Part shown: in pieces, positions 1 to 44,991 of the stretch | How positions within the stretch are numbered: the stretch's first letter is position 1 | How the letters are laid out: each line of letters starts with the position of its first letter | NCBI GenBank assembly: GCA_945861895.1 | Contig: CAMAWF010000020.1 | Span: 1-44,991 of the forward strand | Source: Rhizobium sp. Q54 | Lineage (GTDB): Bacteria; Pseudomonadota; Alphaproteobacteria; Rhizobiales; Xanthobacteraceae | Direction of reading: 5' to 3' | DNA: 44,991 nucleotides | Notes under the pieces: generated by a model | Databases searched by the model: none | What the model was told of the DNA's origin: nothing | Seen by the model: the letters and a program-made list of their open reading frames with translations, nothing else | Translations under genes and position numbers: made by a program

Positions 1-705
1 CCGGTCGCCGCCGCCGAGATGGTGCTGGTGCGTATCGCCTATGCCGCCGATCTGCCGAGCCCGGACGAAGCGATCCGCGCTTTGGGCGATGAAAGCGCGT
101 CCGCCCCCGCGCGCCCGCAGGGCAATGGCGGTGCGGCGGCCGTGCCAAGTTCCGCGCCAAGTTCCACGCCAAGCGCCGGGTCAAGCGCCGGGCAATCGTT
201 TGCGCCGCGTTTTGATTCCCCGCGCGGGGCGCCGCGTTCCGCGCTCGCGACGGCGCAACCGGCCGGCGATCCGGCGCCGGAGGTGCCGACGATCGCCGTC
301 GGCACGTTCGAGCAGTTGATCGCGCTCGCGCAGGACAAGCGCGACATCGCGGTGAAGCTGGCGCTCGAACGCGACGTCCGCCTGGTGCGCTATGAAGACG
401 GCCGGCTGGAAATCGCGCTCGAATCGAGCGCGGTGAAAACGCTGGTGCACGACCTGCAACGGAAGTTCTCGTCCTGGACCGGCAAGCGCTGGATCGTGGT
501 GGTCTCGGCCGAAGCAGGCGCGCCGACCGTGCGCGCCAAGGCCGACGAACTTGAAGCGGAGATGAAGCGCGGCGTGCGCGCCGATCCGCTGGTGCAGGCG
601 GTGCTGGCGCGTTTCCCCGGCGCGGAAATCGTCGGCGTCAGCAAGCGCGAGCCGGACGGCGTGGAAATTCCGCCGGACGCGGACGGCGAGAACGAACAGG
701 ATTAG
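1..705 (+). CDS. dnaX: DNA polymerase III subunit gamma/tau, C-terminal part (5' end outside window)
   Basis: This is the 3' part of dnaX, which encodes the clamp-loader subunit that ties the replicative polymerase to the helicase. The frame is open from base 1, so the ATP-binding N-terminus lies upstream of the window. The first visible residues (AEMVLVRIAYAADLPSPDEA) match the helical domain III end of alphaproteobacterial DnaX. A low-complexity Ala/Pro/Ser linker follows (about residues 30-90 of the visible part), then the conserved C-terminal domain with the K-R-W-I-V-V-V-S segment that contacts the polymerase alpha subunit. The stop lies three bases before the ybaB start. The order dnaX-ybaB-recR is the usual bacterial replication/repair cluster. 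Confidence 0.93.
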   Translation, partial: PVAAAEMVLVRIAYAADLPSPDEAIRALGDESASAPARPQGNGGAAAVPSSAPSSTPSAGSSAGQSFAPRFDSPRGAPRSALATAQPAGDPAPEVPTIAVGTFEQLIALAQDKRDIAVKLALERDVRLVRYEDGRLEIALESSAVKTLVHDLQRKFSSWTGKRWIVVVSAEAGAPTVRAKADELEAEMKRGVRADPLVQAVLARFPGAEIVGVSKREPDGVEIPPDADGENEQD

Positions 706-708
706 CCG

Positions 709-1029
709 ATGACGGATTTTCTCGGCCTGATGCAGCAGGCCTCGCAGTTACAAACCAAAATGCAGGAGCTGCAAGCCCAGCTCGACCAGATCGAAGTCGA
801 GGGCGCGGCCGGCGGCGGCATGGTCAGCGTGCGGCTCACGGCCAAGGGCGAGCTGAAAGGAATCAAGCTCGATGAATCTTTGCTGAAGCCTTCGGAAAAG
901 GAAATCCTCGAGGATCTGCTGGTCGCCGCCCATGCCGACGCGCGCCGCAAGGCCGAAGCCGTGATGCAGGAAAAAATGAAGGGCCTCACCGGTGGATTGC
1001 CGTTGCCGCCGGGAATGAAATTGTTTTGA
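709..1029 (+). CDS. ybaB: YbaB/EbfC family nucleoid-associated protein
   Basis: This 106-residue protein has the normal size and sequence of the YbaB/EbfC family, small dimeric DNA-binding proteins that coat the nucleoid. It opens with MTDFLGLMQQASQLQTKMQE, an amphipathic helix, has the glycine-rich turn GAAGGGMV in the middle and ends PLPPGMKLF, the family's typical tail. It sits between dnaX and recR, its usual place, and probably shares a transcript with dnaX because only three bases separate the two genes. Confidence 0.93.
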   Translation: MTDFLGLMQQASQLQTKMQELQAQLDQIEVEGAAGGGMVSVRLTAKGELKGIKLDESLLKPSEKEILEDLLVAAHADARRKAEAVMQEKMKGLTGGLPLPPGMKLF

Positions 1030-1052
1030 TGTCCGCCATGACTTTTATTTTA

Positions 1053-1151
1053 GTCATTCCGGGACGCGCCGAAGGCGCGGACCCGGAATCCATAATCCCG
1101 GTTTGTGAATATGGATTCCGGGCTCGCCGCTTCGCGGCGCCCCGGAATGAC
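1053..1151. repeat. Rhizobial-type interspersed inverted repeat (hairpin element)
   Basis: The two ends are reverse complements: GTCATTCCGGG at 1053 pairs with CCCGGAATGAC ending at 1151, and the inner arms (GGAATCCATA / TATGGATTCC) pair as well. Each arm has a smaller GC-rich hairpin (CGCCGAAGGCG and CCGCTTCGCGG). The element fills the ybaB-recR gap. Such GTCATTCCGGG palindromes are scattered through intergenic regions of Bradyrhizobium-type genomes. In RNA it would fold into a long stem and could attenuate or stabilise the transcript; that role is inferred. Confidence 0.8.
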
Positions 1152-1159
1152 ATCTAGCC

Positions 1160-1765
1160 ATGCCCGCCGCCGTCGCCGGACCCGAGATCGAACGCCTGAT
1201 CCAGTTGCTGGCGCGCCTGCCCGGCTTGGGTCCGCGCTCGGCGCGGCGCGCGGCGCTGCATCTGATCAAGAAACGCGAACTGCTGATGGCGCCGCTCGCC
1301 TCCGCCTTGCAGGTCGCGATGGACAAGATCGTGATCTGCGGCGTGTGCGGCAATATCGACACGCAAAACCCCTGCACGGTATGCACCGACGTCAAACGCG
1401 ATCCCTCCATCATCGTCGCGGTCGCCGATGTCGCCGATCTCTGGGCGCTCGAGCGCGCGCACGCGGTCAGCGCGCGCTATCATGTGCTCGGCGGCACGCT
1501 GTCGCCGCTCGACGGCGTCAGGCCGCAGGATCTTGCCATCGATTCACTGGTGTCGCGCGCGCATGACGATGCCGTGAAGGAAGTGATCCTGGCGCTCAAC
1601 GGAACCGTCGATGGCCAGACCACCGCGCATTACATCACCGACTTGCTGCACAACGCGAATGTGAAGGTGACGCGGCTGGCGCATGGCGTGCCGGTCGGCG
1701 GCGAGCTGGATTATCTCGACGAGGGCACGCTGTCGGCCGCGATGAAACAGCGGACGTTATTTTAG
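1160..1765 (+). CDS. recR: Recombination mediator protein RecR
   Basis: RecR works with RecF and RecO to load RecA at single-stranded gaps. The protein is 201 residues, the usual length. Features in order are the helix-hairpin-helix [10 protein letters not shown] (residues 21-30), the C4 zinc finger with Cys60, Cys63, Cys72 and Cys75 (CGVCGN...CTVC), and the Toprim domain beginning [16 protein letters not shown], followed by the conserved glycine-rich [13 protein letters not shown]. The C-terminus ALLF-type tail (MKQRTLF) is also typical. The gene follows ybaB with the inverted repeat between them. Confidence 0.95.
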
Positions 1766-3117
1766 CCGGCGCTGGGCGTGGCCGCGCGCTTTTCCAGGCC
1801 CGCGAAATGCCCGCGCCATTGCAGCCACCACAGCAGCAGCAAACTGGGGATCGCGGCGAGCGCGGTGATGACGAAGAACACCACCCAGCCGGTCGCTTCC
1901 GCCACATAGCCGCCGCCGGAGGCCAGCGTCGTGCGCCCGACTGCGGCGAGCGCGGTGAGCAGCGCAAACTGCGTCGCGGTGTGGGCGCGATTGCCGCATA
2001 GCGCCGACAAATAGGCGACGAAGATCACAGTGCCGATGGCGCCGGTGAAATTCTCCACGATGATGGTGGCGGTGAGCGCCGGCACGCTCGGCCCGATCAG
2101 CGCCAGCCACGAAAAAGTGAAGTTCGACGCCATCTGCAAAATGCCGCCGATCCACAGGCTGGTCGAAAGCGGCAGCGCGCGCGCGATGGCGCCGCCGGCA
2201 AAGCCGCCGATCAGCGCCGCCGCCAGGCCGACGCCTTTGACAACCGCGGCATAGGTAGCCTTGTCGAATCCGATACTGATGACGAAGGGCGCGGTGAGCA
2301 CGCCTGCGAAAGCGTCGCAAAACTTGTACAGCACGACGAACAGCAGAATGGCGATGGCGCTCTCGCGGCCGAGGAATTCGCCGAATGCGCCGGCGGCGGT
2401 GGACATCACCCGGCGCAGCGGGGCGGCGGCCATGTCGGTGCGCGCGGGCGCGTCCGGCTCGGTGGCGAGCAATGTCGCGATCAGGCCGACCGCCATGAAA
2501 GCCGCTGCGGCGATATAGCCCCACATCCACACCGCGTCGCGCGCGACGCCGACGTTTTCGAGCCAGGCCACCAGCAGCAGCACGCCCGCGCCGGAGGCGA
2601 GCATGCCGATGCGATAGGCGGCGACGTAGCCGGCCATGCCGGCGGCCTGCTCGTTTGTTTCCAGGCTCTCGACGCGGAAGGCGTCGACCACGATGTCCTG
2701 CGTGGCCGAGGCAACCGCGACCATGACGGCGCCGAGCGTAATCAGGCGGATCGAATTGACCGGATCGCAGAACCCGAGCAGGACAATCGCGGCGGCGAGC
2801 AGCAGCTGCGAAAAAACCAGCCAGCCGCGCCGCCGCCCGAGCAGCCGCGAGAGCACCGGCACGTCGAGCGCATCGACCAGCGGCGCCCACAGGAACTTGA
2901 AGGTGTAGGGCAGGCCGACCAGCGAAAAAAGTCCGATGGTGGCGAGATCGACCCCGCGCTCGACCAGCCAGACCGACAGCGTCGAGCCGGAGAGCGCCAG
3001 CGGCAGGCCGGAGGAAAATCCCAGCAGCAGCACGATGAGCACGCGCGGCTTGAAATAGACCGCGAGTGAATCGAAAAATCCGGGGCGCGCAGACGCGGCG
3101 TCGGGTGCCGCCGTCAT
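1762..3117 (-). CDS. AmpG-family MFS permease (muropeptide-type transporter)
   Basis: This is a 451-residue inner-membrane protein of the major facilitator superfamily with about 12 hydrophobic segments. The N-terminal stretch [22 protein letters not shown], followed by the cytoplasmic-loop motif [15 protein letters not shown] and RRGWLVFSQ, is characteristic of AmpG, which imports anhydro-muropeptides released by cell-wall turnover. The N-terminus is short and cytoplasmic, as expected. Its stop overlaps the recR stop by four bases on the opposite strand, and its start touches the stop codon of rmuC, so it is probably co-transcribed with rmuC. Family membership is clear; the actual substrate is inferred from it. 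Confidence 0.85.
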
Positions 3118-4220
3118 TATTCGCCCGCCTCAAGCTTGCGGATCGGCGCCGGGATGACGGCGCGCGCTTCGCGGGCGCTCTCATCGGTTTCGAATTCCAG
3201 CGACTCGATCCGGCCGCCGCGCTTGGCGACCTTGTCGGCGGAAATCAGGATTTGCGACACGTCTTCGTTGGCCTGACCGAAATGCTGCTGCAGCTTGAGC
3301 ACGCGCTCGCGCAAGCGCCCAAGATCGTCCATCAGATGGTTGACCTCGCCCTGGATCGTCTGCGCCGCCGCGCGCATGCGCGCGTCCTTCTGGATTTGCT
3401 GCATCACCTGGATTGCCAGCGTGAGCAGCGCCGGCGACACCAGCACCACGCGGGCGCGATAGGCTTTTTGCACGATGTCGTCGAAGCTGTCGTGCAATTC
3501 GGCGAACACCGACTCGGACGGTACGAACATCAGCGCGACGTCCTGCGTCTCGCCGGGGATAAGATACTTTTCCGAAATGTCCGCGACGTGCCGGGCAACA
3601 TCGCCGCGCAGGCGCTGCGCCGCCTGTTTTTTCTCCTCGTCGTTGCGGGCGTCGCGAAAGGCGGTGACGCCCTCGAGTGGAAACTTGGCGTCGATCACCA
3701 GCGGGCGGTCGTCGACGGCGAGGAACACGACGCAGTCCGGCCGCGTGCGGTTCGAGAGCGTGAACTGGAATTCGTAGGAGCCTTTCGCCAGCCCGTCCTG
3801 CACGATCGCTTCCATGCGACCCTGGCCGAATGCGCCGCGCGACTGCTTGTTGGAAAGGATGTCGCGCAGCGATGTCACCTGTGAGGTAAGGTCGGTGAGG
3901 TTTTTCTGCGCGCCGTCGATCACCGCGATGCGCTCGTTGAGTTTCTGCAAGCTGTCGACGGTTTGTTTGGTCGACGTCTGCATCGACTGGCCGAGATGCT
4001 GGGTCACGGCGTCGAGCCGCTCGTGCACGGTCTGCTGCAGCTGCGCCTGTGCGCGCGTGAGCATCTCGGTCATCGTCTGCATGCGGCCCGAGAGTTCGAT
4101 CACCTGCTGCTCGGCCGCGCGGTCCGGCACCGGCGCGCGCGCGCGCAGCAGAACGAACACGAGCGCGGCAACGCCAAGCCCAACGACGAGACCGGCAGCG
4201 ATCAGGAGAGTTTCCATCAT
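3117..4220 (-). CDS. rmuC: DNA recombination protein RmuC
   Basis: RmuC is a predicted nuclease that limits inversions at short inverted repeats. The 367-residue protein starts with one membrane-spanning segment ([21 protein letters not shown]), followed by a long coiled coil (about residues 40-130, with repeated QTM and LQ heptads) and the PD-(D/E)XK-like core [21 protein letters not shown], where the Asp and the D-A-K are the catalytic signature. A second coiled region lies near the C-terminus. Its stop meets the start of the AmpG-type gene, which suggests coupling. Confidence 0.92.
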
Positions 4221-4352
4221 GTGGGGGGTTCTACCTCGATTCGCTTTGGCGGCGCGAACGAAGGGCGAACGGTAGGGCGATTATCCCGCCCACTCAAGCA
4301 GAAAGGCTGGGTTCCATTGACCTCAAATCGCCCAGCCCTTACATCGCCGCGC

Positions 4353-4910
4353 ATGGCTTTGCGCGAGATCATCACTCTGCCCGACAAGCGGCTGCGGCTG
4401 GTTTCCGAACCGGTGACGAAATTCGACAAGGACCTGCGCAGGCTGATCGAGGAGATGTTCGAGACCATGTATGAGGCGCCGGGCATCGGGCTTGCCGCCA
4501 TCCAGGTCGGCGTACCCGCGCGCGTCGTCACCATGGACCTCGCCAAGAAGGACGAACCGAAAGACCCGCAGGTCTATATCAATCCCGAATTGGTCTGGGC
4601 GTCGGACCAGAAAGCCACCTACGAGGAGGGCTGCCTCTCGATTCCGGAATATTACGAACAGGTCGAGCGGCCGGTGTCGGTGAAGGTGAAATATCTCGAC
4701 CGTGACGGCAAGCCGCAGGAAATCGAGGCTGGCGGTCTGCTGGCGACCTGTTTGCAGCACGAAATCGATCACACCAACGGCGTGCTGTTCATCGACCACA
4801 TCTCCAAGCTCAAGCGCGAGCGCGTCATCAAGAAATACAAGAAAGCCGCCAAGCGCGGCGGAGATCATGCGCCGGCCGCGCGCGTCGAGCCGAGTTCGCG
4901 CGGTCTTTAA
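4353..4910 (+). CDS. def: Peptide deformylase
   Basis: Peptide deformylase removes the formyl group from the N-terminal methionine of new proteins. I place the start at the ATG giving [11 protein letters not shown], the family N-terminus; the open frame extends upstream but without family similarity. The 185-residue product has all three motifs: [10 protein letters not shown] (residues 44-53), EEGCLSIPE (91-99, metal ligand Cys94) and QHEIDH (135-140, ligands His136 and His140, catalytic Glu137). The gene overlaps the fmt start by one base (TAATG), which fits translational coupling of the formylation and deformylation enzymes. Confidence 0.96.
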
Positions 4911-5824
4911 TGCGCCTGATCTTCATGGGCACGCCCGACTTCGCGGTGCCGACGCTGCTTGAGCTGGTCGCGCGCGGCCACGATGTTGCGGCGGTCTATA
5001 CGCGGGCGGCAAAACCGGCGGGCCGCGGCATGGACGTGCAACCGTCGCCGGTCGAGCGTGAAGCGCGGGCGCACAAGCTTGCGGTGCTCACGCCGGCGAC
5101 GCTCAAGAGCGCCGACGCCGAAGCGGAATTTCGCGCGCACCGCGCCGAAGCGGCCATCGTCGTCGCCTACGGTTTGCTGCTGCCCAAGCCGATCCTCGAC
5201 GCCGTTTCCCTCGGCTGCTTCAACCTGCATGCCTCGCTGTTGCCACGCTGGCGGGGCGCTGCGCCGATCAACCGCGCCATCATGGCGGGCGACGGCGAGA
5301 GCGGCGTCACCGTGATGAAAATGAACGAAGGTCTCGATACCGGCGACATGGCGATGGCGGAGCGCATCGCCATCGGGGCCGACATGACGGCGGGCGAATT
5401 GCACGACGCGCTGGCGCGCATCGGCGCGGATGTGATGCTGCGCGCGCTCGGTGCGCTCGATCGCGGTTCGCTTGCGTTCACGCCGCAGCCGGCCAGCGGC
5501 GTCACCCATGCGGCGAAAATCTCCAAGCACGAGACGCGGATCGATTGGTCGAAGCCGTGGAAACAAGTGCACGACCATATGCGCGGACTTTCGCCGTTTC
5601 CCGGCGCCTGGTTCGAACTCGGCGGCGCGCGCGTCAAGGTTTTGCGCTCGACCGGGGGCGACGGATCGGGTGCGCCCGGCACCGCGCTCGACGACAAGTT
5701 GACGATTGCCTGCGGCGAGGGGGTGGTGCGCCTGGTCGACGTGCAGCGCGCCGGCAAGCAGCCGATGCGGGCGGAGGAGTTCCTGCGCGGCACACCGGTT
5801 GGGCGCGGTATGCAAATCGCGTGA
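4910..5824 (+). CDS. fmt: Methionyl-tRNA formyltransferase
   Basis: Fmt formylates Met-tRNA(fMet) with 10-formyltetrahydrofolate, the counterpart of the upstream def. The 304-residue product is of usual length. The N-terminus [19 protein letters not shown] is the Rossmann-like opening of the family. The catalytic segment [20 protein letters not shown] has the conserved Asn and His, and the C-terminal domain holds the tRNA-binding fold ([19 protein letters not shown]). The start codon shares a base with the def stop codon. Confidence 0.96.
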
Positions 5825-5835
5825 CGCTCGCTTTT

Positions 5836-5985
5836 TTCCCTCTCCCCTTGTGGGAGAGGGTACCGAGCGGACGCAAGTCCGCGAGGTGGGTGAGGGGTCC
5901 GAACTCTCGCGAGGCGCTGACCCCTCACCCGGCTCGTTGCTTGCAAGCTCGCAACTCGCCACCCTCTCCCACAAGGGGAGAGGGG
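5836..5985. repeat. Rhizobial-type inverted repeat between fmt and truA
   Basis: The arms CCCTCTCCCCTTGTGGGAGAGGG near 5837-5860 and CCCTCTCCCACAAGGGGAGAGGG near 5963-5985 are reverse complements; inside them GGTGAGGGGTCCGA (about 5889) faces CCCCTCACCCGGC (about 5921). The whole 150-base element forms a nested hairpin and belongs to the CCTCTCCC...GGTGAGGGG repeat common in intergenic DNA of Rhizobiales. It separates two otherwise contiguous housekeeping genes, so it may act as an RNA hairpin. Confidence 0.8.
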
Positions 5986-6006
5986 AAGTTAGAAAGTGCC
6001 CAACCC

Positions 6007-6744
6007 ATGCCGCGCTACAAGCTCATCATCGAATATGACGGCACGCCGTTTCTCGGCTGGCAGACGCAGACCGACGGCTTGACCGTGCAGGGCGTGCTCA
6101 CCGCCGCGATCGAAGCCTTCACCGCCGAGACCGTCATGGTGCAGGGCGCCGGCCGCACCGATGCCGGCGTGCATGCGCGCGGACAGGTGGCGCATGTCGA
6201 TCTCGCCAAAGAGTGGGACATCGACACGGTGCGCGATGCGCTCAACAAGCATCTGCGGCCGCATCCGGTCGCCATTTTGTCGGCGGAAAAAGTGCCGGAG
6301 GGGTTCAACGCCCGAACATCGGCGACCAGGCGGCATTATCTCTACCGAATATCCAATCGCCGGCCCGATCTCGCGCTCGATGCCGGCCGCGCCTGGCGGG
6401 TGGTGCGCCCGCTCGATGCCGCGGCCATGCATGCGTCCGCGCAAGCGCTGGTCGGACATCACGATTTCACTACCTTTCGCGCCACCGAATGTCAGGCCAA
6501 TTCGCCGTTGAAAACCCTCGACCGGCTCGATGTCGCCCGCGACCGCGACGAGATCGTCATCCGCGCCGCGGCGCGCTCGTTCCTGCATTCGCAAGTGCGC
6601 TCGATGGTCGGCTCGCTGGAATTGGTCGGCGCAGGAAAGTGGAACGTGGACGATCTCGCAAAAGCACTCGCCGCCCACGACCGCAAAGCCTGCGGCCCGA
6701 TCGCGCCGCCGGACGGGCTTTATCTGATGCGGGTGGAGTATTGA
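6007..6744 (+). CDS. truA: tRNA pseudouridine synthase A
   Basis: TruA makes pseudouridine at positions 38-40 of the tRNA anticodon stem. The start giving [19 protein letters not shown] matches the family; the open frame runs further upstream only through the repeat and the fmt shadow. The 245-residue product carries [12 protein letters not shown] (residues 49-60) with the catalytic Asp52, and the late [15 protein letters not shown] segment that binds tRNA. It continues the def-fmt-truA order seen in many alphaproteobacteria. Confidence 0.95.
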
Positions 6745-6760
6745 TGCTAACACGACATTT

Positions 6761-6853
6761 GTCATCGCCGGGCTTGTCCCGGCGATCCCGATAAGGCTCG
6801 CACTGATCGTGCCCACCTAAGCGAGATGGCCGGGCCAAGCCCGGCCATGACGA
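6761..6853. repeat. Short inverted repeats in the truA/dapE convergent gap
   Basis: Two GC-rich hairpins stand side by side: TCATCGCCGGGCTTGTCCCGGCGATC (about 6762-6787) and GATGGCCGGGCCAAGCCCGGCCAT (about 6825-6848); they are flanked by GTCATCGC and ATGACGAA, which pair roughly with each other. They lie between two convergent genes and resemble the CGGGCTTG(T/A)CCCGG repeats of rhizobial genomes. A bidirectional terminator role is likely by position but is inferred. Confidence 0.65.
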
Positions 6854-6859
6854 AATTGT

Positions 6860-8014
6860 TTAGTCGAAATATTTATCGATGATCTTGCGATAGATCGCCG
6901 TCAGCGCGGTGAGATCTGCGAGCGGCACGCGTTCGTCCACCTGATGCATGGTCTGCCCGACGAGGCCGAATTCCACCACCGAGCAATAGTCGTTGATGAA
7001 GCGCGCATCCGACGTGCCGCCGGTGGTCGAGAGTTCCGGCTTGCGCCCGGTCACCTCGGCGACCGCGGCCGCCACCAGATCGGTGAACGGGCCTGGTTTT
7101 GTCACGAACACCGCAGCGTTCGACGGCTCCCATGCAAACGAGAAACGGATTTTCCCCGCCGCCGCTTCGGCGGCGCGTTTATCGATCAATGCCTTGAGTG
7201 AGTCCAACGTGTGGTGATCGTTGAAGCGTATATTGAAGCGCGCACGCGCTTCGCCCGGAATCAAATTGACGGTCTTGTTGCCGACATCGACCGAGGTGAA
7301 TTCCAGATGCGAGGGCGGGAAATGCGCGCTGCCTTGGTCGAGCGGCTTGGCGTTGAGCGCAGATACAAGCGCCACCAGTCCGCGGATGGGATTTTCCGCG
7401 CGCTGCGGATAGGCGACGTGACCCTGGCGGCCGCTCACCACCAGCGTGCCGTTGAGCGAGCCGCGCCGGCCGATCTTGATGGTGTCGCCGAGCGTTTCCT
7501 GGTTGCTCGGCTCGCCCAGGATGCAATGGTCGAACTTCTCGCCGCGCTCGGCCGCCCATTTCAACAGCTTCGGCGTGCCGTTGACGGCGATGCCTTCCTC
7601 GTCCCCGGTGATCAGGAAAGAGATCGAGCCTTTCGGCTTTTTGTTGGCGGCAAGATGATCGAGCACGGCGGCAAGCGCGCAGGCAATGCCGCCCTTCATG
7701 TCCACCGCGCCGCGGCCATAGAGCGTATCGTCGGTGACTTCTCCCGCAAACGGCGGATGCCGCCATGCGCTCTCTTCGCCCGGCGGCACCACGTCGGTGT
7801 GGCCGGCGAACATCAGATGCGGCGACGCAGCGCCGATACGCGCGTATAAATTTTCAACCGGTTCGGCGCCCGCTTGGTTGAAGGTCATGCGGTGGACCGC
7901 GAAGCCCGCCGCTTTCAGCGTCTTTTCCAGAAAGTTCAGCGCGCCGCCTTCCTGCGGCGTCACCGAGCGGCAGCGCAGCAGGTCGCGGGCGAAGGCAACG
8001 GGATCGGCGGCCAT
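6860..8014 (-). CDS. dapE: Succinyl-diaminopimelate desuccinylase
   Basis: DapE hydrolyses N-succinyl-L,L-diaminopimelate to diaminopimelate in lysine and peptidoglycan synthesis. The 384-residue product has the M20 signatures: [13 protein letters not shown] with His72 and the catalytic Asp74, [12 protein letters not shown] with the bridging Asp105, and [13 protein letters not shown] with Glu139 (general base) and Glu140. A GGAGA ribosome site precedes the ATG by six bases. The gene lies just after dapD, the preceding step in the same pathway, with about 15 bases between them, so the two are probably one operon. The two active-site Glu residues are intact, in contrast to the M20 gene at 25.7 kb. 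Confidence 0.95.
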
Positions 8015-8029
8015 GAACTTTCTCCGCCT

Positions 8030-8860
8030 TCAATCCCGCAGCAATTCGTTGATGCTGGTCTTCGAGCGCGTCTTTTCGTCGACGCGCTTGACGATGACGG
8101 CGCATGAGAGGCCGGGACCGCCGTTTTTTCCCGGCAGCGTGCCGGGCACCACCACGGAATAAGGCGGCACCTCGCCTTGTAAAATGCGCCCGCTCTCGCG
8201 ATCGATAATCTTGGTCGAGGCGCCGAGGAACACGCCCATGGAGAGCACCGCGCCGGTGCGCAGGATCACGCCTTCCGCCACTTCCGAACGCGCACCGACG
8301 AAGCAATTGTCTTCGATGATCACCGGCCCCGCCTGCAACGGCTCCAGCACGCCGCCGATGCCGGCGCCGCCGGAGATGTGGCAATTTTTTCCGATCTGCG
8401 CGCAGGAGCCGACGGTCGCCCAGGTGTCGATCATCGTCCCAGTGTCGACATAGGCGCCGAGATTGACGAATGACGGCATCAGCACAACGCCCGGCGCGAT
8501 ATAGGCCGAGCGGCGCACGACGCAGCCCGGCACCGCGCGAAAGCCGGCCTTGCGGAAGCGCGCGGCGTTCCAGCCTTTGAACTTGGAATCGACCTTGTCC
8601 CACCACACGGTCTTGCCCGGCCCACCCGGGATCACGCTCATGTCGTTCAAACGAAACGACAGCAGCACCGCTTTCTTGAGCCATTGATTGACGCGCCAGT
8701 TGCCGTCGGTTAGCCGCTCGGCGACCCGCGCCTCACCGCGGTCGAGCAGGTCGAGCGCGGCGTTCACCGCCTTGCGCACGGCGCCTTTGGTTTTCGGGCT
8801 GATGCCGTCGCGGCTTTCGAAGGCGGCGTCGATGGTTTGGGCGAGATCGGTCTTCGACAT
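8030..8860 (-). CDS. dapD: Tetrahydrodipicolinate N-succinyltransferase
   Basis: DapD transfers succinyl from succinyl-CoA to tetrahydrodipicolinate. I choose the ATG at 8860 ([19 protein letters not shown]), the family N-terminus, over an in-frame start 63 bases upstream. The 276-residue product has the N-terminal helical domain, then the left-handed beta-helix of hexapeptide repeats (for example [29 protein letters not shown], continuing through [22 protein letters not shown]), and the conserved tail. It is transcribed with dapE. Confidence 0.95.
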
Positions 8861-8965
8861 GGGTGCCCCGGCGTTCGTTGGCGAGCGGTTTGTCGGGGGA
8901 CGGGGAGGGGATGTCAAGCGCAAGCCAAGCCGCTAAACTTGCCGCCATCATGCCGGGAGAATGTC

Positions 8966-9586
8966 GTGCATAAAAAATGGATTTGGGCGGCGCTCCCGAT
9001 AGCGCTATGGGCCGGGCCGGCCTTCGCGCATCACGTCATGGCCGGCCGGCTTCCGCTGACGTTCGCGCAGGGACTGCTGTCCGGGCTGGCACATCCGATC
9101 ATCGGCCTCGACCATTTCGCCGCGGTCATAGCGGTCGGCTGCCTCGCGGCCGCGCATCGCGCCGGGCCGGCGCTCGCCGCCGGTTACGTTCTGGCGATGA
9201 TCGCAGGCGTCGCGGGACATATGCGCGGGGCAGGTGTGCCAGGCGCGGAAATTCTGGTGGCGCTCACCGTGGTCATCCTCGGCATGACGATGCTGCGGCG
9301 CCAATCGCCGTCGCCGGCGGCGGCCTTGACGCTGTTCGCGCTCACCGGCGTCGTGCACGGCTATGCGCTTGGCGAGTCGATCTATGGCGCCGAAGCGTCG
9401 CCTTTGACGGCGTATCTGATCGGGCTTGCGGCGATCCAGACCGCGATCGCGCTCGGCGCAATGGCGCTTGTGCGCGTGCTGGCAAAACGATGGGACGAAA
9501 ACCTCTCGCCGCTGCGGCTGGCCGGCGCCGGCATCGCCGGTATCGGGGTCGCGTTGCTGGCGCAGCAGATCGCGTCCGGCGCCTGA
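8966..9586 (+). CDS. HupE/UreJ family metal permease
   Basis: HupE/UreJ proteins are small membrane proteins associated with nickel (or cobalt) supply to hydrogenase or urease. The product is 206 residues from the GTG at 8966, preceded by the ribosome site GGGAGA. It has a cleavable-looking signal (ALPIALWAGPAFA) then AHHVMAGRLP, and the family metal motif HPIIGLDHF, with the spaced His and Asp-His pair, in the first membrane helix. Five further hydrophobic segments follow. No hydrogenase or urease gene is in the window, so the metal user is not known. It is transcribed away from dapD. Confidence 0.85.
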   Translation: MHKKWIWAALPIALWAGPAFAHHVMAGRLPLTFAQGLLSGLAHPIIGLDHFAAVIAVGCLAAAHRAGPALAAGYVLAMIAGVAGHMRGAGVPGAEILVALTVVILGMTMLRRQSPSPAAALTLFALTGVVHGYALGESIYGAEASPLTAYLIGLAAIQTAIALGAMALVRVLAKRWDENLSPLRLAGAGIAGIGVALLAQQIASGA

Positions 9587-9691
9587 TACCCAGAGCATGA
9601 TCGGCTGAGTTTATCAGGACCGATCGGACGCCAGCGCGCAGCCGCCGGCTCCGGCTTGACGTCATCCGCGCGGGCGTCGAATGTCCGCACA

Positions 9692-10909
9692 GTGAGCGTC
9701 TCCCCGACATTTCCCCTAGTGGATTCCCCCAGCGCCTGGCTGCGGCTTGTTGCTTCGGTCGCGCTCGGCACCGTAGGCGGCGTCGGCATGTGGTCCGTTC
9801 CGGTCGCGCTGCCGGCAGTGCAGGCTGAATTTGCCGTCGCCCGCGCGGACGCTTCGCTGCCTTTCACCTTGACAATGATCGGCTTTGCCTTCGGCGGCGT
9901 GCTGATGGGCCGCATCGCCGACCGCTTCGGCGTGCTGACGTCGCTATTGTTAGGGACCATATTGCTCGGCGCTGGCTATGTCCTCGCCGGCTTCGCGACC
10001 ACGCTATGGCAATACGCGCTGGTGCAGGGGCTGCTGGTCGGCGTCGGCTGCGCCGCGACCTTTGGCCCTTTGATGGCGGATATCTCGCATTGGTTCGTGC
10101 GCCGGCGCGGCATCGCGGTCGCCATATGCGCTGCGGGAAACTATCTCGCCGGAACGCTATGGCCGACGGTGTTGCAGCATTTCATTGCGACCGACGGCTG
10201 GCGCGCGACCCATATCGGCGTCGGGCTGTTTTGCGCCGCCGTCATGCTGCCTTTGTCGATGGCGCTGCGCCGCCACGCGCCGTTGCAACATGCCACTTCG
10301 GTGCCGGTGGGCAGCGCGCATGGCGCGCTCGGCCTTTCGCCGAACACGTTGCAGGTTCTGCTCTGCGTCGCGGGCGTCGCCTGCTGCGTGGCGATGTCGA
10401 TGCCGCAGGTGCACATCGTGGCTTATTGCGGCGATCTCGGTTATGGCGTCGCGCGCGGCGCCGAAATGCTATCGCTGATGCTGGCCTTTGGCATCGTCAG
10501 CCGCGTGGCCACCGGTTTCATCGCCGACCGCATCGGCGGATTGCGCACGCTGTTGCTTGGCTCCGTGCTGCAAGGTGTAGCGCTGTTGTTCTATCTGCTG
10601 TTCGACGGGCTCATCTCGCTCTACGTCATCTCGGCGATGTTCGGTCTGTTCCAGGGCGGCATCGTGCCGAGCTACGCCATCATCGTGCGCGAGTATTTTT
10701 TGCCGCAAGAGGCCAGCACGCGCGTCGGCCTTGTGCTGATGGCGACCTTGTTCGGGATGGCGCTTGGCGGCTGGATGTCAGGCTTTATCTTCGATCTCAC
10801 CGGCTCCTATCAGGCCGCCTTCGCCAACGGTCTCGCCTGGAGCTTGTTGAACGTGGCGATCGTGCTGTGGCTGCTGCTGAGGCCGCGGCGGCGTCTCGCG
10901 CACGCTTAG
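9692..10909 (+). CDS. MFS permease (oxalate/formate antiporter-like)
   Basis: This is an inner-membrane transporter of about 405 residues with 12 predicted helices in two halves. The loop motif GGVLMGRIADRFGVL between helices 2 and 3 and its counterpart RVATGFIADRIGGLRTLL in the second half are the MFS signature. The resemblance is to the OFA/monocarboxylate type, but the substrate cannot be read from the sequence. The start is uncertain: I use the GTG at 9692 (VSVSPTFPLV); a TTG at 9656 would add 12 residues. Neither has a strong ribosome site. Its stop is one base from the stop of the convergent gene. Confidence 0.8.
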   Translation: MSVSPTFPLVDSPSAWLRLVASVALGTVGGVGMWSVPVALPAVQAEFAVARADASLPFTLTMIGFAFGGVLMGRIADRFGVLTSLLLGTILLGAGYVLAGFATTLWQYALVQGLLVGVGCAATFGPLMADISHWFVRRRGIAVAICAAGNYLAGTLWPTVLQHFIATDGWRATHIGVGLFCAAVMLPLSMALRRHAPLQHATSVPVGSAHGALGLSPNTLQVLLCVAGVACCVAMSMPQVHIVAYCGDLGYGVARGAEMLSLMLAFGIVSRVATGFIADRIGGLRTLLLGSVLQGVALLFYLLFDGLISLYVISAMFGLFQGGIVPSYAIIVREYFLPQEASTRVGLVLMATLFGMALGGWMSGFIFDLTGSYQAAFANGLAWSLLNVAIVLWLLLRPRRRLAHA

Positions 10910-10910
10910 G

Positions 10911-11471
10911 CTATTTCGACGAATCGCGGAACAGCGCGCTGAAAGGGTTGCCTAGCAGGCTCGGCGTTGCGGTGCTCGCCGGCTTCGCAGCTCGCGGGCG
11001 AATTTTGCGGCTGCTTTTTCCTTCGCTGGCGACCGGAGGCTTGGCGCGCTCCGGCTTGACCTGCGGCGGCTGCAACCCGGGAACGGATAATTCGGTCGAG
11101 CTTGTCACGCCGATATCGATCGGGATCGTCACGCCCGGCGTCCGGGTGACCGATCCGGTCTCGTCGTCGGGTGCGAAATCGAGGTTGCGGGTGGGCATAT
11201 TCGCCAGATACGCGCCGCCGTTTCTACCCGGCACGCGGCCGGGAAGCTCGCTCAGGCGGTTAAGCTCATCGGCGCGGCGCAGCGCTGCGTGCACCAGGAA
11301 TTGCTTCCATTCCGGATGATTGGCATGCTCGATCAGCGCGCCGCGCGCCGGCAAGGCGGCGCCCGCGGGCGTGACATAGGAGCGCGATGTCGCAACCAGG
11401 CCGAGCCCGGTCATGAGCCCGATCAGGGCCGCGCAGAATCCGCCGAAAATCAGCCGAAGGCCGGGCAACAT
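10911..11471 (-). CDS. Membrane-anchored protein of unknown function
   Basis: I do not recognise a family. From the ATG at 11471 the product is 186 residues: MLPGLRLIFGGFCAALIGLMTGLGLVATS gives one N-terminal membrane anchor or signal, followed by a soluble part (about residues 35-90) with a helical segment HPEWKQFLVHAALRRADELNRL and a Pro/Lys/Arg-rich C-terminal tail (KPERAKPPV, KSSRKIRPRAAKP). The frame is open to a start at 11585, which would add 38 residues before the hydrophobic segment; a signal at the very N-terminus makes the shorter form more likely. The tail composition suggests a disordered periplasmic region. Confidence 0.6.
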   Translation of the reverse strand: MLPGLRLIFGGFCAALIGLMTGLGLVATSRSYVTPAGAALPARGALIEHANHPEWKQFLVHAALRRADELNRLSELPGRVPGRNGGAYLANMPTRNLDFAPDDETGSVTRTPGVTIPIDIGVTSSTELSVPGLQPPQVKPERAKPPVASEGKSSRKIRPRAAKPASTATPSLLGNPFSALFRDSSK

Positions 11472-11661
11472 GCGCGATCCATATCTGAGTCGCGCCGCCC
11501 GCCATAACCAACCCGGCATGAGTCCTTGCCGCAGCCACACGCAGAACGAGTCCACGGTTGCAGGCCTGCAATGGGCCAGTGACACGGCCCGCCGCCGTTG
11601 ATAAGAACCGCAACCGGCCTTCGGCCGATTTTTTCAACTCCCTGCCTGGCGGAACCACACC

Positions 11662-12630
11662 ATGATGCAGAAGCCGAATTGCCCGATCATCGCGCTCGAA
11701 GAGCACTATTGGGATGCGGAGCTGGCGGCGCAATTCACCGGGCAGGAAGCCGGCCGCAACGACGAGATTCAAAAACGCCTCGGCGATCTAGGCCAGGTGC
11801 GCCTCAAGGAGATGGACGAGGCCGGCATCGATGTGCAGGTCATCTCCCACGGCGCGCCCTCGGCGCAGAAGCTTGCCCCCGACATTGCGGCCGCGCTCAC
11901 CAGGCGGGTCAACGACCGGCTTGCCGCCGCCGTCGCCGTGCATCCCAAGCGCTTCGCCGGCTTTGCCGCGCTGCCGACCGCCGATCCAAAAGCGGCGGCT
12001 GACGAGCTTGAGCGCACGGTTTCAAAGCTCGGCTTCAAGGGCGCGATGATCCACGGCATGGCCAACGGCGAGTTTATCGACGGCAAGAAATTCTGGCCGA
12101 TCTTCGAGCGCGCGCAGGCGCTCGATGTGCCGATCTACCTGCATCCCTCGCTGCCGCACCAGGCGGTGACGGATGTCTATTACAAGGACTATGCCAAGGA
12201 CTTCCCGCTGGTCGTGCGCCCGGCCTGGGGCTACACGGTGGAGACCGCGACGCAAGCCATTCGCCTCGTGCTCTCGGGCGTGTTCGAAGCCTATCCGCGG
12301 CTGAAAATCATTCTCGGCCATCTCGGCGAGACGCTGCCGTTCCTGGTGTGGCGCATCGACCAGTCGCTCAAGCGGCCGGGGCAGAAGGCGATCAGCTTCC
12401 GCGACATTTTCTGCGGCAATTTCTACATCACCACCAGCGGCTTCTTCTCCAATCCGGCGCTGTTGTGTTGCGTGATGGAGATGGGCGTCGACCACATCCT
12501 GTTCGCGGTGGACTGGCCGTTTGTCGCCGACAACAAACCGGCCGTGCGCTGGATGGAAGGCGTGCCGCTGTCCGACGAGGACAAGGTCAAGATTTTGAGC
12601 GGCAACGCGAAACGCCTGTTGCGGATGTAG
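11662..12630 (+). CDS. Amidohydrolase-fold decarboxylase (gamma-resorcylate/ACMSD type)
   Basis: This 322-residue metal-dependent protein belongs to the amidohydrolase_2 family, whose members include decarboxylases of 2,6-dihydroxybenzoate, 5-carboxyvanillate and aminocarboxymuconate semialdehyde. Like these decarboxylases and unlike true hydrolases, the first metal motif is E-x-H (IALEEHYWD) rather than H-x-H. The later ligands are also visible: IYLHPSLPHQ (His), IILGHLGETLPFL (His and Glu) and ILFAVDWPF (Asp). The match is to an aromatic-acid decarboxylase subgroup, but the substrate is not established. It stands alone, with 76 bases of Gly/Pro-poor leader after the divergent gene. Confidence 0.82.
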   Translation: MMQKPNCPIIALEEHYWDAELAAQFTGQEAGRNDEIQKRLGDLGQVRLKEMDEAGIDVQVISHGAPSAQKLAPDIAAALTRRVNDRLAAAVAVHPKRFAGFAALPTADPKAAADELERTVSKLGFKGAMIHGMANGEFIDGKKFWPIFERAQALDVPIYLHPSLPHQAVTDVYYKDYAKDFPLVVRPAWGYTVETATQAIRLVLSGVFEAYPRLKIILGHLGETLPFLVWRIDQSLKRPGQKAISFRDIFCGNFYITTSGFFSNPALLCCVMEMGVDHILFAVDWPFVADNKPAVRWMEGVPLSDEDKVKILSGNAKRLLRM

Positions 12631-12778
12631 CGGCGGGCTTGCCGGCGGCCGCCCGGTCTTCAATTTATCGGTGGATAGAGCGTTTCCCGCGCAGGTTGGG
12701 CGTTGACTCCATTACAACCTTAGAGAAGCTTATATCGTAACTTCACTCATAGGTTGTATTCTCAGGGGGCTAATGGTC

Positions 12779-13282
12779 ATGAAGAAAGTGGGTCTCGTTC
12801 TCGCACTTCTCGCAACCGTTTCGATGGTTACGTTGCCGGCCGTGCCATCTTACGCGGCTGCGCAGGCAACCAGCCGCACCATGGCGGCAAAATCCAATCT
12901 CGGCCGTGGTGTCGCCGTGCTCACGCAAGCGCAACTCGACGCGCTCGCCAAGTCGAGGCCCGGCCTGCATGCGAAACTCGTGGACGCGCAGAAAGCCGGT
13001 TCAGTCCCGGTCTTGTCTCCGGGCGAAGCGCGTGTGGTGCAGACGTTGAACAGGCAGGCGATGTCCAAAGTTAATGCCGGAGCGATCGAATTGGCGGCGC
13101 TGATTCCGCTGTTGATCATCGTCGTCAAATATTATTACGAACACAGGGACGACACGACAGCGACGAGTCCGGCGGTTCGGTCGGGTATTATTACTTCGAT
13201 TATCTGCGGGATTGCAGCGATATTTGGAAAACCGTGCGCTCCTGCCGTCTACGTACGACCTACCCCGGAAGGCGAAAGGTAG
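12779..13282 (+). CDS. Small secreted protein, possible partner of the downstream peptidase
   Basis: I do not recognise a family. I choose the ATG at 12779 (MKKVGLVLALLATVSM) because the AGGGGG ribosome site at 12764 is nine bases away; the ATG six bases earlier is too close to it. The 167-residue product has a signal peptide with a likely cut after PSYAAA, a charged helical middle (TQAQLDALAKSRPGLHAKLVDAQKAG), a hydrophobic segment (IELAALIPLLIIVVKYYY) and a second hydrophobic, Cys-containing stretch near the end (SGIITSIICGIAAIFGKPC). It is followed by the C39-like peptidase gene on the same strand. A substrate or partner role is only inferred. Confidence 0.6.
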   Translation: MKKVGLVLALLATVSMVTLPAVPSYAAAQATSRTMAAKSNLGRGVAVLTQAQLDALAKSRPGLHAKLVDAQKAGSVPVLSPGEARVVQTLNRQAMSKVNAGAIELAALIPLLIIVVKYYYEHRDDTTATSPAVRSGIITSIICGIAAIFGKPCAPAVYVRPTPEGER

Positions 13283-13396
13283 GCTGCAGAAAACCGGGCA
13301 GTGTAATTGTAGACGCTTCGCGCTGTATAGTTATTTGCACGCGGAGCGTCGCCTTTCACCCTCAACATGATTATCGGCCATCCGAAGGACGTAGCA

Positions 13397-13969
13397 GTGC
13401 GACCAGTGAACCGAACGCCGGCGCGATCGGTGGCTGTGTTGCTCTTCGCTCTGCTGATCGCAGTACCCGTATCGGCCGCCGCGCGCATGCAGCCGCCCGA
13501 CCCGCCTTGGATCGAGCAAAAGACCCCGACCGATTGCGGCCGCGCGGTACTCGCCTCGCTCGCTGCGCGCCGCGGCGGCGATCCAGAGGCAATGTATCGG
13601 CGCATTCCAGACCCGGAGGACAAGACACAGGGATATTCCGTCGCGGAAATGCTTCGCTACGGATCGCGGCTCGGCGTCAAACTTGTTCTGGAGGCGCCAT
13701 CGGGGGTGACCAAAGCAGGGTTTTGCGCGCCCCGGCAGTCAAACGACGACTTTCTCGCCCGGCTGCGGCGGGAAATAACAGCGGGTCGTCCCGTCATTGT
13801 GCCAGTCGCCATGGATGCAGCGCGCCGGCACTATCTGCTGCTCCTGGCATCGGGGGTTAACGAATTCATAGCGCTCGACCCGGCCTCGCGCGGGCGGCGC
13901 ACGCTGAGTAGCGCGGAACTTCACACCCTGATGTGCGGATTCGCCTTTATTGCCCTGATCGTACGCTGA
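13397..13969 (+). CDS. Secreted C39-like cysteine peptidase
   Basis: The 190-residue product, from the GTG at 13397 (ribosome site AAGGA seven bases before), has a signal or anchor (SVAVLLFALLIAVPVSAAA) and then a single papain-like C39 domain. The catalytic residues are all visible: Gln41 and Cys47 in IEQKTPTDCGRAVLASL, His145 in RRHYLLLLA and Asp161 in FIALDPASRG. C39 domains usually form the N-terminus of ABC exporters that cut leader peptides; here no transporter part exists, so it would act alone in the periplasm. An ATG 30 bases upstream is possible but lacks a ribosome site. The upstream secreted protein is a natural candidate partner. Confidence 0.72.
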   Translation: MRPVNRTPARSVAVLLFALLIAVPVSAAARMQPPDPPWIEQKTPTDCGRAVLASLAARRGGDPEAMYRRIPDPEDKTQGYSVAEMLRYGSRLGVKLVLEAPSGVTKAGFCAPRQSNDDFLARLRREITAGRPVIVPVAMDAARRHYLLLLASGVNEFIALDPASRGRRTLSSAELHTLMCGFAFIALIVR

Positions 13970-14115
13970 TCGCGCGGTTCTGCGGGCCGCAGCGCCGCCG
14001 GGCTTGCGGAAATGCGCCAATCGAGGTCAATTTATGCGGAATCGGCCTGCGCCCGGGCGGCGAGCGCGGGCGGGCCGAAATCGGCTGGCCGGACCAGTTT
14101 TCTTCAATTCCGGTT

Positions 14116-14140
14116 GAACCTAATCGCCGTCCCACGCGAC
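14116..14140 (+). promoter_or_regulatory. Possible ECF-type promoter before the sigma factor gene
   Basis: GAACC at 14116-14120 and CGAC at 14137-14140 are 16 bases apart. This resembles the GAAC...CGTC layout of ECF promoters, many of which are autoregulated, and lies 25 bases before the sigma factor start. One base of the -10 element departs from the common form, so this is tentative. Confidence 0.3.
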
Positions 14141-14165
14141 TTACTTTACGAGCCGGCCGCAGCGA

Positions 14166-14726
14166 ATGCAGGCGACTTCGGACGAAGTGCTCATCGGACG
14201 AATCGCAAGCGGCGACCGGCTTGCCATGCAGGTGCTGTTCGCCCGGCACCATGTGCGGGTCTACCGGTTCGTGCTCCGCCTCGTGCGTAACGAGTCGACG
14301 GCGGAGGACCTGATTAGCGAAGTGTTCCTCGACGTCTGGCGTCAAGCCGGGCGGTTTGAGGGACGGGCCGCCGTCTCGACGTGGCTGCTGGCGATCGCCC
14401 GCTTCAAGGCCCTGTCGGCGCTTCGGCGCCGGCCGGACGTGGAGCTGGACGACAAGATGGCGGAAACCATCGAGGACACATCGGACAATCCCGAGGTGAC
14501 CCTCGAAAAGAAGGACAAGAGTGCGGTTCTGCGTCAGTGCCTCACGGCGCTGTCGGCGGAACACCGGGAGATCATCGACTTGGTCTACTACCACGAGAAG
14601 TCGGTGGAGGAAGTGGCCGGGATCGTCGGCATCCCGGAGGCGACGGTGAAGACGCGCATGTTCTATGCGCGCAAGAAGATGGGCGAACTTTTGAAGGCCC
14701 AAGGAGTGGAAAGAGGCTGGCCATGA
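14166..14726 (+). CDS. ECF-type RNA polymerase sigma factor
   Basis: The 186-residue product is an extracytoplasmic-function sigma factor. Region 2 spans about residues 20-95, with the -10 recognition and core-binding segment TAEDLISEVFLDVWRQ and the F-E-G-R-A-A-V-S-T-W-L-L-A-I-A-R stretch. Region 4 (about 125-180) contains the helix-turn-helix YYHEKSVEEVAGIVGIPEATVKTRMFYARKK. The stop overlaps the start of the anti-sigma gene (ATGA), as is usual for such pairs. The signal it answers to is unknown; the next gene but one is a secreted protease, a plausible target. Confidence 0.92.
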   Translation: MQATSDEVLIGRIASGDRLAMQVLFARHHVRVYRFVLRLVRNESTAEDLISEVFLDVWRQAGRFEGRAAVSTWLLAIARFKALSALRRRPDVELDDKMAETIEDTSDNPEVTLEKKDKSAVLRQCLTALSAEHREIIDLVYYHEKSVEEVAGIVGIPEATVKTRMFYARKKMGELLKAQGVERGWP

Positions 14727-15400
14727 ATACGAAGAGCTCACAGGCGCCTGAGCGCCAAGATATCGAGGAGCTCCTGCCGTGGCATGCGGCGGGGACACTC
14801 AGCCGCCGTGACGCCAAGCGCGTCGAGGACGCGCTCGCCAATGACGCCGAGCTGGCGCGCCGCTATGAACTGGTGCGCGAGGAACTCTCCGCCACCATCA
14901 ATCTCAACGAAACGCTCGGCGCGCCGTCGGCGCGCGCGATGGAGAAGCTGTTCCGCAAGATCGACGCCGAGCCGGCGCGCAAAAGCATTGCCTCGTTCAA
15001 CATCAGCGCGCGGGTGGCGGAATTCCTCGCGGGCTTCTCGCCGCGCACGCTGGCCTGGTCCGCGACCGCCGCGGTGCTGGCCATCGTCTTGCAGGCCGGG
15101 CTGATCGCGGGCGTCATGCTCAAAGAGCCGGCCGCGGGCGGCTATCAGACCGCGTCGGCGCCAAGCGCCGGGACCGGCGAAGGAGCCTTTGCCATCATCC
15201 GCTTTGCCCCGCAGGCGAGCGCCGCCGACATCACCAAGTTTCTGGAAACCAATAAAGTAACGCTAGCGGGCGGTCCGCTCGCGGGCGGGTTATACCGGGT
15301 GCGCGTTGCGGTCACCGGCCTGCCGAAAGACGAGCTGGCGCGCATCGTCAAGCGGCTGCAGGAAGACAAAGTGGTCGGTTTCATCGCCACCGCCGAGTAG
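14723..15400 (+). CDS. Membrane-anchored anti-sigma factor
   Basis: The 225-residue product starts at the ATG that overlaps the sigma factor stop. The N-terminal cytoplasmic domain (about 1-100) has an anti-sigma helical fold with LLPWHAAGTLSRRDAKRVEDALANDAELARRYELVREE but lacks the zinc-binding H-x3-C-x2-C. One membrane helix follows (WSATAAVLAIVLQAGLIAGVML, about 111-132). The periplasmic part (about 150-225) is a ferredoxin-like module, ITKFLETNKVTLAGGPLAGGLYRVRV, of the type that senses or binds peptides. It probably holds the ECF sigma factor at the membrane until released. Confidence 0.85.
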   Translation: MNTKSSQAPERQDIEELLPWHAAGTLSRRDAKRVEDALANDAELARRYELVREELSATINLNETLGAPSARAMEKLFRKIDAEPARKSIASFNISARVAEFLAGFSPRTLAWSATAAVLAIVLQAGLIAGVMLKEPAAGGYQTASAPSAGTGEGAFAIIRFAPQASAADITKFLETNKVTLAGGPLAGGLYRVRVAVTGLPKDELARIVKRLQEDKVVGFIATAE

Positions 15401-15428
15401 TTTCAGGTCACGGATAGAGGAAAACACC

Positions 15429-16958
15429 ATGCGCAAGTTCGGACATGGTTTGGGATTTGCCGCGGCGGCGGTTGCGCTATCCGTGATGATCCTCGGCGAC
15501 ATGATCGCGGGCGCGGCCTGGGCGCAAAAATACAATACGCGCGGCCCGAGCCCGAATATCGGCTCGCGCACGCCGAGCGGACCGAGCGGGCAAGGACCTG
15601 GATACGGGCCCGGCGGATATGGTCCGCGCGGACCGGGCTTCGGCGCGGCGGTGCCCGGCATTCTGCTTGGGATTCCCAATCGGGGGCCGCCGCCCGGCTA
15701 CGTTATCGACGACGGCAATTTTGACGACGATATTCCCGGACGGCGACGGCCTCCGCAAAATCGCTCGGCCCGGCGCGGCGGCAGCGGCGTGCCGCCGGCG
15801 AACGAGCGGCGTCTGCTGCCCGACGAAGTCGTGGTCGAAGTCTCCAACACAATGACGCCGCAGCGCATCGCCGCGCTCGAGCAGCGCCACCGCCTCACGC
15901 GGCTGGAACAGCAAAGCGTGCAGCTCACCGGCAGTACGATGATCCGCTGGCGGATTCCCGATCGCCGTTCGGTCGCGGCGGTTGTGCGCGCGCTGGAAGC
16001 CGACGGCAGCGGCACTGTATCCTCGGCGCAGCCGAATTACCTGTTCGCGCTTCAGCAGCAGGCCGAGCCGGTCAAGGCGGTCGCGGGCGAACCCACGCAA
16101 TATGCAAACGCCAAGCTGCGGCTTGCGCTCGCCCACAAGATCAGCCAGGGCGACGGCGTGCTCGTGGCGGTGATCGATTCCGGCATCGACACGGCGCATC
16201 CCGAATTTGCCGGCGTGATCGCCGGCACGTTCAATACGCTCGATCCACCGGAAAAGCCGCACGCCCACGGCACCGGCATCGCCGGCCTGATCGCGGCGCG
16301 TGCGCGGCTTGTCGGGGTTGCTCCCGCCGCACGCATCCTTGGCGTCACTGCGTTCGGCGCCAACAGCAACGGCGCGCAAGCCACCACTTTCAATATTCTC
16401 AAGGGGCTCGACTGGTCCGCGGCACAGGGCGCGCGCGTGATCAATATGAGCTTCGCCGGGCCGGCCGATCCGGCGATCCACCGCAGCCTGGAAGCCGCGC
16501 GCAAAAAGGGCATCGTGCTGATCGCGGCGGCCGGCAATGCCGGACCGAAATCTCCGCCGCTTCATCCGGCGGCCGACGCCAACGTGATCGCGGTGACCGC
16601 GACCGATGCCGAGGACAAATTGTTCGCCGCCTCCAACCGCGGACGCCACATCGCGGTGGCGGCGCCCGGCGTCGATATTCTCGCGCCCGGGCCGGATGCG
16701 AGCTATCAGGTGTCCTCCGGCACCTCGATGTCGGCGGCGGAAGTCAGCGGCGTGGTGGCGCTGATGCTCGCGCGCAAGCCGAGCCTCACCCCGGATGCCG
16801 TTCGCAATATATTGCTCTCGACCGCCAGGGATCTCGGGCCCAAAGGACGCGACGACCAGTTCGGCGCTGGCCTCACAGATGCCTATCAGGCAATCATGGC
16901 GATCGAGCCGGCATCGGCCTCCGCCGTGCCGTCTTCGCTCAAGCAGGGCCGAAATTAG
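15429..16958 (+). CDS. Secreted subtilisin-family (S8) serine protease
   Basis: The 509-residue product has a signal peptide ending near AAWAQ, a Gly/Pro/Arg-rich low-complexity linker (about residues 40-90), a proregion-like inhibitor domain (about 115-200: VVVEVSNTMTPQRIAALEQ), and an S8 catalytic domain. The triad is visible: Asp250 in VAVIDSGIDTAHPEF, His280 in HAHGTGIAGLIAA and Ser433 in SGTSMSAAEVSG, with the oxyanion Asn in IAAAGNAGP. The start is 28 bases after the anti-sigma stop, with an AGAGGA ribosome site. Its place after the sigma/anti-sigma pair suggests it belongs to that regulon and may take part in envelope-stress signalling. Confidence 0.9.
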   Translation: MRKFGHGLGFAAAAVALSVMILGDMIAGAAWAQKYNTRGPSPNIGSRTPSGPSGQGPGYGPGGYGPRGPGFGAAVPGILLGIPNRGPPPGYVIDDGNFDDDIPGRRRPPQNRSARRGGSGVPPANERRLLPDEVVVEVSNTMTPQRIAALEQRHRLTRLEQQSVQLTGSTMIRWRIPDRRSVAAVVRALEADGSGTVSSAQPNYLFALQQQAEPVKAVAGEPTQYANAKLRLALAHKISQGDGVLVAVIDSGIDTAHPEFAGVIAGTFNTLDPPEKPHAHGTGIAGLIAARARLVGVAPAARILGVTAFGANSNGAQATTFNILKGLDWSAAQGARVINMSFAGPADPAIHRSLEAARKKGIVLIAAAGNAGPKSPPLHPAADANVIAVTATDAEDKLFAASNRGRHIAVAAPGVDILAPGPDASYQVSSGTSMSAAEVSGVVALMLARKPSLTPDAVRNILLSTARDLGPKGRDDQFGAGLTDAYQAIMAIEPASASAVPSSLKQGRN

Positions 16959-17022
16959 GGCTGCCGGGACGCTAAGCTCACATTGTCCAGCCCCCAATCG
17001 GGTTGCTACAAGGTGCCGCGCC

Positions 17023-17098
17023 GGGCCCGTAGCTCAATGGTTAGAGCCGACCGCTCATAACGGTCTGGTTGGAGGTTCGAGTCCTCCCGGGCCCACCA
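17023..17098 (+). tRNA. tRNA with CAU anticodon (Ile2 or elongator Met)
   Basis: The cloverleaf folds completely: acceptor GGGCCCG / CGGGCCC, D stem GCTC / GAGC with loop AATGGTTA, anticodon stem GACCG / CGGTC with loop CTCATAA, and T stem GGAGG / CCTCC around TTCGAGT. The anticodon CAT is at 17056-17058 and CCA is encoded at 17096-17098. The body resembles the AUA-decoding tRNA-Ile2 (CAU, lysidine-modified) more than an elongator Met, but this cannot be settled by eye. It is not an initiator, because position 1-72 is paired. The accessory region begins directly after it. Confidence 0.93.
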
Positions 17099-17263
17099 CG
17101 CAGTCCACTTAGTCCCCACAGTCTCTGATGCTGTCACGAAGGCCTCGAACCCTGGCGGATTTGCGGGTTGAAGTCGGCGACGTGCGGTCTCTGCAGATAC
17201 GTAAAGTCGCTTGGAGGCAGTTTTGGGCACTTTGTCTCTGCCGTCCGGGAAGCCGTTCCTGGC

Positions 17264-17485
17264 TCAAATCCTATTGGCCTCGATCGCGGTCGCCAGCTCT
17301 TCGCCGGAAAAATATCGTCCCTTCTTGGCCTGCAGCCCGATCCGCGTCAGGCTGTTGTCGCCAAAGGCCTCTTCGAACTGCTGTTCAGTCGCGAGCGGGA
17401 TCGTTGGCTTCACCGCATGCTTGCGACCGGTGGACCTCGCTCGTGCAAGCTGCTTGGCAGTCCGGCGCGCAGGTTTTCGGGCCAT
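17264..17485 (-). CDS. Small basic protein of unknown function
   Basis: A 73-residue frame begins MARKPARRTAKQLARARSTG, a strongly basic arm, and ends with an acidic/neutral part (EEAFGDNSLTRIGLQAKKGRYFSGEELATAI). I know no family for it. It could be a small DNA- or RNA-binding protein, or chance coding potential in GC-rich debris after the tRNA. An in-frame start five codons upstream exists. There is no clear ribosome site. Confidence 0.3.
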   Translation of the reverse strand: MARKPARRTAKQLARARSTGRKHAVKPTIPLATEQQFEEAFGDNSLTRIGLQAKKGRYFSGEELATAIEANRI

Positions 17486-17547
17486 GCTTCGTCTCCGCAA
17501 CCCAAGGGCATCGCAAGATTAAGCCACCTGACATGATTCAACGCAGT

Positions 17548-17622
17548 CGCGATACGAGTGAGCCATTCGGGTACCGGATATGAACCAACGAGTGTTGTTT
17601 TGATGCGAGTCGATGGGCTCAT
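17548..17622 (-). pseudogene. 5' fragment of a MetE-like (cobalamin-independent methionine synthase II) gene
   Basis: The frame starting at 17622 reads MSPSTRIKTTLVGSYPVPEW, the characteristic opening of MetE-like proteins, with the TT-V-G-S-Y-P motif, then LTR. Similarity ends after about 25 residues, and the rest of the frame (to 17410) has no resemblance to the family. A complete gene would be about 350 codons, so this is a truncated remnant, a sign of rearrangement between the tRNA and the accessory genes. Confidence 0.5.
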
Positions 17623-17677
17623 GCCACACTCCCTTTATGAACAGATTTCATCAGAATTAATCGTTGACCTATCAGGC

Positions 17678-18931
17678 TTACGCTCCGGCTTGGTGACACG
17701 CTACTTGGCACAGCACTTGCGCTCCCGCGTACAAATCATCCTGTTCCGCGCTTTCCGCCTCACTATGGCTGACGCCATCTTTGCAAGGCACAAAGATCAT
17801 TCCCGTCGGGCAAACTCGCGCTAAAAATTTTGCGTCATGGCCTGCCGCGGAAAGAATAGACATGGCGTTCAGATTAAGCTGCTTGGCGGCGCTTGCTATC
17901 TGTTCTTGTAATATTTTCGAAAACACAACAGGTGGATCATTGACCAGCATCTCGCACTCGACGTGACACGGACTACTATGATTGCTGCAAACCTTCAAAA
18001 TCTCAGTTCCGAGATGATCCAATATCTTGGAATTCGGATGTCGAAGGTCGATAGAAAACGACACCTGGGCAGGCACAACTGAGGGTGCATTGGGTTGTAC
18101 CGTAAATCGACCAACGGTGAATCTAGTTACGTCCTTTTGGTCCCTCGTAATCTTGTCTAATTTACTTACAAGTGAAATCGCCGCGATTAGGGCGTCTTTG
18201 CGAGCAGCACGTGGAGTTGTGCCAGCGTGCGCCTCCTCGCCTTTTACATCGACGCGGAATGTTTGCTTTCCCTGGATCCCGGTAACGACGCCGATCTTGT
18301 GTAACTTGCGCTCTAGGACCGGTCCCTGTTCAATATGTGGCTCTATATAGGCGTGAATCGGAAACCCAAGTTTCCGAACGGGCAACAATGGAAACCGCTT
18401 ACGCATAATTTCCAATTCATCAGCGACGGAGATGTTGTTTGCATCCCGCACGGCTAGAATTTTCTCAATATCTCGAGCCCCGCAAAAGGCCGCGGAGCCC
18501 ATCATCCCAGGGGCGAAACGCGACCCTTCTTCATTCATCCAGGCAACGAGTTCTATCGATCGTCGCGGCAGTACGCCGGTCTCTCGTATAGCGCGCAGAA
18601 CTTCCAAACTGGCAAGGACACCAAACGCCCCATCGAATTTTCCACCTGTTGGTTGGCTATCGATATGTGAGCCAATGACAACTGGTGGTAACGAAGGTTC
18701 GCTGCCCTCTAGTCTCAAGAAGAAGTTACCCATCTCATCCGTGGCGGCAGACAAGCCGAAGTCATCGCCCCATTGGATCAAAACAGTGCGCGCCTCCCAT
18801 TCCTGTTCCGAGAGCGCTTGCCGGTTCACGCCACCATTTGAGAGCTTTCCGAACTCAGCAAGGCACTGATGATCGTTCCACAGGCGAGCGCGACTAATCT
18901 TCGATACAGCGGCAGCAAGGACATTTACCAT
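17678..18931 (-). CDS. M20 hydantoinase/carbamoylase-family hydrolase (allantoate amidohydrolase type)
   Basis: The 417-residue product resembles HyuC/AllC enzymes, which hydrolyse N-carbamoyl amino acids, ureidopropionate or allantoate with two metal ions. Visible ligands are His89 and Asp100 in IGSHIDSQPTGGKFDG, Glu134-Glu135 in WMNEEGSRFAP, His199 in IEPHIEQGPVLE, and a late His in GVSHSEAE near residue 390. The dimerisation domain with GEEAHAGTTP lies between about 215 and 335. Its ATG overlaps the stop codon of a broken alpha/beta-hydrolase gene upstream (ATGGTAA), so it was translationally coupled to that gene. Base composition looks less GC-rich than in the core genes. The precise substrate is unknown. 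Confidence 0.88.
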   Translation of the reverse strand: MVNVLAAAVSKISRARLWNDHQCLAEFGKLSNGGVNRQALSEQEWEARTVLIQWGDDFGLSAATDEMGNFFLRLEGSEPSLPPVVIGSHIDSQPTGGKFDGAFGVLASLEVLRAIRETGVLPRRSIELVAWMNEEGSRFAPGMMGSAAFCGARDIEKILAVRDANNISVADELEIMRKRFPLLPVRKLGFPIHAYIEPHIEQGPVLERKLHKIGVVTGIQGKQTFRVDVKGEEAHAGTTPRAARKDALIAAISLVSKLDKITRDQKDVTRFTVGRFTVQPNAPSVVPAQVSFSIDLRHPNSKILDHLGTEILKVCSNHSSPCHVECEMLVNDPPVVFSKILQEQIASAAKQLNLNAMSILSAAGHDAKFLARVCPTGMIFVPCKDGVSHSEAESAEQDDLYAGAQVLCQVACHQAGA

Positions 18932-19231
18932 GGGGGTTGACCCACTTCGACCGTACGCATGATTTTATTTGGATCAGCGCGTGTATCGCGCTTCATCCAC
19001 TGTCCCGCCTCAGCCATTGTAAAAAAGGCAGCAATCGGTTCGTTAAACACTTGGAGCTCCTCAAGATTGATCGCGTGACCGGGCTTCGGAAGAACTAGTA
19101 ACCCGCAGGCAGGTATTGGTTTTCAAAAATTTCCGGGCTGGAAACAATGATCATCCTCATCCCCAACGGCCACGAGCGTTAGGAACCGTCATTTTTCTTA
19201 GTGATTCTACCAAATCGTAGATTGACGGTCG
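18925..19231 (-). pseudogene. Alpha/beta-hydrolase remnant, 3' part, with frameshift and stop
   Basis: On the minus strand the sequence reads PSIYDLVESLRKMTVP down to about 19181, then, after a one-base shift, TLVAVGDEDDHCFQPGNF, an in-frame TGA at 19125-19123, and KPIPACGLLVLPKPGHAINLEE continuing to a stop at 18927-18925. Put together this is the C-terminal third of an alpha/beta hydrolase, with the acid-residue loop GDEDD and the catalytic His of PGHAIN. The 5' end is cut off by the insertion-sequence remnant at 19232. Its stop overlaps the start of the M20 hydrolase gene. It is dead as a gene. Confidence 0.7.
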
Positions 19232-19453
19232 TTGGGCTTGAACAACTCGGGCCAAACCGAGCAGGGACAGCCAGAGCCGAGTCATCCATACCAGCAGGGC
19301 CCGATCACTACCCCGCAGCCGTAGACGTTGCGGTGCCCGCCGCAGAGCGATGTTGAGTCGATGACGAAGAAAGAGGTTCTCGGCTTCAAGCCGCTGCCGC
19401 GACATGAACAGGCCGGCGACATGCGATCCAAACAGGTGGACGATCACAAGCAT
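19232..19453 (-). mobile_element. IS transposase remnant, N-terminal part (integrase-core family)
   Basis: From the ATG at 19453 the frame reads MLVIVHLFGSHVAGLFMSRQ, then LEAENLFLRHRLNIALRRAPQRLRL and LLVWMTRLWLSL, the N-terminal region of a widespread rhizobial DDE transposase with integrase core. Similarity breaks at VVQAQ, where the DDE core should follow; the frame then runs into alpha/beta-hydrolase codons without a stop. So the element is deleted and fused to the remnant on its left. The sequence up to about 19630 is probably the 5' end of the element. The C-terminal part of the same transposase family is at 37060-37311. Confidence 0.7.
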
Positions 19454-19634
19454 CGTATCGGATGATGCGTTGATTCTGCCTGACCACGCGAATCCGGCCG
19501 GATGGAATTTTCGGGAATCATAGGCCTGATCAAGTCCGCTGCCGCAGCATCTGATTTTCGAAATTGTCCCGCAGCGGGAACGAAAATGGCACGCCACCGG
19601 CGTGCCATTCACAGAATCTCGCTGCAACTTGAAG

Positions 19635-20663
19635 TTAGATCTTCATCACCAAGTCATTGGTAGCGATCTTGCTGATGTCAATATCGTTCTTGATAAAGCC
19701 AGCGTTCTTGTAAATCTTAGAACATTCCTGCAGCGGCACGGTATCGATCCAGCCAAGGCCGTGCTTACGCGTATGCGCGCTTTGCGAGGTCATAATGCGC
19801 AGCTTCAGACTGCCCATGACCTTGACAGGGTCCTTGCCGTCAATGGCGACTTTCGCCGTGATCTCCGCGGCTTCTTGGATATTCTTGATGGTGTATTCCA
19901 TGCCCTTGCGATAGCCGCGCAAGAACCGCGTATAGAAGTCCTTCTTCGGCTCGTAGTTCTTTTCTTCGATCACAAACAAGTCGGTCGACGTGTTGAGATA
20001 GTCGCGGGCCCAAATCACGTCCACGGTGCCGAGACCGCTGGCCTGCATCCCGTACAGGATCGTATCGGTGGAGGCCATCGCATCGACCTTGCCATCGATG
20101 ATGGCCGGAGCCGCATTCAGGCCAAGCGCGACCAGTTCGACGTCGCTTTCGCTCATTCCATTCAAGGCGAGAATGGTCGCCAGGTTATAACGCGTGCCGC
20201 TGCCCATGCTGATCACGCCGATCTTTTTGCCCTTGAGGTCATAGGGCGTGATGATCTGCTTGCTCTTCAGGGCAAAGACGTTGAACGCATTTTGCGGATA
20301 AATGTCGTAAACCGCCTTGAGCTTGGCGCCCTTGTCGGCAGCCAACAGCATCGCCTCTGGCCCCACAAATGCGATGTCGCCGCTGCCGGCGATCATGTTT
20401 GTGAGGGCCACTCCAGAGCCCGCTCCAGGAATCCATTCGATCTCGAGCCTTTGCTCCTTGAAGAAGCCTTTGGCCTCAGAAACGTAAATGTTTCATTCTT
20501 CGGCCAGCCGAGGCGACCAGACGCACAGTTTGACTTTCTCAAGGTCGGCCGCGCCAGCCTTGCGGATCCAAGGTGCGGTGACGGCTGTTGCTGCCGCCGC
20601 GGTCCCCACCAAAAGTTGGCGGCGATCCATTTTCGTTAAGGTGGTATTGGATTTGAATGTCAT
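19635..20663 (-). pseudogene. ABC transporter substrate-binding protein (NitT/TauT, SsuA-like), interrupted by an in-frame TGA
   Basis: The gene would encode a binding protein of about 342 residues. It starts MTFKSNTTLTKMDRRQLLVG, a twin-arginine-type signal, and the frame runs through KLCVWSPRLAEE to a TGA at 20495-20493. The frame then continues without shift as NIYVSEAKGFFKEQRLEIEW and GSGVALTNMIAGSGDIAFVG to a normal end at 19635. Nothing else is damaged, so the lesion is one codon. Either the importer has lost its binding protein recently, or the base is a sequencing error or population variant. A restart is conceivable but would lack the signal. It follows the permease and ATPase genes in one operon. 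Confidence 0.78.
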
Positions 20664-20739
20664 TGGGTTCCCCGTTGTCATTTGAAGGTGCACGTCCAGA
20701 AAGATGCGATTCTGATCAGTTTGTATTTGTCAGCGCGAA

Positions 20740-21567
20740 TTAATCACCGGGCTTGACATGCCTCCAAGAGAAGAACGTTTGCTCCAGTAATTCCATGATC
20801 TTGTAGAGAACGATGCCGATGACCGTCAGATAGACGAAGATGGCGAACATCAGCGGCGTATCGAAGCTGCCCTGTGCAGCAATAATCAGCGCGCCAAGAC
20901 CACGATTGGCGCCGACATATTCACCGACCACTGCCCCGACGACCGCAAGCGTGATCGCGACGCGCAAGCCCGCGAATATGATCGGCAACGCATTCGGAAC
21001 GCGAAGTTTGAAGAAGAGCTGCCACCGGCTCGCCGTGAGCACCCGGAACAGCTCGACTTGGTACGGATTAGTTGAGGTCAATCCGATAATCGTATTCTCA
21101 AGCAGCGGGAAAAAGCAGATAAGCGCCGCAATCACGACCTTCGGCGCGATGCCGAAGCCGAGCCAGATCACCATAATCGGCGCCAAAGCGAGCTTTGGCA
21201 TCGCTTGCGACGCCAAAATGTACGGGCCAAGAATAGTCCGCATGAGCAGGCTTTGCGCGGTGATTGTTCCCAACGCGATTCCTATCACGCTGCCCAGCAA
21301 AAATCCGAGCAAGATCTCGCTCAGCGTAACCCACATGTGATTGATCAGATGGCCGCTCAAAGTATTTTCGACTAGCGATAGCCAAACGTCGTAGGGTGCC
21401 GGGAGCACCAGCGCCGAGAGCCCCGTCAATCGGACATAGAGATCCCAGACAACTATCACTGCGGTGAAAATTGCTAACGTCAGGGACAACTGGCCGAACC
21501 GCGTCGTGTACCACGCCGGACGCTCAGCTGAGCCGACCTCCATTGGTACAATTGCCGCAGCTGTCAT
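20740..21567 (-). CDS. ABC transporter permease (NitT/TauT family)
   Basis: This 275-residue inner-membrane protein has about six hydrophobic segments and the BPD-type permease loop ending with E-Y-V-G-A-N-R-G-L-G-A-L-I, the EAA motif that contacts the ATPase. It is of the SsuC/TauC/NrtB group, which carries sulfonates, nitrate or related small anions, and in this group also pyrimidine precursors and riboflavin. The start is ten bases after the ATPase stop. With the ATPase and the binding protein it forms one complete importer operon. Confidence 0.9.
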   Translation of the reverse strand: MTAAAIVPMEVGSAERPAWYTTRFGQLSLTLAIFTAVIVVWDLYVRLTGLSALVLPAPYDVWLSLVENTLSGHLINHMWVTLSEILLGFLLGSVIGIALGTITAQSLLMRTILGPYILASQAMPKLALAPIMVIWLGFGIAPKVVIAALICFFPLLENTIIGLTSTNPYQVELFRVLTASRWQLFFKLRVPNALPIIFAGLRVAITLAVVGAVVGEYVGANRGLGALIIAAQGSFDTPLMFAIFVYLTVIGIVLYKIMELLEQTFFSWRHVKPGD

Positions 21568-21576
21568 CCTTGCCTC

Positions 21577-22416
21577 CTAGGCCATCATCGCCTGCTTCAT
21601 ATCCCGGCACAGGCAGACAAATCTGTTATCGTAACGATGTTCAGCCGTGCGTGGGCGCGGTAACGGTATGTCGAATATCTGCTTGACGCAGCCCGGACGA
21701 CTGCCGAGCAGCACCACGCGATCGGACAGAAAGGCAGCCTCGCCGATGTCGTGGGTGATGAATACCGCGGTCGTCCGGCTGTGGCTCCAGATTCGCAACA
21801 ATTCGCTGTTCATCTGCTCGCGGGTTATCGCGTCCAGAGCTCCGAACGGCTCGTCCATCAGCAGGACGGATGGCGAAAGGATCAAAGCGCGCGCGATCGA
21901 TACGCGTTGCTGCATGCCGCCGGAGAGCTGAATCGGATAGTGGTTCTCGAAACCGCTCAGGCCCAACATCTTCAAAAACTCGAGCGCCTTCTCTCGATGC
22001 TCTTTCATATCAAGCTTGAAAATTTCAACAGGCAACAAAATGTTTTCGAGAACAGTACGCCACTCCAGCAAAACGGATTGCTGAAACACGAAGCCCATGT
22101 CCCTGCCCGGCCTCGTGATAGCGACGTCATCCATCAAAACGCTGCCGCTGCTTGGCGGAATTAGTCCGGCGGCGATGCGCAACAGTGTCGTTTTGCCGCA
22201 ACCGCTTTCGCCGAGGATTGAGACGAACTGGCCTTCTTCGATCGACAGATTGATGCCGCTGAGCGCGAGCATGCGTTTGGTGCCAGCCCCAAACGTTTTC
22301 GTTACGTCACGAAATTCAATTTTAGCGGTCGCCGGAACTTGCTGCGGCTTCGGATTCGACACCGAAACGTCACGCATCGACGCCAACCCGTTTGCAAGAT
22401 GTGATGCGACTACCAT
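21577..22416 (-). CDS. ABC transporter ATP-binding protein (NitT/TauT family)
   Basis: The 279-residue ATPase has Walker A GESGCGKTT, the Q-loop FVFQQSVLLEWRTV, the signature LSGGMQQRVSIARAL, Walker B VLLMDEPFGALD and the switch His in VFITHDIGEAAFL. The sequence resembles SsuB/TauB-type subunits of nitrate, sulfonate and taurate importers. It is first in the operon and is read away from the TRZ/ATZ-type amidohydrolase gene, with which it shares a 388-base divergent control region. Confidence 0.92.
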   Translation of the reverse strand: MVVASHLANGLASMRDVSVSNPKPQQVPATAKIEFRDVTKTFGAGTKRMLALSGINLSIEEGQFVSILGESGCGKTTLLRIAAGLIPPSSGSVLMDDVAITRPGRDMGFVFQQSVLLEWRTVLENILLPVEIFKLDMKEHREKALEFLKMLGLSGFENHYPIQLSGGMQQRVSIARALILSPSVLLMDEPFGALDAITREQMNSELLRIWSHSRTTAVFITHDIGEAAFLSDRVVLLGSRPGCVKQIFDIPLPRPRTAEHRYDNRFVCLCRDMKQAMMA

Positions 22417-22804
22417 AGGTCTAGTTTCGCGCGTAACTCATTTGCACTAATCCGACTCTACCCATCCGTCTACTGCAGATTACAGGCCAACCGTATTGCC
22501 TGCGCCATCGACATCATGTTTTCACTACTTGCACCGCAACACACGCAGACATTCGGCAAGTTTGGGCATCGGACGGTTCCGCTTGCGTAGATGTACTCAC
22601 ACAACCCCTAGTCAAAAGAATTCTAGCAGATAAATTATACAATATGCAAACTCTAAAATATGCTTTGATGCGCGGCTGTTGAGTGTTTGAAGTTTTGCTC
22701 AGGAAGTAATCTTCGGTTGCCAACGATCTAGGCAGGCTTCGTGCAACTTCGATCTTGGCGGTACTGCGCGGCAAAGCGCGATTTGAAATAGACGGGAGCG
22801 GATG
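22417..22804. promoter_or_regulatory. Divergent control region of importer operon and amidohydrolase gene
   Basis: These 388 bases between divergent genes hold no convincing gene; overlapping frames on the minus strand are shadows. The part from about 22610 to 22690 is strikingly AT-rich for this genome. It contains TATAAT on the minus strand (22636-22641) and ATTATACAAT on the plus strand, a near-palindrome of the ATTGTATAAT kind used by FCD-type GntR regulators such as the one at 30.6 kb. That link is a guess. GGGAG at 22794-22798 is the ribosome site of the plus-strand gene. Confidence 0.4.
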
Positions 22805-24202
22805 ATGCTTGAGACGGTGGACATTCTTATCGAACGCGGCACCTTGCTGACGCTTGATCGCGAACGCAGAATCTTGACTGACGGCGCAATCGCGATCCGC
22901 GCTGACCGAATTATCGCAGTCGGAAAGACCGCGGACATCAAGAAGCAGTACACCGCCGGAAAAATAATCGATGCGTCTAGCCGTGTCGTCATGCCGGGTC
23001 TCGTGGACGGCCACGCCCATCTGAACGAAATAGCACGCGGACTTATTCCCGACGATTTAAAGACCAGCGATTGGCTCAAATACTGGTGCTACCCGTATTT
23101 CGCGGCAACGACCGCCGAGGACGAATACTGGTATTCGCAATGCCTAATTGCCGAGATGATCCGCTCGGGCACAACCTGCTTCGCCGAGCCAGGATGTAAA
23201 TTTCTGCCATCCATCGTCAAGTCGATCGAGAAGAGCGGGATTCGCGCCACCACCGGCAGCTGGGTTTGGGATCACGGCGGTCCCGATGGCCAGAAGTGCC
23301 CTGAATATTTTCTCAAAATGAGTCTCAAGGAATGTCTTGAGCTCACGGAAAACAACATCAAGAGCTTCAACGGCGCGGCCAACGGTCGCATCAAGATTTT
23401 CGCCACGATCGAAGGCGTCGGTACCTGTTCCGACGATCTCATGATCGGGACGAAGGAACTCGCGGACCGCTACGGCACATCGACCTTGATGCATAAGGCA
23501 AGTTCGCGTGAAGAGGTCGCCGCCGAAATGCGCGTTACCGGCCACCGTCCGGTCGAGCACATGTATAAGATCGGCGTACTCGGGCCGAACGTCTTCCTCA
23601 ATCACATGACGGCTGTCGATGGCTACGAGGTTGAGTATCTCGCCGAGACCGACACCAAGGTGTGCCAGAACCCGCCGGCTGCTTTGAAACTCGCCAAGGG
23701 CACCACCCAGATGGGTAAGTTCCTGGAAATGCGCAAAGCCGGCGTGACGGTTGCGCTTGGTTGCGATGGGGTGAATTCCGGTGACCACAAGGACATGTTC
23801 CGCGCGATGTATCTGGCGGCGACCTTGCCCAAGGACGCGCGTATCGACGCATCGGTTATCACGGCGGAAGAAGTCATCGAGATGGCGACGCTCAACGGCT
23901 ATCGCGCCACGGGCTGGGATAAGGACCTGGGCGTTCTCGAAGCCGGCCGGAAGGCGGACATGATCCTGATCGATATCGATCGCCCGGAATTCGTGCCGAC
24001 CTACAACTATGTTTACAGCCTCGTGTATACGGCCAGCGGCGACTGCGTCGATACGGTGATTGTCGATGGCAAGATACTGATGGAGGGTCGCGAACTGACC
24101 ACTATTGATCTTGCCGAGGTGCGCGCGCACTGCCGCGAACTTGCGCCGCAATTGCTCACACGCTCGAATGTAAAGCCAGTCTCGCGCTGGCCCATCGTGT
24201 GA
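22805..24202 (+). CDS. TRZ/ATZ-type amidohydrolase (deaminase/dechlorinase family)
   Basis: The 465-residue product is a subtype-III-like metal-dependent amidohydrolase related to AtzB, TrzN, guanine/8-oxoguanine deaminases and S-adenosylhomocysteine deaminase. The metal ligands are visible: His70 and His72 in VDGHAHLNE, His230 in LMHKASS, His267 in LNHMTAVD and Asp321 in LGCDGVNSGDH. The family's catalytic Glu of H-x-x-E after His230 is not obvious, because HKASSREE places the acidic pair later. I prefer the ATG at 22805 over the one at 22802, as it sits six bases from GGGAG. Placed opposite the importer and beside an amidase, it probably deaminates or dechlorinates an imported N-heterocycle. 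Confidence 0.87.
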   Translation: MLETVDILIERGTLLTLDRERRILTDGAIAIRADRIIAVGKTADIKKQYTAGKIIDASSRVVMPGLVDGHAHLNEIARGLIPDDLKTSDWLKYWCYPYFAATTAEDEYWYSQCLIAEMIRSGTTCFAEPGCKFLPSIVKSIEKSGIRATTGSWVWDHGGPDGQKCPEYFLKMSLKECLELTENNIKSFNGAANGRIKIFATIEGVGTCSDDLMIGTKELADRYGTSTLMHKASSREEVAAEMRVTGHRPVEHMYKIGVLGPNVFLNHMTAVDGYEVEYLAETDTKVCQNPPAALKLAKGTTQMGKFLEMRKAGVTVALGCDGVNSGDHKDMFRAMYLAATLPKDARIDASVITAEEVIEMATLNGYRATGWDKDLGVLEAGRKADMILIDIDRPEFVPTYNYVYSLVYTASGDCVDTVIVDGKILMEGRELTTIDLAEVRAHCRELAPQLLTRSNVKPVSRWPIV

Positions 24203-24225
24203 TCGGCTGCCGACGCCGTTAGGCG

Positions 24226-25686
24226 TTACTTGGCCGAGATCGCGTCGGAAACCATCGCCGGAAGCGGCAGGGTCACGCCTGCCTGTGCGAGCGCGCGCTC
24301 GCAAAGCTTGGCGAAGGCAAGCACCGTTTCGTCACAGCCCCAGGCGCCGACGATTTGCAGTCCGACCGGCAGCCCGCCCGCCATGCCGGCCGGAATCGAA
24401 ATTGCCGGCTGTCCCGACAGATTGAACGGATAGGTGTACGGCGTCCACGTTACCCATGGCAGTTGTGCATCGGCCTCGCCGCCTTCGGGCACCTCAGCTT
24501 CGGCGGTAAACGCGGTAAGCGGCATAGTCGGCATGACGAGCACATCGAACTCTTCGCAAAGAGCGAATGCCTCGGCGACGAATTTCCGGCGCGTTTCGAT
24601 CGCATTGAAGAATTTTGGAAGCGAATAGTCCTGCGCCAGGTCGTAACAGCGCGCGAGGCCTGGATCCATGAGTTCGCGGCTGTTCTTAACGACGTCGACA
24701 AAGCCATAGCCGCGGCCGGTGACCCAAAAGGCCTCAAAAACATCTCGCGGCAGCGGCGACTTGAATTTGGCATCCTGGAATTCGGCAGCGACACCACCGC
24801 GCAAGATTTTCAGGGCATTGGCAAACACCGATGCGACGTCCGGATTGGAAGCGATGCCGAAGGGCTGCTCCATGATCCCGACACGAACACGCCCGCTGCG
24901 CAGCCGCGCCAGCCGATCCGCCTCACCATTTCCGTTCGCCGCGAATGAAAGAGGATCGCGCGCGTCTGGCCCCGCCGTCACGGCAAGTGACAGTGAAATG
25001 TCCTCAACATCGCGGCAGAGCATTCCCGCATGTGACAGTGTTTCCGTCACGGTGCCGGGATAGACTGGAATCTTGCTGAGTGTCGGCTTTAGTCCGGCTA
25101 TGCCGCAAAACGATGCGGGAATGCGGATCGAGCCGCCGGCGTCGGAGCCGATGGCAATCGGCACCGCGCGGGCTCCGACCGTCGCAGCGGAACCGGCGCT
25201 GGATCCGCCCGAACCTTTCGAAGGGTCATAAGGATTGCGCGTGGTGCCGGTAAGGGGCGAATTCCCGGTGCCCTTCCAGCCGAACTCCGGCGTCGTGGTC
25301 TTCCCGATAACAACGACGCCCGCCACAAGTAGGCGCGCCACCATCGGCGAGTCGTATGTCGCAACGTGATCCGACGACGTGCGCGAGCCCTTCTTCACCG
25401 GAAAGCCAGCAAAGTAGAAATTATCTTTGACGGCGATCGGCACGCCGTGAAGACCGCCCCGGATACGCTGCTGGCGCGCTTCCGCTTCCCGCTCGACGGC
25501 GATTTTTTTACTGTAGTCGTCCAGGAACAAAACGTAAGCGTTGATTTTTGGCTCGGTTGCCTTGGCCAAATGCAGCGCACACTCCGCGAGTTGCACCGGT
25601 GACAAGCTCCCGCCGGCGACAGCCTTCGCCATCTCCTGCCCGGAGAGCCGGATATACTGATCGAGCGAAAGGTTGCGGAACGCCAT
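24226..25686 (-). CDS. Amidase signature family hydrolase
   Basis: The 486-residue enzyme has the Ser-cisSer-Lys triad of amidases: Lys87 in AVKDNFYFAG, Ser162 in GSGGSSAGSA and Ser186 in DAGGSIRIPAS. The fold is complete to the C-terminus. The start at 25686 (MAFRNLSLDQ) is supported by GAGGGG five bases upstream (25691-25696); an upstream MRGK start would overlap it. Amidases of this family act on many amides, from acetamide to biuret and allophanate-like compounds, so the substrate is unknown. It converges with the TRZ/ATZ-type gene and lies close after the M20 gene, with 39 bases between. Confidence 0.92.
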   Translation of the reverse strand: MAFRNLSLDQYIRLSGQEMAKAVAGGSLSPVQLAECALHLAKATEPKINAYVLFLDDYSKKIAVEREAEARQQRIRGGLHGVPIAVKDNFYFAGFPVKKGSRTSSDHVATYDSPMVARLLVAGVVVIGKTTTPEFGWKGTGNSPLTGTTRNPYDPSKGSGGSSAGSAATVGARAVPIAIGSDAGGSIRIPASFCGIAGLKPTLSKIPVYPGTVTETLSHAGMLCRDVEDISLSLAVTAGPDARDPLSFAANGNGEADRLARLRSGRVRVGIMEQPFGIASNPDVASVFANALKILRGGVAAEFQDAKFKSPLPRDVFEAFWVTGRGYGFVDVVKNSRELMDPGLARCYDLAQDYSLPKFFNAIETRRKFVAEAFALCEEFDVLVMPTMPLTAFTAEAEVPEGGEADAQLPWVTWTPYTYPFNLSGQPAISIPAGMAGGLPVGLQIVGAWGCDETVLAFAKLCERALAQAGVTLPLPAMVSDAISAK

Positions 25687-25725
25687 CTTGCCCCTCAACG
25701 ATGTGCTGGCGGCTTAGCTTCGGAC

Positions 25726-26910
25726 TTATGGAGCCAACAGCTTCAAAGCAGTTAGCGTGTTGATGCGCGTTGCGGCTTCCATGTCGCTGAGCGCCAGCGA
25801 TTCGTCGGGCTGATAGACGGGGTCGCCGCCCGGCCCGAAGATCACGGTTTCGCACAAATAGCCCACACTCGCTGTGTCGGCGAGCCACGATCCGCCGCGG
25901 AACTGGGCCGGACGGCCCATCACCGTTTCCCAAGCTTCGCGCAGGCACATCACGACCTTGGCGTCGGTCGATACCATGAAGGAATTCTTCATGTCCGCGA
26001 CCACGACTTCGACGCGGATTTCAGGATCGCGCGCCTTGGCCTTTGCGATCGCCCCGTCCAGAAGCGCCCTGACCTCTTCGAGAGGGACGCCCGGCTGAGG
26101 CCTGGTATCGACACGAATGGTGCAGCGATCGGGAATCATCGAGGGGCCGCCAGGGAAAAGGCCACCGAAAATGCGGCCGACGGCGGTATAGAGTTCGGGC
26201 CCGACTAGCTCTTTCATCTCGTCGCTGATTTTCGGGAAATATTTCAACTTCGAGAGTTCTTCGGCGACCGGAAGCATTTTCTCGATGGCGTTGATCGCGC
26301 GATACTTGTGGCAGGTATGGGCCGAGCGGCCGATCGTGGAAATATCAAAATAATACCGGCCCCGGTGAGCGACGTAGATCTGCATGTCGGTCAATTCCCC
26401 CAGCACGCAGTAGTCGAACTTGTGCCGCTTGAAGAGATCGATCGCGCCGGTCTGATCGCCCATATGATCGCAAACAGCGGAGAAGGTGATCTTGCCATGA
26501 AACGGCATTTTGCCGTCGATCAAGGTTTTCATCGCGCCGATCTGACAGCCAAGCCCGGCTTTCATATCCATCACGCCGTGGCCAAACAGCCGCTCCTTCT
26601 CGATCGCGGCGTCGAACGGATCGCGGGTCCAGCCCTCGCAAACCGGCTTGGTGTCGAGGTGCCCGGTAAAGAGCAGATGGGGCCCCGGCTTGCCGCTATC
26701 GATTTCCCAGAATGTGTTGACGCGGTCATCGAAGACTTCTTCGACCCACACTCGCCCGATGCCGAGCGATTCAAGCTGCGAGGCTAGCTTGTGGCCGAGG
26801 TCGCCCTCTTTGCCATTAGTGCTATCGATGCGCACCATCTTTTGGGTGACGTCAATCGAGACATTTTGAGCGAGGTGGCGGTCCACCGACTCCATGACAT
26901 TTGCGAGCAT
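25726..26910 (-). CDS. M20-family metallohydrolase with altered catalytic motif
   Basis: This 394-residue ArgE/DapE-type protein keeps the metal motif FTGHLDTKP (His84, Asp86) and GHGVMDMKAGLGC (Asp115), as well as the dimerisation domain IGRSAHTCHKYRA. But where the family has D-E-E, with the general-base Glu and the metal-ligand Glu, it has C-D-H-M (residues 147-150) in ITFSAVCDHMGDQTGAI. Both catalytic acids are therefore missing, or replaced by His149 and Met150. Otherwise it is full length. It could be an inactive paralogue, a variant with another ligand set, or a deviant subfamily. It is read with the amidase gene. Confidence 0.85.
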   Translation of the reverse strand: MLANVMESVDRHLAQNVSIDVTQKMVRIDSTNGKEGDLGHKLASQLESLGIGRVWVEEVFDDRVNTFWEIDSGKPGPHLLFTGHLDTKPVCEGWTRDPFDAAIEKERLFGHGVMDMKAGLGCQIGAMKTLIDGKMPFHGKITFSAVCDHMGDQTGAIDLFKRHKFDYCVLGELTDMQIYVAHRGRYYFDISTIGRSAHTCHKYRAINAIEKMLPVAEELSKLKYFPKISDEMKELVGPELYTAVGRIFGGLFPGGPSMIPDRCTIRVDTRPQPGVPLEEVRALLDGAIAKAKARDPEIRVEVVVADMKNSFMVSTDAKVVMCLREAWETVMGRPAQFRGGSWLADTASVGYLCETVIFGPGGDPVYQPDESLALSDMEAATRINTLTALKLLAP

Positions 26911-27189
26911 TGGAGGTCCCTAACTACTGACTTTGCCCCGTCCGCCGCACCAAGAGCCCCCGCGCTCATCCAACCCGCGCGCAGGTACGAACACTGCCGC
27001 CGCCCAAGGATGGCCTAATGTGACGACCTCTACAGGCTGCGTCGTAAGGGTTTCGTCGGCAGTGTTCCGGCTGGAACAGAAGATCGGCGGGGAGAGAGAT
27101 CGCGCGAGAAGCAAACCGTAACGCACACCCATTCCTCGCAATGATAAATCCATGTTACGTACTTTTAATTTATTATGCAATAGGCTATC
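26911..27189. promoter_or_regulatory. Divergent intergenic region upstream of the alpha/beta hydrolase operon
   Basis: No gene is supported here. The last 50 bases before 27190 are AT-rich (ACTTTTAATTTATTATGCAA) and could hold the promoter for the plus-strand operon. No recognised operator was found. Confidence 0.3.
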
Positions 27190-28104
27190 GTGACGACTGT
27201 GCAAAATTCGCGCGCCAAAATCATGCACGATGAACGCCTCGTCGAAGTTACGGCCAACGACGGCGTTGCGCTGTCGGTCGCAGCCGTCGGCGATGGCGAG
27301 CCCATCATCTTCCTGCATGAATTTTCCGGGGACCTGTTGAGCTGGGAGCCGCAGGTCGCGTCGCTGCGTCACCGCTATCGGTGCATCTGCTTCAATGCGC
27401 GCGGCTATCCACCGTCGCAGGTTCCGGAATCGATTGACGCTTATCACCAGAACCGCGCCGCCGATGATGCGGCCGATGTGATGAATGCACTCGGCATCGG
27501 TAGCGCCTATTTTGTCGGCCTCTCGATGGGCGGGTTCGCAGCGTTGCATGTTGCGATCCGTCACGCGGAAAAAGTGCGAGCGCTGGTGGTCGCAGGCTGT
27601 GGATATGGCTCCAAGCCGTCGGAGCAAAGCGACTACTTCGCGGCCATGAACCGCGAAGGCGATCATGCCGAGAAAATCGGCATGACCGCTTACGCGAGTG
27701 AACTCGCCAATAGCGGATATGCAAAATTACTTCGGGCAAAAAATCAGGACGCCTGGCGGAAATTTGAGCGGCAGCTTACGACACATTCCGCGAAAGGTAT
27801 GGCCATGACGCTGCGTGGCGTACTCGCGCGCCGGCCGTCGTTGTGGCAACTGGAACCGCAACTTGCAAAACTCAAAAAGCCGGCGATGCTCATTATCGGT
27901 GACGAGGATTTGCCCTGCCTCGAACCGAATTTGTTTATGAAACAAACGCTGCCGGACTGCGCGCTCACAATCATGCCGCGCACAGGCCATCTGCCCAATC
28001 TCGAAGAGCCCGAAACCTTCAACGCATTGATCGATCGCTTCTTTACCGCGGTGTCAGACAACAGCTGGTACCGCATCAAATCCGCAATGGTAGCAAGGGA
28101 GTAG
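27190..28104 (+). CDS. Alpha/beta hydrolase
   Basis: This 304-residue enzyme has the nucleophile elbow VGLSMGGFAAL, the oxyanion region IIFLHEFSGDLLSW, the acid loop LIIGDEDLPCLEP and the catalytic His in TGHLPNLEEPETF. It is the first gene of a four-gene operon (hydrolase, SDR-fold protein, NIPSNAP protein, aminotransferase). The first start is a GTG at 27190; an ATG at 27223 (MHDERLVEV) is possible. Family members cleave esters, C-C bonds of ring-fission products or amides; here the last two are plausible in a degradative operon. Confidence 0.9.
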   Translation: MTTVQNSRAKIMHDERLVEVTANDGVALSVAAVGDGEPIIFLHEFSGDLLSWEPQVASLRHRYRCICFNARGYPPSQVPESIDAYHQNRAADDAADVMNALGIGSAYFVGLSMGGFAALHVAIRHAEKVRALVVAGCGYGSKPSEQSDYFAAMNREGDHAEKIGMTAYASELANSGYAKLLRAKNQDAWRKFERQLTTHSAKGMAMTLRGVLARRPSLWQLEPQLAKLKKPAMLIIGDEDLPCLEPNLFMKQTLPDCALTIMPRTGHLPNLEEPETFNALIDRFFTAVSDNSWYRIKSAMVARE

Positions 28105-28111
28105 CCCGGTT

Positions 28112-28864
28112 ATGACGAAACGTCTCACAGGAAAAGTAGCATTGATCACGGGGGGCAGCCGCGGGTTGGGACGCGGCATCGCAGAAGGCTTCGCGAGCGA
28201 GGGCGCCAACGTCATCGTCAACTATGTGAAAGACGCCTCAGCCGCGGATGCCGTCGTTGCCAAAATCAAAACTCTCGGCGGTGACGCGATCGCTGTAAAG
28301 GCCGACGTCGGCGACGAGCATGCCGTTCAAGCCATGGTCGATGCCGGCATGAAGAAATTCGGCAAAATCGACATTCTGGTGAACAATGCCGGGCTGTTGA
28401 ATGCCGTGACACTCGAAAAAATGTCAATCGACACCTGGGACCAGATGATCCGCACGCACTTGCGCGGTATGTTTCTTTGCACGCGCTTCGTCATCCCACA
28501 CATGCTCAAGCAAAAGAGCGGGAAAGTCATAAACGTCACGGGGACATTCGGCATCCTGGGCGGCGCAGAATTTACGCATCTTTCCGCGGCAAAAGCCGGC
28601 ATGATCGGTTTCACCCGCGCGCTCGCCCGTGAGGTAGGAAAGCAGGGCATTCATGTCAACGCCATTTGCCCGGCGATCATCCGCACCGATCTTTACAATT
28701 TCATGCCGGACAATGTTCGCGACGAAATCGTAGGCGCCTACCCGCTTGGCCGCGTTGGCGAAGTGGAAGATATTGTTTCGACAGCCATGTTCCTCGCCAC
28801 CAAAGATTCGGATTTCTTCACTGGCCAGACGTTGTGTCCTGCCGGTGGCGACGTGATGGTTTGA
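28112..28864 (+). CDS. SDR-fold protein lacking the canonical catalytic tetrad
   Basis: The 250-residue product has the Rossmann motif TGGSRGLGRG (residues 13-22), NNAG at 91-94 and the usual chain length, so NAD(P) binding is likely. The active-site tetrad Asn-Ser-Tyr-Lys, however, reads His116 in THLRG, Gly144 in NVTG, Leu157 and Lys161 in THLSAAKAG. Only Lys is kept. I inspected the bases (acg cat ctt tcc gcg gca aaa) and the reading is unambiguous. Either the protein does other chemistry (for example dehydration or isomerisation) or it serves as a binding partner. It starts eight bases after the hydrolase stop, so it is translationally linked. Confidence 0.87.
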   Translation: MTKRLTGKVALITGGSRGLGRGIAEGFASEGANVIVNYVKDASAADAVVAKIKTLGGDAIAVKADVGDEHAVQAMVDAGMKKFGKIDILVNNAGLLNAVTLEKMSIDTWDQMIRTHLRGMFLCTRFVIPHMLKQKSGKVINVTGTFGILGGAEFTHLSAAKAGMIGFTRALAREVGKQGIHVNAICPAIIRTDLYNFMPDNVRDEIVGAYPLGRVGEVEDIVSTAMFLATKDSDFFTGQTLCPAGGDVMV

Positions 28865-28906
28865 TGAACCGGAAAATATCCAATCGTCCAGCGGAGGGAT
28901 TTCGCG

Positions 28907-29221
28907 ATGATCGTTGAAGAACGCATCTATACCGTCAAGCCAGGTGCCGTGCACCAGTATTACAAGGACTACAATCCGCGCGGCCTCGATATCCAGCAGC
29001 GGATTTTGGGCAACCTCATCGGGTACTTCCACACCGAGATCGGGCAGTTGAACAAAATCGTCCATCTATGGGGCTACGCCAGCCTGGCGGAACGCGAGAA
29101 ACGGCGTGCGGCGCTCGCGGCCGATCCGGAGTGGCTCGCTTACCTGCAGCAATCTCCGGACATCATCGTCGAGATGGAATCGCGCATTCTCATTCCCTCT
29201 CCATTTTCTCCAATCCGTTGA
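28907..29221 (+). CDS. NIPSNAP-family protein
   Basis: This 104-residue protein starts MIVEERIYTVKPGAVHQYYKDY, the ferredoxin-like opening of NIPSNAP proteins, and has the conserved LIGYFHTEIGQLNKIVHLWGY. The GGAGGG ribosome site is eight bases from the ATG. NIPSNAP and related dimeric alpha-beta-barrel proteins often occur in degradation operons with unclear function. It lies between the SDR-fold gene and the aminotransferase. Confidence 0.9.
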   Translation: MIVEERIYTVKPGAVHQYYKDYNPRGLDIQQRILGNLIGYFHTEIGQLNKIVHLWGYASLAEREKRRAALAADPEWLAYLQQSPDIIVEMESRILIPSPFSPIR

Positions 29222-29230
29222 TGGCATCGA

Positions 29231-30364
29231 ATGTCCGACTTTGAAGCTCGCAATAAATACTTCGACTCGCTTTTCGCCAATCGCGATTTGCGCTGGATGG
29301 GGCAGAACACCAACCACATTCCGCTGCCTGCGGCTGTGCGGCAGGCAATCGAGGAAAGCGTTGCGGCTGACGAGTTTCGAGCCTACGCACCACCGCTCGG
29401 CTTTGAAGAGCTCAGGGCCGCGATCATCGACGATCTCGGCTTAAAGGGTGCGACCGCCATCGTCACCGACGGCGGTATCGAGGCGCTCTACCATGTCTGT
29501 CATTCGGAAACCGGCCCGGGTGGCACCTTCGTTACAACCGACCCGGGCTGGAAATGGCCGGCGCTGTTCTCTCGCGCCGCCGGCGCCGAGATTATCGAAA
29601 TCCCGATCTACGACGAGGCCTGCGGTTACCATCTCTGGGCGGACCAACTGGCGGAGAAGGTCGATAACCGCACGCGGATCATCTATCTGGTCGATCCGAA
29701 CAATCCGCTCGGCACTTGCGTGCCGAAGGACGAAATCAAAAAAATCGCCCAGGTCGCACGCAGTTGCGGCGCCATTCTGGTGCACGATTGCACCTATCGG
29801 CATTTCGCCGACGACCACACTTTGGCGTGGCCGTACTATCCGGAGAAGACACTCACGATCTACAGCTTCTCCAAATGGCTGGGGCTCGCCGGACTGCGCG
29901 TTGCTGCGCTCGTGGGTTCGCCTGAAATGTTGGCCGCGCTATCGCGGGCCGCGCCCAACAATTTGGGATCGAACGTCCTTTCGCAGCGCGCAGCCTTGGC
30001 GGGCCTGCGCAGCAAAAGCGAATGGTTTCCAACCGTACAGCAAACGCAGCGAAGCAATCAGGCAACGATCAAGGCGGTCGTGGATAAACTTCCGGGCTTT
30101 CGTCTGCCGGTTTATCCGTCGAACGGAAATTTTCTGGTCGTCGAATGCATCGATGCCGGCCTGCAGCCGGAGGCAATCGTCGCCGAAATGCAGAGGCACA
30201 ACATCATGGTGCGGCAGGGCGCATACCACACTGCTCGCTTCGGCCATCGCTTTATCAAGGTCAGCACCACGGTACCAACCGAATGGGTGACGGAATTCTG
30301 CAAGCTCTTGCCTGCAGTCGCCCATCAAGTGCGCGGCCGCAAAGAGAACGCGGCGCTGTTTTAG
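29231..30364 (+). CDS. Pyridoxal-phosphate aminotransferase, class I/II
   Basis: The 377-residue fold-type-I enzyme has the PLP Lys in YSFSKWLGLAGLRVA, the conserved substrate-binding DPNNPLGTCVP and the late Arg in RFIKVSTT. It lacks an N-terminal extension. It is the last gene of the plus-strand operon. It likely transaminates an amino-acid-like product of ring opening or of amide hydrolysis; no specific substrate is indicated. Its end is followed by an inverted-repeat element. Confidence 0.9.
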   Translation: MSDFEARNKYFDSLFANRDLRWMGQNTNHIPLPAAVRQAIEESVAADEFRAYAPPLGFEELRAAIIDDLGLKGATAIVTDGGIEALYHVCHSETGPGGTFVTTDPGWKWPALFSRAAGAEIIEIPIYDEACGYHLWADQLAEKVDNRTRIIYLVDPNNPLGTCVPKDEIKKIAQVARSCGAILVHDCTYRHFADDHTLAWPYYPEKTLTIYSFSKWLGLAGLRVAALVGSPEMLAALSRAAPNNLGSNVLSQRAALAGLRSKSEWFPTVQQTQRSNQATIKAVVDKLPGFRLPVYPSNGNFLVVECIDAGLQPEAIVAEMQRHNIMVRQGAYHTARFGHRFIKVSTTVPTEWVTEFCKLLPAVAHQVRGRKENAALF

Positions 30365-30564
30365 AGCATGATCCCGAAAAAGCCCGCCCCGGACTTGATC
30401 CGGGATGGGAAACGGTTTCCCGCCGGAGCCTGTGCGCGGGCCGGTCAAAGGCCGGACCCGAGTGCGAAGCCCGCTTTGGCGGGCGAAGCAAGGTCGTAAA
30501 AAGATCATGTTCAACAAAAAGCTGGAGCCGGGCCCTGATTCAATTGGAGTGGATCAGACTCTAG
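30364..30564. repeat. Rhizobial interspersed repeat, copy A
   Basis: The element begins AGAGCATGATCCCGAAAA and ends GGATCAGACTCTAG, with a near-exact central section around ATGTTCAACAAAAAGCTGG. Read in reverse, the sequence at 42772-42892 has the same order and most of the same bases, so the two are inverted copies. Copy A carries about 75 extra bases in the middle (about 30422-30497), including CCGGTCAAAGGCCGG. A shorter similar start (AGAGCATGATCGGC) lies at about 9593. Copy A separates the aminotransferase and GntR genes. Confidence 0.75.
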
Positions 30565-30580
30565 CGCCGCGTTTGTCTGG

Positions 30581-31339
30581 CTATTTCGATATAAAGGACT
30601 GAGCGAAACGCGAGCGGTTCAGCGTAACCTCGAAGTCGCGCCATGAACCGACCATGTGCTGCACCAGCAGCTCGGAAAGACGGCGCGCGTCGCGTTTCTT
30701 GGCCGCCGCGGCGATTTGCTCGTGTTCCTTGATCGCCCGATTCCACGCCTCCGGCGGCATATTTACAAAGAACCGCGCGCGAAGAATGCGGACGCTGAGT
30801 GATTCATGAAGTTCCGCGAGGAACGTATTGCCCGCGCCGCGCACGATGGCTTGATGGATGGCGAGATTCGTGCGGAAATATTCCTTGTTGCCTTTGTCGT
30901 TCGAATGCAGGTGCACGAGACGATGGTGCAACTTGAGGATATTTTCAATTTCGTTTGACGTGAAGTTAATGCACGCCAATTGCGCGCAAAACGACTCAAT
31001 CGCCCCGATCGCGTAAAACAGCCCTTGAATTTCATCGGGATCGGGCGTCGCCACGATGGCGCCCCGCCGCGGCAGCGGCTTTACCAAGCCTTCCGAGGCG
31101 AGGACGCGAATTGCTTCCCTCAGCGGCGTGCGCGAAATACCGAGTTGCGCGCACAGATCGTTCTCGGGAATGCGGGTACCCGGAGGAAGTTCGTCCTGCA
31201 TGATCATGTCGCGCAGCACGGCTGCGACTTCGTCATGCAGGTTGCCGCGCACTATCTGTTTGCGGCCGTTAGTGTTAAATGCACGCGGCGCGGCCGCGGC
31301 GGTGCTCTTGGATGTGGTGGCGATCGTGGGTCGTTTCAT
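30581..31339 (-). CDS. GntR-family regulator with FCD ligand domain
   Basis: The 252-residue protein has an N-terminal winged helix (about residues 30-100) with the typical GNLHDEVAAVLRDMIMQDELPPG and ISRTPLREAIRVLASEGLVK, and the all-helical FCD effector domain (about 105-235) with the metal-binding His residues expected there (HHRLVHLH, NLAIHQAIV). FCD regulators respond to small carboxylates and often control catabolic operons. It is transcribed downstream of the molybdenum hydroxylase genes and probably controls the surrounding operons; its operator was not identified with confidence. Confidence 0.9.
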   Translation of the reverse strand: MKRPTIATTSKSTAAAAPRAFNTNGRKQIVRGNLHDEVAAVLRDMIMQDELPPGTRIPENDLCAQLGISRTPLREAIRVLASEGLVKPLPRRGAIVATPDPDEIQGLFYAIGAIESFCAQLACINFTSNEIENILKLHHRLVHLHSNDKGNKEYFRTNLAIHQAIVRGAGNTFLAELHESLSVRILRARFFVNMPPEAWNRAIKEHEQIAAAAKKRDARRLSELLVQHMVGSWRDFEVTLNRSRFAQSFISK

Positions 31340-31429
31340 TCCGAGTCCGGAGGACGGATGCCCCGCTGCACATGTCCCAAATGGGTTTAAGGGGGAATCG
31401 TGCTGCGGCAGAATGCAGCAGCGTTCGTT

Positions 31430-33781
31430 TCAACGCAACGGCCATTCGCTACGCCACGGCGGTGAATCGAATTTTCCGTCCCGCGCGGCCGCAAATGCCT
31501 GAAACACCATCTCCGGCGTGATAGGCAGCTTTGACAGCGAGATTTCATGCCCGACCGCGCGCGGGTCGATAGCGCGCGCGATCGCATTCGCGATTGCCGA
31601 CGGAACCGCAATGAGGCCGCCTTCGCCGATGCCGCGCACACCGAGCGGGTTGGTCGATGCCCGAGATTCTACGTGCTCGATATGCACGCGCGGCGCTTCG
31701 GGAGCCGTGATGACCATGTAATCGGCCAGGGTGCCGTTGAGCAGTTGGCCCTCGCTGTCGTAGGATATCTCGGAGAGAATGGCACTGCCGATGCCGTCGA
31801 CCGCCCCGCCGATCACCTGACCCTCGACGATCATCGGGTTCAGCATGCGCCCGGCGTCGTGCACAATCCGGTAGTCGATGACGCGAAAAAAGCCGCTGCG
31901 TGGATAGACCGCGACCTGGGCGGCATGCACCGACAAACCCAGGGTCAAGAGATCCTTGCTGTCAAAGATGTATTCGGCTTCGAGCGCCATTGCGCCGGTA
32001 TATAAAGCGCCGCCGGGCGCAATTGCCCTGGCGACCTCCCCAACCGACAGGTTGGTATCGCTTCTATTCCGGCGGATGATGCCGCTGAAAATCGACAGCG
32101 TCTGGCGGTCGGCCTGAAGCAAGGTCGCGGCCACGGCAAGAACCTGGCTACGCAGCTTCTCGCTAGCGCCCGCTACCGCATTCGCGCCGAGAACGGCTCC
32201 ACGGGTTGCAAACCCCCCGCGGCCGAACGGCAGCAAGCCGGTATTGCCCAAACGGACCTGAACATTCTCAAATCTGACGCCGAGCGTTTCGGCGCACACC
32301 TGGGCATAGGTCGTTCGTTGCCCTTGCCCTTGCGAGGAAATTCCTGACAGGACAGTCACCAGGCCGGATGGGTCGATAGAAACTTTCGCAGACTCGTAAT
32401 TGACGAACCCGGACGCCTCCACACCGCAAGCGAGCCCCCATGCGACGCGCTCACCACGATCGTTGGTGGCGGGCGTTTCGCTATAGCCAGTACCGGTCGC
32501 GGCTTTCTTTAGCATCAACGGAAAGTCGCCGTTCTCGAATGCGCTCGTCGCCGTGCCGTGGTCGAGGCGCGACGTGTACGGCATGTCGGCAGGCCGTATA
32601 ATGTTGCGCTCGCGAATGTCGACGGCCGCAATCTTGAGTTCCTTGGCGACGACATCCAATGCGGTTTCAAGCGGAAATGTCGCCTCGGGCTGACCGGCGC
32701 CCCGATAGGTCGCAATCGGAGTCTTGTTGGTGCCGACGCAAACGACTTCGATTGAGACATTGTCGATTTTGTAGGGCCCGGCACAACGCGCGGCGACAAT
32801 TTCTGCGGTGACGATCCCGCTGGTGTAGACGTAGGCCCCGATATCGACGATCACCCGCTCCTTCAAAGCGGTGATTTTGCCCTCGGCGTTGTAGGCGATC
32901 TCCAATTCGGTATCCATCGATCGCGAATGCGTCGTCGCTTGCAGGTTTTCGAACCGGTCCTCAATCCACTTGACCGGGCGTCCGAGTCGCATGCTGGCGT
33001 GGCTGACAATGATTTCTTCCGGATAGGTGCGCGACTTCGATCCAAATCCTCCACCGACGTCTTCCGCGACGACGCGAACATTGCTTTCAGAGAGATCGAG
33101 AATTTTCGACAGGTTTGCGCGGACGTTGTAGTGCGATTGCGTCGAGAGATAGACCGTCAATTCGTTCTGATCGACGGCGTAGTCGGCGACGCAACCGCGT
33201 CCCTCCAGCGGCAGCGGAATTTGGCGCGCATAGCGATAGTATCGCTTCAGCCGTCCGGCACTCCTCGCGATCACGCCGTCCGCGTCGCCGAATGAATGCT
33301 TGAACTGTGCGGCGATATTGCCTTGCCATTCGTCATGCAGCAGCGGCGAACCCGGCGCCATCGCAACCGCCACCGACCCGACCGGCGCAAGCGCGCGATA
33401 TTCGATCTGGACAAGCGCCGCGATATCTTCGGCGAGATAGCGATCGTTGGCGACAAGAAATGCAACCGGCTCGCCGACGTAGCGCACGCGGTCCATCGCC
33501 AGAAATGGCGGCAGGCCATTCTTGATGCTGGGATGCCAATAGCGGACCACGAAATCACGATCATTGAACGGCAGATCTTTCGAGGTCAGAACAAGCAAGG
33601 CGCCCGCCGCGATCGCTGCGTTTGCATCGATACTCACGATCTCAGCGTGTGCCATCGGACTGCGGATAAAGACGCCCTCGACCATGCGATCGAGATGGAC
33701 GTCATCGGTAAACCGGGCGCGGCCGGTCAGGAGACGATGATCCTCCTTGCGAAGCGGGGAATTCGTATCGCGGGCGCTCAC
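31430..33781 (-). CDS. Molybdenum hydroxylase large subunit (xanthine dehydrogenase / CoxL-like)
   Basis: This 783-residue subunit binds the molybdopterin cofactor and does the hydroxylation or oxidation. It starts at a GTG overlapping the stop of the FAD subunit gene (GTGA; SARDTNSPLRKEDHRLLTGR). A longer ATG start at 33802 is possible. The active-site loop AYRGAGQPEATFPLE is that of general aldehyde/xanthine-type enzymes, not the AYRCSFR loop of form I CO dehydrogenase. The catalytic Glu lies in GVRGIGEGGLIAVPSAI, and GGGFGSKSRTYPEE binds cofactor. With the other two subunits it forms a complete hydroxylase, likely acting on an N-heterocycle or aldehyde. Confidence 0.92.
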   Translation of the reverse strand: MSARDTNSPLRKEDHRLLTGRARFTDDVHLDRMVEGVFIRSPMAHAEIVSIDANAAIAAGALLVLTSKDLPFNDRDFVVRYWHPSIKNGLPPFLAMDRVRYVGEPVAFLVANDRYLAEDIAALVQIEYRALAPVGSVAVAMAPGSPLLHDEWQGNIAAQFKHSFGDADGVIARSAGRLKRYYRYARQIPLPLEGRGCVADYAVDQNELTVYLSTQSHYNVRANLSKILDLSESNVRVVAEDVGGGFGSKSRTYPEEIIVSHASMRLGRPVKWIEDRFENLQATTHSRSMDTELEIAYNAEGKITALKERVIVDIGAYVYTSGIVTAEIVAARCAGPYKIDNVSIEVVCVGTNKTPIATYRGAGQPEATFPLETALDVVAKELKIAAVDIRERNIIRPADMPYTSRLDHGTATSAFENGDFPLMLKKAATGTGYSETPATNDRGERVAWGLACGVEASGFVNYESAKVSIDPSGLVTVLSGISSQGQGQRTTYAQVCAETLGVRFENVQVRLGNTGLLPFGRGGFATRGAVLGANAVAGASEKLRSQVLAVAATLLQADRQTLSIFSGIIRRNRSDTNLSVGEVARAIAPGGALYTGAMALEAEYIFDSKDLLTLGLSVHAAQVAVYPRSGFFRVIDYRIVHDAGRMLNPMIVEGQVIGGAVDGIGSAILSEISYDSEGQLLNGTLADYMVITAPEAPRVHIEHVESRASTNPLGVRGIGEGGLIAVPSAIANAIARAIDPRAVGHEISLSKLPITPEMVFQAFAAARDGKFDSPPWRSEWPLR

Positions 33782-34626
33782 GTGACGACCTGCTGCAGAC
33801 ATTTGGTCAGGGATACCCGCGCAAGATGGCGGCGATATTCCGCGCTTGCTTGCAGGTCGCTTTGGGGCTGCAACAGCGCGATTTCGTGTTCGATCAGCTT
33901 GGCGACGCGGTCGGAACCAGGGGTGCCGGCAGCGAAAGCCTCGCTCAGTTCGCGGCAAACATGAGGCCTGGAACCGACACCGCCCAGCGCCGCTTTCAGC
34001 TCAATGCCGTGGTCAAGCCTGCTCAATTGCACGGCCGCCGACGCGATCGCAAAGTCGCCGTGGCGGCGGGCGAATTCCCAAAACGCGACGCGTGCTCCCT
34101 TCGGTGCGGACGGAAGCCTTATCTCCGTCAGCAATTCGTCGGAATCGAGCGCGGTCGTGAGCGCATCGACAAAGAATTCATGCCCCGGGATTTCCCGTAC
34201 TCCCCGTTTGCTCTGGGCAATCAGCGTGCCATTGAGCGCCGTCACGACCAGCGGCAATTCCGCCGCCGGATCAGCATGGGCGACACTGCCACCAGCCGTT
34301 CCGCGATTTCTCGTCTGCACATGACCGACATAGGGCATCGCCGCCGCTACCAGCGGCGCGTGGAGCTCGACAAGCGGATGGTCGAATAGATCTTTTTGCC
34401 GCGCCATGGCGCCAATTCGCAATTCACCGTTGGCAACGGAAATACCGGTAAGCCCACCGACCTGGCCAAGATCGATCAGAAATTCCGGGGTCGCCATCCG
34501 CAGATTCATCAGCGGAACAAGGCTTTGTCCGCCGGCCAGGAGCTTCGCGTCAGAATGAGACGACAAAAGATCAAGTACTTCGGTCAATGCCCGCGGCCGC
34601 GCCATCTCGAACGGAGCCGGTTTCAC
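33778..34626 (-). CDS. Molybdenum hydroxylase FAD-binding subunit (CoxM-like)
   Basis: The 282-residue subunit carries FAD between the iron-sulfur and electron-acceptor sites. Its N-terminal FAD domain has the motifs LLAGGQSLVPLMNLR and GTAGGSVAHADPAAELP. The C-terminal CO-dehydrogenase flavoprotein domain follows (LSEAFAAGTPGSDRV). Start and stop overlap the neighbouring subunit genes by four bases (ATGA and GTGA), which fixes the subunit order small-FAD-large. Confidence 0.92.
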   Translation of the reverse strand: MKPAPFEMARPRALTEVLDLLSSHSDAKLLAGGQSLVPLMNLRMATPEFLIDLGQVGGLTGISVANGELRIGAMARQKDLFDHPLVELHAPLVAAAMPYVGHVQTRNRGTAGGSVAHADPAAELPLVVTALNGTLIAQSKRGVREIPGHEFFVDALTTALDSDELLTEIRLPSAPKGARVAFWEFARRHGDFAIASAAVQLSRLDHGIELKAALGGVGSRPHVCRELSEAFAAGTPGSDRVAKLIEHEIALLQPQSDLQASAEYRRHLARVSLTKCLQQVVT

Positions 34627-35081
34627 TGCGCAAGCTCAAGAACAACTTCGACGAGCGACTGATAACCGGTGCAACGGCAGATATTGCCCGACAGGAATTC
34701 CCGCGCCGCTTGTTCCGTCTTCGGCAGAGTCCCGCGCTCCCAGGCGGCGGTAATTGTCATCAGCAACCCGGAGGTGCAAAAGCCGCATTGCAGCGCGTGG
34801 TGGCGGTGAAATGCGTCTTGCACCGGCGACATCCGGCCGTCCGCGTCCAGGCTTTCAACCGTGCGAATCTCGCTGCCCTCGACCTGGAGGGCGAAAATGA
34901 GACATGAGCGAACCGCATCGCCATTCACAATAACAGTACAAGCACCGCATGCGCCCATCTCGCAGCCGACATGCGTTCCGGTAAGACGTAAAAAGTGCCG
35001 GAGGAAATCCGACAAAAGCAAGCGCGGAACAACTTCACTCGAAACCGATTTTCCGTTGACCCGACAGTTCAAAATCATCAA
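34623..35081 (-). CDS. Molybdenum hydroxylase 2Fe-2S subunit (CoxS-like)
   Basis: The 152-residue subunit has two 2Fe-2S clusters. The plant-type one uses GCEMGACGACTVIVNG with a further Cys in RSCLIF, and the second uses CGFCTSGLLM and CRCTGYQSLV. It is the first gene of the three-subunit operon. Its stop overlaps the FAD subunit start. Confidence 0.93.
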   Translation of the reverse strand: MMILNCRVNGKSVSSEVVPRLLLSDFLRHFLRLTGTHVGCEMGACGACTVIVNGDAVRSCLIFALQVEGSEIRTVESLDADGRMSPVQDAFHRHHALQCGFCTSGLLMTITAAWERGTLPKTEQAAREFLSGNICRCTGYQSLVEVVLELAQ

Positions 35082-35150
35082 GAGCCCATTGCTGGAAGTC
35101 CGCAGCCCCGCAACTTGTCATCGAAATTGACGCCGTGTTCATCGCTTTGA

Positions 35151-35163
35151 TTAGGTATCCTAA
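35151..35163. promoter_or_regulatory. Possible operator TTAGG-TAT-CCTAA
   Basis: TTAGG and CCTAA are perfect inverted five-base arms around TAT, lying between the divergent 2Fe-2S subunit and cytosine-deaminase-like genes (start codons at 35081 and 35219). The position suits a regulator site. There is no second copy visible, so the support is weak. Confidence 0.25.
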
Positions 35164-35218
35164 CCCGCCGAAGGTACACTCATCCCAACGTGTGGACAAA
35201 CGCAAATGGTGACGACTG

Positions 35219-36562
35219 ATGTCTCGCGGCAATTCTATTTCTATTCCGGCGGCCGATAAATTCTGGATCAGGCAGGCGAAAATTCCAAGCGTCTTTTTGC
35301 GTGATAAGTGCGATGGCGCAAGCATCGATCGGGAAGGCTCCGTGCTCGTCGATTTGCGAATCGAAGGCGACAAGCTCGTGGCGATTGCACCGGCTGGCAA
35401 GATAGACAGCAGCGGCGATTCGTCGCTCGATCTGCAGGGATTTCATCTGTGGCCATCTTTGATTGACGTACACACGCACATCGACAAATCGCAGGTGATT
35501 TCGCGGATTGGCCCATTGGGCGCGTCGTTTGCAAATGCACGCGAAGCGATCAACGCCGACCGAAAAAAGTATTGGAACCGCGACGACATCTTGGCGCGCA
35601 TGGATTTCTCGATCCGAAGCGCCTTTGCGCACGGCGTATGTGCCCTTCGCACGCATATCGATTCCTATGAGGGCCAGGCGGAGCTGAGCTGGGAAGTTTT
35701 TGCCGAATTGCGCAAAATCTGGAATGGGCGTGTGACGCTGCAAGCGACGAGCTCGGTGCCGATTGATGTCTACTCGACGCCATACGGAAGAAAACTTGCT
35801 GATTTGGCGGCGGCGACTGAGGGCGGACTTCTGGGTGGAGTTTTGCGCCGTTCAACCGACCATAACTACATCTTCATAGAAAATATCGATGAATTGCTCG
35901 ATGCCCAATTCATTTTGGCGAAGGATCGAAACCTGTCTATTGACCTGCACGTAGATGAGACCGTCGCGAGCGACATTTTTCATCTTGAACAGGTCGCCAA
36001 TGCGGTGATCCGACATAAGATGCACGGCCGCGTAGTCTGCGGCCATTGCTGCAGCCTTGCCGTTCAACCGGAAGACAAAGTTGAATCCGTCCTGGCGCTG
36101 TGCGCCGAGGCGGGCATCGCCATTGTCGCGCTGCCGTTGGCAAACCTGTACTTGCAGGACCGCCAGATTGGCCGTACGCCGCGGCTGCGGGGAGTGACAG
36201 CGCTCCACGAAATCCGGGCAAAAAAGATTCCGGTTGCCCTCGCCAGCGATAATGTCCGCGATTCATTCTACCCGTTCGGCGATTACGATCCGTTGGAAAC
36301 GTTTCGCCAGTCGGTAGCGATCTATCACCTCGACCAGTCTCTTGGAGAATCCCTCGGAATGTTGGGGCCGATGCCCGCGCAAATGATGGGCATTGCACCT
36401 CAAGCATCCCTGAGCGCCGGCGGGCAAGCCAGCCTTATCGTTTTACGCGCGCACAGCCTAAATGAAATCGTGTGCAGGCCGCAAATAGACAGAATTGTCA
36501 TAATGAACGGACAGGAGATCCGCGATGGTCAGCCCGAATTTACGGCGAGTTTTAATTTCTGA
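35219..36562 (+). CDS. Cytosine-deaminase-like amidohydrolase
   Basis: The 447-residue enzyme resembles CodA and its relatives. Visible ligands are His85 and His87 in IDVHTHIDKSQ, the next His and the catalytic Glu in DLHVDETVASD, His in VCGHCCSL, and Asp in ALASDNVRDSFYPFGDYDP. CodA-like enzymes deaminate cytosine, isoguanine, or related rings, and some act on N-isopropylammelide or hydantoins. It is divergent from the molybdenum hydroxylase operon. Its codons look less GC-rich than those of the core genes. The substrate is open. Confidence 0.88.
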   Translation: MSRGNSISIPAADKFWIRQAKIPSVFLRDKCDGASIDREGSVLVDLRIEGDKLVAIAPAGKIDSSGDSSLDLQGFHLWPSLIDVHTHIDKSQVISRIGPLGASFANAREAINADRKKYWNRDDILARMDFSIRSAFAHGVCALRTHIDSYEGQAELSWEVFAELRKIWNGRVTLQATSSVPIDVYSTPYGRKLADLAAATEGGLLGGVLRRSTDHNYIFIENIDELLDAQFILAKDRNLSIDLHVDETVASDIFHLEQVANAVIRHKMHGRVVCGHCCSLAVQPEDKVESVLALCAEAGIAIVALPLANLYLQDRQIGRTPRLRGVTALHEIRAKKIPVALASDNVRDSFYPFGDYDPLETFRQSVAIYHLDQSLGESLGMLGPMPAQMMGIAPQASLSAGGQASLIVLRAHSLNEIVCRPQIDRIVIMNGQEIRDGQPEFTASFNF

Positions 36563-36667
36563 TTTTGAATACTGAGCTGGTTCGAAGTGCCAAGGCTTTG
36601 GCAAACTCAGTGGCATTGTTGAGAATGTATTGAGCCAGCAGGTGGCCTTCTAAGAGTCCGTTTGAGA

Positions 36668-37063
36668 ATGGATGGTGTTGAAGCTTTCGGCGTGATTCAA
36701 GCTTGGGATGTGGACCCCAGCGAATCGTGGCCGACGGAGCTGATCGCGATGATGAAGAATATGAATTCCGATTCACCGGCGCCGGAAATAATTGAAAGTC
36801 GTATCGACATGATTGTTGCGTTCGACCGGCGTTCGAGAATGAAGAACATCAAAGTTCCTACGCTCGTTATCTGTGCGGAGGATGACATCCTCACGCCCCC
36901 GGATCTGTCTGAAGAGTTAAAGAACGGTATTGAAGGCGCGCGTTTAACTCAGCTGCATTGGGGTGCACATGCCTGTTCTCAGACCGCGCCGACCGATTTT
37001 ATGGAGCCTGTCCAGACATTCTTGTCTGAACCATGGGTAACGATTGTCCCTACCAAAAACTAG
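36668..37063 (+). pseudogene. Alpha/beta-hydrolase fragment, 5'-truncated
   Basis: The frame (MDGVEAFGVIQAWDVD...) is the last 130 or so residues of an alpha/beta hydrolase. It has the acid loop PTLVICAEDDILTPP and a catalytic His in WGAHACSQTAP, but no nucleophile elbow. There is no ribosome site before the ATG at 36668 or the TTG six bases upstream. It ends where the transposase remnant begins. A similar but different hydrolase remnant sits at 18.9-19.2 kb, also by a transposase piece. Confidence 0.6.
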
Positions 37064-37311
37064 ATTTGAGCATATCGGTGGTGCAGCCCACCAAGAACGG
37101 GAACTGATCGAATAGCTCTGCGGCGCTCAACCCGTCTGCCTGAGGGTGCATCCATGCGCAGCGCGAGGTGAGTCCGGGCTCGGTTGTAATAGTCCACATA
37201 GCTTTGCATGATCCGGTGAAGTTGTTGCTCGCCGGTGACGACGATGTGATTGAGACATTCTCGCCGGATCAAACCGATCACCCGCTCAACATAGCCGTAC
37301 TGCGTTCTGTT
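37060..37311 (-). mobile_element. IS transposase remnant, C-terminal part (integrase-core family)
   Basis: The minus-strand frame from about 37311 reads QYGYVERVIGLIRRECLNHI, VVTGEQQLHRIMQSYVDYYN, RARTHLAL and LGGLHHRYAQI, the C-terminal end of the transposase whose N-terminal part lies at 19232-19453. The DDE core is missing; upstream of 37311 the frame has no similarity. It is a remnant. The last four bases overlap the hydrolase fragment stop. Confidence 0.72.
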
Positions 37312-37420
37312 TTTCAGCAGACTGCTATATTTTTTCAGCGTTTCGGAGTTTTGAGCACGGACGACACACAGCCAGATCCGCACCCCGCAAATGAAATACA
37401 CTCGCCGCGCAAACCTGCAT

Positions 37421-37449
37421 GAGGCGTCTAGACATCTATAGACGTCTAT
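37421..37449. promoter_or_regulatory. GntR operator upstream of the TctC-type gene (two boxes)
   Basis: Two boxes of the form TAGRCGTCTA stand at 37421-37430 (GAGGCGTCTA) and 37439-37448 (TAGACGTCTA), 18 bases apart. The second is part of ATAGACGTCTAT (37438-37449), a perfect palindrome. GTCTAGAC at 37426-37433 fits the HutC-type GntR consensus GTMTAKAC. The site lies about 50 bases before the TctC-type gene start. The same box occurs at the aldehyde dehydrogenase operon and the GntR gene. Confidence 0.6.
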
Positions 37450-37499
37450 GAAATGCTGGCCATAACAGGACTAATTAAATACGCACGGGAGGATGGAAT

Positions 37500-38447
37500 A
37501 TGTTCCCACGCATCGGAATTGGCTTTGGAGTCATCGTGGCCGCGACGCTTGCGGCCGGCGTTGCGCATTCAAGCGAGCGTTATCCAAGCCAGGCGGTACG
37601 GATCATCGTTCCATTCGGGCCGGGAAGCCTGAGCGACATCATGGCCCGCATCGTCGCCGACGGACTGAGCACACGCTGGGGCCAGCCGGTGATCGTCGAA
37701 AATCGGCCCGGGATCGCGGGATCGGCCGCTGTGGCAAAGGTGGAGCCCGACGGCTACACACTGATGATCACGTCCAACGGGCATACGATTATTGGCCTGA
37801 TCAACAAGAATCTACCGTTTGACCCGGTCAAGGATTTCACGGGGATCACCCGCATCAGTTCGCTCCCGATGTCGCTGATCGTCAATCTGGACCTGGCGGC
37901 CAAGAACTACACGGAACTTGTTGCGTTGGCGAAAGCTAATCCGGGCAAACTTAACTTCACCTCGCCTGGCCTTGCCAGCACGGCCTATATCGCGGCTGCT
38001 TTGTTCGCCCGTAGCGCGCAGATCAACATCGTGCATATCCCCTACAAGTCGGCGCCAGAGTCACTAACCGCTCTAATGCGTGGTGACGCCCAGATGTACT
38101 TCGCCGCCGTCAACCTCGCGACCGAACAGGTCCAGGGCGGGAAGGTTCGCGCCATTGCATTGGCGACCGAAAGCCGTGTTCCGGAACTGCCCCAGGTGCC
38201 GACGTTTCGCGAGGCCGGTCTCGACTTCATCTACGACTCCTGGTTCGGACTCATGGCGCCTGCCGGGATAAAGCGCGAAATCGCCGATCAGCTCAACAAG
38301 GATACCGTGGAAGTGCTCAAATTACCGGAGATTCGCGCGAGACTGGCGAAACAAGCCGCCGTGATCGTCTTCGACGCGCCGGGCCAGTTCGACAAGATCA
38401 TCAGAGACGACACCGCCCGGATGGCCGAAATCTTTAAGTCCAATTAG
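37500..38447 (+). CDS. Bug-family (TctC-like) periplasmic substrate-binding protein
   Basis: The 315-residue product has a signal peptide (GFGVIVAATLAAGVAHS) and then the Bug fold, with YPSQAVRIIVPFGPGSLSDIMARIV, the carboxylate-binding region GQPVIVENRPGIAGSAA, and PDGYTLMI. TctC-like proteins bind carboxylates such as citrate or aromatic acids; TctAB membrane partners are not in the window. Two GntR boxes precede the gene, so it is probably controlled with the aldehyde dehydrogenase operon. Confidence 0.9.
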   Translation: MFPRIGIGFGVIVAATLAAGVAHSSERYPSQAVRIIVPFGPGSLSDIMARIVADGLSTRWGQPVIVENRPGIAGSAAVAKVEPDGYTLMITSNGHTIIGLINKNLPFDPVKDFTGITRISSLPMSLIVNLDLAAKNYTELVALAKANPGKLNFTSPGLASTAYIAAALFARSAQINIVHIPYKSAPESLTALMRGDAQMYFAAVNLATEQVQGGKVRAIALATESRVPELPQVPTFREAGLDFIYDSWFGLMAPAGIKREIADQLNKDTVEVLKLPEIRARLAKQAAVIVFDAPGQFDKIIRDDTARMAEIFKSN

Positions 38448-38562
38448 CGCGTCTACACGGGATCGAGCCTGGAGGGGGAGACCATCCCCTTCTTGTGCTC
38501 TTGGGTTCCTCGCCGCCCAGCGAATTTCGCTCACCCTGCCCTTGCAAGGCAGGAAACGGCTG

Positions 38563-38940
38563 TCACGAAGCCGCGCCCGTCAGACCGCCAGGCCGGAATG
38601 AGTAGCCTCGGTACATTTCCGCGGTGCGCTGCAGCGCCATCTTGGATATCCGCACGCCCTTTACCGCGACTTCGGTAACGCCTGGAACTTCCAGCAGACG
38701 CTGTCGCACTCCTAACGCATAGGTGACGGTCTGCAGAGCGCATCCTCGGCACGCGCCCTGAAATTCCAGTTCTACGCGACCGTCGGGGCTGACGCGCAAC
38801 AGATCGATGCCGCCGCCATGAATCATCAGTAGCGGCCTGATCTGCAAGTCGAGGACCTCGCAAATACGATCCTCAAGTCTGCCAAGTTCAGCCGCTTGCG
38901 GCGCGGCCTCGACACCGGACTCCGGATCAGTCCTGGTCAT
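38563..38940 (-). CDS. NifU C-terminal-domain protein (Fe-S scaffold type)
   Basis: This 125-residue protein is essentially a NifU C-terminal (Nfu) domain. The domain carries GGGIDLLRVSPDGRVELEFQG and the cluster motif A-C-R-G-C-A (Cys-x2-Cys). The C-terminal tail (about 100-125) is extra. Its start overlaps the stop of the amidohydrolase gene (ATGA). An Fe-S scaffold in this position is unusual, since no iron-sulfur enzyme is among its near neighbours. Confidence 0.85.
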   Translation of the reverse strand: MTRTDPESGVEAAPQAAELGRLEDRICEVLDLQIRPLLMIHGGGIDLLRVSPDGRVELEFQGACRGCALQTVTYALGVRQRLLEVPGVTEVAVKGVRISKMALQRTAEMYRGYSFRPGGLTGAAS

Positions 38941-39968
38941 GCTGCCGACCGTTCCCGCGTGCGCGCCTGGCGCTTCGCAGTTTCGACGTCAACTCCAAAG
39001 AGGCGCGCCTGGTTCTCGCCGAGGATCTTGCGTTTGTCCTGCTCGGTAATCTCGGGATAGCCATAACGCTCCTGGAGCACTTCCGGAATTTCCATCTTCC
39101 AAAACCACTCGATCATGGGTTGGGGATTGCCGAACAAAGGCGCTTCTGAACCCCACAGGATCCGGTCCGAACCGACGTCCCTGAGTAAGCGGCCCATATA
39201 TTCCATGAACTGCCAAGGCGCGATCATCGGCAGATGCATCGTGCCCGACAGCACCAGGACGACGTTCGGGAAACGTGCCGCGATGTAAACCGTCTCCTCA
39301 AAGTACGGGAGCGCGAGATGGTGGATCGCGAATGTCAGGTCTGGGAAATCCGTTGCGGCGCGCTGGATATCGAGCGGGCTGAGATCTTCGAGACGGGCAC
39401 GCGTGATCGGGAATCCCTTGTGGAACTGGAACACTTTTATGCCGAGCTGGCGCCCCCGTTCGTAAAGCGGGTAAGCAAGTTTCGGATCGTCCGCGCGCCA
39501 GGAGGCGCCGATGTGCGCGTTGTAGAACTTGAACGATTTCGCCCCAAGCTGCTTGACCTGACGCTCCATCTCTTCAAGAGCGCCTTCCAGGCTCGGGTAT
39601 AACGGATCGACGCCGCCGCAGAACATGACCCTGTCAGGGAACGCGCGAGCGAATTCGTACTGCGCCTCCACCGGAGCAAAGCCCTGCTTGTAGACGTCGT
39701 ACAGCACGACAGCCTGCGCCATCGCCATGTCGGTTGCTGAATCCTCGAACAGAAGCTTGCCCAGGTCTTTTGGGTTCCACTTCCTGGCGAAACTCGAGTA
39801 CATGTCGCCGTTGCCGTATGTAAGCTCCTGCCCGCTGGTGCGGCGCACGTCGCCGAGGCGCAGATGGTACGCCCGATCCAAGCCGCTATCAGGGCGCGCC
39901 ATATTTGCGTCCGACAGATCGTAATTGTGGACAGCATTGTCGAAAATGAAGACATCATTGTTGAGCAT
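38937..39968 (-). CDS. Amidohydrolase_2-family protein, substituted metal site
   Basis: The 343-residue protein (from MLNNDVFIFDNAVHNYDL, ribosome site GGGAGAG) has the amidohydrolase_2 barrel seen in decarboxylases and lactone or imide hydrolases. Candidate ligands are the His in VHNYDL, KVFQFHKGFP and FAIHHLALPYFEE. The Asp that normally follows the last strand is Glu: ILWGSEAPLFG. The first motif also lacks a clear H-x-H or E-x-H. It may therefore bind metal differently or not at all. It is read after the ketopantoate-reductase-like gene, with which it overlaps by 14 bases, and before the NifU-domain gene. Confidence 0.8.
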   Translation of the reverse strand: MLNNDVFIFDNAVHNYDLSDANMARPDSGLDRAYHLRLGDVRRTSGQELTYGNGDMYSSFARKWNPKDLGKLLFEDSATDMAMAQAVVLYDVYKQGFAPVEAQYEFARAFPDRVMFCGGVDPLYPSLEGALEEMERQVKQLGAKSFKFYNAHIGASWRADDPKLAYPLYERGRQLGIKVFQFHKGFPITRARLEDLSPLDIQRAATDFPDLTFAIHHLALPYFEETVYIAARFPNVVLVLSGTMHLPMIAPWQFMEYMGRLLRDVGSDRILWGSEAPLFGNPQPMIEWFWKMEIPEVLQERYGYPEITEQDKRKILGENQARLFGVDVETAKRQARTRERSAA

Positions 39969-41034
39969 TTTTGCTCTCCCTGATACCGGCGCCTGTCCGC
40001 GCCGTCTTGGTTGGACGATGTGACTCGTGAAGATGCCCGCGCGCCTCGGGAATGCGATACAGTGACGCCTGAAAGGCCCGCTCCTGCACAAGGGTGAGGA
40101 CAAGATCGATCGTCGGCGTAGCAACGCCGGTCAATCGGCCGAGTTCCTGCACGGCCGTCACGAGGGCATCGATTTCCATCGAACGGCCGCGTTCGAGATC
40201 CTGCAGCATCGACATCTTGTGGCCGACAGCCTTTCCGGCGGCGGCGAGGCGGCGGTCCATCATGCTTTCGTCGATATCGACCCCAAGTGAATCGCTGACT
40301 TCTTTGGCCTCGCGCATCATGAGCTTGCACAAAGCGCGGAGAGACGGTTCCGTGGTGATGCGATCAAGCGTGGCATGGGTCAGCGCGCTGATCGGGTTGA
40401 AGCAGACGTTTCCCCAAAGCTTCAGCCAGACATTCCATCGGATGTCGTCGCGGATCGGGGCGTCAAATCCCGCCGCGGTCATGATCGCGCCGAGCGACTT
40501 GACTCTTTCAGAGACGGACTTGTCGGGCTCGCCGAGCGTAAACCTGTTGAATTCGTGATGCTCGATGACGCCGGGGGCGACCACCTCGCATGCAGGATCG
40601 ACGACGCAACCGATCGCCCGCTCGGGCCCGATAATCTTCCATTGGCGGCCGCCGGGATCGACGGATTCGAGATGCCGTCCGTCCAGCGAGCCCCCATTCT
40701 TGTAGAAGTACCACCAGGGAATGCCGTTCATCGCCGTGACGACGGCGGTTTCCGGACCCAGCAGAGGGACAAATGCTTGGGCGTGCTCATGGGCCTGATG
40801 CGCCTTCAATGCGCAGATCACGAAGTCCTGATGTCCGAACTCATCGGCTTTATCGCTTGCCCGAACGGATGCGTGCTTCTCGCGGCCAGCGATGCGCAGG
40901 GTGAGCCCCTTCGCCTTGATCGCATCGAGATGCGCTCCTCGCGCGATGACGCTGACATCGTGGCCGGCGAGCGCCAGTTCCACGGCGAGGTAGCCGCCGA
41001 TTGCACCGGCTCCGAATACGCAAATCTTCACCAT
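39955..41034 (-). CDS. Ketopantoate-reductase-like dehydrogenase (PanE/ApbA family)
   Basis: The 359-residue product starts MVKICVFGAGAIGGYLAVEL, the NADP-binding Rossmann opening of PanE/ApbA. The catalytic Lys is in VICALKAHQAHEHA, and the C-terminal helical domain includes WLKLWGNVCFNPISALTHAT. The C-terminal extension (about 320-359) is longer than in PanE proper. In catabolic clusters such enzymes reduce or oxidise other 2-oxo or 2-hydroxy acids, so the pantothenate role is doubtful here. It overlaps the amidohydrolase gene. Confidence 0.87.
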   Translation of the reverse strand: MVKICVFGAGAIGGYLAVELALAGHDVSVIARGAHLDAIKAKGLTLRIAGREKHASVRASDKADEFGHQDFVICALKAHQAHEHAQAFVPLLGPETAVVTAMNGIPWWYFYKNGGSLDGRHLESVDPGGRQWKIIGPERAIGCVVDPACEVVAPGVIEHHEFNRFTLGEPDKSVSERVKSLGAIMTAAGFDAPIRDDIRWNVWLKLWGNVCFNPISALTHATLDRITTEPSLRALCKLMMREAKEVSDSLGVDIDESMMDRRLAAAGKAVGHKMSMLQDLERGRSMEIDALVTAVQELGRLTGVATPTIDLVLTLVQERAFQASLYRIPEARGHLHESHRPTKTARTGAGIRESKNAQQ

Positions 41035-41169
41035 GTCCGCGACATTCGTCAGCAAGTCCGCGCTTGAAGGGCTTCGGGGGCGCTGGCAGCGCGTCACAGC
41101 GCCCCGTCGAGCGGGGCAGCGGAGGGCGTGATTAGGTGTGCTCCTCCGCGTCCGCATGAGACCGGCAGA

Positions 41170-42666
41170 TCAGATATCGAAGCGCGACTTGAACCTTTCC
41201 ATCCCCACTGTCACGCTCTTGACCTGCGTGTATTCGTGCATGGCTTCAGGACCGTGCTCTCGGCCGATGCCGCTCAGCTTATAACCGCCGAACGGAATCT
41301 CCGACTGATAGCCGTAGGCGTTAAGAAAGACGTTGCCGGATTCAAGTTCCTGCGCGATCCGGTGACTGACGCGAATGTCGTTCGACCAGACATAGCTGGC
41401 GAGTCCGAAATCGGAATCGTTGGCCATATCGATCGCCTCCTCGATTTCCTTGTACCGCATCACGCACAGCACCGGCCCGAACAATTCGTCCCGCGCGACC
41501 GCCATGTCCGGCGTCACCTCGGTTATGATCGTCGGGCGGAGGAAGTTGCCCTTCTCGAGGCCCGGGCGGGTTTCCTTCTTGCCGCCGGTGCAGACCTTGG
41601 CGCCGGCCTGCTCGGCCGCCTTGATCTGGCTCAGAATGTCGTTGAGTCGCTCCGGCGTCATCAGCGGGCCGAGTTGGGTTTTTCCGTCCAGAGGGTTGCC
41701 CATGGGGATGCGCTCGGCCATCGCCGCCAAATCGGCAACGAACTTGTCGTGAATCTTGGCCGGCAGGAACAGCCTTGTCCCCGCGAAGCATACTTCCGCC
41801 TTGCGGGCGAAGGCCTGAGTAAGAACGCCATCCAGCGTCTCGTCCCAGTCGAACTGATCGCAGACGATGATCGGGCCCTTGCCACCCAACTCAAGCACGG
41901 CGGGGGTAACGGTCTGCGCCGCCTGACGAAGAATCTCGCGGCCGCCCTCGGTGCCGCCGGTAAAGATAATCTTGCGGACCTTTGGGTGTTCGACGACGCG
42001 CTTACCGACCGTGCGTCCGGTGCCGGTCACGATGTTGACGGCCCCAGCCGGGAAGCCGGCCTCGTCCACCAATTCCGCAAAGCGCAGGATGCTCAGCGGC
42101 GCGACGATCGACGGTTTGACGACCATCGTGTTGCCGCATGCCACGGCCGCACCGAATCCGCGCGCCATCAGCTTGAGAGGAGTGTTCCACGGCACGATCT
42201 GGCCGATCACGCCGAAGGGCTCACGCCGGGTGAAATTGAACCGGGCTCCCAAGTCCTGATAGCTGCCTTCGATCTTTCCGGCGAGACCGGCAAAGTACTC
42301 CAGATGAATCGCCGAAGTGGAAACCTCCATCCGCGTTTCACGAATGGGGATGCCGGTATCAATCGACTCGATGGTGGCGAAAGCCTCCAGATCGCGCCGC
42401 AACAGCTCGGCCAAACGATGCAGCAACAGCCCGCGCTCACGACCGGTGAGCCGTTTCCAGGAAGGATGTTTGAATGCTCGGTGGGCGGTTTCGATTGCCT
42501 CGTCGACCTGCTGGTCGCTGGCAGGAGCGATGGTGCAAATTTCGCTATTGTCGAACGGGTTGGTAACGCTTGCCGCAGGCGATCCCGCGCCGCGGACGAA
42601 CTTTCCACCGATATAAAGGTCCGTCGCAAGGCGGGCCTTAACGTCCTTGATCGCAACCACTTCCAT
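41170..42666 (-). CDS. Aldehyde dehydrogenase (NAD(P)-dependent)
   Basis: The 498-residue enzyme has the family residues: Asn in IGQIVPWNTPLKLM, the general-base Glu in VLELGGKGPIIV, the nucleophile Cys in AEVCFAGTRLFLP, and the NAD-binding FTGGTEGGREI. It opens the operon that continues with the ketopantoate-reductase-like, amidohydrolase and NifU-domain genes. The start codon is about 260 bases downstream of a GntR box, with a repeat element in between. The substrate is unknown. Confidence 0.92.
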   Translation of the reverse strand: MEVVAIKDVKARLATDLYIGGKFVRGAGSPAASVTNPFDNSEICTIAPASDQQVDEAIETAHRAFKHPSWKRLTGRERGLLLHRLAELLRRDLEAFATIESIDTGIPIRETRMEVSTSAIHLEYFAGLAGKIEGSYQDLGARFNFTRREPFGVIGQIVPWNTPLKLMARGFGAAVACGNTMVVKPSIVAPLSILRFAELVDEAGFPAGAVNIVTGTGRTVGKRVVEHPKVRKIIFTGGTEGGREILRQAAQTVTPAVLELGGKGPIIVCDQFDWDETLDGVLTQAFARKAEVCFAGTRLFLPAKIHDKFVADLAAMAERIPMGNPLDGKTQLGPLMTPERLNDILSQIKAAEQAGAKVCTGGKKETRPGLEKGNFLRPTIITEVTPDMAVARDELFGPVLCVMRYKEIEEAIDMANDSDFGLASYVWSNDIRVSHRIAQELESGNVFLNAYGYQSEIPFGGYKLSGIGREHGPEAMHEYTQVKSVTVGMERFKSRFDI

Positions 42667-42771
42667 AACGCCTCCTAGTGGTGAAATTCAAACGGTTGAG
42701 TCAGGCTGAAGTGCCGAGATATCGCGGTCAACAGCTTCATTCGAGTGGTACCAAGCGTCAGATCCCGACCA

Positions 42772-42892
42772 CTAGAGTCTGATCGGCTCCGATTGAATCA
42801 GGGCCCGGCTCCAGCTTTTTGTTGAACATGATCCCGAAAACCGGTTCCCACCCCAGATCAAGTCCGGGGCAGGCTTTATCGGGATCTTGCTC
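42772..42892. repeat. Rhizobial interspersed repeat, copy B (inverted relative to copy A)
   Basis: It begins CTAGAGTCTGATC and reaches GGGATCTTGCTC. Its reverse complement follows the order of copy A at 30364-30564 closely: GATCCCG(A)TAAAGCC, GGACTTGATC, ATGTTCAACAAAAAGCTGG, GGGCCCTGATTCAAT, GATCAGACTCTAG. It lacks the about 75-base middle of copy A. Confidence 0.75.
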
Positions 42893-42928
42893 AAGCGCCT
42901 TTCCGATAAAAGAATAGCGTATATGTTA

Positions 42929-42943
42929 TAGACGTCTAGTCTA
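42929..42943. promoter_or_regulatory. GntR operator upstream of the aldehyde dehydrogenase operon
   Basis: TAGACGTCTA at 42929-42938 is a perfect ten-base palindrome, followed by another GTCTA half. It is identical to the second box before the TctC-type gene. The surrounding AT-rich stretch (ATATGTTATA before, CTAATAATAC after) is promoter-like. It is also only about 70 bases past the GntR gene's stop. Confidence 0.6.
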
Positions 42944-43005
42944 ATAATACAAGTCGTCAATGCAAAGGGCGCGTCTGGCCCGTCCCGCGCCATCGGCGTG
43001 TTGAA

Positions 43006-43845
43006 TTACTCGCGCGCGACCTGCTTCGCAGTTGCGCGCGGAGCGGCGGCCCCCGTGGCGTCCTTCGAATAGACCCTCAATACCTTGGCGGTACTGCTGC
43101 GCGGCAATGTGATTTCGAAGCGCATTCGATCCAGAGGATAAACGAATTTGGTGAGCTCCATCACGGAGCCGTTGGTAGCGTATGTGATCCGGTCCGTGGC
43201 CAGGCAAATGTCGCCGACATTCAGATGCAGCCGCTTGGCCGTTGCAGCATTAAGGGCAACGGTTTTGATGACGTGTTTCGCCTCCTTGATGGCAAGCCCC
43301 ATCGATTCGAAGATCGAATAGGTCGTCTGACCGAGATTCTCTTTTTGAGAGAGAATGTGAGCCACGCCGCTCATAGACATCGGCAGGTGAAGCGTCGATT
43401 GCGCGATTGGAACGTCGTTATGAAGGTAAAGCCGGGTCAAGGTCGCGATTTCCTGATCATCGGTACCCAGGATGGCCGCAACTTGAGGATCGGGCTTGAT
43501 GTGATCTAGTCCGATGACCTCGATAACGGGATCGATGCCCTCGCGTCGTAAAGCCTCCACGATAGTTTGCGCTTCCTGGGACATCTGCTGCCGGAGATGC
43601 GGCTCATTGACAAACGTCCCGCGCCCCTGTTGGCGATAGATGAGGCCTCTGTTATCCAGTTCGGCAAGCGCTTGACGGACCGTGACGCGGCTGACGCCGA
43701 AATCCTTGGTGAGCGTTGCTTCGCTGGGCAGAGGAGTGCCAGGTCCATAGATTCCCGAACCAATTTTTTCTCGGAGCTTTTCCACGATCTGCAGGTAAAG
43801 AGGACCAGCTGAACCCCGGATAGGCGTTTTTCGGCCAGCGACCAT
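43006..43845 (-). CDS. GntR-family regulator, HutC type (UTRA domain)
   Basis: The 279-residue product (start MVAGRKTPIRGS, ribosome site GGAGGG) has an N-terminal winged helix with LYLQIVEKLREKIGSGIYGPG and VSRVTVRQALAELDNRGLIYRQQGRGTFV, and a UTRA effector domain from about residue 95 (for example YLHNDVPIAQSTLHLP). A 22-codon N-terminal extension is possible but unlikely. The operator boxes at its own promoter, at the TctC-type gene and at the aldehyde dehydrogenase operon share the TAGRCGTCTA form, so it is a strong candidate for their regulator. Confidence 0.9.
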   Translation of the reverse strand: MVAGRKTPIRGSAGPLYLQIVEKLREKIGSGIYGPGTPLPSEATLTKDFGVSRVTVRQALAELDNRGLIYRQQGRGTFVNEPHLRQQMSQEAQTIVEALRREGIDPVIEVIGLDHIKPDPQVAAILGTDDQEIATLTRLYLHNDVPIAQSTLHLPMSMSGVAHILSQKENLGQTTYSIFESMGLAIKEAKHVIKTVALNAATAKRLHLNVGDICLATDRITYATNGSVMELTKFVYPLDRMRFEITLPRSSTAKVLRVYSKDATGAAAPRATAKQVARE

Positions 43846-43867
43846 GTGCCCTCCTGCCGAACCATGA

Positions 43868-43887
43868 TAGGCGTCTACAGATGTCTT
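43868..43887. promoter_or_regulatory. GntR operator at the regulator's own promoter
   Basis: TAGGCGTCTA at 43868-43877 differs from the perfect box TAGACGTCTA by one base, and CAGATGTCTT at 43878-43887 is a weaker half-related box directly after it. It lies about 23 bases upstream of the start codon, a position that would let the regulator repress its own gene. Confidence 0.5.
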
Positions 43888-44193
43888 AGTACAACTGGAA
43901 ATGACGCGCACTTGTCAAGGTTCGAGACGACATGCTGTCGTTTAGATTGAGACCAGGCGCGGCAAACTGCGCGAATGGCCGCGATTTGGCGGCATTTCAT
44001 CTGGCGCTCGGTCTCTGCAGAAGGGCCGTCAGATTTGGAGCCCGGTTTTGCGCATTTGTCTCCGGCTTTAAAATTCCGTTGCCCGGCAATTGACCTGACT
44101 TGGCGTTTTTGAACCAAGCATTGTGAGATGATGGTTTAAAAAAGAGATTGCCGTGTCGAAGAAAAGATCAGTGAAGAGAAAACTGTGACGAAA
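43888..44193. other. Intergenic region with no recognised gene
   Basis: About 300 bases between the GntR gene and a small frame. I see no RNA gene, repeat or operator here beyond the GntR box at its left end. Overlapping frames on the minus strand (to 43875) are low quality. Confidence 0.5.
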
Positions 44194-44325
44194 ATGAACG
44201 GTTATACGTCGATTGCCGTCCTCATCTTGCCAAACACGCTGGTCACGGTGACATGCCTGGTGCTTTTTCAATACCATGCCCTGAAGTTCAAGCAGTTCAA
44301 TTTCTATCCGGTAATTTCCGCTTAG
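44194..44325 (+). CDS. Possible 43-residue membrane peptide
   Basis: A short frame reads MNGYTSIAVLILPNTLVTVT, then CLVLFQYHALKFKQFNFYPV and ISA. It has one hydrophobic stretch (about residues 7-25). A GTG nine bases upstream with GAAGAGAA before it could also serve as start. No family is known and the case is weak; it lies in the gap before the permease gene and on the other strand. Confidence 0.2.
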   Translation: MNGYTSIAVLILPNTLVTVTCLVLFQYHALKFKQFNFYPVISA

Positions 44326-44343
44326 GCACGCTTTGCCATGCAG

Positions 44344-44991
44344 TCAGTGGTCGAAGTGGAACGGTACGCGGGCTCGGCCATCATTCCATTCGGCGCGCGT
44401 TCGATCGGCATTGCGGCGAAGCATGAAACCGGCAAGCAGACGGGCGCCGTCGGCGCTTTCGCGGGTTTCCGAAAGCGACGGACGCTGATCCGGAAAGTTT
44501 AACCGCTCCCCTTGATAGGACACGCGGACGTCAAGATTGAACTCGTCGAAACTCGCCGCAATGAGTATCGGTCCCTCTCGCCAGTAGTCCGCCGTAACAG
44601 CCTCAATGAGCTGAATTGTTCCGAAGCTCGCTCGCTTGATGATGTCGGGACGTGCGCCCCACGTAGCGCCCTGGGATTGAAAGAATGTTTCGATCTTCTG
44701 CGGATCGGCGTCGCGCCCTTCGATCGCGAGAGTTGCGGTCTTTTTAACGCCGAAACGGAATAGAAGATTGAGCGCCAGCGCAATCACTGTCGACAGAACA
44801 AGAGAACTGCCGACCAGATAGTTCAGCGGCTGCGGAGCAGAACCTGCGGAATCCGGTGCAACGCGGACACCGATTCCAGCGCAAGGCGGACAGCAATCCG
44901 GTGATTGCGGACAGCACGTGAAGGCGGCGTAGAGCTCGCTCCCGTCGACGGTCGAATCAGCTGATCGGTCTCCCTGGCAACCAGGGAGTGA
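44344..44991 (-). CDS. NCS2-type purine (xanthine/uracil) permease, C-terminal part (5' end outside window)
   Basis: The minus-strand frame is open to the last base of the window, which I checked codon by codon, so the gene continues beyond it. Visible is part of a variable loop with clustered Cys (CCPQSPDCCPPC), the final membrane helix (NYLVGSSLVLSTVIALALNLLF), and a cytoplasmic extension of about 150 residues ending FMLRRNADRTRAEWNDGRAR. The extension with the R-N-A-D-R tail resembles that of the long rhizobial uracil/xanthine permeases. The transporter would bring purines into the cell, which fits a cluster of N-compound hydrolases. Confidence 0.75.
   Translation of the reverse strand, partial: SLPGCQGDRSADSTVDGSELYAAFTCCPQSPDCCPPCAGIGVRVAPDSAGSAPQPLNYLVGSSLVLSTVIALALNLLFRFGVKKTATLAIEGRDADPQKIETFFQSQGATWGARPDIIKRASFGTIQLIEAVTADYWREGPILIAASFDEFNLDVRVSYQGERLNFPDQRPSLSETRESADGARLLAGFMLRRNADRTRAEWNDGRARVPFHFDH

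Follow-up and report, generated by a model that had tools for sequence, protein, structure and literature searches.

A TRZ/ATZ-type amidohydrolase and an M20-fold enzyme with altered active sites form a conserved pair in a putative N-heterocycle catabolic island

Do the nitrogen-compound hydrolases that lie beside a molybdenum hydroxylase in Rhizobium sp. Q54 serve one pathway, and which of them belong together? The window analyzed here is a 44,991-nt stretch of contig CAMAWF010000020.1, and the gene set in question spans positions 17,264 to 37,063.

Composition and edges of the gene block

ORF calls together with Pfam and NCBIfam profiles located every gene class named in the initial annotation at or near the place given for it; that gene list was essentially right, except that it lacked the GntR/FCD regulator. 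The features are as follows.

17023..17098, + strand: tRNA-Met (ARAGORN, Rfam)
17678..18931, − strand: M20 hydantoinase/carbamoylase-type amidohydrolase of the allantoate/carbamoyl-amino-acid type (NF006771, 414.7 bits, cut-off 399; TIGR01879, 396.3 bits, cut-off 204), with the canonical NEE motif
19635..20681 (upper limit approximate), − strand: ABC substrate-binding protein gene, NMT1/THI5 family (PF09084, 103.6 bits for the intact part)
20740..21567, − strand: ABC permease (PF00528)
21577..22416, − strand: ABC ATPase (PF00005)
22802..24202, + strand: TRZ1, TRZ/ATZ-type amidohydrolase (profiles, PDB match, alignment, tree)
24226..25698, − strand: amidase-signature amidase (PF01425, 299.9 bits), with motifs VKD, GGSS and GSDAGGSIR
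25726..26910, − strand: M20X, M20-fold enzyme (profiles, alignment, tree, AlphaFold2 model, PDB comparison)
27190..28104, + strand: alpha/beta hydrolase (PF00561)
28112..28864, + strand: SDR oxidoreductase (Pfam profile)
28907..29221, + strand: NIPSNAP-domain protein (PF07978, 114.5 bits)
29231..30364, + strand: PLP aminotransferase, PRK06225 group (NF004870, 485 bits, cut-off 351)
30581..31339, − strand: GntR/FCD regulator (PF07729, PF00392)
31430..33958 (listed ORF start; domains from about residue 78), − strand: molybdenum hydroxylase large subunit (PF01315, PF02738, PF20256)
33778..34626, − strand: molybdenum hydroxylase FAD subunit (PF00941, PF03450)
34623..35081, − strand: molybdenum hydroxylase 2Fe-2S subunit (PF01799, PF00111)
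35219..36562, + strand: CodA-like amidohydrolase, PRK07583 group (NF005759, 505.8 bits, cut-off 403; PDB relatives), a group membership that does not fix activity
36662..37063, + strand: alpha/beta-hydrolase-like fragment (blastp, 33% and 42% to two alpha/beta hydrolases)
37060..37401, − strand: integrase-core (IS) remnant (PF13683, 36.9 bits)

The tRNA-Met gene stands at the left edge of a low-G+C block, where G+C drops from about 0.66–0.67 (14–17 kb) to 0.53–0.54 (17–20 kb), and M20X was found in none of the 17 other same-genus genomes listed. An in-frame stop interrupts the N-terminal part of the binding-protein gene and leaves an intact frame at 19635–20411, so that the importer recognized in the initial annotation is present as ABC genes while its function stays putative. 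This interruption and the IS remnant at the right suggest that the island may be decaying. The ORF at 36662–37063 was classed as a fragment because it lacks any Pfam match and, at 133 aa, is shorter than one of its blastp matches (275 aa); the ORF at 19157–19627 likewise had no Pfam match, and its transposase likeness is therefore by eye only.

The molybdenum hydroxylase is complete, as had been claimed: MoCo, FAD and 2Fe-2S domains are distributed over three subunits, the GIGEGG (GxGE) motif of the xanthine-dehydrogenase type is present, and the 2Fe-2S subunit is 44% identical to E. coli XdhC. Aerobic CO dehydrogenase was rejected as an assignment (TIGR02416, 401 bits against 991; motif YRCSFR absent).

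TRZ1 and M20X lack the usual catalytic residues and travel together in two phyla

In M20 two-metal hydrolases, a Glu-Glu pair is catalytic and a C-terminal His is a metal ligand. M20X has the M20 fold but not these residues: Asp-His-Met (DHM) replaces Glu-Glu and Tyr replaces the metal His in 14/14 M20X rows of an alignment whose E. coli YgeY, L013, L055, L058 and L060 rows retain both. The TRZ1 motif reads HKASS, placing Ser where the catalytic Glu is expected, with HxH, the later His residues and the Asp retained; all nine aligned TRZ1 rows have Ser or Thr at this position. The 14 M20X rows form one clade (support 100/100) that divides into eight Pseudomonadota (96/99) and six Actinomycetota (100/99), and the nine TRZ1 rows form another (99/98), divided into five Pseudomonadota and four Actinomycetota.

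Several named families were tried and rejected. For M20X these were YgeY (83.3 bits against 321.5 for TIGR03526 and 121.8 against 321 for NF009555; 24% direct identity, with Glu-Glu and His kept in the E. coli enzyme and missing from M20X), the ArgE/DapE deacylase (TIGR01910, 156.7 bits against a cut-off of 217.6) and the YlmB FAMP deformylase, for which the M20 proteins of L060 and L058 were taken as stand-ins for B. subtilis YlmB (22–23% identity) and which group away from M20X in the tree. TRZ1 scored 178.9 bits against the curated cut-off of 455.5 for SsnA (TIGR03314), is 22% identical to E. coli SsnA and lacks the HxxE that this enzyme keeps; its best PDB sequence match is atrazine chlorohydrolase 4v1x (1.8e-48).

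The AlphaFold2 model of M20X (pLDDT 85.2) gave its top Z score, 39.0, with 5-nitroanthranilate aminohydrolase (22–23% identity), an M20-fold enzyme with a single-metal aromatic-substitution mechanism. M20X might, like this enzyme, hydrolyze an aromatic or heteroaromatic ring carbon rather than an amide, a mechanism compatible with the other readings considered below. We regard it as doubtful, since 3pfo (38.8) and DapE 7uoi (38.1) lie within 1 Z of the top match and 7uoi is the best match to M20X both by sequence and by Foldseek.

Thirteen further M20X loci were found, with 44–76% identity to the window M20X. In 13/14 loci a TRZ/ATZ enzyme is encoded no more than about 10 kb from M20X, compared with 0/5 in a small control set of M20 loci; this neighbor is TRZ1 in nine of the 13 and another type in L026, L029, L047 and L048. 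The remaining locus, L027, carries M20X and the amidase, with no TRZ gene in the 10 kb upstream. TRZ1 and M20X form a conserved core, co-inherited over two phyla, and both lack the usual catalytic residues of their families. The neighborhood search proposed in the initial annotation recovered the core across genera and in a second phylum, a pairing beyond chance because the same genes lie together there; this does not hold for every gene, and several of those listed have a counterpart in a single other locus or nowhere else, at odds with the complete set having been presented as one unit.

The fullest counterpart is the L028 contig, where a 38-kb stretch holds homologs of eight gene kinds at 49–77% identity: M20X (73%), TRZ1 (76%), SDR (75%), NIPSNAP (77%), alpha/beta hydrolase (49%), molybdenum hydroxylase large subunit (57%), M20 carbamoylase (52%) and aminotransferase (54%). 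Among the 11 M20X loci compared, NIPSNAP and the M20 carbamoylase occur in L028 only, and the aminotransferase only farther along its contig. The grouping of M20X with alpha/beta hydrolase and SDR is preserved in three other loci (L026, L028 and L029; 49–54% for the hydrolase, 75% for the SDR). Amidase homologs of 53–63% identity occur in four Defluviicoccus loci (L024, L025 and L027, at 56–60%, and, as split hits, L023), and the amidase on the L028 contig is a shortened remnant (ORF of 211 aa, compared with 490). Of the eight proteobacterial loci, six have a molybdenum hydroxylase large subunit some 10 kb or less from M20X, at 32–34% identity outside L028. For the CodA-like gene, the L028 contig offers only a 30% match, and the other M20X loci no close counterpart.

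This uneven retention could mean that there is no single pathway, and that the block is a patchwork of gathered, partly decaying genes in which only TRZ1 and M20X act together. The CodA-like gene, the single recurrences of M20 carbamoylase and aminotransferase, the mostly low identity of the large subunit, the interrupted binding protein, the hydrolase fragment, the IS remnant and the shortened L028 amidase are all consistent with such a patchwork, but the eight gene kinds on one contig and the threefold grouping with alpha/beta hydrolase and SDR argue against it, and we consider it unlikely.

Comparison with purine, triazine and thiamin-pyrimidine systems

Profile and homology searches tied the neighborhood to no named pathway. 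The closest combination of enzyme kinds is the reductive uric-acid pathway, which, in the accessible text of PMC12507026, brings together a xanthine-dehydrogenase homolog, SsnA (of the superfamily of TRZ1), a second amidohydrolase, the M20 protein YgeY and a PLP enzyme; the E. coli cluster (ygeW-ygeX-ygeY-hyuA ... ygfK-ssnA-ygfM-xdhD) thus shares with the window a molybdenum hydroxylase, an Amidohydro_1 protein, a further amidohydrolase, an M20 protein and a PLP enzyme. The block might therefore encode a variant of this purine pathway (XdhD, YgfK, SsnA, HyuA, YgeW or UacY, YgeY, YgeX), with TRZ1 as SsnA, M20X as YgeY and the molybdenum hydroxylase as XdhD. However, TRZ1 and M20X fall below the SsnA and YgeY cut-offs and differ from both in identity and catalytic residues as given above, and a blastp comparison of 25 window genes with 11 E. 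coli proteins from the uric-acid region (YgfK excluded) returned no match to HyuA, YgeW or YgeX at E 1e-4, making this origin highly improbable. The initial annotation had proposed a possibly undescribed pathway; a conserved multi-hydrolase neighborhood for nitrogen compounds stands, and although similar enzymes were already known in combination, the membership tests place the window outside that combination. It appears to be a genuine pathway, perhaps an undescribed one.

Two further systems share elements with the window. The alpha/beta hydrolase is weakly RutD-like (TIGR03611, 67.2 bits against 238.5), and no RutA-like luciferase-type gene of the Rut pathway (RutA-G) was present among the profiled genes of the cluster. 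With the s-triazine hydrolases (AtzA/TrzN, AtzC, AtzE/F) the window has in common the match of TRZ1 to 4v1x, that of the CodA-like protein to AtzC-type structures, and the amidase family, but the N-ethylammeline chlorohydrolase, AtzE and allophanate hydrolase models all gave scores under their cut-offs. We know of no place for M20X or a molybdenum hydroxylase in the s-triazine pathway.

The actinobacterial relatives of TRZ1 and M20X lie in a thiamin-pyrimidine gene context. In Acidimicrobiales, all six M20X loci include a B12 acyl-CoA mutase, and five include a CaiB-type CoA transferase (the sixth contig ends first); the loci also carry an F420-type LLM gene, the TRZ/ATZ-type enzyme TRZ2 is present in all six genomes and a TenA-family gene in four. 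TRZ2 is 57–67% identical to an enzyme on the alphaproteobacterial plasmids L058 and L060; the gene for that enzyme has TenA, an importer of NMT1/ThiY type and an M20 gene next to it, and in L060 the M20 gene is annotated as FAMP deformylase. ThiY 3ix1 is the best PDB match of the L030 binding protein (3e-34) and is also matched by that of L047. A scan of nine loci gave no TPP riboswitch at the Rfam threshold, which suits catabolism better than salvage. Thiamin-pyrimidine clusters (ThiXYZ, TenA, YlmB; plasmids L058 and L060) also resemble the window in combining TRZ/ATZ, M20, ABC importer and alpha/beta hydrolase genes, and they share the Acidimicrobiales context of M20X.

These observations speak for a narrower form of our preferred reading, in which the substrate would be thiamin's 2-methylpyrimidine moiety or a compound derived from it. 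The ring, 4-deaminated, oxidized or reduced, would be opened, the 2-methyl carbon unit would become the acyl group cleaved by M20X, and the branched remainder would enter central metabolism. The window itself fits less well. Its genome gave no TenA match (TIGR04306; the control was positive in 7/14 named genomes), nor did that of L031, and TRZ2 is absent from it and from six other proteobacterial M20X genomes (best match 32–35%; none at E 1e-50 in G1245), one of which has TenA, at 26%. The TRZ and M20 enzymes of the window are about 31–32% and about 22–23% identical to the TRZ2 and the FAMP-deformylase-type M20 of L058/L060. The 258-aa intact part of the window binding protein gave 3qsl as its best PDB match (6e-9), with THI5 at 3e-4, which does not point specifically to ThiY. 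We judge this substrate, chemistry included, unlikely and treat it as a lead, not a result.

A putative route and what it would mean

The locus is best read as a pathway for an N-heterocycle that employs a new pair of hydrolases. We consider it somewhat more probable than otherwise that the gene set forms a catabolic island, acquired horizontally and by now partly worn, for degrading a substituted N-heterocycle, most likely with a pyrimidine-type ring; the acquired genes probably break down a nitrogen-containing ring compound, the putative substrate. The ABC importer would have brought the compound in before its binding-protein gene acquired the present stop, and the molybdenum hydroxylase would then put oxygen on a ring carbon. 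The committed hydrolyses may fall to TRZ1 and M20X, whose target would be the ring once activated or the first product of its opening, with M20X probably a single-metal hydrolase of an N-acyl or amidine product, or of a ring carbon in the manner of 5-nitroanthranilate aminohydrolase. Acyl or carbamoyl groups could be taken off by the amidase, the alpha/beta hydrolase and the M20 carbamoylase, and the aminotransferase and SDR could convert an amino acid or semialdehyde product to central metabolites. The order is a guess; the sequence envisaged before (deamination, hydrolytic opening, amide removal) presumes standard active sites, which TRZ1 and M20X do not have.

It appears quite unlikely, though worth stating, that the two enzymes, both with rebuilt active sites, make up a new core for ring cleavage in an undescribed catabolism of the pyrimidine of thiamin (vitamin B1) or a close analog, common to Actinomycetota and Pseudomonadota, with an F420-type enzyme activating the ring in Actinomycetota and a molybdenum hydroxylase doing so in Pseudomonadota. 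Among the papers listed by searches of open-access literature, PMC10470507 and PMC5627462 included, none turned up that takes the thiamin pyrimidine ring all the way to breakdown rather than into salvage. If true, the proposal would assign genes to that gap.

More generally, a DHM-type M20 and an HKA[S/T]S-type TRZ would form a marker pair for a catabolic pathway, one that routine annotation would probably call ‘deacylase’ and ‘deaminase’. A prior M20-fold case of chemistry shifted from two-metal amide hydrolysis is 5-nitroanthranilate aminohydrolase, and M20X would be another M20-fold enzyme in which such a shift has probably occurred.

Borders and distribution of the island

The gene classes listed in the initial annotation were confirmed, with corrections, between a tRNA-Met gene and an integrase-core remnant in the window, which is the entire contig C20 of the 3.77 Mb genome G000:

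17023-17098, tRNA-Met gene, left edge of the island
37060-37401, integrase-core remnant, right of the genes named in the initial annotation

The G+C content dropped from about 0.66-0.67 to 0.53-0.61 inside the block and stayed at 0.55-0.62 over the rest of the contig to the right, indicating that on this side the acquired DNA may extend past the window. In same-genus genomes, matches to the tRNA region and to the peptidase gene left of it fell at separate places (e.g. in G416, G486 and G1446, all one- or two-contig genomes). A different contig of the genome (G000:C120:2045-2091) holds a 47-base match (96%) to the 3′ half of tRNA-Met, which could be the far attachment site, at the other end of an integrated element. 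A scan of viral contigs found no relative.

The unusual M20-fold enzyme of the island, M20X (25726-26910), was used as a probe of its distribution. Matches at E 1e-60 or better were found in 2 of 248 genomes of the family sample, the window's own and G435, and in none of the 17 other same-genus genomes of the family list. The class sample gave matches in three of 385 genomes at 1e-50, own included, and the phylum sample only in the window's own genome (1/398, 1e-50); in the order to which the genome of the actinobacterial locus L030 belongs, 3 of 198 genomes matched at 1e-70, that of L030 included.

Two further features of the contig were recorded. Right of the island, positions 37500-43911 hold a further catabolic set consisting of a TctC receptor, NifU-like, Amidohydro_2, ketopantoate-reductase-like and aldehyde dehydrogenase genes, and a GntR/UTRA regulator. 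The reading frame of the importer binding-protein gene (19635-20681) is broken by an in-frame stop in the N-terminal portion, reflecting either a pseudogene or an assembly error.

Pairing of M20X with TRZ1 and the conserved neighbourhood

A single scan of genome contigs, giving only a sample of M20X/TRZ1 neighbourhoods, returned 14 loci in named genomes, 11 of them with M20X at 44-76% identity; two more from the search of the L030 order and the window itself brought the M20X loci to 14. Eight belong to Pseudomonadota (the window, Defluviicoccus L023, L024, L025 and L027, and L026, L028 and L029 from genomes G558, G435 and G689) and six to Actinomycetota (L030-L033, L047 and L048); L034, L035 and L036 were left out at 25-39% identity, L035 being an incomplete hit at the edge of its contig.

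In all of the 14 loci but one, L027, a TRZ/ATZ-type gene was found no more than about 10 kb from M20X (13/14, tblastn E 1e-15 or better); this count includes an L047 gene found in the adjoining stretch and a full L029 gene taken from a separate search. None was present at five control loci of 17-21 kb each with other M20 enzymes (L034, L036, L050, L051 and L055), and any TRZ match at E 1e-60 occurred in only 5/297 genomes of the order, own included. Nine of the 13 neighbours were TRZ1 proper, the type encoded in the window at 22802-24202; L026 and L029 carried a 35% relative, placed outside TRZ1 in the tree for L026 and known by identity only for L029, and L047 and L048 carried TRZ2, a different TRZ/ATZ-type enzyme. 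The M20X clade (14 rows) received 100/100 support and the TRZ1 clade (9 rows) 99/98, and each tree divided into proteobacterial and actinobacterial halves. Joint inheritance of M20X and TRZ1 is the simplest reading of these trees, in which several long branches meet and placements were used only inside the starred TRZ1 and M20X clades; TRZ genes that were partial or broken (L013, L029, L030 and L032) were kept out of the alignment. The structure model of TRZ1 was weak (pLDDT 70.7).

The altered catalytic residues of the pair are not unique to it, since two Pantoea/Duffyella plasmid M20 rows likewise lacked the canonical motifs and several TRZ rows outside TRZ1 lacked the catalytic Glu. The M20 enzymes adjoining an ABC importer on Duffyella/Pantoea plasmids (L050 7992-9209 and L051 7912-9261) lack the usual M20 metal residues and are, judged by their sequences, a different degenerate M20 subfamily.

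The L028 contig retained most of the neighbourhood, with M20X at 73%, TRZ at 76%, SDR at 75%, NIPSNAP at 77% and the alpha/beta hydrolase at 49% identity, along with matches to the Mo hydroxylase large subunit (57%), M20 carbamoylase (52%), aminotransferase (54%) and CodA-like enzyme (30%). Its amidase ORF (11202-11801) encodes 211 aa versus 490 and has the middle missing, which implies that L028 either does without the amidase step or has replaced it. All four Defluviicoccus loci kept M20X and the amidase (as split hits in L023), and three kept TRZ. L026 and L029 combined M20X, the alpha/beta hydrolase, SDR and the 35% TRZ with a Mo hydroxylase of three subunits that is only distantly similar (33-34% for the large one).

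Six of the eight proteobacterial loci (the window, L023, L024, L026, L028 and L029) have a Mo hydroxylase large subunit at most about 10 kb from M20X; no medium or small subunits were found alongside it in the L028 contig or in the two Defluviicoccus stretches. Xanthine-dehydrogenase-type large subunits with no detectable medium and small subunits alongside were seen at L028 1511-3826, L072 5374-7698 and L074 9222-11555. An importer similar to that of the window (49% in the ATPase, 50% in the permease and 45% in the intact portion of the binding protein) was observed on an Azospirillum brasilense plasmid (L055 15092-18378), together with an SDR gene (40%) and some 5 kb away from an M20 gene of the ordinary type, offering a possible lead to the ligand of the window's importer.

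Candidate identities and a second cluster in the genome

Cut-offs or residues rejected the SsnA/YgeY purine variant, a DapE/ArgE deacylase, RutD, CO dehydrogenase, the s-triazine enzymes and YlmB. M20X is only 22-23% identical to deformylase-type M20 enzymes and, as far as its sequence tells, is not one of them. The structure 2paj, named in the database as a putative cytosine/guanine deaminase and which we take to be isoxanthopterin deaminase, matched TRZ1 at only 3.6e-12. The nearest described pathway, as presented in PMC12507026, has in common with the window the outline of a ring redox enzyme, an amidohydrolase, an M20 enzyme and a PLP enzyme, but the window's genes fail the tests for membership in that pathway.

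The window's genome carries a second TRZ + M20 cluster (L013, G000:C56, 743-12754), whose TRZ gene has an in-frame stop. It adjoins genes for an F420 ligase (TIGR01916, 270.6 versus a cut-off of 180.65), an NADPH-F420 reductase (TIGR01915, 178.8 versus 149.8), an F420-type LLM protein (TIGR03619, 191.7 versus 166.9), serine hydroxymethyltransferase, a PLP enzyme of the PALP family and two CoA-transferase subunits, as well as neighbours that are CofC/CofD-like by eye only. This composition suggests F420 use in N-heterocycle breakdown in an alphaproteobacterium.

Thiamin pyrimidine as a possible substrate and the reading of the island

In all six Acidimicrobiales loci M20X was followed by a B12 acyl-CoA mutase (partial at the contig end in L031), in five by a CaiB-type CoA transferase and in four by a luciferase-family enzyme resembling F420-dependent reductases but under their cut-offs, the missing cases of both being at contig ends. 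Mutase and transferase stood just after M20X in three clusters:

L047 10313-20369
L048 10119-16664
L032 6641-17900

All three encode the large mutase subunit, and L047 an additional B12-binding subunit by Pfam; mutase and CoA transferase together point to a branched acid product.

TRZ2 was found in all six genomes (partial in L030, on another contig for L031). TenA-family genes were found in four (L030, L032, L047 and the genome of L033, there on another contig, L044) and not in the genome of L031, L048 having been searched on its contig only; the L032 protein scored 128.5 against a cut-off of 130 and kept the LPCxWSY segment. The binding proteins of L030 and L047 matched the FAMP-binding ThiY structure 3ix1 (3e-34 and 1.7e-32), that of L047 being closer to 4nmy (7e-49); L048 has an NMT1/THI5 protein, and L031-L033 an NCS1 permease in place of the binding protein. 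No TPP riboswitch was detected in the nine loci searched. FAMP, ThiY, YlmB and TenA are salvage parts according to PMC10470507 and PMC5627462.

TRZ2 of 57-67% identity to the acidimicrobial enzymes was also encoded on two alphaproteobacterial plasmids:

L058 3301-13653, cluster on a Rhizobium daejeonense plasmid
L060 4804-14848, cluster on a Paracoccaceae plasmid

There it adjoins an NMT1-type ABC importer, TenA, an M20 gene, and luciferase-like and alpha/beta-hydrolase genes, the last three named by the depositor of L060 as FAMP deformylase, RutA and RutD, respectively; the arrangement has the look of a separate operon for thiamin-pyrimidine catabolism.

The actinobacterial context does not by itself carry over to the window. 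No TenA was found in G000, and no TRZ2 in G000 or in the six other proteobacterial M20X genomes searched, those of L023-L026, L028 and L029. Because G000 lacks both and M20X is apparently not of the deformylase type, thiamin pyrimidine is a well-grounded lead as the substrate of the actinobacterial branch and a guess for the window.

The initial annotation had read the whole gene set as a possibly undescribed ring-opening pathway. That reading is partly supported: some of the listed genes may be hitch-hiking or decaying, and what stands is an acquired island that probably degrades an N-heterocycle and holds an enzyme pair both conserved and unusual.
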